Source: Bryoerythrophyllum caledonicum
Taxonomy: Eukaryota; Streptophyta; Bryopsida; Pottiales; Pottiaceae
Assembly (NCBI GenBank): GCA_963971425.1
Contig: OZ020522.1
Span: forward strand, 6,050,168 to 6,114,167
DNA: 64,000 bases
Direction: 5' to 3'
Under the pieces are notes generated by a model that was given only the letters and a program-made list of their open reading frames with translations, was not told the DNA's origin and did no database searches. The position numbers and the translations under genes were made by a program. Positions 1-64,000 of the stretch are shown here, one piece after another (the first letter of the stretch is position 1; every line of letters starts with the position of its first letter).

Positions 1-1
1 T

Positions 2-127
2 CACAACACCCTAATAAGTAGACCTCCCACAACCATCAACTCAAATGATATTAAAATATTAAACCCCATCCCAAAAGTAAACCTTGACAACTTTAATACA
101 ATATTCTTTGAAAAAACTCACTACTAA
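2..127 (+). pseudogene. Possible C-terminal tail of the LINE's APE-type endonuclease
   Basis: The frame starting at base 2 opens with His-Asn-Thr-Leu and runs about 41 codons to TAA at 125-127. APE/EEP endonucleases of LINEs usually end in an S-D-H-x-x-L motif followed by a linker to the RT, and H-N-T-L at the window edge fits the last part of that motif; the Ser and Asp would lie outside the window. The next frame opens at 112, just after a TGA at 109-111, and reads into the RT region, so the two pieces look like one ancestral frame broken by a small indel. Only the tail is visible, so the call rests on position and a three- to four-residue match. Confidence 0.35.
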
Positions 128-2520
128 TAGACTCCCTTAGAGATATTCTTTCTAACCACCAACACCTCACACATATTCAATGGCAAGAAGCTTGCACGAT
201 TCTTGACAAACTCATTAACGAGATTTCTACTACACTAGAAAAGACTTGTCAAGCGCCCCCAATCCCACAACTAACACCGAGAACCTTGAAACAAGGTGGG
301 TATCTCCCAAGAAAACTAGCTAAAAAGTGGAAACAACATCTTGCCACATACCACACTATTCGCAAAACAATTTATATTGCTAAAACCAACCAAAATTGGC
401 AAACCCACCCCATACTCTCAGAACTACAGCACCTCCGCCATCCCCAAATCCCACAAGTACCACTACCCAACACCCCTCACGAAGACTGGCTAAAAGACAT
501 TGCAATCATTGCAAAAACCGCCAACAAAGAAGCTCAGAAAATCACTACAAAATATGCAAGAGAATGTGTCAAAAAAGCTATTTCTAAATATCGTCAATTA
601 TATGAAACAAGCCCAAAAAAGATTAATAGAAAAGTCTTTAAAAACAACACAAACCTGCCACTGGACTGCATTTTAGACCAAAACAATAACATATTAACCA
701 GCCCAGATGACATCGCAAACGAAATACATCTTCAGCAATCCATAAACAACAGACCAACCGTCCCCACATGTTACTTTCAACCACAACATACACCAACATG
801 CACATGCAGAGTTAGAAAATACGCGTGGCATGATTTAGACGGATTTACTATTGATAAAAGAGGAGAACCAACTACACCTCTCCACACATACTATAACAGA
901 GACACATACAACATGTGTCTGAAAAATCTTGGAACCAACAAAGCCCCTGGCCCGGACCATATACCCAACTCAATTCTAAAAAATATGCCCCCAAGATTCC
1001 ACGATCTCCTATCATTATTTTTCCTTCATTGTTACAAACAAAAATCCATTCCCGCATCTTGGAAAACAAGTCTAACAATCTTATTATACAAAAAAGGCAA
1101 CCCAGCCGTGCTACCTAACCACCGACCTATTGCCCTAGCTAACACCATTTACAAATTATATACTAGTACACTTACATCAATATTATCGGCCTACGGAGAA
1201 ATACACCAAATATTACATGAAAGCCAAGAAGGATTTAGAGCCGAGAGAAGTACCACACGGCAACTTCAAACCCTCATTGCCGCTCTTGAGGATGCAAAAT
1301 TCACAAATAAAGACATCTACATATTCTATATTGACTTCAAAAACGCATTTGGTTCCATTGACCATCCTCGATTGCTAGCCGTTATGAGTGATCTTGGGTA
1401 CCCGGAAGACGCAGTCACACTAGTTGGCAATATATACTCTCAATCTACCACTACATACGTCGGAGAATTCTTTGGTAAAACGCGCCCTATCCCCATCCAA
1501 CGTGGTACCATACAAGGCGACACGTTGAGCCCGTACCTCTTTATTATTTTTCTAGAACCTCTATTGAGATGGCTTCAAAGAGGCAATAATGGCTACACAT
1601 TTGGAACTTCTAAAGTCACCATAAACTCGGCCGCATATGCCGACGACCTAGCGGCCATCTCCGGGCGTCTTAAACCACTCCAAACCCAATTAGACAAAAT
1701 AGACAAATTTTGTTTATGGACCGGGATGGAACTTGGGGTCCAAAAATGTGCCGTAACCGGATGCCCAAATAAATCCAAAATAAATCCGACCGCCTTCAAA
1801 GCCTTTATTCAAGCTACCAATATCCACTATTGTAACCAACCAATTCCGGTACTCAACCAGGACCAACCTTACATATACCTTGGAATAAACCTAGTCCCAT
1901 CGTTAAAATGGAAAATTCAAACCCACGTTACTACTACGAAGCTTATTAAACAATGCAATGAACTTACACTATGCCCGGCCACATTACAACAAAAATTAAA
2001 AATGATTGATACCGTCATACGACCGGGTATCTCATATAGTTTTTATGCAGTTCCTTATTCCATGCCCGCCATAAACAAACTTGACAAAAAAATCATAGCC
2101 ATACAAAAGAAAGTATGTGGACTCCCTAAATGCATGCCCAATGTCATAACACAACTCCCCCACGAACTATTTGGTTTAGAAGCCTTTTCCCTCAAAAATG
2201 CCTATTTACGCTGCATTGGAGAACAACTCCAAAATGCACTTAACGACGAGGGACGACTAGGCCAAATTTACAGTGGACTCCTCCGACACATCCTTGCCAT
2301 TTATGGAGGAGCACAATACCTCCAAAGACTAAAGAAAACTGATTGTCTTCGGTCTCCTATTACCCGCACACTCTTTCTACTCAAAACAGTAGGTCAAACA
2401 TTCCTAAAAAGCACACTAGAAGATTTTCTACTAGGCCCCGCACCGCTTGAAATAAATTGGGCAAACGAAATACACAATCTCCCCAGACTTGACCGACAAC
2501 TATCCGCCAAACTCCTATAA
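112..2520 (+). CDS. LINE reverse transcriptase region (closed by an in-frame TAA)
   Basis: This frame is open for about 800 codons and encodes the RT of the element. Motifs in order: APGPDHIPNSIL (around 940-975), a fingers motif with NHRPIALAN (near 1120), SQEGFRAERST (near 1220), the catalytic FYIDFKNAFGS with Asp at 1333, RGTIQGDTLSPYLF (near 1500), and the YADD box (YADDLAAIS) with the first Asp at 1642. All RT catalytic acids are present. The codon at 286 is TTG and is not needed as a start, because the frame is open back to 112. TAA at 2518-2520 ends the frame, but the same frame continues directly with protein-like sequence (2521 onward), so this was one polyprotein. RT copies LINE RNA at the nicked target by target-primed reverse transcription. 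Confidence 0.9.
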   Translation, partial: KNSLLIDSLRDILSNHQHLTHIQWQEACTILDKLINEISTTLEKTCQAPPIPQLTPRTLKQGGYLPRKLAKKWKQHLATYHTIRKTIYIAKTNQNWQTHPILSELQHLRHPQIPQVPLPNTPHEDWLKDIAIIAKTANKEAQKITTKYARECVKKAISKYRQLYETSPKKINRKVFKNNTNLPLDCILDQNNNILTSPDDIANEIHLQQSINNRPTVPTCYFQPQHTPTCTCRVRKYAWHDLDGFTIDKRGEPTTPLHTYYNRDTYNMCLKNLGTNKAPGPDHIPNSILKNMPPRFHDLLSLFFLHCYKQKSIPASWKTSLTILLYKKGNPAVLPNHRPIALANTIYKLYTSTLTSILSAYGEIHQILHESQEGFRAERSTTRQLQTLIAALEDAKFTNKDIYIFYIDFKNAFGSIDHPRLLAVMSDLGYPEDAVTLVGNIYSQSTTTYVGEFFGKTRPIPIQRGTIQGDTLSPYLFIIFLEPLLRWLQRGNNGYTFGTSKVTINSAAYADDLAAISGRLKPLQTQLDKIDKFCLWTGMELGVQKCAVTGCPNKSKINPTAFKAFIQATNIHYCNQPIPVLNQDQPYIYLGINLVPSLKWKIQTHVTTTKLIKQCNELTLCPATLQQKLKMIDTVIRPGISYSFYAVPYSMPAINKLDKKIIAIQKKVCGLPKCMPNVITQLPHELFGLEAFSLKNAYLRCIGEQLQNALNDEGRLGQIYSGLLRHILAIYGGAQYLQRLKKTDCLRSPITRTLFLLKTVGQTFLKSTLEDFLLGPAPLEINWANEIHNLPRLDRQLSAKLL

Positions 2521-5500
2521 AAACTTTTAGCAACAAACATTACCGATCTAAAACAAATTACACTACCTAATGGAACACAACTTATGGACGACAAGAACTA
2601 CAGAACATTCCACGGTACCCCTCACAAATTAATAAAAAGTGCGTTAAAAATTGCTAATCAATTATTTTGTCAAACTCCATGTCTCCCTGATTGTCCGAAC
2701 CCCTGCAATACTCACGCCCCACCTTACACACTCAAAGACCAATACATCACTGGTCACAATGACTCCCATCCCAATACCAATCTCCCATCAATCCCTCCAA
2801 ACCCGCCACACTCACGACCATATGCCCCTCCACCACACATTTTAAAAAATCCTTCCATATACTCAATAAACAACATAACCATGCACAAGCATAGAAAATA
2901 CACTGACTCCAACAAAATAAGCAAACAACACACCTTATACCTATGCCATTGGTCTCAAAATAACACCACCTACACCAAATGGCTCCCACAAAGAAATCTT
3001 TTCCCTAGGCACAACCCAAATGCTTCCCTATACAACACAGAAATCCTCACACAATACTACCTCAAAACTCAAAATAGTTATTACCTGAATATCATACAAA
3101 TACACCATCCCCAAGCACAACCGCGAGATAGAAGATTCGTCGCGCCACCTCTTACTATCCCCCTCCTTAACATCTCTACAACCGAATGCAACCCCGAAAC
3201 TGACATCCTGGTACAAACTAATTCAATTAAAATACAACAAGATAATGCCCACATATACGAAGATAATGGAAGGCATCTAATAACCATACCACTCGCTAGA
3301 CTACAATGGTTGTGGAACCAATATCACAACGCACTACAAGCCACCATCAACATTGAACCAATACCCCAAACATTTGAAACCGAAATTGTTTGGTTATACC
3401 AAAGATATAAATACCGTATATCCAAAAAAGACCCCCTTAAAAATGCACAATACACATTACCCGATCCAATCCTAGACTACCTTATTACATCTCTAAATAT
3501 CACACATTCATACTTCTCATCCCCCGTTACATGCTCCACAAAAATTTCAAAATTCTACTCTCCATTTGAACGTGATAAGATTTTTGGTTCTCTTGGTAAA
3601 GCTTTTGATTATAGATGGAGCGGAATAGGTCTCGCACACCCTCACAACGAAGAAGAAACACAACGAGCAATACATTGGGCACGTCTAGCGGCAAACAATG
3701 ATCCTAACCACAACATCACCATTATTATTACTCCCGACACTAATTGGTACCACAACTCTAACCCATACTCAGGCCCATTCCCGGACTCTCATATCATAGT
3801 ACTATTTGAAGCGGACTCTATGACTTACATTGAACCTACTATACCACCACAAATACAAACTCCCCGCCTTGAACCAGCAACCCTACGTATCCTATGTATA
3901 CATCACCAAACTCGGGAGATAGGTACTCTAGAAAACCTCACTCATCTCACTTTGATAGCAAAAAATCTAAACATTAACAAGGTATACACCGCAATTGCCC
4001 CTCCCTCACCTACCTCAATCCGTGTAAACCGTAACAAAAAATGGTCTAAAACCCCCCACACAAACATCCCCGCACTACCAATAACCGAACTAAGCCTTCC
4101 ACTCCCCAACTACCAAACAAACACCGATCCTAAATTTGACCCCAACTTTAGCTACTATACTGACGGCTCCTTTAAAGAACCAACCGAAGTAAGCCCGGGA
4201 CATTGGCACCGTGAAAAAGCCGGTTATGGGATATACAACTCAACCAAACAAATAAAATTAGGCAAACGACTACATGGACTCCAAAACATTCTAAGAGCCG
4301 AAATGATGGCTATACACAAAACCCTTAAGATAATCACCACTCAATACCAAAACGAACCGGCTCACATCTTTACAGATTGCGTAAATGTATTACATCTTCT
4401 AAATACACACATTAAACACCCCACTTTACACAACAGTCACCCGGACAAAACTATCCTTACATCTATGATTGGAATGCTCCAAAGTCGCACACAAATTACT
4501 ACACTCCACAAAGTCCGAGCTCATGCTAACATCGCCGGCAATGAAGAAGCCGACAAACTAGCAAAGGAAGGAAGAGAAAAAACCCACAAGGACGCCGAAC
4601 ATCCATACGAACACGCCCATGCCACCCCATATTACTACCATAAATATGAATGGCCCTCTATGGGCGAAACTCCCGACAAAGGCCCCATACGATTTTTAGA
4701 CAAATATCTCAAAAAACATGATCTTATAAACAACCTAGAAAAACTCACAGAAAATTTTCCCAATATTGAAAAATGGACCGGCAACCCAAACATTCACAAC
4801 ATATTGTCCAACAATTTTTGGAAAAACCCAATCATTACGGATCCACAAATCACATGCCTAATCAAATTCCGCACCGGACAATACATGGGTAATGCCCGCA
4901 AACAACTCTTCTTTGGAATAGAAAGATTCCCTACAATAACATGTCCAATTTGCAACACCACAGACCCGGACACATGGCTATATATCTTACTAAAGTGCCA
5001 AAACCCCCATATACACTCACTTATTGTCAAAAGACATAACAAAGCCGTATGGGCTATCCGTAAACTACTTATATCATCAACCAAATCCCGTTGCTTCATT
5101 CTCATGAATGCCGGAACTTTTAATGACAACCCACAAGAAAATACGGTCCCCCCTTGGCTATTACCATGCACATGTTACACTCAAAGATGCCATTGTAATG
5201 CAAGATTCAAACCAGACCTACTATGTGTTAGAGGACTTTCATACAAAGACCCTCCACCGAACCACATAGACCCCAGTCTCACTATTCAGTTTATTGAATT
5301 CACATATTGTAATGATAGATTCTCTCCGGACACTATTACTAATAAAACAAACAAATACCAACCATTACTTGACGATATTCAAGCACTAGGATGGAAAGTA
5401 GACCCCCTCATTGTCATCACCGCGGGTGCCAGAGCCACCACCTTCATTCCCTCAATGACAACCCTTGAAGAAACATTTAAAATTCCCATCACTTCTATCA

Positions 5501-5568
5501 TGACCACCTTCTCAAATATTAACACTATTGCAATTCAACATGCTATGTCAATACTCCTCCATAAATGA
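2521..5568 (+). CDS. LINE RNase H / Cys cluster / restriction-like endonuclease region
   Basis: Same frame as the RT, after the TAA at 2518; an ATG lies at 2584 and the frame ends in TGA at 5566-5568. An RNase H domain has YTDGS (Asp 4162), RAEMMAI (Glu 4300), IFTDCVN (Asp 4375) and VRAHANIAGNEEADKLA (His 4522, Asp 4552), so the full catalytic set is kept. Near 4939 there is CPIC followed by LLKC, the layout of the CCHC finger in REL-type elements, but the usual His appears as Tyr. The C-terminus has RFKPDLL (Asp 5215), IEFTYCND and a downstream Lys-rich KTNKYQPL, the PD-(D/E)xK arrangement of the REL endonuclease that nicks target DNA. Whether readthrough or reinitiation could express this half is unknown. 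Confidence 0.85.
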   Translation, partial: KLLATNITDLKQITLPNGTQLMDDKNYRTFHGTPHKLIKSALKIANQLFCQTPCLPDCPNPCNTHAPPYTLKDQYITGHNDSHPNTNLPSIPPNPPHSRPYAPPPHILKNPSIYSINNITMHKHRKYTDSNKISKQHTLYLCHWSQNNTTYTKWLPQRNLFPRHNPNASLYNTEILTQYYLKTQNSYYLNIIQIHHPQAQPRDRRFVAPPLTIPLLNISTTECNPETDILVQTNSIKIQQDNAHIYEDNGRHLITIPLARLQWLWNQYHNALQATINIEPIPQTFETEIVWLYQRYKYRISKKDPLKNAQYTLPDPILDYLITSLNITHSYFSSPVTCSTKISKFYSPFERDKIFGSLGKAFDYRWSGIGLAHPHNEEETQRAIHWARLAANNDPNHNITIIITPDTNWYHNSNPYSGPFPDSHIIVLFEADSMTYIEPTIPPQIQTPRLEPATLRILCIHHQTREIGTLENLTHLTLIAKNLNINKVYTAIAPPSPTSIRVNRNKKWSKTPHTNIPALPITELSLPLPNYQTNTDPKFDPNFSYYTDGSFKEPTEVSPGHWHREKAGYGIYNSTKQIKLGKRLHGLQNILRAEMMAIHKTLKIITTQYQNEPAHIFTDCVNVLHLLNTHIKHPTLHNSHPDKTILTSMIGMLQSRTQITTLHKVRAHANIAGNEEADKLAKEGREKTHKDAEHPYEHAHATPYYYHKYEWPSMGETPDKGPIRFLDKYLKKHDLINNLEKLTENFPNIEKWTGNPNIHNILSNNFWKNPIITDPQITCLIKFRTGQYMGNARKQLFFGIERFPTITCPICNTTDPDTWLYILLKCQNPHIHSLIVKRHNKAVWAIRKLLISSTKSRCFILMNAGTFNDNPQENTVPPWLLPCTCYTQRCHCNARFKPDLLCVRGLSYKDPPPNHIDPSLTIQFIEFTYCNDRFSPDTITNKTNKYQPLLDDIQALGWKVDPLIVITAGARATTFIPSMTTLEETFKIPITSIMTTFSNINTIAIQHAMSILLHK

Positions 5569-5741
5569 AAACTTGAAAACAACCAACCCCTTCCTGACGC
5601 ATCGAACCCCCCTCCATAGACATGCACGTGTACCTCACCATACACGCCCTCCTTTCTTAGAGACTTTTTGAAACCTTGGTCCCTTTGTATTGGTCACTTG
5701 TTACTGATACATAGTGTCCACCCTCGAAAGGGGGAAGTAGT

Positions 5742-5835
5742 TCCATACTACTAACCCATGCCCGGTGGGCATGGACTTAGTGGTGGAATGAACGGACACT
5801 TTATCCACGCCGGCCCCCTTCGGAGACCGGCGTTC
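5742..5835 (+). other. LINE 3' tail with two conserved stem-loops
   Basis: After the ORF the 3' UTR ends in two hairpins: CATGCCC-ggt-GGGCATG (about 5757-5773) and a GC-rich stem CGCCGG...CCGGCG (about 5808-5833). The copy at 15585-15678 keeps both. In the second hairpin the two copies differ within the loop side (CTTCGGAGA versus CTACGGGGA) while the stem stays paired. Conserved 3' RNA hairpins are known in several LINE groups as the site the RT binds to start copying, which is the likely role here. Confidence 0.7.
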
Positions 5836-5959
5836 TTGATTGATTTTGAGATCTTCATATTTTTCACTTTTATATTTTTTCAATTACAAGACGTGGTATA
5901 GATCTTCTTATCGATCGTTTGGATTATGAATCTAAAACATATTTTTTCCAAAAAAAAAA

Positions 5960-6265
5960 CTAAAACGTGAATTGGCACTTTTTGAAACTTCACTCCTCGC
6001 ACAATTTTTTAAATATGGTACACCCCTTCTCTACCTCTAAAAATTGGTATACAAGGAGTAATGCAAAACTTTGACACCAAATGAAGTCAAAGTGTGTTGA
6101 TCCACTCAATGCAGGGATGAAAATGAACCATTTTTCTACTTCAAACACTATAATCTTTCAATCCGTGCGGTCAAAGTTGATGAAATTTTGTGAGTTTGTT
6201 GATTATTAAGTTTTGAATGAGATCCTACGGTTAAAACTAAAATTAAACAAAATTGTTTCCTTCTT
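5960..6265 (-). repeat. Dispersed repeat R1, copy 1 (inverted)
   Basis: The reverse complement of this stretch matches 15200-15556 at clear but diverged identity, including the segment reading AGAGGTAGACAAGGAGTG in the plus-strand copies. The family has no coding potential and no terminal repeats I can define. It lies just 3' of the LINE. Confidence 0.65.
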
Positions 6266-6506
6266 TATACATTGCACTAGAATTAACAGTTTTGAAGTGC
6301 TTTTGATTTGAAATTGTCAAGGAAATTTAGGGCTTAAGGAATGATATAGAAGGGAGCGATATTGAGTCGCCAATTGGTGTCGGGTTGTCCTACGTTAGGT
6401 GAGTTGAAAATTACAGGAGAGACTCCACCGAGAAAACTAAATTTCAAACTTATGTATTGAATGCATGCACAACCATACAATGCTAGTCTCATCATATACT
6501 TGCATA

Positions 6507-6742
6507 AACTACACCAATAATGACATTTAGTGTTAGCTACACTAATTAACTTTAACATGCTATAACTTTTTATTTTTGATGATTTTTTACCAACTATGGT
6601 CGTGAAGGTACTCTGCGCTTATGACTATGAAGATGTCTGCGGTAGATAAAAAAAATATTCACCTTGGATAAAAACTTATAACCTTTCAAAACAGTTAGTA
6701 TGGACAACACTAAATATAATTATTAGAGTACACAGTTCTGTG
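6507..6742. mobile_element. MITE, diverged copy of the element at 10096-10321
   Basis: Both ends and the interior (for example TGGATAAAAACTTATA against AGAGTAAAAACTTATA) align to the MITE at 10096-10321. The terminal inverted repeats are still visible: ACATTTAGTGTTAGCTACAC near 6522 and the inverse ending ACAACACTAAATATAATT near 6733. It is about 235 bp, non-coding, and older than its partner. Confidence 0.6.
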
Positions 6743-7307
6743 AATATAGTGTAGATTAGACTATTTGAAATTTCCTACACTAATTGAAAATTTACATGCA
6801 ATTGTTGACTGACACACACTTGCTTGAGAACAAATACCCAATCAGAACTTGGCATGCACATGCTTTGATGGAAATTAGTGTGGGTGGTCAACATCAATTA
6901 TCCCTCTACACTATATTCAGTGTTTAGTGTAGTGTTCAAGCTAACTTGCATGTCCATCCGGGCTCAGTTCACCATGCAATCAATGTTAATTCATGTCGTA
7001 TGTTTTATATCTTTGGTACTTACGTTCATATCCCAATGAGAGCAAATTGTAAGGTAATCATAACTTACATTCCATTAAGTCTGCCAGCAGTCAATCTCGC
7101 CAGGTACCCATACTGGATTCTTGTACGCTTATTTTTGTTCTATTGCATGATTCTGATGAATGCCTCTTGTGTTGAAGTGCAGGTCATCAGGAATCTACAT
7201 TATACTGTGCCAATGTCTTTGATTAGGCTGCAGTATCCTTATTGAATTTGCACCTGCTTCCAATAGTCAATTCAACAAGCAGCTCAGGATTATTGTTGTG
7301 GGCCTAC

Positions 7308-7343
7308 ACCCTAAACCCTAAAACCCTAATCCCTAATCCCTAT
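7308..7343. repeat. Interstitial telomere-type repeat (CCCTAAA variants)
   Basis: A short array of CCCTAAA, CCCTAAAA, CCCTAAT and CCCTAAT. Plant telomeres are built of CCCTAAA. Here it may be a telo-box-like site, a healed break or simple sequence; no gene follows it. Confidence 0.6.
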
Positions 7344-7989
7344 ACCTGATTCAGTTGTTGAAGTGATGATGGACTCCTCACTTCAAGCTTTTGAGATGGC
7401 TATCTCTGTTGTTTGAGATGCAGCAGTATTCAGGAGAACCCAAAACCAACGACTACCTTACTACAATCTAGATATTCATGTAATACCTACTGGGTGATAT
7501 CTATGAAATGCTTATGCAATGTCCTATATTTTCCAAAATTTTGGACAAGTCTCCATTTTATGCATATAGTGAGTTGACTCCTATGCATCAAGTTCATATC
7601 AGTTGTCAATACTCAAAGTTGGACTGGATCTGTTTAAAAGCTAGGAAAGTTATGACGTCACTAGGAAAGAGACGTCAATAGTGAGTTTAGATGACCCATA
7701 TGCTTACATCCTTGATTGTGCAAATATATGAAATCAGATTTTATTTTTTTAAATTTTAGTTGAAATTTAACAACTACACTTTTTTGTGATATTTCAAATG
7801 TGGTGGGTCTCAAAAATTAATTTAAGTGCTTAATGTATTGAAATTCCCAATTCATTAGGCCCTATTTTTTCTCAAAGTAGTATATTGCATTGGATAAAAA
7901 CTTGATGTATCCTTTGTTCTGAAATAGTACATATATTCTGTTGAAAATAATATTGTTGAAAATAATACACTCCAAGTACATTTCAAAAT

Positions 7990-8175
7990 TTCCCTTTTAG
8001 ACAGTCAACAAACTTTGACCTTATTTGGTATCAAATGTTTAGAAGTAGAAGATGGGTGTAACATATTTAAAACAATTGTGCAGGGAATAGTGGTTCAAGA
8101 ACCGTCAATATACGTTTTAAATTTTTGTGAACCAATTTGTTGTAGAATGAGAATCCAAATAGTCAAAAAGAAGGT
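7990..8175 (+). repeat. Dispersed repeat R1, copy 2 (no LINE insertion)
   Basis: Aligns to 15440-15570 plus 15686-15720. It contains TAGAATGAGAATCCAAATAG, which corresponds to the site that in the 15-kb copy is split by the LINE tail. It therefore serves as a paralogous empty site for that insertion. Confidence 0.65.
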
Positions 8176-8538
8176 TCATAGGACACCTTGTAGTTGTACA
8201 AATAAAAACTAAAAAATATCACCATGTCTAGTTTTATATATAAAGAAGTTATTTGGTAACATGCCCAACAATGTGTGTTTGGATTAATGGCTTATTTTAG
8301 TATATATATACTAGATTAAATTTAAAATATATTATCATTATTATTTAAAATCTCAAAGAAAATAGTAGTAGATTGAATAATAAAACTCAATGCTATAGAA
8401 GGTCATAGCAAAAATTTTGAAGATGCTCATTAAAAAAAGTGAATGTCTTATACACAGTCATGAATTTTGTATGCAATAAATATTTGAAAATAGTAACTTT
8501 TATGTGACCTCTAGAGTCTCAAGTGTAAATATAAAATC

Positions 8539-8840
8539 AAAATATAACCCTCTAATGCCCAAGTGTATCACGAGGGCATGGGAGAATCTACAAGCATATT
8601 AGAGTATGCAAAACATCATTTACACAGTGGATACATTTCATAGCAACCCTACTTCATAGATATGACTATATGAGTTTGTTGATGACGATATTGATTGGAG
8701 ATTAGGGAGATTTGTTTGGAAAGCTAACAACTTGCCCGAAGTGCTTTTGAAGACCAAGACAACAATGGCTAATTTTCAAGAAAATGAAAATACCCAAAGC
8801 ACCAAAATTGACCCTCCCAGGGTCTCATAGGCATTAAGGG
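8539..8840. mobile_element. Small piggyBac-like MITE, diverged copy
   Basis: Begins ATAACCCTCTAATGCCCAAG and contains a core (TTTACACAGTGGATACATTT) matched by TCTACACGGTGGGTACATTT in the element at 63500-63804 and by a similar stretch in 9872-10075. As at 63.8 kb, it directly abuts a larger element that starts TTAACCCTTTAGCGCCCAGG. Non-coding. Confidence 0.5.
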
Positions 8841-9648
8841 TTAACCCTTTAGCGCCCAGGGATGTTTCTGGAAAAACCAAGAATTCTGCTGATTTTTTTC
8901 TTTGAACCGGAATTGATGGAAATACAATGACTAATATTAGTATCTAACCTTACAAAATTGAACTTAACCCATGATCTCAACTTTGGGGAAATTTTGCACA
9001 ACATCCAACCGTTGATGGAATAGATTATAGTGTTTAAAGTTACCGTATATTGGTAGTGAAAACTGTGGAATTTGGAGGGTGTACTACTTTAACTATCAAT
9101 AGAGTCTTGCAAGATTTTTTTTACTTTGAATTAGAGCAGTTCAAATGTGCACTAGGTTGATAGCTTCGCATTGACATATTATATGTGAAGAAAATATTTA
9201 CACCCAATTATTGGTAATTTTTTTTCTTTTTTCTACTAGGTTGTATACAAAAATGTTCCAACCTTATACGAATCAAAACGGAAGTTTCGTATATGAGGAG
9301 AGAGATCAACAATCACAAAACAATGAAGAATGTCTTAAAGACCAAGTTCAATCAAAATTTAAGACCAAAATCAATGTGCATGTGTGTGAAATACAACATA
9401 GTATGTGGCATAGTATTCACTGTATTCACTGTATTTGAGTGTATTTGGTGTATTTTGTGTTGTATTCCTAGCTTTTCCAGGAGTTCTATAAATCCAAATC
9501 ATGATTTGATTGTTGGAGAGTGTTCGTGTGACAAGTGCGCAAATGTGAACCTGGCATCTCGAAACCTAGTTCCTCATGGATTTCATGCAAATTGAGTTTG
9601 AGCACCTCTGGAGTCCCATTTCGGGCTTCCTGGGCGCTAAAGGGTTAA
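8841..9648. mobile_element. piggyBac-like MITE with perfect 20-bp terminal inverted repeats
   Basis: The element starts TTAACCCTTTAGCGCCCAGG at 8841 and ends with its exact reverse complement at 9629-9648, giving 808 bp including both TTAA. A TTAA target duplication with termini beginning CCC is the hallmark of the piggyBac superfamily. No transposase is encoded; the short ORFs inside (9211-9595) are not protein-like. A second copy starts at 63801 and runs off the window, with matching interior sequence (for example the shared ACTTTGGGGAAA). Confidence 0.85.
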
Positions 9649-9871
9649 GACACTTCTATCTACATTCTAGTTTTTCTTACGGCCATTTGCTCATATGAAA
9701 AAAAAATTGCAGGTACAAATGACAGCATAAAGTTTTATGAAAATGTTCTTTTAATTAAAACCAGGAGATCTGTACTTGTATGAGGGTGACAATTGTGTTC
9801 TGTACCTACAATTTTGGATTAGAAAATGCACACTGTTTATGATGCTTCAATGAGTGAGATGCAAAAAGGAT

Positions 9872-10075
9872 TTAACCATTTAAGGCCTATGAGCTTTAGC
9901 CTGCAAGAATTTACAAGAGTTCTACATCATGCAGAACAACATCTACACATATGGTACATTACATCGCAACCCCACTTTACATAAAGCACTGTAGCTTGCC
10001 GATGCTTGCACATATTTTTGTGGTGCTGGTCCTAGTAGATGCCCATCTTCCTCCACCTCTATGTCATAATTTAAC
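9872..10075. repeat. Relative of the small piggyBac-like MITE
   Basis: Starts TTAACCATTTAAGGCC and contains ACATATGGTACATTACATCGCAA, related to the core of the elements at 8539 and 63500. The right end is not clear, so this may be a truncated copy. Confidence 0.4.
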
Positions 10076-10095
10076 CCTTAAACGTCATAAGGTGC

Positions 10096-10321
10096 CACTA
10101 CACTAAAGATGATATTTAGTGTAACCACACTAATGTTTTTGGTAACGCAATAACTATTTACTTTTGAATAATATTTTTACCGAGGGCATAACTATCAATA
10201 CTATCTAAAGAGAGTGATCATTGTTAACAGAGTTGGTAAAAATATTCATCAAGAGTAAAAACTTATAGCACTCTTAAATAAATTAGTGTGGTTAACACTA
10301 AATATCATCTTTAGTGTAGTG
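10096..10321. mobile_element. 226-bp MITE with long terminal inverted repeats
   Basis: Starts CACTACACTAAAGATGATAT and ends with the inverse (ATATCATCTTTAGTGTAGTG); the inverted repeat extends about 40 bp with one or two mismatches. The interior is AT-rich and non-coding. The termini begin CACTA, but a clear 3-bp target duplication is not seen (TGC left, GCC right), so the superfamily is left open. Confidence 0.75.
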
Positions 10322-13300
10322 GCCACAATATTCTACATGTATAATGTTGTATTTCAGAGTTGCTGACCTGAAATCTAGGAATTATTTCTATTTTCAAAAA
10401 ACCATTTTTTGAATACAAGGTTTCAATTCATATGATCAAAATGTTTTAAAAAATATAATATTATACAATTTTTCTTAGAGATCCTATAAAAGAAGATGAG
10501 ATTAATGATTTCCAAAAACAAATTATTTGAAAATTTAAACCTAAATTTTAATTTTCAATATTTTTTTTTGAACTAAAAATATACTCATTACAATGAAAAT
10601 AAATAGAATTCAAATCTATTGTAAGACACTTGATAATACAGCATCCTCATTATATGACACATTTTCGCATGAATAAAATTTTGTAATTTCAATTGCCCAC
10701 TATAATACGACTATGACACTCGATATTGCGACACTTCAAGATCCCACTATGTCATATTATATAGGGAATAAATGCATTGGAAACATGTTATCATGTTTAG
10801 AGCACGTTGTAAACGGTGGGAACACGTGCATCACGGATTAGGGTTCTTCTTTCATTTTGCCTTATGCCCCTCCCTTGATTGTGGCACTTTGTCACACGCT
10901 TGCCGTGCTAACACAACATTGTTCTTTCCTTTCACCTCCTACCATGATTACTCTTGCTCTAACACCCGTCTTTCCTTTCACCTCATGCCCCGTCCTTGAC
11001 TTGGCACTGTATCGCATGCCTTGCATTGGATTCAATGACTTGCTCTGACACTAGTATCTATCTTCTATGTGATTTGCCATCATCCTTGTTCTTTCAAGTA
11101 TTGTTGTTAACCGGAGAATTAGTGGCATGGTAAACATAGGAGTAGGGTCCTATTTTTTTCTCTGGCAGTAGCTACAAATGAAATTAAAGCTATAAATGAA
11201 ATAGAGTTGCGGATGAAACTGAGTTGTAAATGAAATTGGGTTGTGGATGAAAATGGAAGTCTCTAATGAATTCCAACTCAAGTTTTCCATCTGAAATGGA
11301 CATGGCGGCTCAAGTTTAGAGGGGATGAGGGCAAATGCCCTCATTTTTTTTACTATCTCTTGTGTTGAGTGCGGTGTATGTGTGTGAAGAGGATAGAAGT
11401 ATGTTTTAGGTAGTTTTGTGTTTTAGGGGATGTTGTGAGGTGAAGTTAGGCCGGATAAGGCCAAATTGTGCATGTTTGGTGTGAGATAAATCATGTGTGC
11501 AACCCTAATGTGTGTATGGTGTAAAATTTGCCTTAAGAGGTGAAATTTAGTGTGTTTTGATTGTGTTTTTGGGTGGTAGAAGCTTCGGGTTGTTTAGATT
11601 GGAGTCACAGTTTACTAGATTTGGTCTAGCTCTAGCCAATCTCTACAACCCCAACTAACTTTTGAACACACTTAGGGTTTTTAGGGTTAATAATTGTGTA
11701 CATTGAGTTTTAAAACACCGGAGATCCACTAGGAACTGCCCGATCTACTTGAGAGACACAAAAAATCCTAAAATTGAAATGCTAAGCAATTTGGACCACG
11801 TGCAAGTGTTGGTTTAGGTGTTGGACCAAACCTTGGTACCTGGGACCTCAAAAGTGACAAGGTCCAATTTGAATATCCGGAAGTTACCAAAACATCACCC
11901 ACTAACAACTGTACAATATCGTAAGATTATTTATAGTTATTAGAGCTTGTTCAATTTTGGAGCTACAATTGAATATTGTATCTTCTTCAATAGTTGTTTA
12001 CTAAGAAGAAGAATAACAAATTTGGTTCTCAAAAGAAAGCCGGCGTGAATAGAGTGTCTATTCGTTTCAGCACTAATTTCCTGTCTCCAAAACATGGGAT
12101 TAGTTGCTTACCATAATGTATTCAATTTCATTTTGATGTTCATGTTGTTTCAGAATTCAAAAAAATATTGGGGAGGTTGTGGGAGATAACTGCATCCAAT
12201 AGTAGTAGACAACATCAGAAAAGTTCAACCATCTTTTTTTAACCTAACTTGTAGACTTGTACTTGAGGATTTTTTATGTGATATTTGCAATGTTATGAAG
12301 TTCCAACAAGCTAAACACAATACGCTTCTTGTGCCTTTTTTTTCAAAGATACTTTTTGGCAACCTATAGGCATCTGTTTAATGTGCATTACAATAAAAAC
12401 TTGATAATGTAATATATAGGTTCAAAATGTCATATTAACAAGCATGTGACACTTTGATATTATGACATTTTCCTAGTTTCCTAGAGGTGTCGTATTAAAG
12501 AGGTTAGACTGAGACTCCCTCCATTGCACCCAATATATATTTTTTAACTATTCTTTTTTGGAAACAACCAAAAGAGTAATAACAATGAAGTCACAGTGAC
12601 ATGTATATGATACTTGGCTAGCAAAAGAAAAGAAAGGCCTAGAAGCTACATGTGTACATCTTTCATCTATCACACAATCTTTAATTACAACTATCAATAT
12701 GCCTATATTCATATACAAAGTGTCTATGCTTGTATGCCTTGCTAAACCTATATTTTACTCTTTTCATATTCTAAGAGTAAAATACGTGACCATATACATT
12801 GTCCCCAACACACCTCTAAAGATTAAGGTTGGGAATCATGCGATGGAAATTGAGAGTTTGGCCATGATTTGCAATACAAGGCAACATAGTTCACAACTCA
12901 AAAAACTGCCGAAGCTACAGTAGATGTTGCACGTGCCATAAGTAATTTGTAGTCTAACCATGTAAAACTAGAAATCACCATTTATTGAACTCCGATTTGC
13001 TCTGCAGATATCTTTAGGGTTCAATTAAACCTACAATATCAACCCTCATGCCTATAAACTTGCCATAAAAATAGCCCCTATTTGCCAACCAAAATCCAAA
13101 ACCAACACCTATAAAATAGGTATATATTCAACCCTTTTCTATCCCATAATCACCCATTCAACTTCAAATGGAAGTTTGCTATAAGTCGGAACCCTTTACT
13201 CTCCATTGGCGCTTATTGCGAATACATGTTGATGGCCACCAGCTAAACATGGGATCACATCTTGAAAATTTATAACTATTAATTCATATCTCATTGGAAA

Positions 13301-13706
13301 ATACAAAATTGCTTGGGTTAAAATTGCAATTTTGTAGGCTATCACTGCAAAATAAATGTATTATTATTTTTTCTCTCCAAATATGCACATTGCTTAACTT
13401 TTCAACAAAAAGAGGGAGTTACGTTAACCCCTAAAGTTCCTCGGCAACTTCAATCATATTCTAGTCCAAAACTGTCACTGTCCAAAAGACGCTCAAAAAT
13501 CACATCTTTGAGCAAAATTTTGGACTTTGAACCAAAATATTTCAAAAAATACTCCTACATAAATATTAAAAAATGCCATACTTTTTTGGTTGCAATCCAC
13601 GCACGGATATGATAAATATAACATTTGAAGTGCAAAAAATAGTTTTTTTTGCCTTTGCCTGGCAAGGTCAGCCCACCTTGACCTTGCATATCTTGTAACT
13701 TTTACA
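10322..13706. other. Intergenic, no gene seen
   Basis: AT-rich sequence on both strands with only short random ORFs. An imperfect duplication of roughly 120 bp lies at 10850-11050 (two stretches sharing TTCTTTCCTTTCACCTC and GTGGCACT/TTGGCACT). I see no tRNA, coding exon or element end that I could defend. Confidence 0.5.
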
Positions 13707-14331
13707 CTAAAAACATGCAATTAAGCAATTATACACTAAGCCAAGTGCATTGGTTGCTGGTAGAAAGCCGCAAGTTATTTGCTCATAACTTTTTTTTAAA
13801 TCAAAATTTTGGTGTTTGTCTTCTCATACATTGGCATCTTCATGTTCATATCAGTAATATAATTTTTACATTTGCTACCTTTTTTTAGAAAATATATGAT
13901 TTCTAATCTAGTTTGCAAATCCTGCTACAAAATTATAATCATGTGCCCAAAAAGATTACAAATGTGTTATGAGTTATTATAGGATTTTAGAGTAGTGCAC
14001 TACAAATACAATGTGTAAGAGATACAAAAATTTATATGCAATTTCCTAAGACAGTGTAAAGTACCTCACTGTATTTTATAATGCAAAAACATACATAATC
14101 AAGCAATTCCACACTATTGCTGAGGAATTCTAAAATCAAATATATCATATGGACCACCCAATATATAAATATATACCACCCACCAAACGATAGACACATC
14201 TCAAACTGCATTATACTAACGTACTTGCTACCTAAATTGCGTGCATGCTCTACTATACTATATAGCTCCAGGGCTCACAGCTCATCTTCTGACACAATGA
14301 CTCCCTCCACGTGTCCAATGGCGCTACCTAC
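13707..14331 (-). repeat. Left arm of a ~0.63-kb inverted duplication
   Basis: The reverse complement of this stretch is nearly identical to 19953-20577, the 3' end and downstream flank of the decayed gene at 16037-20009. It includes that gene's last ~19 codons on the minus strand. At 14332 the match stops exactly where a hAT-like end (CAGGG...) begins. It could be a real inverted duplication, a long terminal inverted repeat, or an assembly artefact next to the gap. Confidence 0.8.
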
Positions 14332-14541
14332 CAGGGTTGTCAGGACGGCTCCGACGTCCGTGACGTCCAGACGTCAGGACGGAGGACGTCCTCCGGCCTA
14401 TCAGGACGTCCGGTGACATAACCCGTTTTGTCAATTTACCCGGGGGTAAATAGCCGTCCGCAGTCCCGGCCGTCCGACCATTCCGTCCGCTTGGGCGGAC
14501 GGCACGGCCGTCCGCGGACGAACCGCACGGCCGTCCGTTGT
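14332..14541 (+). mobile_element. hAT-like transposon end running into an assembly gap
   Basis: Starts CAGGGTTGTCAGGACGGC, typical of hAT termini (CAGGG/TAGGG), and is followed by many short GC-rich subterminal motifs in both orientations (GACGTCC/GGACGTC, then CCGTCCG/CGGACGG), as in Ac-like elements. It interrupts the 13707-14331 arm: the intact arm at 19.95 kb continues where this one is cut. The preceding 8 bp (CTACCTAC, 14324-14331) would be the left target duplication; the right copy is not visible and probably lies in or beyond the gap. Confidence 0.55.
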
Positions 14542-14741
14542 NNNNNNNNNNNNNNNNNNNNNNNNNNNNNNNNNNNNNNNNNNNNNNNNNNNNNNNNNNN
14601 NNNNNNNNNNNNNNNNNNNNNNNNNNNNNNNNNNNNNNNNNNNNNNNNNNNNNNNNNNNNNNNNNNNNNNNNNNNNNNNNNNNNNNNNNNNNNNNNNNNN
14701 NNNNNNNNNNNNNNNNNNNNNNNNNNNNNNNNNNNNNNNNN
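14542..14741. other. Assembly gap, exactly 200 N
   Basis: A run of 200 N, so its true size is probably unknown. Nothing across it can be joined. Confidence 0.99.
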
Positions 14742-15180
14742 CCCCAACTATTCTCCATCTCTCGCCCAAACCTAGCCGCCACAACTTCTCTCCCTCACAC
14801 CTCCCCTCCATTCCTCCCTCACATCTCTTCTCTCCTCACCCTACGCCCTCACAAGTTCCTCTCACAAACCCACAAACCTCTCCCTCCTCCAAACCCTCTC
14901 TCTCTTACTCGCAGCCTCCTCACCATTATGGCAGGGGTGTGCGCGCGCACACCCCTCCTTGGACTACCCAAGGATTGATATCCGCAATTGATACCCTCTA
15001 AACAAAACCCCTAATTTTCAAACCCTAATTGATACCCTTATCAAATACCTATGTTGATAACCGGCCGTTGGTACCCCTGAAATCATACCCTGGTTGTGAT
15101 ATCCTTGCTATTGATACCCAAAGTACCATAGTCCATAAATGGTGTAGGGAATATCTCAAACAAAACTCGTTAAAAATGCT
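14742..15180. other. Pyrimidine-rich tract and GC palindrome, no gene assigned
   Basis: 14742-14930 is strongly pyrimidine-rich (CTCTCC-type runs), as seen in plant 5' leaders, but no convincing coding sequence follows. A perfect 24-bp palindrome (half-site AGGGGTGTGCGC) lies at 14933-14956. From about 14975 to 15125 the motif GATACC recurs at irregular spacing. Confidence 0.4.
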
Positions 15181-15199
15181 TGTTTTAGTTAAATTAGCT

Positions 15200-15571
15200 T
15201 GGATGAAAAAATTAAGTATTTTTTGTAGTTTAGACCGTAGGATCTCAATAAAGACTTATTAAGTAATATACTCACAAAATTTCATAAAGTTTGACCGCAC
15301 GGATTGAAAGATTATAATGTTTGAAGTTGAGAAAAGGCTTATTTTCATTCCTGCGTTTTATGGATCAGCAGACTTTGACTTCAATTGGTGTCCAATTTTT
15401 TCATTCTAAAAGGTCTCAATTAATTACCATAATGTTAAGCATGATGTTAGTTTGCTATATACCAATTTTTAGAGGTAGACAAGGAGTGTAGCATATTCAA
15501 AAAAATTGTGCAATGAGTGGAGGTTCAAAAATTCTCAATTCACGTTATATTTTTTGGGGAACTCGATATTG
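15200..15571 (+). repeat. Dispersed repeat R1, copy 3 (5' part)
   Basis: Matches the inverted copy at 5960-6265 over its length and copies at 7990, 15937 and 21060 over shorter parts. It is split by the LINE tail insertion at 15589-15685 and resumes at 15703. Confidence 0.65.
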
Positions 15572-15702
15572 TTTTAAATGAGAATCCATACTACTAACCC
15601 ATGCCCGGTGGGCATAGACTTAGTGGTGGAATGAACAGACACTTCACTCACGCCGGCCCCCTACGGGGACCGGCGTTATTCTTCTTTTTAAATGAGAATC
15701 CA
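15572..15702 (+). mobile_element. 5'-truncated LINE tail (97 bp) with perfect 17-bp target duplication
   Basis: The insert 15589-15685 matches the last bases of the LINE at 5742-5835, including both 3' hairpins. It is flanked by identical copies of TTTTAAATGAGAATCCA at 15572-15588 and 15686-15702. The R1 copy at 7990-8175 shows the uninterrupted site. This is a textbook 5'-truncated product of target-primed reverse transcription and shows the LINE family was active in this genome. Confidence 0.88.
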
Positions 15703-15936
15703 AATGGTGAATAAGAAGTTTTACATCACATAATGCTATAGGAAAAATCAAAAGTGAATCATTCAAAGATCTCAAAGTTTTATGTGGAAAGGTAGTGGTT
15801 TTTTTGGTACCATGGCTGAAAATGTGTGACAATGTGTGAAAATAATTGACTTGGATTGATATGCTATTTCACCAAAGAACTAACAACATGCTTCACACCA
15901 TGCTATTGGATTTAGATCTTGTGTAGTGCAAAAGTT

Positions 15937-16020
15937 TTTAGAGGTAGACAAGGTGTGTTGCATGTTCAAAAAAATTGTGCAATGAGTGGTGGTTCAAAAA
16001 TTCTTATTCCAAACTAATAG
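15937..16020 (+). repeat. Dispersed repeat R1, copy 4 (fragment)
   Basis: AGAGGTAGACAAGGTGTG followed by the shared TTCAAAAAAATTGTGCAATG segment of R1, about 80 bp, directly upstream of the decayed gene at 16037. Confidence 0.65.
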
Positions 16021-16036
16021 TGACTATCGTTTTGTA

Positions 16037-19000
16037 ATGAAATACAGGTGTTTTGAGTGTTGCGTTATGGCACCACCAAATATTGATAGAATCTGGGAGA
16101 GCCACGGTTGGTGGATTGCGGAAGTGGATGAGTCGAGCGCCTTCTTATGGGTGATGATTATCCCTTTGAGCTGGGGAAGCGTACATCGGCGTTGAGGAAG
16201 AGTTTTGGCAAAATCCAAGCAATCACTTTTCAACATGATGATATGGTATACGTTACTTGCGTAGTGGATCCAGGTCAATCGGAGGTGAAGACTTCTCTTC
16301 TGAAGAAGTTGCTTCTTGCGCATGTCCCTTTGAATCTTCTTTAAAATCCAGGTCAGGTGAAATTCCTCAAATCATTGCAGATGTTTTGGTTAAACATCTC
16401 TCTTGTGGTACGTACTACTAGACACAACAACGTCTTAGCATGTTTAGCGTTATCACCGGAGATGGTGCTGAAGGCTAAGAAGATTATGGAATAACATATT
16501 AGATATGAGACATTTTGGGAGAGGGATCCATCACGTGCGACAACTCAAGCCCCACCAGCGGAACCAGAAGAAACAGAAGTTTATCGAATTCTTGCTGAGT
16601 CGTTGCAATTGGATTGGCGACCACTGGAGGGGGGGAGGGGAAGTGGAGGCCAACATCCCACCACAACTTCTGAGGTACAGACATTACCAAATCCTCCATT
16701 AACGAGTAGACGTCCTACAAAGAGGCCACGGCGTGTTGACAGTGATGTAGCTTCTGGTTCAAGAGAAGGCCCATCAAGTTTGGATCCAAGCGGGAGGAGG
16801 TTGATTGGGAGAAGTGCAAGATCGGGTGGCAGGGTTCCAAGGTCGGGGCTCAGGACGTCTAATGGTCATCGTAGGGCCCCTACATCTATACCGGGAGATT
16901 TAGCTGATTTGTCAGCCATGGCGCCGGAGGAAGAAAATTTTCACAACCTTCCAGATAGTATAATAGAGGACTTTGAAGACAATGCGGAGATACCACAAGA
17001 TGTTCCTACTTCAATGTATTTAAAAGCACCAGTGCCTACAACGGAGGAGATTGTAAAAGGATCAGTGTGGGGGAATTTTGTGTTTAAGGCACACATAGAC
17101 CGCATTGTCTCTGTGGAGAATCCGGAAACGAACCACCGGGTTTTATCACAGAAGAGGGTCATAGAAGTATTCAACCGCTTACGAGACCCAAAATCCGCGA
17201 GTCGGGTGAGTAGATTGGTACTTCGACCGATCAGATACATCGTGCATACTACCACCGATGATGGTGTCGTTGAGAAGGAGGAACTGCCATTTCCATTGGT
17301 AGGAACCGCACGAGAGTTTGAGCGCATGTTCATTGCACACGGTGCCACGGGATCCCAGTATTCTTGGCTTCAAGATCATATCATTTGGGAACCGGTGCAT
17401 AGGCAACACATAGCAGCAGCTTGTAAGTTTGCACAGCAGCAGTGGAGAGATGGTACTATGCCTTTAAATGAGTACCTGGACACGTTCGAGCGGCGGGAGG
17501 CCTTCTTTGTGGTGTATGATGATCGTTGGTTTCACATTGAGAAGTCTACGTAGATCAACGTGGCGGAGTTCCAGAGACAATCATATTCTATCATGGAGGA
17601 GGATTTGAGGAAGCTCCGTCAGATTTGGGATCTAAACGGGAGGCCTGATAGCACAATACGTGTGGACGATGCACGCAGGGCTGTTGCTTTGGTGAGTGCG
17701 GCAAGTGCAGTGCATAAATTGCCCAAGGGGGATGGAGTTGTCACGGTGAAGAAGTTGGCGAAAAACATGGAGGATCTGACCAATCATGCGTGGAATCCGA
17801 GCAATGATTGCTTCGAAGCTATCATTCAAGTATGCAAAGACTACAAAGCCGGCATTCTCTTTTACAGCAAGGAGGAAGAGGACAAGTGGAAGGACATGGC
17901 GAGGAAGAAAGAACTGGATCCAAACGTGGATGTATGACCAAGAAGAAAGGAGATGACCCAGAATTGATTGAGGCCATTAAGTAGGGTCTCGAATCCATAT
18001 TATCTTCGGGCGGCAAAGTCTGCTGCAGCGAAGCCGGTGAAGGAGGATGGAGTAAGACCTCGTCAATATTACTTCGACGGTGTAAAAGACCAGAATCCAC
18101 ATCCTCGTACGATTGCCGGTGTAGTTGACCGATATCAGAGACGAGAAGTTGTGATGAATTCCATCCGTTGGTTGATGGTGGAGAACAAGGAAAGTACACA
18201 TGATTCCATAGAGGAGTTCTTTCGTATCCGTATAGGGAAGTATTTTCCAAGGAGTAATGCACAACTTGATACCTTTGAGAAGCTTTTGAATGCTACCACG
18301 AAAAAAACTTGGACTGGTCCTATGCAGGGGAAGGTGTCTAAACTGGAAGACATAGGCTACCTCATCCCCCCTTCCATCAGGTTTCATTATGGTGACATTG
18401 CAGTAGGGGGCGTGGATACATTGGACTGTCAGTGGATGTCGGAGGACAGGCTACTGCCAATTGGGAATGGCAGATGGAAGTCAAGAGGCCAGGCCAGAGC
18501 GACACAAAGAATCTTCTTCCGGTTCAGTGTAAAAGTGGGTTTATCCGCACCGACTACATAGAGTTGGAGAAACCATGTTCGTGGGTGATTGATTGTCGAC
18601 GTGGCGGTGGGAGGCGCGGAGATGGTCATTGGGGAGACGCCCAATTATCCGCAGCTTTTGCACAGCTGACATTATGGATGGCAAATATTGAACGATGGAA
18701 CGTCATCTTCTTGTTACCAGCGGTAGTGTATGCCAACGAAGAATTTTTCACGAAGGTGAAGCTTCCAGAGGGATGTACTATGCAACGTGGATGTTGGGCA
18801 TTTGATCCAAACTCGGTTAATCCCTATGCTCTCGATTTTATAGAGAATGGGCGTCTGGAGCAAGTAGTACAACCGATTGACGATGTTGTGATTTGTATGC
18901 AGCACCCTGTGGGTACATCTCCTGGCCCGAACTATGTTTCTGGAGACGTTCTACTTCCACTTGTTTTCTTGGATCACTGGAGTGAGGCACGCCAACCCTC

Positions 19001-20009
19001 TGAAGTTGATTCACTTGAGAGATCTCCATCAGAGCTGGCAAGACTAGTGGGCTCATACTTGCCCCGTGGTTGGGGTTTAGTGGCGTGTAACATATCTACG
19101 GCCATTCCCACGATCCTTGAAGGAGATTTCCAGGGATCTGAGATTTTCATCATTGACGATTGTACAGTCAGAGTTTCATTCTTGTACAATGAGTTGTCAA
19201 ACAATTTCCAAGGACAATTGTTGGTCAGGACTTGTGGAACAAGTACTGGTTGCAACATCGTACCTGAGACCGAAGAGGCGGTTGGTAGAGTAAAGAATGA
19301 AGACGACAATGAGGATGGAGGTGGTTTACATGAGAGATTGCCACGTTCAGGTACCACTGAAGATTTCTCATCTCGTAGTAGTTCAGTTGCCGATGAAGAT
19401 GGAGTGAACCAGTCTCCTCTAAGAGAGAGGATTTCATCAACGCAGCGGGCGGTGGGAGATACTTCAGGGGAGACGTCTGCAACACCTACAGAGAGGATGC
19501 AAGATACCGGTGTAGTAGATGTTAGTTTGGCGGCAGGGGCAGGAGGGGGACGTACATTTGATGGTCGTAGGCTAGAGATGGAGGAAGAAGAATTGGATTC
19601 ATTGGAATTTTTTTCGGTGCAGAGGAGGATTTCATAGCCTTCGATGCCTTCTCAATCAGAGCCTGTATCGGAGAGACAAGAATCGTTCGGAGGTGCTCAG
19701 AGTGATACCGGACCAGGTTTGCCTTCCGTTCCATGATCTAGCGTATCCGAGGACATCATTGCATTCCATGGGGCCTTCTCATTAGAGCGAGAGATGTCCT
19801 TCAATACGAAGCATGGCTTTTTCTACAATGATGATAGGGTAAGGCATATGCGGGAGGGTGTTCCTGGCAATTACCGATATGTTGAGTGTGTGTCTATTGG
19901 TATCAAAGATGTGGGAGATCGTCCAGTGGAGGATCATGAACTGTCCGCTATGGTAGGTAGCGCCATTGGACACGTGGAGGGAGTCATTGTGTCAGAAGAT
20001 GAGCTGTGA
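16037..20009 (+). pseudogene. Decayed long gene, possibly a permuted methyltransferase
   Basis: A coding region of about 1300 codons, kept mainly in one frame to ~18430 and another to the end, is broken by stops (16342 TAA, 16492 TAA, 17551 TAG, 17935 TGA, 19635 TAG, 19734 TGA) and by frameshifts near 16140, 17950-17990 and 18430-18500. The codon content stays protein-like throughout, so this is a real ancestral gene. The second half has PCSWVIDC followed by WMANIERWNVIFLLP, and later SPSELARLVGSYLPRGWGLV, which parallel in order the segments GALFLFHP and GPKEKAVAFLQLL of the methyltransferase-like gene at 42554-43912. That suggests a related permuted methyltransferase fold, but no DPPY-type motif IV is visible, so function is uncertain. 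A low-complexity, Ser/Glu-rich tail precedes the end, HELSAMVGSAIGHVEG...SEDEL. The 3' end lies inside the inverted duplication. Confidence 0.6.
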
Positions 20010-20577
20010 GCCCTGGAGCTATATAGTATAGTAGAGCATGCACGCAATTTAGGTAGCAAGTACGTTAGTATAATGCAGTTTGAGATGTGTCTATCGTTTG
20101 GTGGGTGGTATATATTTATATATTGGGTGGTCCATATGATATATTTGATTTTAGAATTCCTCAGCAATAGTGTGGAATTGCTTGATTATGTATGTTTTTG
20201 CATTATAAAATACAGTGAGGTACTTTACACTGTCTTAGGAAATTGCATATAAATTTTTGTATCTCTTACACATTGTATTTGTAGTGCACTACTCTAAAAT
20301 CCTATAATAACTCATAACACATTTGTAATCTTTTTGGGCACATGATTATAATTTTGTAGCAGGATTTGCAAACTAGATTAGAAATCATATATTTTCTAAA
20401 AAAAGGTAGCAAATGTAAAAATTATATTACTGATATGAACATGAAGATGCCAATGTATGAGAAGACAAACACCAAAATTTTGATTTAAAAAAAAGTTATG
20501 AGCAAATAACTTGCGGCTTTCTACCAGCAACCAGTGCACTTGGCTAAGTGCATAATTGCTTACTTGCATGTTTTTAG
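19953..20577 (+). repeat. Right arm of the ~0.63-kb inverted duplication
   Basis: Reverse complement of 13707-14331 with few differences. It covers the last codons and 3' flank of the decayed gene and ends at GCATGTTTTTAG, where similarity stops. No target duplication is seen outside the two arms. Confidence 0.8.
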
Positions 20578-21213
20578 CTCTAGGTCGGAATTTAAGCCAT
20601 CAAAATGATAATTTTTTGAATTGAGTTCAACTAATTAAATGAAGCTAATGATGTCTTGTTTTCATACCATTTTTAAAATTAAAAAAATACGTAAAATTGA
20701 ACAAGGTATTGCAATTTAAACTTGGACCTATACTCGTGGTTCCAATTTTAGCCGAACACGGAACTTTCATTTACACCACAAATTTTGGCACTATAATATT
20801 CACCATTGGTAAAATTTTCAGAATTTTTTAGCATAATTTGTATCTAATATGAATTTTCTTCACTTTTTCTTCAAAAAATCACAATAAATTCAAATTTCTA
20901 CAAAAAATACTTAATTTTTGTAACATAATTGAGACATATGATCTCTTCTCTGAAATTTAAAAAAATAAATTCCACTTGTATTTGATGAGAAACTAGAGCA
21001 TACAGTTGATTGAAAATTTAGATTGATGCCACGGTCATAGGCTCCATCGTTTGAGGGTGAAGCATGATATTGGATCCTTCTACATGGATTTATAGAGGTA
21101 GAGAAGGATTGTAGTATATTCAAAACAACTGTACAAGGAGTGGAGGTTCAAAATTTTCCAATTCACCTCTTTATTTTTGTAAACTAAATATGTTTCGGTA
21201 AAAGACACTAAGG
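20578..21213. other. Intergenic, with R1 fragment
   Basis: AT-rich, no gene. 21085-21180 is another R1 copy (AGAGGTAGAGAAGGATTG...GGAGTGGAGGTTCAAAA). Confidence 0.5.
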
Positions 21214-21606
21214 GGGGTTTTACACTATGGTGGAGAAGTCCACCGGCCGGTCAAGAAGTCTCGGCCAAGACACGGTTATTTGAGGAGAGTGGTGGATGTT
21301 GGACAAGACAAAAAAAGAATAAAGTAATGCATGAAGAAGTTGCTCCTTTTTTGGTGGGTTGGTTTCTTGTCCGGGGGTTTGAGGCCGGACAAGAAACGAG
21401 CCCACCGGAGAAGAACTCTTCAAAAAAGTTTTGCCACTTAGGCAGCCATGTCATTTTTTCATCCATGCTTGAAGTTCTCCACCGGTCAAGTCTTGGCCGT
21501 AGTGTAAACCCAATCCGGTGAAGAACAATTTTTTCTCCAATCATATTGCTCCATTTCCCTTATATTCTTGACCGGTGAACTTCTCCACCATAGTGTAAAG
21601 CGGCCC
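21214..21606. mobile_element. Tourist/Harbinger-like MITE with TAA target duplication
   Basis: Left end GGGGGGTTTTACACTATGG and right end inverse GGGCCGCTTTACACTATGG; the inverted repeat continues through GTGGAGAAGT(C/T)CACCGG with one mismatch, about 35 bp in all. TAA flanks both ends (21211-21213 and 21607-21609), the usual 3-bp duplication of PIF/Harbinger elements. A second internal hairpin lies at about 21355-21405 (CTTGTCCGG / CCGGACAAG). No transposase inside. Confidence 0.8.
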
Positions 21607-22265
21607 TAAGATCTCTAGTTTTTATGTGGAGAACAAGAAGTGTTTTTGGTACCTCGCACGACAATGTGTGGAAATGTTTGACTTGGTTTGAAATTGTTTC
21701 ACACCATTATTTTTGACAAAATTTGAGAAATTGATAATATTTATCTATACAATTTTTTTTAATGCCAATACAAACTTGTAGCAATTTTGATGCTGCCCAG
21801 AGTCCCTAAATTTTGCAATTAGAATAGCATAACTTCCTTTTTGAAGGTCTAGAGTAAAAATAAATACATTTCCACAAAGCTTCTACTATGCCGCATCTTC
21901 ATAAAAGTTTCAATAATTTAGGATGAAAATTGAGAACGTAGGAACTTACCCGAAATGGAAAACTTCCTCCTTTGGGAGAAATGTTCTTTGAGGGGTTAAT
22001 TAATAAAGGAACAAGTGTTCTACAAGGGACAATTTTTTTTTTACTTTGAGTGCAATTATCTATCAATTCGTACGATCAAGATTCAAATTTATTATACCCT
22101 ACGTGTCGGTCGAGTCTGTATATAATTAATACAAAATGGAGGGTGTCCAAATATTTGGAAAATACAAAATATTTTTCTAAGGTGATACCCATGTAATGCC
22201 AAGTTCATACTCTTGTAATATCTAGGTAGTACTTATGTAATACCTAGGCAATACCTATCGTGTCG
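21607..22265. other. Intergenic, no gene seen
   Basis: AT-rich sequence without coding potential on either strand and without element ends that I can define. Confidence 0.5.
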
Positions 22266-22269
22266 AAAT

Positions 22270-22510
22270 CATTGTGTTAAAAATTAACAATTCGTACAGG
22301 AGATGTCCGAGCCAGACCAATGCGTATGGTACTACACCATCTCATAGAAGTTTAGAAGAAGATCCTATGGTTCCATTATCTAAAAGTTAATCTTGGCTAT
22401 TTTTAATCAATAGAGAATAAATTCCTCTAAAATGCCTTGGTCCTTTATGGGTTAAAGGCTTAACCCCTAAAGGACCAAATGTCCATTTGGAAGACAAATT
22501 TAACCACTTT
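22270..22510 (+). repeat. Dispersed repeat containing an unoccupied relative of the MULE target site
   Basis: This copy reads AATCAATAGAGAATAAATTC then CTCTAAAATGCCTTGG without interruption. The same repeat at 38390-38552 stops at AGATTTCTCC and resumes at 62651 with AGATTTCTCCAAAATGCC. It is therefore a paralogous empty site for the 24-kb Mutator-like element. Confidence 0.75.
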
Positions 22511-23188
22511 GGCTGCAATCATCATACAATTTGTACAATGGGTCACGGTCGACTAGGCTAGTATGAAAAACCTGTCACAAAGGGTTTTGCATGGAGGATA
22601 CAATCGGTCTCTTGCACTCCACTGCCAACTCCACCTTGATTTTTAAAATATATTTATGGAATAAGATTACTGACTTCTTCAACATGATAAGAAGACAAAG
22701 TTATCTCCAATCCGCCTTATGGTGCAATCAGGAGAAGTATATCTCTCATTCATACATACCTGTCACATGTATTTCAAATCGGACAAATATACTTCTTCTG
22801 GGAGGGTCATGAGGCTAAATACTTTGAAATTTTGTTGATACATTCATACTAGAGTGTGTTCATATATTATGTTTTAAAATTCCTCATTGTGAACCTAATT
22901 TATCTTTTATTGGCAAAAACAGGCTTTTTTTAGGACCATCCTAAATTAGGGATTACTGTTGGTTTTTACACCAAATTCTTATCCAAATAAGTAAAGTATA
23001 TGTACATGTATCTTGTCACATGAGGTGTTTTAAAAAAATCGATTTTTGTTTAAGGTTTCCTTCAAAAACAAGTTTTTGGAATCTACTTGCATCATATATA
23101 CTACTCAATATATCTGGTATATTTTCATACTATTGCAGTTTGCAATATTCTCCCCCTCCCGTGAAAATTCGGCTACTTACAGAACGAC

Positions 23189-24592
23189 ATGTTTCAGTTC
23201 AGACTTTTCCGCAGAGCTGTCAGGGCATCTCCAGTGAATCAGGAGTTCAACTACTTCTTAACCATCGTCCTTGATGTCAATGAAGCGCCAACGTTGGGAA
23301 TAGCATGGCCGACTTTGCTTCATTACTCTATTGTCCACTATCAATGTGGCGCACCTTAGAGCGTCTCCATGCCGACAGTGGCTCAAGCACACGCCCACTA
23401 TCACCATGTCGACACGGTCAGGTGAAGATTCACGCTGTTCGTCTGGACACCAAGCGCCAACAACAGGAACATGTGAGTGTCGTTTACACCCGTTATAGTT
23501 ATCCAATTCTTGACGTTGAGAAGCACCGCCAGAACTTGAAATTGACCGGTTTAGGGTTTCTTGCTGTGTCGACACTTGGCTCATTAACAACCTCTGCTTC
23601 GCAGTACAACGCCGATTTCAACTTCAACGATGTTTTTGACGTTGCAAGTCGGGCCAAAGTTTTGGTGATCTCGACAGTCACAACATACCGTGGTGACAAG
23701 TCATTGTAGAGGTTATGATAAGGTGTGTACCTGCACTATCCTGTCTTTTAATCAACTTCCAGGGTTTGTATCCAGAAAATAGCTCCAGTGACTTAGTAAA
23801 TGAAGTGCCAAATCTAGGTTCAACAAGTGCACCATCGGTTCATATGATGCATATGTGAACCTTAAATCGTTAACGTAATAACTTTAGCCCAATGGTGGCC
23901 TTCCCAATCATGAAAATTTGTGCTCACTGTCAATGACATGGTTGACTGCAGGCTTTCAACTTTGGCGTGCACATACACAGCACGAAGTCAAGCCAATCCA
24001 GATGTTACTGACACTATTGGTGACAATATACGAATATCTGGTCAGCGATCACATGATTCTACCAAGACAGTAAGTATTCTCTGATCTTTAGGTAACTAGC
24101 CCATGATTCAGTGAATGTAAAATGCCGCCCATGTGACGATCCATCATGATTCTACAGACATTGTATTGTACACGTACATTCAAGTACTTTCTATAGGAGT
24201 GTTCCTATAGTTTCATTACATCACCTTTATATTCTCATGTCGATGTGGCGTACAATATTGTTATCATGTTATGCAAGTGAAGGCACGTAGATTATACGTC
24301 TAAATCGTACTCTACATTGCTGCAGGGTATGGGAGAAGTCGGTTATGGGAGGGGTAACGAGGTGCATTATGCCATGATGAAATGGCTTGCTGATTTTAAG
24401 TATGATTGGAACAAAGACAAGGAGCTCGTCACTATGTGTCGTGTCTTTCGTAGAATTTGCTCCGTTGACATGGACAGTGTGAAGTTCTTGCGAACCTGGG
24501 TGTCAAACGAGTCGCACAAAGTAAAGGTTGGAGAGAGTAGTGAGATGACTCTATTGTATTGCGAGATGGCTTTGTTTGATCAAGTTGGATGA
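23189..24592 (+). CDS. Unknown multi-exon gene, probably degraded
   Basis: I do not recognise this gene. A possible start ATG at 23189 opens about 57 protein-like codons to a TAG at 23357-23362; a second frame (about 23425-23709) is also protein-like. An exon at about 23952-24069 sits between a CTGCAG acceptor and a GTAAGT donor, and a last exon (24326-24592) follows GCTGCAG and ends in TGA with the C-terminus ALFDQVG. The splice signals and the final exon are convincing; the start and first exon are not, and at least one frame change is needed. It lies in the same orientation just upstream of the transposase-like gene at 24989. Confidence 0.4.
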
Positions 24593-24988
24593 GCCGCATT
24601 CAGGTGAAGATTCTTTACCATCTAGTAGTAAACAACACCTGAAATATTGAGTAATGTGACCTCAAAAATATACTTGTTTCATAGGCTGCGACGTACTTAT
24701 AAAAAAGTTTTCTATAATGTTGACATCATGTTGATCTCATAGCATTCTCATGTTATGTCATGTACGCTACTATACATGCATGGTTTGGTGGCCAATGGCC
24801 ATGCTTTCGTCATTGAGTATTGTGTATAGAACTGCGTGCAAAGTATTGGTGGCTGTACTTTTGTAATTTAATATACAATATAGTATTCCATATGTAGATA
24901 TGGTGTCTATACTTCAATTACTTATTTAGATGAGGTCTTTCCTACTTCATGCATTCTAGTACTCATAGTGGTATTTTAGCATCTAGTA

Positions 24989-27900
24989 ATGGTTACTACT
25001 AGGGCTGGAGATCAATGGAGGGGTGTGGGTCGCTCTACACCAATTGTGGGAACGTCCGTACATGAAGACAATACTACGCTGGCTCGAGAGAATGCGGCTG
25101 AGAGACAACGACATTCAAGAGCAAGGAGACGAGAACTGGAGGATAGGTCGTTTCAACTAGCGTCGGTAGCTACGGTTCCAGGTCAGGATCACTGTGACCG
25201 TAGAGATGTGCACAGGGTCTCATCATGCATTTCCAATTTCATTCTGAAGGAACTTGTGAATGCTAGAGAGGATTCTAGGTTTAGCTAGGCTGTATTGGAA
25301 TCAGTATTTTCTAACAAGAATGTAGCCTTGCATTTGCCTGAGTGTTACCGTAGTCACTCCAAAGTTCAAGCTAGCCATGCATTTCTGGAATCGTATAGAA
25401 ATGAATTGCGGCTATTGAAAAACCCGTGTTCTAAGGAAAAACTTGTAAGGAAGAAGGCTTTGTTGGAGGCTGCGGTGAGTACCGATGTGTCGGGCGTACG
25501 AGCGTTGTCGAAGGTTCTAGGTGCAAATCCTAAGTGCATTGTTGCAGCAGTGCAACGCCGCCATAGTCTACAGTCAAGCGGGTCCTCCATTTTCATGTTG
25601 GCTGAGCGAAAGAAGAGGCCAGGTCTGTCCGCGATTGCAAAGGACCTAGTTATAGCGTGGTGGTGTTCAGAAACACGTGTGAGTCCGAACAAGAAGGACG
25701 TAAGGAGAAGGCGTTTAGGGCCACATGTATACGAGACGCATGCGACCCACCTCCTCCTCAAGAGTCATGTACTTCTAAGCACCTTCTCAAGTCTGAAATT
25801 AAAATTTGTGTAGGGAGAATACTGTACTGGTCCATTAGTGATACATTCTTTGTTTCAGTGTGTTGTATACTTAATAAGTCCTAAGTAGTACTCCTGCATT
25901 GTATTCACCTATCTTTTTGGTCATTTGTCATATACCAATATTTTTCTACACACTTGAATGGTGTGAATCTAGTCATTATGTCTAGACTTGAACACGTTGT
26001 ATACGTCCATAAGTAACACCTATATGGTCAATTGGCGTGCTTGTGACATCCACACCCAGGTTTTGCGTACACAGTCCTTTTGTCTTTGTATACTCTACAA
26101 GGGTCTTTGACATACTTTAGATCTTCTCTTTGAAGTATGTCATCCACATGATATAGACTCATGTAAACATTGACGATGTATATACTTAGGAGTCTTTCAG
26201 AGGGTATATTCTTGAATATTCTTTATCTGGATATTTATACGTAATCCATCCTCAGACATGAGAGGTCTTCTTGGATTTTAGTTCTATACTTGGTCACACT
26301 ATTCCTGTGTGTATGTAAATGGTTTGTACAAAACCTAGGATGTCCAGTACATAGTCCTTGTATGTTGACATACTTGGTGGAGGTCTACTGCATACTTCGG
26401 AAGTCTTTCTTAGGTATGTCCTCCCCATGTGGGTCTGTAGTTATATACACTTTGAGGGAGTTTATACTCATTGTCCAACAGATGGGTATATACTCATATA
26501 TACTTTGTCTGGATACAGTTGTACATAGTCCACCCTTAGACATGAGAGGTCCAATGTCCAACGGTTGTATACTTGTGGATGTCTTTTGCATACCTCAGAA
26601 GTCCTTCTTAAGGTATGTCCTCAACAAGATATATAATTACGTACACTTTGGGGAAGTACATACTCATTAATCACTCACTCGTTGTTTACTAATGTAAACT
26701 TTTTGAGGGTATGAACACATACTCCATCGTCATATCTTTGTTGAACACAGATGTCAATATTTGAATGTTTTTATTGTGTGAAGCTGTCATGTCATCTTGG
26801 GACCATGCATGCTTTATACTTTGAAGATAGGCACATGGTATGTCTAGAACAATGGTTATAGACACATTAATGATGGTTTCTTGCGTGGTACCTCGTGCAG
26901 GCTTCTTTGTACGACCGGTTTAGGGTTGCACATGCAGATGAGCCCATCTCCATGCGCGCATTTGAAAGATTGAGGCCATACTTCGTGAAAAAATGCAACG
27001 ACAGGAATGTATGTTGCTGTAGGTATCACGTGGAGCTTGACATATTGCGTCAAGCCCTACAGTTGGTCAGAGACTCAGCTAGAGGTTTCCACGTTGGATA
27101 TTCTTGCCAATGTAGATGCGTAGTATGTTCTAGTGAGAATGGTGACCCATGTTCAGCACATTTGAAGAGCTTCGATGGAGTCACTAAAATGTAGGAGCTA
27201 GTTGTATGTCAAAAGGAGGAGAACGATGAATTTCACCGGCTAGAGTGTCTGATGGGAGAATGTGGAAGATGTGGAGGACATATGCTGCCAATTTGCCCGC
27301 TTGAGACCTCAACGACGGAGTTTCGACTGAAGTGGCGCCAATTCGATATGCATGTGGTGGGAGTTGGTGACGACGGGAGACCTAAGAAGAGAATAGGGGA
27401 AGTGTACATGGAGACCTCCCTCAACGATTTCTTTGACTATCTGCGGCCAAAACTGCACAAATTTATTACTCACAACTTTGTAGCAAGATGGCAAGACGTG
27501 CAGTGCAGAGCCAGCATGGAGGAGCTGCCGCGGGATGTTATACTATCGCATGTGGATTTTGCAGAGAATTATACATTTGAGATTCAAAATGAGATCCAAA
27601 GCATGCATTGGCAGTCGACCCAGAATACTAGTACACATTTCGTATCGATATGTTCATGATTGTGAGAGTATGGTGAAAGAGTCTCACTTTTATGTTTCAG
27701 ACGATAGGACCCACGATACACTCTTTGTGCAGCATTGTTTCATCAAGCATTGGGAGTGGCTGACTGAACGTGGTAACCGGATCCAACGCCATTGGGTGTG
27801 GAGCGACGGCTGCGCAGGTCAGTATAGCCTTGACTATTGTATTATGTAAACACATTTTTTGTTATATTGACGATGTCGTTGTGAAGCCTCATGGTATACA

Positions 27901-28961
27901 ACCGCAAAGTATTATAGTCATTACGTGGGCATCCCTAGATGCATATATGGCCAGTCAACAAATTGTATTGCGGCAATTGGCTTTGCAGGACAATTCAAGG
28001 GGGCCCGCTGCATGTACTTTGTGAGTAGATATCCGAGTTTGACAGGAGGCTGCCAAATGGAATGGAACTTCTTTGGAACGGGACACGGGAAGGGAGAGTG
28101 GGATGGGGCAGGTGCAGTGGTGAAGAGGGCGTTGCGCACGGAGCAACTTCACAACCCTTGGCGCAAACTACAAGATGCGAGGGACGCTGTCGATTTCTTG
28201 GAAGAGAGGTTGGGGGGCTTGGTAGGGAGCTCGGTTGGCGAGTCAAAAGTGGTGTCTGAGCGCTACTTTCATTTCATTGCAGTGAATGCAGTGGACCGCC
28301 GACATGCCCACGGCTGCCATACTATTCCAGGTTCTCGGAAGCTCCACTCCATTTGAGGAGTGTCCGCCTTGGATCCGACGTCGTTGCTGGTACGTGACTT
28401 AAGTTGTTACTGTTCATCGTGCTTGGATGGTAATTGGGCATCATGTGAGAAGGTTGCACACGTGAAGCCATGGACGGTTGTGAAGTTGGCACCCACGGAA
28501 TCTACATTTGCTAGAGAAAAGATGCAGCAGACACAACAAGATGAAGGAAATGAAGACGCCTGGGACTACACTATGGATGAGAGCCTAGGAGGTTGGTTGA
28601 AGTCGGCGACAATTTTGCCATTCCAGCGGACGAGGATAACAAAGAGGGTGTAGACTTCTACGTTCTCCAGTGCCAACGCCAGAAATCTGTCGTTCTGAAG
28701 AAATTTACCTGCGCTTGGGGCGGTTTATTTGACGTGGGTCAACACACAATTGTTGGAACCTACTATCAGAAGTGGGGCACAAGTCCAAACTCCTATGTTT
28801 TCTTGAAAAACTCTCGTCTTGCCCATGTAGATGCAGCTTTGGTAGTCGCATGTGAATTTCTAATGGTTCCAGCTGTACACAGGGTTAAAGGTGGTGACCC
28901 TATGTACCAACTCAGTGATGAGTCCATAGATGTCATTAGGACATCTCTAGAGAGTTTGTAA
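24989..28961 (+). pseudogene. DDE-type transposase-like gene, three exons, multiply broken
   Basis: Starts at ATG 24989. Exon 1 (24989-25768), intron 25769-26900 (GT-AG), exon 2 (26901-27817), intron 27818-27988 (GT-AG), exon 3 (27989-28961); both junctions keep phase. The N-terminal part has a basic region and WWCSETRVSPNKKDV. A Cys-rich region (CCCRYH, CQCRCVVC, CGRCGG) follows. The core has three acidic motifs: HVDFAENYTFEIQNE, HWVWSDGCAGQ (continuing QFKGARC across the intron) and FFGTGHGKGEWDGAGAVVKR, which I read as an RNase H-fold DDE/D-type active site; proteins with this set are widespread, uncharacterised, repeat-like genes in eukaryotes. The C-terminus resembles a BAH-like chromatin-reader layout. 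Lesions: TAG 25286, TAG 27192, frameshift near 27630, TGA 28354, frameshift near 28595. Superfamily not assigned. Confidence 0.75.
25980..26720. repeat. Degenerate tandem repeats in the intron of the DDE-type gene
   Basis: Two or more ~190-bp units with shared pieces: GACATGAGAGGTC (26255 and 26540), AGTC(T/C)TTCTTA(A)GGTATGTCCTC (26401 and 26596) and many GTATATAC/ATACTCATT motifs. No coding potential. Confidence 0.5.
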
Positions 28962-29665
28962 GCGAGCTCCTTGTCAGGCTACAATATGTGTTTACATTCT
29001 TCATATAGGCAGGTATTGTACATATTACTATAGTACTGTAGTATGTAGTGCAATATTATCATGATTGAGTACAACAAGGTTTTCTTGGGATTGTATTTAG
29101 TAACCTAGGTTGGCAGATATCGGATTCAAGGTGGTTATAGGCAATTGTAGCCAGACATCGCTAATTTTTAGAATGCGTATATTTTGGTCCTTGTATGCTC
29201 ATTGATCTTAGACAAAGGCTCTAGATCCCTGTGACCTTGGCCTAAAATGTTATCATTTTATTACAATGCCTATCATAATTTAATCTCTTCATTTCTTCAT
29301 GAAAGATTTTGTTTTGGCTGAATATGCGTAAGCTAGTATAATTTGAACCAGCTCAATATTACAGCACATATTTAGTAGTACAGAAGTCCTTTTGAAGTAT
29401 GATTTGGTATTTTGTGTGGTATATTTGGTACACATGTGGTATATTTCACCCACATATGGTGTATTTGTGGTATATTTGGTACACATGTGGTATATTTCAC
29501 CCACATATGGTGTATTTGTGGTATATTATGTACACATTTGTGCACATATTCAATGGAAAACATATTGTCCAAGGCAAAAGAGCAGTTGACAAAATTATAC
29601 AAAGAGAATAGCTTTGAATGTTCGAAGTCCCCAAAAAAATTTCAACTTACTCAGAAATTGAGACA
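28962..29665. other. Convergent intergenic region with a 51-bp tandem repeat
   Basis: Lies between the stop codons of the plus-strand transposase-like gene and the minus-strand SET gene. 29416-29540 holds 2.3 copies of a 51-bp unit (GTGGTATATTTGGTACACAT...). Otherwise AT-rich, presumably 3' UTRs. Confidence 0.6.
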
Positions 29666-32600
29666 CTATCGTCGATATGTTTGATGGCGGCTCCTTCTAT
29701 CACGACAACCTTTGCTTCCATATACGCACCGAAAGGTAGGAACCAAACTAGATGTGTCATGGAAATCTATCCCATAGTCCCATGTGAGTTCCTCACCCGC
29801 CAAAACTAGTTGATTGGTAAAGAAGGCGACGTGATAGTAGCCCATCAAATGTGTCTCAATGATGACCGGGATCTGCAACAAATTTGCGTCATAGCATCTG
29901 CGGGGAGTAGAAACAAACAAGAATTAAATAAGGCATTCATGTTTCTATATCATAGTAATCCAACGGAAACATGGTGAGCTAATATGTCCCATCGAAATCA
30001 CTTACCTATGGTTTAAAAACCTACAGACATTTCCACGATAGGTCGCATTAATTGAGAGACACTCTGCATCGCTGAGCTGGTCTTCTAATCTCCACTTTGC
30101 ATCCAAGTTTAGGGCATACTTACCATGGCTGCGCATTCGGGTATCGAGATCCTCATTAGATATAACCTCTCCAACAAACTCGAAGACAAATGCGCCTATT
30201 GGCAAATCTTCCAACGTCTTAATGCCCCATCCCTTTTGGTCGTTGACCCAGAAGACCTGTTCAGAAAGAAGTGCAAAGAGATGTAAAAACTTGCATGCAT
30301 AAACGAATAGGCATAAATCATTTACAATACAAATAAGTTTGTATGTAGAAATGGATAATACTCATACAGCATGTACGAAGCACCGCACCTGTAGTTTGCG
30401 TGTCACTCCCTTTTGCACAACATGATTAGCACAACCGGAACTGCATTGACAGGATGTCCCACATTCTTTTATAAAGGTCCGTGTTATATGTCCAATACAA
30501 CTCCCCTCGAAATTATTAGAACAACCTGCACTATCACAGTATTCATTCAAAGTCGTATCCATTGCTAAAGTCTCATTCAGCGCCTGCAAAAGAAGATTAA
30601 CAGAGAAATCGTGAACTTCCATTGAGACGCCCAAAAATGAGAGGCGTTAATATCGACAACCTATATATATGAATTTCTATGCTTAACAACTGTGGCTTAC
30701 CATTTCAACATAGTGCTCATGAAGGCCGTCTTTGGTGTAGGGGGCACAATCCGCAGCAAAATAAGCACATGGGCATGTGTTCCTCCTTCCCACTCCGCAT
30801 GCATAAACACACCTCTGGCAGCCACCCCCCTGCCGTGTGGTCATGTTTAGGTCTACACAAACAGTTCCACTTAATGAGCTCTCTAAAATATACTCAAAAT
30901 CATTGGGTCCCAGATATGTGCCTTCTTTGACAACCACGTCTATGGGAATCCGCTCAACACCATCGGATAAATCATATGACTTTTGTAATGCCTCTACAAG
31001 ATGCTTACATACAGGCAAAACGTTTTGATTACAGAACCACTGAACGGTTGTACCCGTCTACAATATATGATCGTCAACAATATTATGAAATAAATACTAT
31101 AGCTATGGTAACAAAGAAGTATACTTTGCAGTTAATACATGATCCACGGTTTAGTAAAGTACACAATACATGGAGAACACAGAGGTAGAAGAGTGTGTAT
31201 CACATATAGGCTCCGCGAGGCCAAGCACACCAATGCAATTCATGTAGGAAGACGTACATGTGCTATATGTATGGCGACGCACCGTCTCCATACATATTGC
31301 TAGTGCTAATATGAGAACCCTGAACCCATAACTAACGTGAAAACTAACGCAGAGTGCCATTACACATTGGCAGGCCACAAAATGGGAAAATGCCTGAACC
31401 GCATATAGTGGCTACATAAACGAACACTCTGCAGAAAACATATCACTACTTCTTGCCCCTACTTTTTACCTTTGCAACTTTCGAGCCGTCACCGTCGATG
31501 TCCACTACGTCCTCACCACGTACAGACTCAAATCTCTTCCTCTTACTCCCCCCCTTTTTCCCTGTACCTGTGAAGCTGATGTCTTCAGAAGGTCCATCAC
31601 CACGTGTCCTCACTTTCAGATTTCCTTTCCCCCTTGTTTGTGCTCCAACGTTGTTATTCTCTGGAAGAGCACTTGAAACCCCTTTAGCTAAAGAAGTTCC
31701 ATTCTTAGCCTTTGAAGACTTCATCTCCGCGATCCTGTCCTGACATTCTGCTATCAATCGAGCCTCCGCTAGAAGCATGTTCTCGTCATCCAACTCCTGA
31801 GTATCATCATCCGATGAATTACTTGCTGCAGTCATGATCCATCACGCATCAGTACACGTAGGTATACCAATCAATGCACATGTATATATATTAGCTTCTT
31901 AATTTGAAAGGCCACCTCCTTATCTTGAACCATACAGCAACATGCACAGACATTGTGCTTAATGAACTCAGACCTACCTTCTTCTGCGTTGCCCTGCTTT
32001 GTATTCGGAGGCAATGCTTGGCCTTCACCGCTCTTGGGCTGAAGCGGCAAACCCTGCTTCGGTGGTGATACAGCTATAGCTGCAGTAGATGGCCTAACAA
32101 TCGTGCATGCTGGTTGCAAGGCTACTGTTGGCTGTTGGGCCGGTTGTTGAACTTGAATGTCGGGTACAATCACTCCTTTAGGTGTCATGGCTGCTGATGT
32201 CATCCCGTCCGACGCTCTCACTGGAGTTCTTACAGCATCGACCAGTCCTGCGCCGCAGGTAGCTCTCCTTGGAGTGTTGACCAAATGCTCTACTGGCGAA
32301 GCATACAACGCTCTCCGTGGAGTGAGCATGACATCGTCCACCTCTAACCCACCCACAGGTCTCCTTGGAGAGGGAACTACATCACTAGCTGTCTTCGAAG
32401 GGGACGACTTATTCACCTTTGGTAACTCATGGACACTAGATCCCCTACAGCTGTCAAGGGTTGCTTGCCATGTCAACTTCAAAGAACGAGTTTCCATGTA
32501 TTGAGGCCTACCACCCCCCTTTGCCTCAAGATACCTACTATGACTTATGATAGAACTGACCTTCACTTGGCTGAACTCACTCGCGCTTTGCGTGCATGTG

Positions 32601-35538
32601 GTGGTGGAATTCGGACTGTGATGTACATGGGATGAATCTGCAATAGGAGGTTCAAACGTACAATTATATCAGTAAAAATAGCACAAAACAACGGAACAAT
32701 CACCTCCCATTATGTATGGCCGTCACTCAAGCGAACCCCCAAAGAATATTTGCATAATATACAAAATAATCCACAGATGTGCAGTACACTACGCCTCGGT
32801 TTATACTGCCCAACCATAATATACACACCCTTAAATATACACGGTTACAGAGTATACACTCGTAGAGGGTATATATCTTTTAGGGGTGTATATTTCTTGA
32901 GGATATATACTCCTCGAGGGTATACACTTAAACCGATACACACTTCCACATGTGACAGTGGTATATACCCTACGTAACTAATGCACCCCTGCCTCCCATG
33001 GACATGCACCTTCCCCGTCAGTCAGATGTATACCCCTACCTTGTTCCAACCAGTGTATACACCCACCCAGATATACTAGTACATATTGTTGTACAGATAT
33101 CTAGACCCCTATCCTATTACCCCTAGCCTATCCTATACCTGGTCCCTAGTATACAACCCACTCACATAATGTCTACACTCCACGGGGGATAGTCACACTT
33201 GCAGTAATGCATGAATCCCACCCACGGTATTAACATCCACCGAGTGTATGTACCGCATGCAATGTAAACACGTCTGACAACTGTATACACCACCCAGGTA
33301 AAATTGATACCCATGCATACACTCCACCCAGAGACACTCCACTTAAGCATACACCGTTCCATGCATATTCTTTACACGTCTATAGTAGCAAATAGTATTT
33401 TGAGGTATTCTATATAACCAAAACCGGCACCTAAGCCCGTACTAGAAAGCATATCAGAGGATAAAGAACAACACAATATACAAACTCAATACTTCTACAT
33501 GAGCAGGCGAAGACACAATCACATTTGAGGTAGTACTAAACATACAAGACACAATGTATGGTAGCATTTCACATGTTCTCCAATATGTATGCATTCTTAT
33601 AAAGAGATACCACAAGTGTACCATGAATGAATTATGAAACACTTACCAACTGTGGTGCAGTACTTCTTGGCCGACAATGTACGTGCCGAAATTGCCAATA
33701 CCCGAGAAAAGTTACAATCCAAAGTTTCAGCCTCCACTTGAAGGTCACCCAGCAACTCCCCGTATCCATTTGACTTGTACCAGTCTGGACGGACCAACCC
33801 GCAATTCTTCGACGCACACTTTGAATTTGATTGAAACCACAGCCTTGCACACCACGGGTGATACACATGCTCACAACTACATATATGGATGTCATTGTAA
33901 GGAAATGGAAGATCACATACCGTGCATGTCCTCCATTTCAATGTGTTCCATCCCTTACCCTCTGCTTCCTCGAGGTACACCATGGGGTGCGGGAAACGGA
34001 TAGACCGTTGTGCCCAGCCTTCAAAGTCCCTGCGAGCTTGAACAAGTCCTTGGCCTGCTTCTCCAAGATGTCTTCTCTCCACTCCAGTCTGGCAGTCAAT
34101 GCAACTTGGCATTCGTAATCTGCCTTGAGGATCCCAAGCTTGTCGCCTGCTTCCCTGAACATGTCACCATAAAAATCATTGTACAGCCGCAGGTGTTGCA
34201 ACTGCCCATCATTCTTGCAGTCATCCATACGCTTCCTTGCAGCGGTCACAGTGGCCTCCATGGTCTCAACTAGTTGGCCTTGACTCACGATTTGTTGGTT
34301 TAGATGGTGGAGATCCTTTTTTGCCACCTCAAGCTCCTTCTTTGCTGCCTCGGTCTCCAACCCCACCAGCGGAAGAAGCTCCTGCACCTCTGCCCTCTTC
34401 TTCTCCGTCCACAAAGAGCTTTGAGAGGCGTTGCTGTCCAACATTCTTGTAGAAGCTTCGGCACCCTCTCGCTTCACCGAATTCCCTCCCTCGAAATAGC
34501 ACGCCAATCCCTCCTCTTGCACAATCTCAGGAAGAGACTTACCAGTAATGCGCGATTTTTTCTTCACCAATCCCATCATCTTCTTGCGCCAGGCAGACCT
34601 CTGGTTTGTGTTCGTAATAGTAGCAAAACCCGCCCAGTCCACTTCAACCCCCTTGACCACCTCTGCAACAACTGCGACCGCAAAGTCCTTCCCTACAAGC
34701 TTTGAGTGAGGCATCTGCGGCTTCTGATAACAAATGCAATAGTAGCGGTTTATTGCATTAGTTATTGCCGTATCCGCGACCTTCCTGAATGAATAACCGG
34801 ACTTACCCAATCGCCTCGGTCCAAAAATCACAATGAGGTCATTTTTCGTGACATCATGCTTCTCCCCGTGCTTGTGTGGGTTCAACCCACCACTAGTACA
34901 AAACTGGGAAAAAAAAACCGCACTCGATTTGGAGTTGCGGTTCTTTTGACAACGCCGTCGGAACAGTCAGAACTGTTCCTAAATCGGGCTGTCCCGGGTT
35001 TTTTGACCATAACTCTCTCATTTTTGGGATTTTTTGAACGTGTAATATACCGTTGAAAGCGCCTTGAAAACACGCTTTCAACGATATATTACACGACCAA
35101 AAAGTCCCAAAAAGGAGGGAGTTATGGCCAAAAAACTCGGGACAGCCTGATTTAGGAACAGTTCTGACTATTCAGTCAGCGTTGTCAAAAGAACCGCAAC
35201 TCCAAATCGAGTGCGGTTTTTTTTTCACAGTTTTGTACTAGTGCATCCGCGTGTAGCTTGTACTGGTCTCGGAATTGCTCATATGAAACAGCACGAGGCG
35301 GCGCGCCTCTGAGCATCATCTCCATCTTCAGCTCATTGTCCTCCAATTCAGACCCCTTCTCATCGCTACTGTCGTCGATATTCTCCACCTTATTGTGCTC
35401 CTCCTCTCTGGCCTCTTCCTCCTCCCTAGCCTCCTCCTCCGTGTCCGACTCATCTCGTTCATCGGTGTTGTCAATCCTTTGGATGGCCACCTCTTTCTTC
35501 TTAAGCCCCCCGTGTCTCCTTCTGTCTTGCCTCCCCAT
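29666..35538 (-). CDS. SUVR-type SET methyltransferase gene fused to an acidic coiled-coil/RING-like N-terminus
   Basis: Minus strand. Exons by GT-AG signals and matching phases: 35538-33647 (interrupted by a MITE), 32637-31978, 31825-31470, 31039-30701, 30583-30389, 30256-30006, 29897-29666. Order: basic then acidic N-terminus, alpha-helical/coiled-coil region, RING-like cluster CTVCDLPF...CSCEHVYHPWC...C...C (about 33930-33790), four 16-residue TPRRA-type repeats (32360-32150), low-complexity basic linker, pre-SET Cys clusters (GCQRCVYACG, CPCAYF; FIKECGTSCQCSSGC), SET (KGWGIKTLEDLP, CRFLNHRCYDAN, ELTWDYGIDF) and a post-SET. The SET half matches plant SUVR1/2/4, known or presumed H3K9 methyltransferases in the nucleus. 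The SET exons are free of lesions. The first exon carries the MITE and a 1-nt frameshift near 34020. The post-SET reads CVYGSKGC, with Tyr where a Zn-binding Cys is usual. The fusion of the two halves rests on splice phase. Confidence 0.75.
32760..33370. repeat. TATACAC-rich degenerate repeat in an intron of the SET gene
   Basis: Within the ~1-kb intron 33646-32638. Many degenerate units of (G)TATACAC(C/T)C and GGGTATATA. Similar sequence fills the intron at 26 kb and the region upstream of the gene at 36 kb. Confidence 0.5.
34891..35243. mobile_element. CACTA-type MITE, near-perfect 353-bp hairpin inside the SET gene's first exon
   Basis: Starts CACTAGTACAAAACTG and ends with its inverse; the two ~170-bp arms pair almost throughout around a small loop near 35067. 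CACTAGTA(C/G)AAAA is the known terminus type of plant CACTA MITEs. Flanks CAC (34888-34890) and CAT (35244-35246) fit a 3-bp target duplication with one change. Taking out the element plus one 3-bp copy restores an open frame running from ...QYKLHAD into GLNPHKHGEK on the minus strand, which shows the insertion interrupted coding sequence. Confidence 0.85.
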
Positions 35539-36019
35539 ACCGGATGATTACCGTACTCACGTCCAGTAGCACCTACCAGACATGCACATGACGTGATAGT
35601 TTAATTTTAAACTAAAATATACTGCAGTGACTATAATATACTACAGTGAGAAATATGCAATGTCTCATACAATATACTACGGTGTACTATAGTGCTCAAT
35701 AGTAAATTCCAGAAAAGGTAGCATAGTTTTCCAAGAATGCACGCATATGAACTAAACTAATGTAGAGTACCAAGTAGTATACATTGATCCACATGTAAAT
35801 CCTACGCAAATAGAAACCCGCAGCAAGAAGCACCACCTACGTATTAGCAAACATATGGGTATGCACCTAACCCCAAATATACGATTAAAGCCGATTATAC
35901 ATAAGTACTGGACTAGACACCCGAACCCAGATAAGGGAGATTTTCTATTCGTATACATTGATGCACATGTAAATCTGAAGCACATATAAGGCCACAACAA
36001 GAACCACCACCTACGTATA

Positions 36020-36740
36020 CAGTCACCTAGCTACTAGGTATGCACCCACGTGGGTATGCACCCAACCCCGGATACACGCTGAACCCACATGGGTATGCAC
36101 CTACATATGCACCGACATGGGTATGCACCTACATATGCACCGACATGGGTATGCACCTACGTATACAATCACCTAGGTATGCACCCACATAAATATGCAC
36201 TCAACCCCGGATACATGCTGAACCCACCTGGGTATGCACCTACGTATACAGTCACCTAGGTATGCACCCACATGGGTATGCATCCAACCCCGGATACATG
36301 CTGAACCTACATGGATATGCACCAACATGGGTATGCACCCACATATGCACCCACATGGGTATGCACCTACATATACAGTCACCTAGGTATGCACCCACAT
36401 GGGTATGCACCTACATATACAGTCACCTAGGTATGCACCCACATGGGTATGCACCCAACACCGGGTATACATAAGTACTAGACTAGACACCCAAACCCAG
36501 ATAAGCGACATTGGTTTGATACGGATATCTACCTAGGTAAACACCTCAGTTAATGTTTGGAAAAACCAATCCAGGTATGCGGATCAACCGAGGTATATAC
36601 ACCAACCCTAGGTATGGCCCCGAATCCAGATATACATCGATACCATTGTATAGTACCCCACCTAGATATACACTGTAACCCATGTATGAACATCGACATA
36701 GATATGCTCATCAACCCATGTATGCACAACAACCTCCATA
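36020..36740. repeat. Minisatellite of GTATGCACC(Y)AC-type units
   Basis: Dozens of copies of GTATGCACC followed by CACATGGG, TACATATAC or CAACCCCGG in varying order, partly organised as ~85-bp higher-order units containing CACCTAGGTATGCACCCACA. Lies upstream of the SET gene's first ATG and downstream of exon-like sequence at 36886-37314, so it may also be intronic. Short ORFs in it are low complexity. Confidence 0.75.
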
Positions 36741-36885
36741 TTACTCTAACCCGACGTATTTACCAAGGACAAAGTTTTGAACAACTAAATCGCAAACATG
36801 TTAACCACCACGACAGTGTGTCCATACAATGAAGTAGACCATAGCAATCATATAATCAGACGTTGTAGATGGAAACGCACATTAC

Positions 36886-37314
36886 CTATATTTAGGTGCT
36901 TTTTGTAATCAGCCCTGAAGCTGTCGACACTTGTTTCGTTGTTAGCTCACGTCTACACCCCTAAACCATATCGTCAGGAATTGGTCGTAGACAATCCTTT
37001 CCAAATCACCTACAGTTCAGGTGTACATCATTGTATTAGCTACTTCAAACGAACTGGCAAATATACTTCTTTCTAGACCTCACAAAGTCGTGTAGCACTT
37101 ATGTACGTGCTGCGCTCTCTACACACATATTACAGAAGAAGCAAAAGAAGAACTGCAGAAAATAAATACTAGAAAGAGAGAAAACTTACAAATGTGTTCC
37201 TGTGCTTTATCTCGGCAGCCCTGAAGTGGTCGGCTAGAAGTTCGTTGTAAGCTCTTGTAAAAACTTGTATGAAATCGTGACGAATTGCACGCTCACAACA
37301 AAAATTTGCATCAC
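36886..37314 (-). pseudogene. Tandemly duplicated exon-like sequence
   Basis: On the minus strand, 37314-37190 and 37009-36886 are each preceded by the same acceptor sequence (CCTGAACTGTAG) and followed by GTAAG/GTAAT donors. The first reads AYNELLADHFRAAEIKHRN near its end; the second, after one frame change, has a related segment ANNETSVDSFRADYKKHLN. The ~305-bp unit includes the intron end. They could be 5' exons of the SET gene or remains of another gene. I do not recognise the domain. Confidence 0.45.
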
Positions 37315-37681
37315 CTACAGTTCAGGTGTACACAGATCAAGGAATAACCTGCTCCTTGCACAAAATGTTTCCAGCCATGGACGACCAATGTAGGTCCACC
37401 CGAAACACACATGTAATGAAACGAACAAGCCACGCACATTATTTTACACTGATTAGCAAGACCCGAAAACGAGAGCAACTTACTATTAGAAACAATACTT
37501 GCAAGCACACATGTGGGAAATTGCAAGCACACACGCACAACTTGCAAGTACACACCCAGAACTTGCAAGCACGACCCACACGTCCCCTAGCTACGTACAT
37601 GATCCTTCGATCCACGTGTATCACAGCAAAAGAAGGAAAAAAAGCATGAGAAATGGAAAATGCGTAACATCAGGCAAACTT

Positions 37682-37940
37682 ACCAGGAATACATCGCCGT
37701 CGCCACCCCGAGCGCGAACTGCGATCAGGAGCTCCTCCTTCAACTACAATCCAACCTCCACGCCTCTGCGGTCTTCATATACACGTTGAGGTTCGTTGCC
37801 CGACCCACCTCCCGAGACAACCTTCCACGCACAGACAGTTCAAGAGCACCACTTTCCGGGAGCGCTAAACCCTCAATCACTCCAGCACCTCGCCCGCCAC
37901 GAAGATGTGCTCACCTCATCTCCATACAAGTCTTCTAACA
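37682..37940 (-). pseudogene. Exon-like sequence, unknown product
   Basis: Minus strand: ATG near 37940, then a protein-like frame (LALPESGALELSVRGRL and later ATNLNVYMKTAEAW) with in-frame stops, ending at a GTAAGT donor near 37683. GC content is higher than the surroundings. Probably an upstream exon of the same minus-strand gene as the duplicated exon; broken here. Confidence 0.35.
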
Positions 37941-37949
37941 TACAACAAC

Positions 37950-38552
37950 CTTGGCGCTCTCTCATTCACTACAGTGATTGAATGCTGTGGCTCTGATTTC
38001 TTCAATTGCCCGCGTCAATCACGCTCCGTACTAGCACCGCCTCTACTCGCTTCGCAATACCTCGGCCATCGCCTTAGTTAATTTCACCCAAACTCAAGGG
38101 CGCCAAGAAGAGCGCAAACCACAGCCGTGCGGAAAAAAACACAAAGTGGCCGGCCTAGAACTCGTCAGCCCAGGAACCCCTTGAAAACCGCGCCATGTAC
38201 ACCTTCATAAAGTCACAGCCACGTGGCTTCATCCTGGTTGTCAAGATTAATGCGCCGTTGTTTGTAATTATGTCAGGTAGAAGCGCGCAATCCACGGCCA
38301 GGATTACCCTAAACCAGTTGGATGGACGGTCCTCAACGTTCGCAACCTCTTACAAAGGGCTCTTAGAAAAAAATACTCTGTAGTATATTTTTTTTGCCCA
38401 AAAGTGAGTAAGCTTAGTGGACTTATACCCCAATCTAAATTCACATAATTCTTTACCACACCATCTCATATAAGTTTAAAAAAAGACCTTACAGTTACAT
38501 CCTCAAAAAGTTCATATCGACAGTTTCTAATCAATAGAGTAGAGATTTCTCC
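37950..38552. other. Intergenic, ends in the repeat that is the MULE target
   Basis: No gene seen. From about 38390 to 38552 it is a copy of the repeat at 22270-22510, cut at the left target duplication of the Mutator-like element. Confidence 0.55.
38543..38552. repeat. Left 10-bp target site duplication of the MULE
   Basis: AGATTTCTCC, identical to 62651-62660. The length fits Mutator-like elements (usually 8-11 bp). Confidence 0.85.
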
Positions 38553-38582
38553 GGGGAAAGTTAGCATGCGAGCGGAGAGCGG
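38553..38582 (+). repeat. MULE left terminal inverted repeat
   Basis: GGGGAAAGTTAGC then ATGCGAGCGGAGAGCGG. The inner 17 bp are identical to the right terminus in inverse orientation. Confidence 0.8.
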
Positions 38583-39236
38583 AAAATGGAGAGCAGAAAT
38601 TTGACCTTTCACCAAATCTTTGATAGAAAAATGTACCCTATAACCGTGGAGAAATACAAAATTTAGGAAAATATTTTTAGGAATATTTTTAATAAAGGTC
38701 TGTATTTCCGTGGATTTCTAATCCCAAAACTCTCAGCTCAACTAGATTCATATTAAGCCATTAAAATTAGGGCTGACGTCATGATGATGTCATGCGTACA
38801 TCACAGTATATTTTTATGATATAAGACCTAAGTCACTTCTGTTTTATTTACATCTTTCCATGATTATACTAATCCTATCTTCTTTAAATTGTAAAAATTA
38901 CAAAAGCACAAAAAGTCCCACAACTAGACATATGACTTTGCTCCTCTGGACTTTGAATAGAAAGTAAAAACATATTTCATAGAACATGACATAATGGCTT
39001 TGAAAACTACCTGGAATATATTAAAAATCGTGTATAATAATGGTGTTGCTGAAACCAAAATTTATTCCATGTCATAGTGCTTGTCTACATCAAAAATTTC
39101 TTCGCCTTTAAAGAACATCACTTGTACCTTTTCTGTGAATCATAATCTCATATAAACCTTGTTGTAAAGATATCAACACGTCTCAGCGAAACCATTTCTA
39201 GAACTGAATCTTGCACCTGCCATAGAGCATTTTCAG

Positions 39237-39755
39237 AGATTGAGTAATTCCCTTGAGGTCATCGCCAGTGAAACCTTGCAGGATCTGCTTCACTGGATGG
39301 CGGACAGTCCTGACCCTTGGGATCTACTGGGATGTAGTAGAACACGGTGTTGGACTCCTCCACCGATAACCACATTTCAAGATGTTGAGAATGCTCGTGC
39401 TGTGTCCAAGCTTTGGAAAGGTGAGATTGACGACAGTCTTGAATATGCTTGCCTTCGGCTAGCAAAATGGGATTACGTTTCATATAGAGGAGGGCACTGG
39501 ACTCCGAAGGACGAGTATGAAGCATATTGCTTCAACGTGAACTGGAACATCTTTAAGAATTATTGGTCATTAGCAGATCCAATTAATAATAAGAGGTTAG
39601 AGACAGCGTCACTTGGCAAACTTAGTTGCTGTGAAGTAGATCAGTTGAGGTCATTGCTAAGTGACAATAGTAACCACTCTCTCTGGCTGCAGCCGAGAGA
39701 GAAGATTGCACCACGACGTGGTATCTGGGTCTCCCCTAAGAATAGGTTAGATTGA
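39237..39755 (+). CDS. Orphan exon inside the MULE, unknown function
   Basis: A 172-codon frame opens after a TTTTCAG acceptor (exon from 39237, AGA TTG AGT) and ends in TGA at 39755. The sequence is protein-like, with HWMADSPDPWDLL, SYRGGHWTPKDEYEAY and a basic C-terminus (REKIAPRRGIWVSPKNRLD). I recognise no domain. No upstream exon can be defined in the 650 bases to the MULE end. It has the same orientation as the coiled-coil gene at 40579, which starts with its own ATG. Confidence 0.45.
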   Translation, partial: RLSNSLEVIASETLQDLLHWMADSPDPWDLLGCSRTRCWTPPPITTFQDVENARAVSKLWKGEIDDSLEYACLRLAKWDYVSYRGGHWTPKDEYEAYCFNVNWNIFKNYWSLADPINNKRLETASLGKLSCCEVDQLRSLLSDNSNHSLWLQPREKIAPRRGIWVSPKNRLD

Positions 39756-40578
39756 TTTTACTATGAGAGTGGCTTAAGTCCTTTCCTAATATTTTATTTA
39801 TGTTTTATATTTTTATATTTTTTTTATTTTTGATTTTTTTTTTTCGGTTCTGATTTATTGTCTATATTTTAATTTCATTATACTAATCATTTAATACGAT
39901 TTCTTTGTTTTGCGATTTTAAATTATTAAATTCCAGTTATATGACGATTTCTTAAATTCATCTTCACCATGGCATTTTTCCAATCTTAATTAGCAGATAA
40001 TGATTTAATTCTTCATCCATTGTATCATTTTTTTCTAATTTTTTTATTTTATTTTTCCTTTTTTCTTATGTCATGTTTTATGTGTTGTTTAATGTTTTAA
40101 TGTTTCATGTTTTGATTTAGGGTCTTTATATGGACTGTTTTGAACATTTTGAACAACCGTCTTCTCCTTTATCTTTATGATTCTATGTACAAGTAACCTC
40201 GTTGAATGTAATAATTTCCAACGATAATGTCTACCTTAACTTATGAGTATCCAAGCCTGGCCAGTCCACTTCTAATGAAGGCGCCTCCTCGTTGTACAAA
40301 TGATAAATAATTTCAGACATGTCTAATGAATATAATAAATACAGTCATGTGTTTTGTGGCTGGGATCATCAGTGGTTATCATTTTGCGCCTGGGTTCTAC
40401 TTGTTGTTCACTCTCCTACAATGTCAACATGGTGATCCATCTGCAGCATTTTCTTTCAGCACTGTATCGTTGTTCAGTGGTAGTGGAAAGTGAGAAAGTT
40501 TACTGCGAAGTATTAGTTACCAAGTGTTCAAAGGTGAAGGGGGACTTCTGAGGGGGTGGCTCTGTGATAGATAAGAAG
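39756..40578. other. T-rich spacer inside the MULE
   Basis: Long T-rich runs (39790-40080) and no coding potential; probably the 3' UTR of the exon at 39237 and the promoter region of the gene at 40579. Confidence 0.5.
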
Positions 40579-41986
40579 ATGACGTCGAAGAGGAAGAAGG
40601 CGAGCAAGCAGCACAGAACTAGACACCGAAGTTCTGTGCAGGGTGCTTCTGATGTCCAAGAAGTTAGTGACGATAACACTGGAATTCGAAGTGATGGAGA
40701 GGGCGGAAGTGATTGAGTATTCAGCACAGAGGAGTTTGGCGACCCATTTGAACTCGGTGACATCGAAGAGGGGGTGCGTCAGCGGATGCTTGTTGCAGCG
40801 CCAATGCTCATGGGGCGAGATGCAGAGTATGGTAGCAAGTTCTTTACTGATGTTGTTGGGCTTTGTGATCAAGGGCCGCTTTTAAGGGATGTTTCCAAGT
40901 GCTACAGTTTCATCACAGATGAAGAAGTAACTGCTGTGTGGAAGGAGGGAGTCTCAAAGGGGCGTTACGAGTTCTCAAGGTGCGAAGATGAGGAGCAACT
41001 GAAGATGTTTGGTCAGCAGTACTTCAAGGTACGGTAATAGGCCCCATAACAACTACTTCTGTCTTCATTTTCTAAAGGCTTGCTTTGCAACTTTTATTTA
41101 TGGGAAGCCAGTGAATTGGTGTGCTGAGGCATTGGACCGACACGAAGCTCGCCTAAAGAATGCATGGCAAAATCCAACAAAACTAGGCCCAGTTGCAACT
41201 AGATGCCAAGTAGAGGGCATGTGCACGATAATCAAGGAATTATGTGGTATAGGTAGAGGTGAAGCGGGACCTGATCCTCTAGTTCATGAGCTCCAAGCAG
41301 CACTAGAACTGGAGCGCCAAAGGGCTGACGTAGTGAAGGCTGTGGAGGAGCGCCTTCACGAGATACGGCAGAAGTACAACGCTAGTCTTTAAAGGATGCG
41401 GGCTGAATCCTCTGAAATTGCAGAAGAAGATTTAAATGAGAAAAACGTTTCAAAACTTAAGGAGGCCCGGCAGATTCTACGTAGAGAGGATCCCACAGTA
41501 CAATACAAGGCAACTGTTGCAGAGTCTGAGGCATTGTACAAGGAACTGGCTGACATGCGGGAGGCTAATGCTCAAATCTGAGAGAATGTTGTTCAGTTGG
41601 AATTTGAGTTGGGTAATGAAGCTAAAGTAATGGAGGATGCCAATGCAGAGTTACTAACCTGTAAGGCAGCAGTCTCGACTGCAAGGGGGTAGATGCTTAC
41701 TCTAAAAACACCAAGAGTGTTTGAATATCCCAAGGTCCAATCTGTTCCACCTTTGGGTTATCCACGTAAAGATGCTTGTGCTTACTGTGGCTTGGGATTC
41801 GTTTGGAAAGCAGTTGTACTCTCCTCCTGTGGTTGTTTTTTGCACCCTCCCTGCGTTGCAGAAATGATGCCAGAGTTATCGATGCAAAATTTGCAAGGAT
41901 GTCCTCCTAGCCTCGTCTCCAATCCACCTTGCAGAACCATGGGTTGCCCAGTTTGGTGGCGAGTTAAACCCCCAACAAGAAATTGA
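40579..41986 (+). pseudogene. MULE-borne acidic coiled-coil/RING-like protein gene with in-frame stops
   Basis: ATG 40579; exon 1 to 41028, a 49-nt GT-AG intron (41029-41077), exon 2 41078-41986, phase 0. About 450 codons. Order: basic N-terminus (TSKRKKASKQH), acidic stretch, a globular segment (IEEGVRQRMLVAAPML, then KPVNWCAEALD), a long coiled-coil (about 41270-41680) and a C-terminal treble-clef-like cluster CAYCGLGF...CGCFLHPPC...CRTMGC (41777-41970). The layout and several short matches parallel the N-terminal half of the SET gene at 29666-35538. Four in-frame stops (TGA 40714, TAA 41390, TGA 41579, TAG 41690) and no frameshifts. A RING-like module would suggest ubiquitin or SUMO ligase activity, but this is not shown. 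Confidence 0.6.
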
Positions 41987-42553
41987 GTGTACAAGCTTCT
42001 CGGTAGTTTTGAAGGCAGCTAGTGATAGTATCAACGCACCCAAAATTATTGGAAGCAAGAGTTGACATGACCACCACAGATTACTATATAGCACTAAGGA
42101 GGCCAAGTGCTAACGGCACTTGTAACAGCAGACATATTTTATTTTTTCCTTATATCTTAGCTTAATTCTTGAAGAAATGTCATGGGCGTACTTCAGACAT
42201 AATTTGTTGTTTCACTGACTAGGGTCTCGTTAGGAATTGGAGGGAACGAAGAAAATCAAGTTAAGTGAGTTGCAAGGTTTTGAGAAGGTCCAGAGGTCAG
42301 AAAACACTTCAAAGACAATGGATTAGGTGTTGAGGCTGATAAATTGAAATTTGAGATATACTTCATGTTTGTCTTAGCCTTGTCGTTGGTAAATTCAACA
42401 ACAACATTCAAACTTCTGTGAAGAGAGTAATGCACCATATGATATATTAGGAAGACAGGATCCATAGAAGAACAATGGCCCAAGCATTCAACCAAATTAT
42501 ATAGTAGAGGACTGTACAAAGAAGTCCAAATCCATATAACTGTAAAGTCTCAT

Positions 42554-43912
42554 GGTACAAACTCGTCTTCACTCTCTGAGGCACTCACATCTAAGAAAAC
42601 TCGGGCCCTAGGATCGAATCTCTCACGGGGAGAGGAGGACGCGCTGGAGCTTTGGGAAGATTCTTCAGCCATTCAGGTTGCCAAACTTTCTGCATAACAT
42701 GGAAGCAGTAGGTCTGAGGTAGTGGGTGACCTGTATCCTCCCCAAGAGCTCATCGGACTCAGACTGCAAAACAAAGTAATGTTTAGTTCTAAATCGGATT
42801 ATGGAATGACAGATAGGAACCATGAGACTTTGACAAAAAAGGACTTACTTATAGAGGTCAATTCGATCCACGTCGGGCAAGGGTTCTTCATTGTCCAGCA
42901 TGACAGCATCAGAAGCAGTCGGGGCCGGGGCGATCTGGAGAGGCTTCAGTTCCTCCTCGTAGATTTCTGTGTCAGCCTCGAGGGCAAGAATCTGCCTGCC
43001 AGTATTCATGGCCGCTCAAATAGAAGCTCCTAAAAACAACAAACCAATGATGAAATCACATGAGAACCATATGAAAGAGCGGTATCGGATCATGGAATAA
43101 AGTATATGCAATAACTGTTCCAGCATTGAGGTCGATGACTATGCCCTCGTTGGGGCAAAGGCCAGTAATTAGCAATTGGAGGAAAGCCACTGCTTTCTCC
43201 TTTGGACCCCTCCACAGCGTCCCATCCTTCTTCACCTTGAGAGCTGAATCCTCGATGACAACATTGTGATGCAATCATCTTTTATAAGATTTACTTTTCC
43301 AAAACGTGGATTGTGTCTAATGACCAAATCCTTCGGCTGCCTCAGTGATAGATCTAAGGATCGAACCAGCAGTATTGCTTTGAACATTAGAGTCTGAAAT
43401 GCAAGGAAAACAAATGATAAGTTAATATTGGCTTTGCAATAAAAGCAGAGGTGAAGGGACAAATAGAAAGATTTGGTTGGCTTACGAATTTGGAGTGCGT
43501 GGTGGGATGAGTTAAATGCATGGAATTCACGATTGTCCAGTCATCCTTGACCTTCAGACTGTTGTTGCTAAGGTAACTCTGGATCTCCCTCTTGACCTGC
43601 GGGTTGACTGGATGAAACAAGAAGAGTGCCCCGTCGTCATGCAAGTACCCCCCGCAAAAGCCAATAACAGTTTTCAAGAAATATAGAGATTCTCCTTGAG
43701 CATCTCTGGAGCTTCAAATTTTTCGTAGTGGACTTTGATCTCCTCAAGGAAAGCCGGCATGAGATCTGGATCTGCAATTGGAAGCAACTTCTTTAGCTCC
43801 GACTGCTGACTGTCCTCCACCCTTTTCACTGCCGTAGAGACCCAGTCATCAACCAATTTTCTGGTCCATTGACGCTCCTCAGGATATTTATCGTAAAATT
43901 TTTGCGAGACTA
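42554..43912 (-). pseudogene. DNA amino-methyltransferase-like gene (permuted type), 5'-truncated
   Basis: Minus strand, convergent with the coiled-coil gene. Exon pieces: 43912-43500 (one frameshift near 43675), about 43395-43290, about 43280-43131, 43029-42849, and possible 3' exons to 42554. In order it encodes a helical lead (SQKFYDKYPEERQWTRKL), GFCGGYLHDDGALFLFHP, DDWTIVNSMHLTHP, KAILLVRS, then RGPKEKAVAFLQLL, CPNEGIVIDLNAGT, a broken junction, and AAMNTGRQILALEADTEIY. The last two match motif I (VxDxxxGxG) and the following strand ending in an acidic residue (motif II) of DNA N6A/N4C methyltransferases in the permuted order where motif IV comes first. Motif IV itself (DPPY/SPPY) should lie upstream and is missing: a foldback element replaces the 5' part. 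A TGA lies before AAMNTGRQ. Substrate and activity cannot be told. Confidence 0.6.
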
Positions 43913-43947
43913 TGGGGGTGACACTATGCCATAGTGACACTATTTGT

Positions 43948-44209
43948 GCGACACTATCGGGGTGTGCCGCTAGCGGCACACCTCTCATCACTCAAACCTT
44001 GGTTCCTAAAAGGTGCCAAGATATGAGCGATGGAAGTTGTGCCGCTAGCGGCACACTCCCATAGTGTCGCGCAATCATTCATAAGCACGACATTACGGGG
44101 GTGTGCCGCTAGCGGCACAACTTCCATCGCTCATACCTTGGCACCTTTTAGGAACCAAGGTTTGAGTGATGGGAGGTGTGCCGCTAGCGGCACACCTCCA
44201 TAGTGTCGC
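43948..44209. mobile_element. Foldback element with four perfect 16-bp palindromes
   Basis: The stretch is its own reverse complement around 44078.5 with few mismatches (arms about 125 bp). The palindrome GTGCCGCTAGCGGCAC occurs at 43964, 44039, 44103 and 44178, two per arm, placed symmetrically. Arms start with GCGACACTAT and end with its inverse. It sits exactly at the 5' break of the methyltransferase-like gene. No target duplication is evident. Non-coding. Confidence 0.8.
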
Positions 44210-44742
44210 GCAATCACTCATACTTTTTTAATCTTCACTTTTTTGTAATTTTTTTTCACTTTGTTTTTATCTTTTTTGTCACTTTTTTCTCTCTTTAACT
44301 TTCTCATTTTCTTTTACTTACGTTTTTTTCCCTCTTTTTTGTTTGTTTTTCACAGTTTCTGTCCGCGGTCATGTACGTGAAATTGTCTTGCTCCTTCCCG
44401 GTCATAAGGCCGTCTTGGAATCCTTATTTTAGATTATTTTTGGTAACATAAGTTTCAGTTCCTGTAGTCTGATTACTATCGTATAGTTTAAAAATTACTT
44501 TTATATAGTAAAAAAGTAACTTTCATATAGTGAAAAGTGACAATTTTAAAAAACTTTTTACCAACTTTTTTCTGACCGCTCACCGTTCATTGCTCATGCC
44601 TCACCGCTCACCGCTCACACCTCACCGCACGCAAGATAGCTTCATCCGGCATGCAATATTAAAGTAGTTGTTGTCACCCTAATGTAGCTTCTAGCTCTAC
44701 ACCCTATATTTTATAGGATGGACACTTGCCAGGATGTCTTGT
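44210..44742. other. MULE spacer, no gene
   Basis: T-rich to about 44340, then non-coding with a cluster of CCGCTCAC motifs (44575-44630). CTTGT at 44738-44742 is the left target duplication of the retrotransposon. Confidence 0.5.
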
Positions 44743-47277
44743 TGTAAGGCCAAAAATAGACCCCCTAAGAGAATCAATTTTTAAACCTACAAGGTCCTAA
44801 TGTTACCCACTTAACATTCCTGATGCTTATCTGTATATTCTAATTTACTGGGGCTGGATCCTTGGTTATGTCTATTTATATATTTAGATTTTAATAATAC
44901 TATTATTTTAACCCAGTCATGTGGACTCGATTGACCCTTCCTTGGAACTTAAACACTTAACTCCGGATAAATTAATTAGGTATAGGTAATTATTTACTTA
45001 TTTGTTATCTAATCGTTACGGTTATTGATTATCATGATTATTACTATTATTTTTATTTATATATATATATTTTTTTATTTTATTTTTATTTATTTTATTT
45101 TATTTTATTTTTTGGTTAATTTTTCGAGTTTAGGTCGGCTGATCAGGCCTGATCCAGATCCCGTTTTGTGGCAGCAACTTCAACAGCACTTATCTCTTGA
45201 CTCGAGACTCCGAATCCAAAAAAAATTCCTCTCACAGTGATCAGCAACTCATTTCCAACTTGAATGAACCATTTAAAACCGAATTCAGCAGGCCGAGGAC
45301 ATAGAAACCACCATCACAAGCAATTTCCATGCACCAACGATCTCAACACATCATTATGAACCAAGACGAACTTATGCATACAGGACGGAGTCAATGGGCT
45401 GCGAACTGGTTCAGTTCTGAAGGAACTTGTGGCCAAATACCTAATTCTGGCAAAAATTCGCCAGCGCTTCCGCATGAGATTCGGCCACCGGAATTTTAAC
45501 ACCTGTTCCTCGCAGCTCTCCAGCACCTTCTCTCCAGCTAGCACCGCGCGCGCCGGCTCTTGATCTCTCGCACAACAGCTCCAGCTCCCCAGACCTCGCG
45601 TGCAGCTCCACGACAACCGAGTGACGACCTCCAGCAATTCGCACCAGACTCACATTCACACGCCACCTCCTACTTCGCGCACGCAGGTGCGTACCCTCCG
45701 CGGCACTCCATCACCGAATTTCAGTTCACCAGCTCACCCTTCACAGATCGCGCGCACAGATGCGCACCACCAAAACAGAGTCTTCCAAGAGAAAACAGCT
45801 CCCCGCTCGCAGGAGCTTCTCGCTCACCCACGCCGATCCACCTCCTCGCGCAGGTACACCCTCCAGCTCGCGCAGGAGCCTCTCACACCGGAGCGCTTCA
45901 GCTTCCAGAAAAAAAACGAAGAGCGAGACCTCGCGCGCACACACGCCGATCCACCTCCTCGCGCAGGTACACCCTCCAGCTCGCGCAGGAGCCTCTCACA
46001 CCGGAGCGCTTCAGCTTCCAGAAAAAAAACGAAGAGCGAGACCTCGCGCGCACACACGCCGATCCGGCTCCAGGAGCGCTCGCACCCACCAACACGGAGA
46101 CACCTCCTCGCGCGCAGCCGGTGCGCTCACCACCAAAACCGGAAGAGCCTCTCCTCCAGCTCGCAGGAGCTTCCTCCAGCTCGCGTAGGAGCCTCTTCTC
46201 CCAAAAAAAAAAAAACGCAGAGAGGCCAACTCTCCCTCGCGCCCAGGGCGCACACCCACCAACCACAAAAAAAAAAACAAACCCAACCCAAAAAAACGAG
46301 AGCTCCAGCCCTCCCTCTTGCTCGCAGGAACTCCTCCTCGCTCCCCAAAAAACGGCCCCCGGAAATCCAGAGAACTCCAGCTCTCTCGCCAGCGACTCAG
46401 CCTGGCTGGTTCTCCTTTCTCCCTTTTTTTTTCTTTTTCTTTTGGTCTTTCTCGTTTTTCTTCCCCGACAAGACTGGCTTAGTTTAAATGAGGCAGCCCA
46501 TGACCTCTCACAGAAGTGCGGGATTGGCTACTTACAGCCGTTTTTGCATGTTTTTAGTTTATTACTAGCATTAACTCGCCGCTTTGCTCCTGACAAGCCT
46601 CCCTAAAATTAATTCCATGGTGGCAAGAATTGTCATGTGGCATGTGCATGGGGAAGCACGCCCAACCACCTTCTTTTCTTTTCTTCCTCTTTTTTTTTCT
46701 TTTCCTTTTGATCTTTTAAAGACTATTACCCTAGATCTACTACTATCTACTGATGATTTGCAATTTACTTATAACTTAAAAAACTAACCACACAGCTGGA
46801 CTCCCAGCACCCTAATTAGTCTACCTAAATTTCCCTAGCATTTTTGGAGTTCAATAAGTATTTTTCCCGAACGGTCAACCGCCGATCCACTAGTCAAACC
46901 CTAGAAATAAATAGCAATTCAACTCGGAAAATTCTAGAAATTTTACCACTACTTCTACCTGCTAGGAGACACTCTCTCAATTTTTTCCATAATTTTTGTC
47001 CCATTTCTCAATTTTTAGTCATTTTCCAAGGACCTTTCTTTCCCTTTTTTATCTTTCTCTTCATTCCCACTCCACTTCCACTACACTTTCAAGCATATTA
47101 GTAGGGAGGAGGAAAAAATAGGGAACTTAGTGTCCCATCATGGCACTAGGCCTATTAATCTAGGACTTTGACTCTAATAGGTGGATTGACTACTACTTTA
47201 ACTAAAATTGGGTCAATACTATCAAAAACTCGAAAAAACAAAGAAAAAAGAGTGAGGGCCCACTTTGGCCACTCACA
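44743..47277 (-). repeat. 3' LTR (left) of the Ty3/gypsy element
   Basis: 2535 bp, starts TGTAAGGCC and ends CACTCACA in plus-strand reading. Contains a Pro/Ser/Arg-coding C-rich low-complexity stretch and two tandem 113-bp units (45831-45943, 45944-46056). The open frames here are compositional and not genes. Confidence 0.95.
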
Positions 47278-47912
47278 CATGGCGACCATCTGGGCCGACT
47301 CGTGAGAGGAGAGTGGACCTAGACCTCTTGCTCACTACGGCACACGGTAATGAGAAAAAATAAAGAGATGTAGAAAGACAATTATGGAATTTGGAAGAAA
47401 ACTAGGAAGTTAGACATAAGTGATGGGATTGAAGAAAAGCTAGGAAATTTCAATAGAGAAGGGGGAAAAAATGAGAGAAAAATAGGGAAAATAGAGACGG
47501 CATTCGACTAGAAAGAATTGAAAGATTAGCAGAATGGATGCACGTCCCAATTTTTGAGTTAAACCCATTCGCCCTGGACGGACCCAGGTTGAATCTACAG
47601 CCAAAAAAGATTTCAAAACCGCCTTCCGCCTTCATCGGAGTGAACTTGGACTACAGAGAGATAGAAGTTCCAATCTCTTTGGAAGGTAAGGGAAGCAAGG
47701 AGAAAAATATATTTTTGATAGTAATTTGGGAGAAAAGAAAACACTTGTCTCTAGTGTAGTGATGAGACTAGTATGGTTGACCCATGGAGAAGACATGATC
47801 GGCTGCAACTAGTGGTCAAAAGGCACTAGTTGAATCAGAAGGGTCATGTCCTTCCCGTTGTGAGGCCAATTGTCACGAAGTGAGGTGGGCTAGTGATAAT
47901 GAATCCACTCTA
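47278..47912 (-). other. 3' untranslated region of the Ty3/gypsy element
   Basis: Between the polyprotein stop and the 3' LTR. On the element's coding strand the bases directly before the LTR (CCCAGATGGTCGCCATG) are not purine-rich, so the expected polypurine tract is not in the usual place. Confidence 0.5.
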
Positions 47913-50900
47913 TCATGTCCGGTATTCCTTGCAACGACTCCCAGCCGTGCGTGTTGGAAATGATTCACCATTCAGGGTTTCGAGTTGGACCGAGTTGTTG
48001 GGAAATACCTTGGTAACGAGATAGGGGCCCAACCACAACGCATCAAACTTCCCAGGGAATTCTAGCCTTCTCGCATCTTGAAGCAAAACCAACATCCCTG
48101 GCAACAATGTCCGCTTCTTGTGGCGTTTATCAAACGCAATTTTTCGGCGCCTCTGGACAACCTCAATGTGTTGTGCGCTCAGTCTACGATCCTCATCCAA
48201 TTTCTCCAACCGTTCCAATCGATGGATCAAAGACTGTTTGGTGGTCAATCGAGTGTCTATCGCTATTCGAAGTGATGGCACTTCAAACTCTATGGGAAGT
48301 ACAGCCTCTACACCATAGACTAATGAAAACGGAGTGGCTTGGGTGGTCACCTTGTACGTTGTTCGGTAAGCCCACAACGCAGCGGGGAGTTTAACATCCC
48401 AATCTCTCTTCGAGTCTACGACCGTTTTCCTCAGGATCGTGGCCAAGGTTTGATTGACCCTCTCAGTGTGCCCGTTTGTCTGAGGGTGATAGGATGTAGT
48501 TTTACGGTGGTCAATTTGGAACCGATCGGTCAAGTCCTCAAACACCTCATTGAGGAAATGTTTGCCTCGATCACTAATGAGGATTTTAGGGCATCCAAAC
48601 CGGGTTATCACTTGCTCAAACAAAAACGTAGCAGCACTCTTGGCATCATTTGATTTTACCGCTTTGGCTTCTGCCCATTTGGTGAGATACTCTGTCGCTA
48701 CCACTATGTGCTTCATCCCTCTACTCGAATGGGGATGAATCTCTCCGATGTAATCTACTCCCCACTTCTCGAATGGAACGAGGGGAAGAGAGACATGAAG
48801 TGGCAACTCTATGCGTAGGTCGTTTCTAGCATAACGTTGACAAGCATCGCAACGTCGAGCGTAATCGTGCCCCCCGCATGCACTATCATGACAAGAAGCC
48901 AAAATAGTCGGAATCTCCGTGGATTCTACACACCTCCGCAAAATGCCATCAATGCCTCGGCGATAGAGACGGCCACCTACAAGGGCGAAGTGGCGGCTAT
49001 TAATGCGCACCTTCCGACGATCGTTTTTCCCTAAGTTGTCCGGCATTTGTTGGGTTTTGAGGAACTCCGCAATGTTTTGGTACCAGAGAGGAGAAGAAGA
49101 GACCAGGAAGAGGTTCTCATCCACCAAGCTATCATCGATGGGCGTGGTAATTGGATCTCCAGATAGTCTAGATAGGTGATCCGCTTGTAAGTGTTTCCTA
49201 CCCGGTTTGTATTGCACGGTATGATCAAACTCCTCCAAGAGGAGTACCCATCGAGCAATCCTACCGCTAAGGTCGGCTTTGTTCACCAAGTATTTGATGG
49301 CCATGTGGTCTACGAAGAAGACCACTCGATTTAGCTATAGATAGTGGCGAAATTTCTTCAAAGAGAACACCATGGCTAGACATTCTCGTTCCGTGGTGGT
49401 GTAATTTTTTTCTGCCGGGTTTAACTGGCGGCTAGCAAAGGCCACGGGGTAGTCCTTCTTCGTCTCTGTAGTTGGTTGGCATAATGCACTCCCTACCGCT
49501 ATAGAGGAGGCATCGCAATAAACATGGAAGGGCAAGTTCCAGTTTGGAGGTTTTAAGACTGGAAAGGTGCTAAGCTTGGTCTTAAGGATATCAAATGCCC
49601 CTTGGCACTCTGGAGTCCATTCAAACTTTATCGCCTTTTGTTGCAATCGATTAATGGGTAATGAAATTGTCGCATAGTCGGGAATTAATTCCCGATACCA
49701 TCCCATGTGACCAAGAGTCCTTTGGACTCCTTTAACATCTGTGGGTGGAGGCAGTTCAACTATCACTTTGACCTTCTCCGGATCTGGTTCCCTACCATGT
49801 TTGGAGACCACATAACCCAACAAGACACCCCTCTCAACGGCTAAAAAGATCTTGTCTGGATTAAGGGCGATGCCCGTCCTCCTACACCGCTCGAAGCTTC
49901 CTCGAACACATGCCACATGTTCCTCAATTGATGATTGGGTACTAAAATCATCTATAAACACTGTCATAGATGTGTGTAGGAGATCAGAGAAGGCATGGGT
50001 CATAGCCCGCTGGAAGGCGGATGGTGCATTACACAATCCAAATGGCATGACTACATAGATAAAGGTGCCCCAAGGAGTGGTAAAGGCTGTTTTGTGGTAG
50101 TCATCGGGGTGTATGGATATTTGATTATAACCAGAATAACCATCCATGAAGGTGTAAAGTTCATGACCAGCCACTTCTTCCAAAATGGTGTTAATGAAAG
50201 GAAGAGGGAAGTGGTCCTTTTGCGTGGCTTGGTTAAGTTTGCGATAGTCTATGCAAACTCTCAACTTTCCGTTTTTTTTCTTGACTATCACCATGGGGGA
50301 AACCCAGTCGGTAATCTCTACTGGGCGGATAAATCCAGCCTGAAGGAGTTTCTCCAATTCCGCCTTAACTATAAGTTGGAGTTGTGGATTCATTCGGCGC
50401 TCTTTCTGGCGAATGGCCACTGAGCCTGGAATTAAGGGAATTCGATGTTGCACCACTTCTGGAGGGATGCCTTTGAGTTCTCTATAAGACCATGCGAACA
50501 CATCGCGATACTCCATGACTAGGGCTCTAAATGGCTCTAATCCTTCCCTTGTGAGTTGGCTCCCAACCTTTATCATTCGCGGCCCTTCTCCCTCAAACGA
50601 TACATCTATCTCTTGCCAATCTTTTGGACTCGCATGAGGTTGTTCCGTTGGTCCCTTGTACCAGTCATGGGGGATTGGTGGATAGATGGATAGATCACTT
50701 CCCACTTGTATTCCTGATGAAGTGGATTTGAAGTGCAACGGAGAAATGAGGGCTTCTTCATCCAAGATAGGATCTACATTGGACAATTGTGTGCCATCTA
50801 AGGTGACACCACAAACATCCTCGTAACGTAGGTCATCTACGAGAATGGCTAAGTCAATGTCCTTGAGAGGATCACCACTAAGTTCTTCCATGAAAAACGT

Positions 50901-53810
50901 ATCCATGGATCGGTCAGACTCAGTGTGCGGGTGCTCAGCCAACCAAGTAGAGAATTCTCCATCATCCTCCCATTCGTATAGGCTAGGCCCCAAGCAACTC
51001 AATGAAGGAGTGGTGGTTTTTGTTACCTCTGGAAGCGCGAACTTGACCCCCTTGATTGTCTTTCTAGCTCCGCGTGGCACGTGGTTTTCATCCTCTGAGG
51101 ATGAGCTAGAAGATCCCAAGGTCTTAGGGAAGCTAGGTTGAATATAAACCTTGGTTAGATTCGACCCGACACCATAGGTGATGTGAGGTTTTTCACCACT
51201 CCAATCTACCTTAGCGTTGGCTGCCCTCAACCACGGTCTCCCTAGAAGTAAGGGAAATGAGTTTTTGTTTGAGTGCATTCGAAGCACTTGGAAGGTGACC
51301 GTGTAGTCCTCCCCTCCTGTATTCACCTTGCACCCAGAAATTTGGCCTATTGGTGCTTCTGGAATCTGGTTGGCCATGTTGATCACATAAGGTGAGGGCT
51401 CTGTGATATCTAGCCCTAACTTTTCCATGGTGTGAAGAAGCATGATGTTTACACCACTACCACCATCTACCAACACCTTGGGCAACACCTTATCCACGAT
51501 AGTGGCTTCAATTTCTACCGCACGAACCTCAAATGCCATTTTGGAAGGCTTTTTAGAAGAGCTCACTCTAGCAGCTAGATTGGGCTTGACCTTTACCCTC
51601 TTGGCTAGTGGAATCCTCTTCTTTAACTCTTTCCGTACCAAGGGAGCCAAGTGGATGAGTTGGACAATAGTAATGTTGGCGTTCAACCTATTCAAGTCCT
51701 CCCAAAGATCATACGGTCTAAACGTGGAGGTGGATGAAGGGTCTTCAATCCCCATTTCTTGAATGGGAATTGTTGGACCCTCCCAGGTTGGCTCGGGTGT
51801 GTGGGGATTCTGGGGTTTTTCACCTCCTTCAGAAGGGGTGGAATCTAACATCAACGGATTCACCGGAGGCATCTTCTGGTTGGCCTCCCTTGTGGACTTC
51901 AAGGCTTTATGAACTACATCATTAAGTTCTGATAAGTGTGGTGAATCCTCGAAGTTACCCTCTGATTCCTGAGCTACGAAGGGTTGGTTGGCCTTTTGGG
52001 CTCGTGTCAATACCGCATTTACGGGAAGTGAAAGGTGAGCTACTTGATGTGGAATGACAGGTTCATGCGATACAAAATGGGATTGAGAAGAGGTAGAACT
52101 TTGAGGAGCTCCTTGAGACCCGAGTTCTGTCAATGTGACGGTGGTAGAGGGAGATGAAGAAGAAGGAGATGCAAATCGGGCATCTTGGATAGGCGCCTGG
52201 TTTTGGCCAAAAGGCACAAAACCTTGTTGGGTTTGCAAGCCCTGAGGAGGTTGGTGGTTTTGACGATGATTATTGTAATCATAGTACATGTTGGGAGGAT
52301 GGAGACTATTGTCATTCAAAGGGTTTTGAGCCCCTCTCTGGTTATCCATGGCTTGTTGTGGAAAATTCCCTCTCATTGGCCTCATAGGAATGACTTTGTC
52401 CCTCTCCCTACATCTAATTGTGGGATGATTACCACCGCAATTCCCACACACTACCCCATTCTCCAACCAACAACTCCCAGGTGGATGTCTTCTTCCACAA
52501 GACTGACAGATCTCCCATCGAGGTTGGGACCTCGGACCTTGACCACGATTAAGTTGTTGATTCCGGTGTGGGGGTTGATAGACGTTTGAATGGTGTGGGA
52601 AGGTGGTACAAAACTGCATGGTGTGACCATTCTCGCCGCATGAAGTGCACCACATACCAGAAGAATGTCTACCTGACTCTATCTGAGGAGGTGGGACATT
52701 AGGGTTCTGGTTCCTGAGTAGAAGAGCCATCTGATCTGTCATTGCCCTCAATTGTTGTTGGAGTTGGTCTTGGAACCCTTGCTGAGCGTCGTGGATCTCC
52801 TTCTTCATCTCGTGACGCCAAGTGGGTCCATATGTAAGAGCGGGTAGAGGAACGGGGGGCCTGACATTAAGAGGAATGGTATTCACCACAGGTGGAGAAT
52901 ACACTGTTGGGCCAGGTGGAGGTTCAACTGAGTCTGACTTCTCCCGGGCATGGATGGGAATAAAGCTAGGAATGCTCTCATTCTCCTTCCTCCATAGTTT
53001 CTCGTGTTCTGTTGCCACCGCTGCCACGGTCCTAGCTGCCTCCTTAGCTTCCTCTAAGGTGGTGGGCCTTGTCTGGAGGATTTCCCGTATCGTTTTCTCT
53101 AGATAAAACCCTTGAAGGAAAAAGTGTCTCAAGGTATCATCCGTGAGCAAATCACCCACGAACCGGGTGACAACTTGTTCAAACCTACGGATGTAGGATG
53201 AAATATCCTCATCCTTCCCTTGTCTAAAGCTTGCCAAGGCCGTCAAGGCTGCACTCTGGCCTACTTCGGGTCTGTATTGTTCCAAGAATGACCTCATGAG
53301 GCCATCCCAATCACGAAAGGTGGATGCCGCATGATTGCGGTACCATTCGTAAGCCGATTCCTTGAGTGTGGTTGGAAACCACACCAAGTAGTAACGGTTG
53401 TCGGTTATCAAACACGTAGTCAATAACTCTATAAACCGCTCCACATGCATCGAGGGATCCTCATCCCTAGTTCCCTTGAAACTAGGAAGATTTGGGGGCA
53501 TAGGGGCAGCTTGAAGCCCTTCAGGAACTACAATAGGCAAACCCCTTGGTTGAACCAAGGGGTTTAGGGGTGGGTTGACAATTGGATCTTCCATGTCACC
53601 AGGACTAGGAAGAGGGGAAGAGTGAGGAGAAGAGGAAGACCTAAAGCTTGATTCCTCAACGGTTGTACGGTCTTTTGGGCCTCCCAAGTTGGTTCTTGTA
53701 CTAGGACCTCCTTCTAATGTCTCAGGATTGGGAAATGAAGTTGGAGTAGTAGAAATTAGGGGAAGGGGAAGCGGTCTATAACATCTTCCAGATCGAGTCA
53801 CAGGGCTCAT
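47913..53810 (-). pseudogene. Ty3/gypsy gag-pol polyprotein, one in-frame stop and an integrase deletion
   Basis: ATG at 53810 (minus), ~1965 codons to 47913. Gag core around residues 100-290, zinc knuckles near 390-450 (CTSCGENGHTMQFC and two shorter Cys clusters), protease near residue 780 (VLVDGGSGVN), RT with KKKNGKLRVCIDYRKLN and catalytic FIDDFS near 1287, RNase H with VYCDASS and NYTTTERECLAMV. TAG at 49335-49337 (residue ~1492) lies between HYL and LNR inside the RNase H/connection region; the same frame continues. Integrase follows: HHCC zinc region, then catalytic GVDYIGE, LISDRGKHF and HPQTNGHTERVNQ. In the zinc region CGGH is followed at once by DYARRCDACQ; some 20-25 residues usual in the family are absent. 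So this copy is probably not autonomous despite its youth. Confidence 0.9.
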
Positions 53811-54842
53811 CTAACGATTAAGTTGCCGTTCTTAGTTTTCTAGACCTATGTGAAGACATTTCGTAAACACCAATAATTGACTTAAAATGATTCCAAGTTT
53901 CTCCCAAACTCCCCCATGCTGGGAAGTAAACAAAACAGAAGGTTACATGTGGGGCTAACCTCCGGACGAGGTACACCCACTATGCCCCATACGATACAGA
54001 CTCTTAGTTGGGCTGACCACCTACCTGGAGGTTTCTCCTTGGTATCAAGGTATCCCCAATTTCTCTCCAAGGGATGGCATCACCAACTTAAGAGAAACGA
54101 CACCAACATGTACAAAAAATCCTTCATTGGTTCATCATAATTCATTCATTAAGAAGGGAAGAACGTACCTGGCTGCAATTCACATCCCATGTTCGATCCC
54201 TAGCCGAACCTAAGTGTCTAGTGTAGGGTTTGGTGTAGTGAGGAAGGTTTGTATACTCACCTTATGCCGCGCTCCTTCCTCACGACCCCTTCAACATGCA
54301 TATCATTCCATGTATGCAACATTCATCCCATTCAACAACCAAGGCTATTGAAAGTATGCAAGTTGCTCTTACCTTGGTGGTAGATCGAGTTCGGGGGGGA
54401 AGGGAAGGGCGCCCTTGTCCCATGCCCGGGCACATGCACCTTCCCTCTTTGGCTTAGAAGCTCACTGATTACTTTCAAGCAATCGTGGGAGGGCCTCAAC
54501 CTTTCACCCCTAAGCCCCCTTACTCAACCAAAGCACAAGAGTTAGAAGGTGGTCCGCCTAACACAATGTGCTTGTGTTAGGAGGTCGGGAATTCCACACA
54601 CCCTTCTAACTCCCCACCTCCCTTGCAACTTGGACAACACACCTCATACAGGAATACACGCACTAAAATAGGTTTAACGACTTACCTCAAGCAATAGCGC
54701 ACTCCACTCCCCACATGTGCCAAAAACCACTCAACTCACGATTTGGGTCAGAATTAGACAATTCAGAACCCTAGAAAACCTAAATTTAGCAATCCAGCGG
54801 CAAGACAAACACCTTCCAAGCAACAAACCAAACAAAAAGCTC
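53811..54842 (-). other. 5' leader of the Ty3/gypsy element
   Basis: About 1 kb between the 5' LTR/primer-binding site and the gag ATG; no conserved coding sequence seen. Presumably holds the packaging signal. Confidence 0.5.
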
Positions 54843-54860
54843 CTCCCGGCGGACGCACCA
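54843..54860 (-). promoter_or_regulatory. Primer-binding site (tRNA 3' end complement)
   Basis: Two bases inside the 5' LTR, the coding strand reads TGGTGCGTCCGCCGGGAG, complementary to a tRNA 3' end finishing ...ACGCACCA. The TGG start next to the LTR is the usual primer-binding site signature. The tRNA is not identified. Confidence 0.7.
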
Positions 54861-54862
54861 AA

Positions 54863-57397
54863 TGTAAGGCCAAAAATAGACCCCCTAAGAGAATCAATTT
54901 TTAAACCTACAAGGTCCTAATGTTACCCACTTAACATTCCTGATGCTTATCTGTATATTCTAATTTACTGGGGCTGGATCCTTGGTTATGTCTATTTATA
55001 TATTTAGAGTTTAATAATACTATTATTTTAACCCAGTCATGTGGACTCGATTGACCCTTCCTTGGAACTTAAACACTTAACTCCGGATAAATTAATTAGG
55101 TATAGGTAATTATTTACTTATTTGTTATCTAATCGTTACGGTTATTGATTATCATGATTATTACTATTATTTTTATTTATATATATATATATTTTTATTT
55201 TATTTTTATTTATTTTATTTTATTTTATTTTTTGGTTAATTTTTCGAGTTTAGGTCGGCTGATCAGGCCTGATCCAGATCCCGTTTTGTGGCAGCAACTT
55301 CAACAGCACTTATCTCTTGACTTGAGACTCCGAATCCAAAAAAAATTCCTCTCACAGTGATCAGCAACTCATTTCCAACTTGAATGAACCATTTAAAACC
55401 GAATTCAGCAGGCCGAGGACATAGAAACCACCATCACAAGCAATTTCCATGCACCAACGATCTCAACACATCATTATGAACCAAGACGAACTTATGCATA
55501 CAGGACGGAGTCAATGGGCTGCGAACTGGTTCAGTTCTGAAGGAACTTGTGGCCAAATACCTAATTCTGGCAAAAATTCGCCAGCGCTTCCGCATGAGAT
55601 TCGGCCACCGGAATTTTAACACCTGTTCCTCGCAGCTCTCCAGCACCTTCTCTCCAGCTAGCACCGCGCGCGCCGGCTCTTGATCTCTCGCACAACAGCT
55701 CCAGCTCCCCAGACCTCGCGTGCAGCTCCACGACAACCGAGTGACGACCTCCAGCAATTCGCACCAGACTCACATTCACACGCCACCTCCTACTTCGCGC
55801 ACGCAGGTGCGTACCCTCCGCGGCACTCCATCACCGAATTTCAGTTCACCAGCTCACCCTTCACAGATCGCGCGCACAGATGCGCACCACCAAAACAGAG
55901 TCTTCCAAGAGAAAACAGCTCCCCGCTCGCAGGAGCTTCTCGCTCACCCACGCCGATCCACCTCCTCGCGCAGGTACACCCTCCAGCTCGCGCAGGAGCC
56001 TCTCACACCGGAGCGCTTCAGCTTCCAGAAAAAAAACGAAGAGCGAGACCTCGCGCGCACACACGCCGATCCACCTCCTCGCGCAGGTACACCCTCCAGC
56101 TCGCGCAGGAGCCTCTCACACCGGAGCGCTTCAGCTTCCAGAAAAAAAACGAAGAGCGAGACCTCGCGCGCACACACGCCGATCCGGCTCCAGGAGCGCT
56201 CGCACCCACCAACACGGAGACACCTCCTCGCGCGCAGCCGGTGCGCTCACCACCAAAACCGGAAGAGCCTCTCCTCCAGCTCGCAGGAGCTTCCTCCAGC
56301 TCGCGTAGGAGCCTCTTCTCCCAAAAAAAAAAAAACGCAGAGAGGCCAACTCTCCCTCGCGCCCAGGGCGCACACCCACCAACCACAAAAAAAAAAACAA
56401 ACCCAACCCAAAAAAACGAGAGCTCCAGCCCTCCCTCTTGCTCGCAGGAACTCCTCCTCGCTCCCCAAAAAACGGCCCCCGGAAATCCAGAGAACTCCAG
56501 CTCTCTCGCCAGCGACTCAGCCTGGCTGGTTCTCCTTTCTCCCTTTTTTTTTCTTTTTCTTTTGGTCTTTCTCGTTTTTCTTCCCCGACAAGACTGGCTT
56601 AGTTTAAATGAGGCAGCCCATGACCTCTCACAGAAGTGCAGGATTGGCTACTTACAGCCGTTTTTGCATGTTTTTAGTTTATTACTAGCATTAACTCGCC
56701 GCTTTGCTCCTGACAAGCCTCCCTAAAATTAATTCCATGGTGGCAAGAATTGTCATGTGGCATGTGCATGGGGAAGCACGCCCAACCACCTTCTTTTCTT
56801 TTCTTCCTCTTTTTTTTTCTTTTCCTTTTGATCTTTTAAAGACTATTACCCTAGATCTACTACTATCTACTGATGATTTGCAATTTACTTATAACTTAAA
56901 AAACTAACCACACAGCTGGACTCCCAGCACCCTAATTAGTCTACCTAAATTTCCCTAGCATTTTTGGAGTTCAATAAGTATTTTTCCCGAACGGTCAACC
57001 GCCGATCCACTAGTCAAACCCTAGAAATAAATAGCAATTCAACTCGGAAAATTCTAGAAATTTTACCACTACTTCTACCTGCTAGGAGACACTCTCTCAA
57101 TTTTTTCCATAATTTTTGTCCCATTTCTCAATTTTTAGTCATTTTCCAAGGACCTTTCTTTCCCTTTTTTATCTTTCTCTTCATTCCCACTCCACTTCCA
57201 CTACACTTTCAAGCATATTAGTAGGGAGGAGGAAAAAATAGGGAACTTAGTGTCCCATCATGGCACTAGGCCTATTAATCTAGGACTTTGACTCTAATAG
57301 GTGGATTGACTACTACTTTAACTAAAATTGGGTCAATACTATCAAAAACTCGAAAAAACAAAGAAAAAAGAGTGAGGGCCCACTTTGGCCACTCACA
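54863..57397 (-). repeat. 5' LTR (right) of the Ty3/gypsy element
   Basis: 2535 bp, same ends as the left LTR, offset exactly 10120. Should hold the promoter on the minus strand. Tandem 113-bp units at 55951-56063 and 56064-56176. Confidence 0.95.
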
Positions 57398-57402
57398 CTT
57401 GT

Positions 57403-57729
57403 CATAAATAATAATGACTTACTTCCATTTCAAAACAATCACCTATTTCTAACTAGCAAAGACGGCTGATACTAATCTCAGAGAATTTTATGGACAAGTA
57501 GAATTTGCAGCATGATTTAGTAATGAGAAATGGCGGCTACCTGATAAAATTAAACTACGTGCCAGGTAGCCAACAGGATTACGTTCGTTCATTGAAGTAT
57601 CGTCGAGAATGCATTCAGAACTACCTGATCTATTGGATCGCATAAATTGATGATCGTCCATGCAACATTCCTCTCATTCTAGGTTATCAAATTCCTTACG
57701 CAATTTCCATTCGCGCCCCACTATCAGTG
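57403..57729 (+). other. Presumed 5' flank of the MULE transposase gene
   Basis: MULE sequence between the retrotransposon's right target duplication and the transposase ATG; no coding sequence recognised. The insertion sits about 330 bp upstream of the start, so it may have separated the gene from its promoter. Confidence 0.45.
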
Positions 57730-59862
57730 ATGGCGCAGCTCCCTGCAGAGAGAATGTTAGGTATGGCCGTACTCCGAGCTCAAGGCGTTGGCATCCCACT
57801 TACAGTACGTGTAGATGATGATGGGTTGGCAACAGTTACGGCGCTTTGCCTCAGCCTTAGATTCCACTTCACAGAGGATACTATTAGTATTGAGGAGGAG
57901 ATATACGACGATGAGACCTCACAGGTTATGCATACAGATGATCAGCTTTCAGAAAGAGACGATGACAATACTGTGTTTTGGAATCTCTATCCCGGTAGGT
58001 ATAGAGTATACGGTCTCACAGATTCTCAGATGCAGGCATCCACGGAGATTCTAACTCCCCGTCGTTCCTCTACATGTACTGTTCAGACTTCACTTCCTCG
58101 TGACGTGAAGGTTAAAGTAGAGCCTAGCCTGGAAACTCCTGTTGCAACGCCAGTCATATCTCTCTCCTCAGACGAGGAAACTAGTCCTATGAAATCAACC
58201 CCTCATGTTCCAAAACAAACTATAGATTCCAGGCCGCCGGTTGCGCTTCCAGTTAAATGTCCCACTCCCTCTCAATCTTCAAAGGTGGAGACTGTTAGTC
58301 TAGTCCCATTGCTTTGCAAACTTGCCGAGAGACCAGGGAAGAAAAACATTCTGAAAAAAATAGACTACTCATTCATTAGACACGAGAGAGTTGAGTACTT
58401 GCCTGCAGTGTTTGATGGTGCAGTTATTTTTGAGTTGCCCCCAGCTGGTGAAGGAGCCTCAAGGTCGCAAGCAAAGTCTATGCAAGGAATGGACAAGCGA
58501 TACGACGGCCACGTGTGGACCAAGACCATCACCACCAACATCACAAACGACTTTGGCCTCTCATTTCGCTATTCTATCTGCGTTGGATGGCTGCGTTGCA
58601 ACAACAAGGAGTGCCCATTTGTGGAACGCCGACCTCGTATTTATCAAGTTAACGAGACTGAGTTTGAAGGTTGTACCCTCCAAGCTTTTACAGTGGACCA
58701 GCCACCCCCATCCAAATCTACACTTGTATGCAAGGTATGCAAAGAACTCCCAGCATGCATCGCTACATGTGGAGCTAAAATTTATTATGTGGCTGGCAAA
58801 GTCAACCAGACCAGAGCGTGTATCCATCTAGGATCTCACGATCACCCAGTCAAGGTTGGCGACTACAGAGACACAAAGGCCGAGATCAGTAGCTTGATAG
58901 AAGAACAGGTTGAGAAGACTCCCCGAGCAACGAAGAGTTCAGTGGTGTTGGAGGCGAGCAAGGTTCTAATCGGCAACTACCTACTGCAGCCTGAGGAGGC
59001 ACCTCCAAAGAAGCTGAGCATGGAGGAGCTTGTTCCTGTACTTGATCGTTGCAAGGACATGGCATCCCTAAACATCCGCAACAAGGTAATGACTTTCCGG
59101 CGGTTGAGAATGTACGGTGTCATGGATGCTATCACTAAGCTACGTGGAATCAGTTTATGGGCCTTCGTCCCGGAGAACAAATTTCCAGGTCAAGGGGCTG
59201 ATCACGACAAGGTATTTGTATTCAAAATGTCGGAAGTCGGGCCAGGTAGTGGGGTCGACTTGGTGAGAAGAATGCAGCCCGGCGGAGATCTCGAGAATGC
59301 CTGGCTGATGTTCGACCATGTTAAACGGGTAAGACAGTGGACCACGATGGCATGCCATGTGTACGACTCAACCTACTGCCGTGTCATGACCATTGCTAGC
59401 TGTGATATGCAATCTGAGGACTGTGAGGCCCAAATCTTTTTCTGGAAAAACCTTAATCTTGTCATGGAGAATAATGGCGTTGTAGCGCCAAACTTCAAGG
59501 GATTCATGGCCGACAGCGCTAAGGCCAACTGGAATGCAGTTCGGATCATCTACGGCAATGGGAAGAAGGAAGACCGTATGGAGGACCGGGAGAGGACCTG
59601 CCAGTTTCACTGGACGCAATCGATGGTCAAGTATACGGAGAAGTACATCCCCGAAGAGCTTTGGGAACAACACAAAAAAATGTGCCACCAGTATAGGACA
59701 ACGAAGACTATGGACGAAGCGGATAGTCTGTACCACGAGTTGCAAGCCTGGTGGGTTTCCGCTGGAGCTGTCACTGAGAAGGCCCTAAGCAAACTGGAGC
59801 TCTGGCTTGCATTCTGGCACTTCCGCTATCGCCAATGGAGAGGATTCATGACTGGGGTATGA
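57730..59862 (+). CDS. MULE transposase, N-terminal and catalytic part
   Basis: ATG at 57730 (the GTG before it is not needed). About 710 codons to TGA 59860. The N-terminal ~200 residues are acidic and Ser/Thr-rich with a SUMO-interacting-type motif (PVISLSSDEE, near residue 140). A Cys-rich DNA-binding-like region follows (CNNKECPF, CKVCKEL, HLGSHDHPVK). The catalytic core has YDSTYCRVMTIAS (first Asp near residue 546), FMADSAKANWNAV (second Asp near 595) and CQFHW (near 624), the D...D...CxxH order of Mutator-like transposases. It acts in the nucleus to cut the element at its terminal inverted repeats. The reading frame is free of lesions up to its end; continuation into 59936-61453 needs a junction I could not place. 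Confidence 0.85.
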   Translation: MAQLPAERMLGMAVLRAQGVGIPLTVRVDDDGLATVTALCLSLRFHFTEDTISIEEEIYDDETSQVMHTDDQLSERDDDNTVFWNLYPGRYRVYGLTDSQMQASTEILTPRRSSTCTVQTSLPRDVKVKVEPSLETPVATPVISLSSDEETSPMKSTPHVPKQTIDSRPPVALPVKCPTPSQSSKVETVSLVPLLCKLAERPGKKNILKKIDYSFIRHERVEYLPAVFDGAVIFELPPAGEGASRSQAKSMQGMDKRYDGHVWTKTITTNITNDFGLSFRYSICVGWLRCNNKECPFVERRPRIYQVNETEFEGCTLQAFTVDQPPPSKSTLVCKVCKELPACIATCGAKIYYVAGKVNQTRACIHLGSHDHPVKVGDYRDTKAEISSLIEEQVEKTPRATKSSVVLEASKVLIGNYLLQPEEAPPKKLSMEELVPVLDRCKDMASLNIRNKVMTFRRLRMYGVMDAITKLRGISLWAFVPENKFPGQGADHDKVFVFKMSEVGPGSGVDLVRRMQPGGDLENAWLMFDHVKRVRQWTTMACHVYDSTYCRVMTIASCDMQSEDCEAQIFFWKNLNLVMENNGVVAPNFKGFMADSAKANWNAVRIIYGNGKKEDRMEDRERTCQFHWTQSMVKYTEKYIPEELWEQHKKMCHQYRTTKTMDEADSLYHELQAWWVSAGAVTEKALSKLELWLAFWHFRYRQWRGFMTGV

Positions 59863-59935
59863 TATTTTCTAACTCATTTAACTCTTTTTTTTTCCCTAGC
59901 AAATCCGACCCTAAACAAAGTTGTAACAGATCTAA

Positions 59936-61453
59936 CCGGTTCACCCTGGTACTTTGCAAAAATTTACTGATGAAGAACTTGCAGAAATGCCTTCATGTAA
60001 CCTTGCGGAAACGATTCACAACAAGTGGCTTCAAGCTTCTGGAAACAAGGGCGGCGACCTCTACGTGGCTACAGTGGACGACTTTGTTCGGGGATTTCTA
60101 CAAGTTGTCAATTTCTACCAGTTTCTGAAAGGTGACGTAGGAGGAACGGGTCCATCAAAGAAGGAACAGAAACTAAGGATGGCAGAACGAAGGGCAAAGC
60201 TCACGGGGAATCCTATAGTGCTTGAAGACCCCATGTTAGAGATGCCTGGAGCAGAAGAGTTCTGCACGCGTCAGCCTTGCATGGCTAGAGAAGAAGTTTT
60301 TGGGTCCATCAAGCGGAAGGCCGACCTACCTCTTGGAGCTGAGGAAGAGTCACATCGTCCGGATAAGATAAACTTCTCTTATCCAAGAGGTACAGGACGT
60401 GCTGTGAGGGCTCGCATTGTGCAGATGCCCATCATTTTGGAAGATGCTACCGAAGATGATACTGAGGTACAAGAAGATCATCCTGCAGCATCGGAGGCTG
60501 TGACTACCCTGGTGTCCCCAACAAACGAGATGGGAATTCGCCATGTGAATGCAGTTGAAGAGACCAAGGTAAACGTTAAGGAGTGGCACATTTCAAGACT
60601 TCCCAAGACTTCTGCAAAGTGCTGTTGGGACCAGAGAGCTGTCACCAAGAAGAAGTGTACTGAGAGAATTGTCAGGGGCGCTAATTCTACCGCAGCACCT
60701 ACCTACATTGGAGTTTGGACTAACATACGCAGGAACATATCAGAGAGGACGAAATTCTTCTTCTGCTCCGATGACATTGAGAGGTGCGTGAAGGGCTTCA
60801 GACGCAAGTGGATTGCTCGGTACTCAAAGGACCAGGAGATGCCTCCGATTCCAGACGTTTGGCCAGTGAAGCTAGGAACAAACCTGAAGCTCACAGAAAT
60901 CCTTGCACTTGAAGCGGCTGGATTCCAACTCCCACAGAAGAAGCCGGTCTCCCCAAGACGCCTCTTCTCCTCTGCCCCGCCACCTGCAAATCTGAGTTCG
61001 CTGCCAGTCCCTGCAGAGGCTGACCGCTACCCTGGTAAGAGAGACGGCAAGATGGTCAAACGCACTGCAACTCGCCCTAATCCGGCTCATCGACTCTCCA
61101 TGGGCTCCTCCGACTCCCTCAAAGCTCGCCTCCGTTCTGTCACCATGATCCCTCATCCAGGCCATGGTTGTTTCATCGGGCTAGATTCAGGCGTTGCTCC
61201 TACCATCACACAGTACCAGATCACCATCAGCTCTTACCCTGGTTGCACTTGCCCTGCATTTAGGAAGACTATGACTAAGTTCCGAGGGAGGACTCAATTC
61301 TCCTACTGCAAGCATGTGTACTTCATCCTCTTGAAGGTCTGCAACCGTGATCGTGACGCCGACCTTTTCATCCACGCGCCTACCTTTAGCTTCAACGAGG
61401 TCAAGCTAGTCCTAGAAAGCGGAATCTTGACTCACCCTTTGGCAAAAAAGTAG
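59936..61453 (+). CDS. MULE transposase, C-terminal part with SWIM zinc finger
   Basis: Frame open from 59936 to TAG 61453, about 500 codons; protein-like from QKFTDEELAEMPSCNLAETI (near 59954), a motif that normally follows the catalytic core in these proteins. Near the end is a SWIM finger, CTCPAF...FSYCKHV (61244-61314), the C-x-C...C-x-H layout typical of MULE transposases. Between the halves (59857-59899) there is a GTATGA donor and a polypyrimidine-CCCTAG acceptor, but three stops follow that acceptor in the required frame. The gene is therefore either broken here or spliced differently. A basic, Pro-rich stretch (61050-61150) may help nuclear import. Confidence 0.75.
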   Translation, partial: PVHPGTLQKFTDEELAEMPSCNLAETIHNKWLQASGNKGGDLYVATVDDFVRGFLQVVNFYQFLKGDVGGTGPSKKEQKLRMAERRAKLTGNPIVLEDPMLEMPGAEEFCTRQPCMAREEVFGSIKRKADLPLGAEEESHRPDKINFSYPRGTGRAVRARIVQMPIILEDATEDDTEVQEDHPAASEAVTTLVSPTNEMGIRHVNAVEETKVNVKEWHISRLPKTSAKCCWDQRAVTKKKCTERIVRGANSTAAPTYIGVWTNIRRNISERTKFFFCSDDIERCVKGFRRKWIARYSKDQEMPPIPDVWPVKLGTNLKLTEILALEAAGFQLPQKKPVSPRRLFSSAPPPANLSSLPVPAEADRYPGKRDGKMVKRTATRPNPAHRLSMGSSDSLKARLRSVTMIPHPGHGCFIGLDSGVAPTITQYQITISSYPGCTCPAFRKTMTKFRGRTQFSYCKHVYFILLKVCNRDRDADLFIHAPTFSFNEVKLVLESGILTHPLAKK

Positions 61454-61712
61454 GAGGCAGACTACTTCCAGTCACGGTTTTTCACAGGTGACGGTGGTCA
61501 TTGGGATTGCTTAGTCATTGGTTTTTGAATTATTCCTTGTACTGAGTCAGCAATACAAATTTCGTATTGTCTTTTTCAATATAAAGGTTTTGTCATTGAC
61601 ATTGATTGCATTGTGTAAGAATAGCTTCCACCTAGGACAAGTGCACTGTGAACCTCGTATCCACTGACGGATGCACTTTATTACTGCCAATCAATACTAG
61701 TTAATAGTCATT
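61454..61712. other. Convergent 3' flanks inside the MULE
   Basis: Short AT-rich interval between the transposase stop and the stop of the minus-strand gene; presumably two 3' UTRs. Confidence 0.5.
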
Positions 61713-62165
61713 TTATTGTTTGAACTTAATGCGTTTAGGTTTGCCCCTTGCATTTTCAGCATAACTACCAACCCCCGGCTGTACTACAGGACAAGCTACA
61801 TTCACGTCCATTTTTGGTCCCACACTTGGCATTTGTCCTAGGTGGGAACGTTTCAACAATGGCCCACCTCCACTCATCCCTCTAAGTGCTTTCCTAGAAT
61901 AAGTTCCCGATGGGATCTTTCCAACCTTGGAGTATATATGCGGTGGCAGCGGCACATCCGCCTCGTCGTCAAGCACTATGATCTCACTTGAATCTTCTAC
62001 AACTGAAGGGTCTCCTCTCAAATCTGATCTTACATCTACGTCCACCATCACAATAAGCCCTTGGCTGAAGGCCTTCACCTCCTCCTCCTCCTCGACCTCC
62101 AGATATGGTTGAAATGGGCCAACAACGTCACCAAGTGATACAGCAATAACCCCGACGTCCGCCAT
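61713..62165 (-). CDS. Small acidic protein with SUMO-interacting-type motif, MULE-borne
   Basis: Intact 150-codon ORF, ATG at 62165, stop at 61713, convergent with the transposase. I do not recognise a family. It has an acidic run (EVEEEEEV), a hydrophobic-acidic motif SEIIVLDDEAD that fits SUMO-interacting motifs (I/V-I/V-x-L/I next to acids), a Gly/Ser-rich middle and a basic C-terminus (RGKPKRIKFKQ) that could be a nuclear localisation signal. Its place near the right end suggests an accessory factor of transposition, such as one recruiting sumoylated chromatin proteins. It has no predicted membrane segment or signal peptide. Confidence 0.55.
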   Translation of the reverse strand: MADVGVIAVSLGDVVGPFQPYLEVEEEEEVKAFSQGLIVMVDVDVRSDLRGDPSVVEDSSEIIVLDDEADVPLPPHIYSKVGKIPSGTYSRKALRGMSGGGPLLKRSHLGQMPSVGPKMDVNVACPVVQPGVGSYAENARGKPKRIKFKQ

Positions 62166-62570
62166 AATCGTAGCCCGCTTCTACAGAGACCTGTTTCTTA
62201 AAAAAAAAATCGAAAAAAAGAAAGAGACTATCCATAGCCCAAGCTTAAATATCCATAAAGAAGGTGCTTGGCGCCCTTGAAAACCGGCCATTAAACAGCT
62301 TTCATCCTGCAGAAGAGAATGAAAATTTATATGAACTATTTTATATTACGTCAACCTATTCTATTGGAACAGCAATATTGAAAAAAATAGCACGGTAATA
62401 GGAAAAAATATAGCTTATTTCCACTATAGTATCTAAAAGGTCCACCGTTATAGGCCCACAATAAATTACTAAAAAAGTAAAATTCCAAGGATATTCTAAG
62501 AATATTCGAATCTTCTAATTTTAGTAATAAAAAGTCTATATTTGAATTCAAGTCTCTTTTCTCTGCTCCC

Positions 62571-62650
62571 CGCTCTCCAAATCTCCGGTCACCGCTCTCC
62601 GCTCTCCAAATCTCCGGTCACCGCTCTCCGCTCGCATACAAGTCTCGTCC
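62571..62650 (-). repeat. MULE right terminal inverted repeat with 29-bp subterminal repeats
   Basis: 62621-62650 is the 30-bp terminus. Just inside, a 29-bp unit (CGCTCTCCAAATCTCCGGTC...) is repeated twice at 62571-62628 and merges into the terminus. Such repeats are likely transposase-binding sites. Confidence 0.75.
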
Positions 62651-62660
62651 AGATTTCTCC
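62651..62660. repeat. Right 10-bp target site duplication of the MULE
   Basis: AGATTTCTCC, identical to 38543-38552, followed by AAAATGCCTTGG as in the related unoccupied repeat near 22.43 kb. Confidence 0.85.
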
Positions 62661-63499
62661 AAAATGCCTTGGGCTTTTAGGGATTAACCTGACGTCCATT
62701 TTTTGGCACCATTGTTAAGCGGAGAACCAGGATTAGAGGACCAGGGTAGTAATTTTCATTTTTGGACTCCGGATGAGTTTTTTAGCTCTCCAATAGATGA
62801 ATCTGGCCAAGCGGATGATTTCCGTCATAGACAGTGTTTCATCCACTGAGCTGGCCGGATGAAACCTGGCAAGGTGGATGATTTCCGTCTTGACCAATTT
62901 TCATCCGTTAGTCGGATGAACTTGGGCAGCTGGATGACTTCCATTCAGGCGAGTGTTCATCCGCTAGATGACTTCCATTAGGGTTTGGTGCACATGGAGG
63001 GGGAGTTTGGAGCTCTCTCTCTTGCTCTCTCACTCTCTCACTCTCTCACACACACTCTCTCTCTCACTTGCAACTTAGAGTTAGAGCTTAGACACAATTA
63101 GGGTTTGAGAATTTGGTAGAGGTTTTGAGGTCACATTGAGTTGGAGAGACTTTGCCACATACAAACTATGACTTAACCAATAAAATCCGACGTGATTTGA
63201 GGTTTTACAAGGTGTTATGAGCAAATCAGGGTTTTGTAGGGTTTCTTAGGGTTTCTAGGGTTTATGTGAAAGTGGGTTTGTAGATCAATCTCCCTTTAAC
63301 AACCATATTCTTGAAAGCAACCCTACAGGTCACTTGTATGAAAAATTAAACTATGATGTAGAGGTGGAAGAAGATGGGCATCTATTAGAATTGGCGCCAC
63401 GAAAATTGGTGCAAGCAACTGTGATTTTCGTGAAGTGGGGTCGCGATAAAATGTACCCTATGATCTAGGACACTTGCAGGCAAAAACAACTCATCGGCC
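62661..63499. other. Intergenic with short repeats, no gene
   Basis: 62812-62968: about three degenerate ~58-bp units, each with GGATGA and its inverse TCATCC (for example GCGGATGATTTCCGTC). 63020-63075: CT-rich microsatellite. 63230-63265 has several AGGGTTT motifs. No coding sequence seen. Confidence 0.5.
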
Positions 63500-63804
63500 T
63501 TAACCCTTTAAGGACGACAAATGCGACCTAACTTGGAAGATGCCACGTGTGGGTACATTTCATTGCGACTATTCATGACCTCATCTACACGGTGGGTACA
63601 TTTTATCACAACTAGTCACTACAGACATTACTATAGTTTGCCCGTCAGATTCCAACACACATCCTTACCACATTCTTTCAAAGCGTAGGAATCCAAGGAA
63701 CTTAAATTAGGTCGCGGATCAAAGAGAGATGAAGTAGCAGTCCACCAATTTGCAAATTACTCCAAAAGTGACCACCTATGGGCCTCTTGTCTTTAAAGGA
63801 TTAA
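63500..63804. mobile_element. Small piggyBac-like MITE (305 bp)
   Basis: Starts TTAACCCTTTAAGGACGACA and ends with a related inverse, TTGTCTTTAAAGGATTAA, so both ends carry TTAA. The core matches the element at 8539-8840. It shares its right TTAA with the larger piggyBac-like element that follows. Confidence 0.6.
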
Positions 63805-64000
63805 ACCTTTAGCGCCCAGGCCATGTTTCTCTAAAACCAAGATATGTACTTGATTTTTTTTCTTCGAACTAACTTTGATGGAAATATGATGCCTAAATTT
63901 AGTAACCAACCTTATAATATTGAGCTCAACCCATGACCTAAACTTTGGGGAAAATTTGCACAACATCCAAGGGATTGATGGAACAGATTTTAGTGTTTAA
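63801..64000. mobile_element. piggyBac-like MITE, second copy, cut by the window end
   Basis: Starts TTAAACCTTTAGCGCCCAGG and aligns along its whole visible length with 8841-9043, for example GATTTTTTT(T)CTT(T/C)GAAC and GATGGAA(T/C)AGATT(A/T)TAGTG. Diverged by small indels and substitutions. Confidence 0.8.

What the first reader, a model, noticed from the sequence alone, without database searches (positions are those of the whole stretch)
38553..62650. A 24-kb Mutator-like element carrying methyltransferase-like, RING-like and SIM-type genes
Seen: matching 30-bp inverted ends, a perfect 10-bp target duplication, and a related unoccupied site at 22.42 kb, with a MULE transposase inside. Known: plant MULEs can carry cellular gene parts, including ULP-type SUMO proteases. 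Inferred: the coiled-coil/RING-like gene, the DNA methyltransferase-like gene and the SIM protein are stable cargo of a MULE lineage, a combination I do not know as described.
Basis: partly seen in the sequence, partly recalled or inferred. Interest (0 to 1): 0.92.

Follow-up and report, generated by a model that had tools for sequence, protein, structure and literature searches.

The report
Jumping gene with a methyltransferase-like partner
The stretch is one copy of a recently multiplied jumping DNA element whose wider family carries, beside its jumping enzyme, a protein resembling bacterial DNA-modifying enzymes but with an altered active site; this copy's version is broken.

Summary
Confirmed: 38553-62650 is one transposon insertion (10-bp target duplication, matching ends, related empty site), later split by a 12.7-kb Ty3/gypsy element. 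In the window's own genome I fetched 20 of 22 other left-end hits. All 13 read at both ends have their own 10-bp duplications (10 perfect, 3 with 9/10); 18 of 20 cross the gypsy site without the gypsy. The genes do travel with it.

Correction: in the main amplified subfamily the coiled-coil/RING and methyltransferase-like genes carry shared lesions. Of the 20, two "long" copies keep fuller versions.

Stronger than proposed: the methyltransferase-like gene is an old partner of this transposase. Among relatives (paired transposases 56-60% identical) 17 transposase/methyltransferase-like pairs were found, all divergent, 5.5-9.3 kb apart, about 0.14 expected; 12 of 17 methyltransferase-like stretches lack stops. 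The long-form partner also has a DGNHR (ParB/DndB-like) domain, also seen in one relative.

ParB-methyltransferase accessory proteins are already reported from algal transposons (PMC12477816), so the kind is known. Apparently new: the Mutator-like setting, and a catalytic motif reading E/Q-x-P-D instead of DPPY in three families. Function is inferred.

The parts
38543..38552 (.). left copy of 10-bp target duplication AGATTTCTCC
62651..62660 (.). right copy of the 10-bp target duplication
38553..38582 (+). left terminal inverted repeat; exact start confirmed by other copies
62621..62650 (-). right terminal inverted repeat, with 29-bp subterminal repeats inward (62549-62635)
39168..39755 (+). 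ORF of 195 aa, in the main subfamily (L021 and L027 lack 38988-39722); neutral (omega 0.94 among copies), probably a captured or chance fragment
40582..42032 (+). coiled-coil/RING-like gene (exons about 40582-41028 and 41078-42032), broken by in-frame stops, three of them shared by the scored main-subfamily copies
42731..43904 (-). relic of the methyltransferase-like gene: motif I end and a middle segment remain; the DGNHR domain and motif IV region of the long copies are missing
43944..44222 (.). palindromic repeat array (about 139-bp units, copy number varies between copies), in place of the 5' part of the methyltransferase-like gene kept by the long copies; not a separate MITE
44572..44624 (-). 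internal repeats resembling the terminal motif (AGCGGTGAGCGG), between the two divergent genes
44743..57397 (-). later Ty3/gypsy LTR element, TSD CTTGT at 44738-44742 and 57398-57402; absent from the 18 fetched copies that cross this junction
57733..59862 (+). transposase, first open frame (708 aa used as query, SIM-like VISLSSDEE), divergent to the methyltransferase-like gene; omega 0.36
59936..61453 (+). transposase, second open frame (505 aa, weak SWIM hit); in the copies whose longest frame here is 505 aa it begins at the same place
61713..62165 (-). small protein with SIM-type motif EIIVLDDE, open
22330..22455 (+). related unoccupied site: a diverged copy of the flanking repeat

Best explanation
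The stretch is a dead or nearly dead copy of a Mutator-like DNA transposon family that recently multiplied. The wider clade is built around a divergent gene pair: a transposase, and a protein with a fold like beta-class N6/N4 DNA methyltransferases, accompanied in the long copies and in at least one relative family by a DGNHR (ParB/DndB-like) domain. Most likely this partner is an element-specific DNA-binding factor that helps the element be transcribed or transposed, or escape silencing, in the way VANC proteins help VANDAL MULEs. Because its catalytic motif IV is changed in the three families seen, it more likely binds than methylates. Shown: the element, its copies, the repeated divergent pairing, the DGNHR domain beside the methyltransferase part in two families, and the motif change. 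Inferred: that they form one protein, DNA binding, an anti-silencing or transposition role, and loss of catalysis. The window's subfamily multiplied although its own partner gene and RING gene were already broken, so they must be dispensable in cis or supplied in trans.
For: Copies, duplications and shared interior. Seventeen transposase/methyltransferase-like pairs, all divergent, about 0.14 expected under uniform placement (from hits; 40 and 51 loci outside the family listed by hand); 12 of the 17 methyltransferase-like stretches have no stop. Methyltransferase similarity: Pfam N6_N4_Mtase E 3e-5 and 1.3e-4; hhalign to phage N6-methyltransferases E 4e-6 to 5e-6 over 60-61 C-terminal columns, and in the extended alignment DLVIAELPDG lies on DAIVTDPPYG. 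Motif in the three families: DLVIAELPDG, DLVIAEIPDG, DLVLAQVPDN. DGNHR domain in the long copies and upstream of the family 2 ORF (43.6% identity, E 1e-9); 150 matches among 150 scored of 1749 first-look candidates. Transposase frame 1 omega 0.36 against each long copy.
Against: No expression or binding data. Pfam gives no MULE transposase hit at E 0.1 and the structure model was too poor to use (mean pLDDT 38.6). The N6_N4_Mtase hits are below Pfam's cut-off and cover only the C-terminal part; the two relatives' ORFs alone gave no methylase hit; the PDB gave methyltransferases only at E 1.1-1.4 and none for the profile. No ParB hit in Pfam; DndB only at E 0.2. The motif IV alignment is low-confidence, and L021 reads ELPGG there. 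The 17 pairs come from a few families and are not independent; 23 of 40 transposase and 34 of 51 methyltransferase-like loci had no listed partner (lists are cut short). SIM-protein selection is unclear (omega 0.43 and 1.97 against the two long copies).
Confidence: 0.5

Rival explanations
1. The partner is an active N4C or N6A DNA methyltransferase that uses an unusual motif IV and marks its own transposon, as suggested for the Ectocarpus Sola1 protein.
For: SAM-binding motif I is recognisable (DLNAGTG, DATAGVG) with GR-x-I-x-A-[LM]-E following. PMC12477816 proposes self-modification for a similar protein.
Against: The motif IV catalytic residues DPPY read E/Q-x-P-D in the three families compared.
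Confidence: 0.25
2. The extra genes are passengers captured by chance, as in Pack-MULEs, with no role.
For: In the window's subfamily the RING and methyltransferase-like genes are broken, and gene 1 and the RING exon between the stops evolve neutrally among copies (omega 0.94 and 1.02).
Against: Seventeen divergent pairs in relatives, 12 of them without stops in the methyltransferase-like stretch, and many DGNHR matches without stops.
Confidence: 0.12
3. The element belongs to another DNA transposon superfamily with SWIM-type transposases (for example KDZ/Zisupton), not to MULEs.
For: No Pfam MULE hit; SWIM is not unique to MULEs (recalled).
Against: 10-bp target duplications in 14 copies including the window's fit the 8-11 bp listed for MULE clades in PMC6446971 (passages) and not the 8 bp that I recall for Zisupton.
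Confidence: 0.13

Closest known systems
ParB-like plus N4C/N6A methyltransferase accessory protein of Ectocarpus Sola1-1_Ec32 (PMC12477816; [quoted passage not shown]
   Same: ParB-like or DGNHR domain with an N6/N4 methyltransferase-like fold, gene on the strand opposite to the transposase.
   Different: There Sola1, here a Mutator-like element with 10-bp duplications; here motif IV is changed. Sequences were not compared.
VANDAL MULEs with VANC (Arabidopsis)
   Same: MULE with an extra protein beside the transposase; the proposed role is similar.
   Different: VANC is not described as a methyltransferase in the passages seen; no anti-silencing shown here.
KAONASHI/KIU MULEs with ULP-like genes
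   Same: MULEs with a long-kept extra gene linked to SUMO biology.
   Different: No ULP protease was recognised here; only SIM-type motifs.
Retrotransposons with cytosine methyltransferases (PMC5890265, abstract start seen)
   Same: Mobile element carrying a DNA methyltransferase gene.
   Different: C5 enzymes in retrotransposons; here an N6/N4-type fold in a DNA transposon.
MULE-Phytophthora_1 (SET domain in 14 members) and Ghost (RING ORF) in PMC6446971
   Same: MULEs with chromatin-type or RING extra ORFs.
   Different: Different hosts and genes; not compared by sequence.

Membership tests
Mutator-like elements (MULE) | 8-11 bp target site duplication | tested here: met
   10 bp in the window and in 13 of 13 fetched copies read at both ends (10 perfect, 3 with 9/10):
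Mutator-like elements (MULE) | terminal inverted repeats | tested here: met
   about 30 bp, inner 17 bp identical:
Mutator-like elements (MULE) | MULE transposase (DDE core with C2H, often SWIM) | tested here: inconclusive
   no Pfam MULE hit, SWIM 13.9 bits below cut-off; structure model unusable; motifs read by eye from recall
Beta-class N6/N4 DNA methyltransferase | SAM motif I at the C-terminal side | tested here: met
   (Pfam E 3e-5 to 1.3e-4, below its cut-off; hhalign E 4e-6 to 5e-6)
Beta-class N6/N4 DNA methyltransferase | catalytic motif IV [DNS]PP[YFW] | tested here: not met
   ELPDG, EIPDG, QVPDN at the aligned place; that part of the alignment is low-confidence
ParB/DGQHR-methyltransferase transposon accessory protein | ParB-like domain fused upstream | tested here: inconclusive
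   DGNHR domain in the long copies and family 2 but no ParB Pfam hit, DndB E 0.2; fusion by splicing not shown
RING finger proteins | RING zinc ligands recognised by profile | tested here: inconclusive
   C..C...C.C..H..C...C..C read by eye in L027; no Pfam RING hit. The window cluster B gene does hit zf-RING_16, E 1.2e-6
VANC anti-silencing proteins | loss of DNA methylation on related elements | not testable with these tools
   no methylation data

The most novel reading that the evidence does not exclude
A whole clade of Mutator-like transposons, with more than a thousand first-look candidate loci in one genome, keeps a bacterial-type ParB/DGQHR plus DNA methyltransferase fusion whose active site has been rewritten. 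It would be a methyltransferase turned element-specific DNA-binding cofactor that defends or mobilises the transposon.
Probability: 0.35. Interest if true: 0.78.

Novelty: new variant of a known kind. Interest (0 to 1): 0.6.

Why it matters
ParB-methyltransferase accessory proteins have been noted in algal transposons and proposed to write marks on their own element. Here the pairing recurs across a few diverged families of one Mutator-like clade, and the catalytic motif is changed. That makes a simple question testable: do transposons use these proteins as enzymes or as DNA-binding anti-silencing factors? The natural contrast between the amplified subfamily (partner broken) and relatives (partner open) is a ready experiment in one genome.

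Tried and rejected
Rejected readings. (1) The palindrome at 43944-44213 is not a MITE insertion: the 16 fetched main-subfamily copies read across that place have a variable array there. (2) A shared CX4C spacing between the RING ends of the window copy and of cluster B was an artefact of a frame shift private to the window copy among those scored. (3) The cluster B gene as a relative of the element's RING gene: shuffles supported it, but it is not among the 139 rows of the genome search (90 of 256 candidates scored), so it stays unproven. (4) The Sdh5 hit of one methyltransferase-gene exon is below cut-off and was dropped. (5) The structure model of the transposase core was too poor to search. 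(6) No terminal repeats were found for cluster B. (7) The idea that cargo decayed faster only after insertion was replaced by the shared-lesion result. (8) Relatives of the transposase in the viral and prokaryote collections: none. (9) The SIM reading frame in one count was mis-set; those numbers were not used. (10) The transposase frame break at about 59860-59935 could not be joined by an intron in frame; unsolved.

Full report
Observation. The 10-bp duplication, the ends and the related empty site are all in the sequence. The end repeat is strong only in its inner 17 bases. A Ty3/gypsy element, 44743-57397 with duplication CTTGT and 4 of 2,535 LTR positions differing, split the element later. 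Without it the element is about 11.4 kb.

Copies. The window lies in an unnamed 437-Mb genome of 894 contigs. A 201-bp left-end query gave 48 rows (40 of 132 candidates scored, so a lower bound): 23 left ends including the window's own, 17 rows of the flanking repeat alone, 8 second pieces of the same ends. I fetched 20 of the 22 others. Sixteen run through 44742 straight into 57398 without the gypsy, and the two long copies L021 and L027 do so as well. L016 and L025 do not reach that junction in the fetched 10 kb. Not all sixteen are complete: L009 lacks 39550-42852 and has an insert in the transposase; L012 and L018 have deletions in the transposase. Thirteen copies were read at both ends: 10 perfect 10-bp duplications (L028 if its left end is one base short) and 3 with 9 of 10 (L010, L015, L021). 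Mean pairwise identity within the main subfamily is 97.8-97.9%; to the long copies 95.2-96.1%. The main burst is therefore younger than that split.

State of the genes. In the later RING exon the same three stops occur in 17 of 18 scored rows (window plus 16 copies); L027 lacks them, with damage of its own; L009, L021 and L025 were not scored. Compared with the long copies, the main subfamily lacks about 2.2 kb inside the methyltransferase-like gene and its 5' part; a palindromic array stands there instead. Of 13 rows, transposase frame 1 is free of stops and frame shifts in 5 and frame 2 in 6. Frame 1 shows omega 0.36 against each long copy and 0.45 among copies; frame 2 0.80, 0.58 and 0.51; first RING exon 0.55, 0.57 and 0.58; RING exon before the stops 0.42 (L027) and 0.89; between the stops 0.87, 0.77 and 1.02; gene 1 0.94 among copies; SIM protein 0.43, 1.97 and 0.52; methyltransferase fragments 0.13-1.28 on small counts. 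These are simple counts without error bars.

The methyltransferase-like protein. In the window relic the C-terminal part reaches Pfam N6_N4_Mtase at E 3e-5, below cut-off. At a loose limit 729 phage records match; 18 of the 20 listed lie in annotated methyltransferases or methylases, lowest listed E 8e-7. The L027 version gives E 1.3e-4. Three families aligned share DLV-x-A-x-x-P-D, LHDDG, WRG-x-KE and D-x-x-A. hhalign matches the C-terminal 60-61 columns to phage N6-methyltransferases at E 4e-6 to 5e-6; in the extended alignment DLVIAELPDG lies on DAIVTDPPYG, at low confidence. Against: L021 reads ELPGG; the two relatives' ORFs alone gave no methylase hit in Pfam; the profile found no methyltransferase in the PDB and the single protein only at E 1.1-1.4.

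A conserved pair. The transposase query scored 63 of 3253 candidates; the methyltransferase query 119 of 2471. I listed by hand 40 transposase and 51 methyltransferase loci outside the window's family. Within 15 kb there are 17 pairs, all divergent, about 0.14 expected under uniform placement. The paired transposases are 56-60% identical to the window's; 12 of the 17 methyltransferase-like stretches have no stop. The gaps fall near 5.5, 6.2 and 9 kb, so the pairs stand for a few families. The rest (23 and 34 loci) had no listed partner, which says little because both lists are cut short. Three related transposase loci without stops have single frames of 1076-1268 aa. Upstream of the family 2 methyltransferase ORF lies a domain 43.6% identical to the DGNHR domain of the long copies; the genome search with that domain scored 150 of 1749 candidates, all matching, of which 2 are the long copies. 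I did not cross-match those 150 with the other lists.

The RING protein. Its query gave 139 rows (90 of 256 candidates scored); of 57 loci outside the family that I listed, 1 lies within 15 kb of a listed transposase and 0 of a listed methyltransferase. It is thus a family of its own. A gene in window cluster B (33.6-35.5 kb) looked like a distant member (RING part 0 of 1000 shuffles reach the score, whole protein 3 of 500, N-half 7 of 1000, done before the frame shift in the window copy was known), but it is not among those 139 rows.

Literature. [quoted passage not shown] PMC6446971 (passages) lists MULE clades, SWIM, SET and RING cases. PMC13317346 (passages) describes VANC and KIU. PMC5890265 was seen only in listings with the abstract's start. 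The listed results of my searches showed no Mutator-like element with such a protein, but they cover open-licence papers only and I read passages of three.

Mechanism and verdict. The best reading is a Mutator-like clade with a divergent partner gene whose product binds the element's DNA, with methylation lost or changed. Binding, anti-silencing and the trans supply to the amplified subfamily are inference. The host's identity is not known; a plant-like host is suggested only by the SUVR-like SET gene and gypsy type as I recall them.

Noticed in passing
window 29700-31100, minus: A split gene with Pre-SET (E 2.7e-4, below cut-off) and SET (E 4.8e-8) domains, resembling plant SUVR histone methyltransferases (recalled), close to a RING/coiled-coil gene and a possible transposase (24.3-29 kb): a second gene-rich cluster without recognised ends.
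   Followed up: partly
window 33600-35538, minus: Coiled-coil gene with zf-RING_16 (E 1.2e-6), interrupted by a 350-bp foldback insert; possible but unproven relative of the element's RING gene.
   Followed up: partly
window 13707-20577: Two 627-bp inverted repeats, 99% complementary, enclose 5.6 kb with open frames of no known family and a run of N: likely a young long-TIR transposon.
   Followed up: no
window 112-5568: Long open frames with reverse transcriptase-like and RNase H-like reading of a non-LTR retrotransposon (by eye).
   Followed up: no
window 43944-44222 and other copies: Palindromic array of variable copy number between the two divergent genes of the main subfamily; its origin and role are unexplained.
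   Followed up: partly
window 59857-59940: Frame break between the two transposase frames, also seen in other copies, while three related loci have one frame of 1076-1268 aa; intron, frameshifting or inherited lesion unresolved.
   Followed up: partly
L046 1569-7425: Next to a RING relative at C11:1220787: open frames with an NGQHN motif, and an NIF-type phosphatase domain (E 2.6e-17).
   Followed up: no
G000: Five divergent pairs and one tandem pair of RING relatives 6-13 kb apart, as if some elements carry two RING genes.
   Followed up: no
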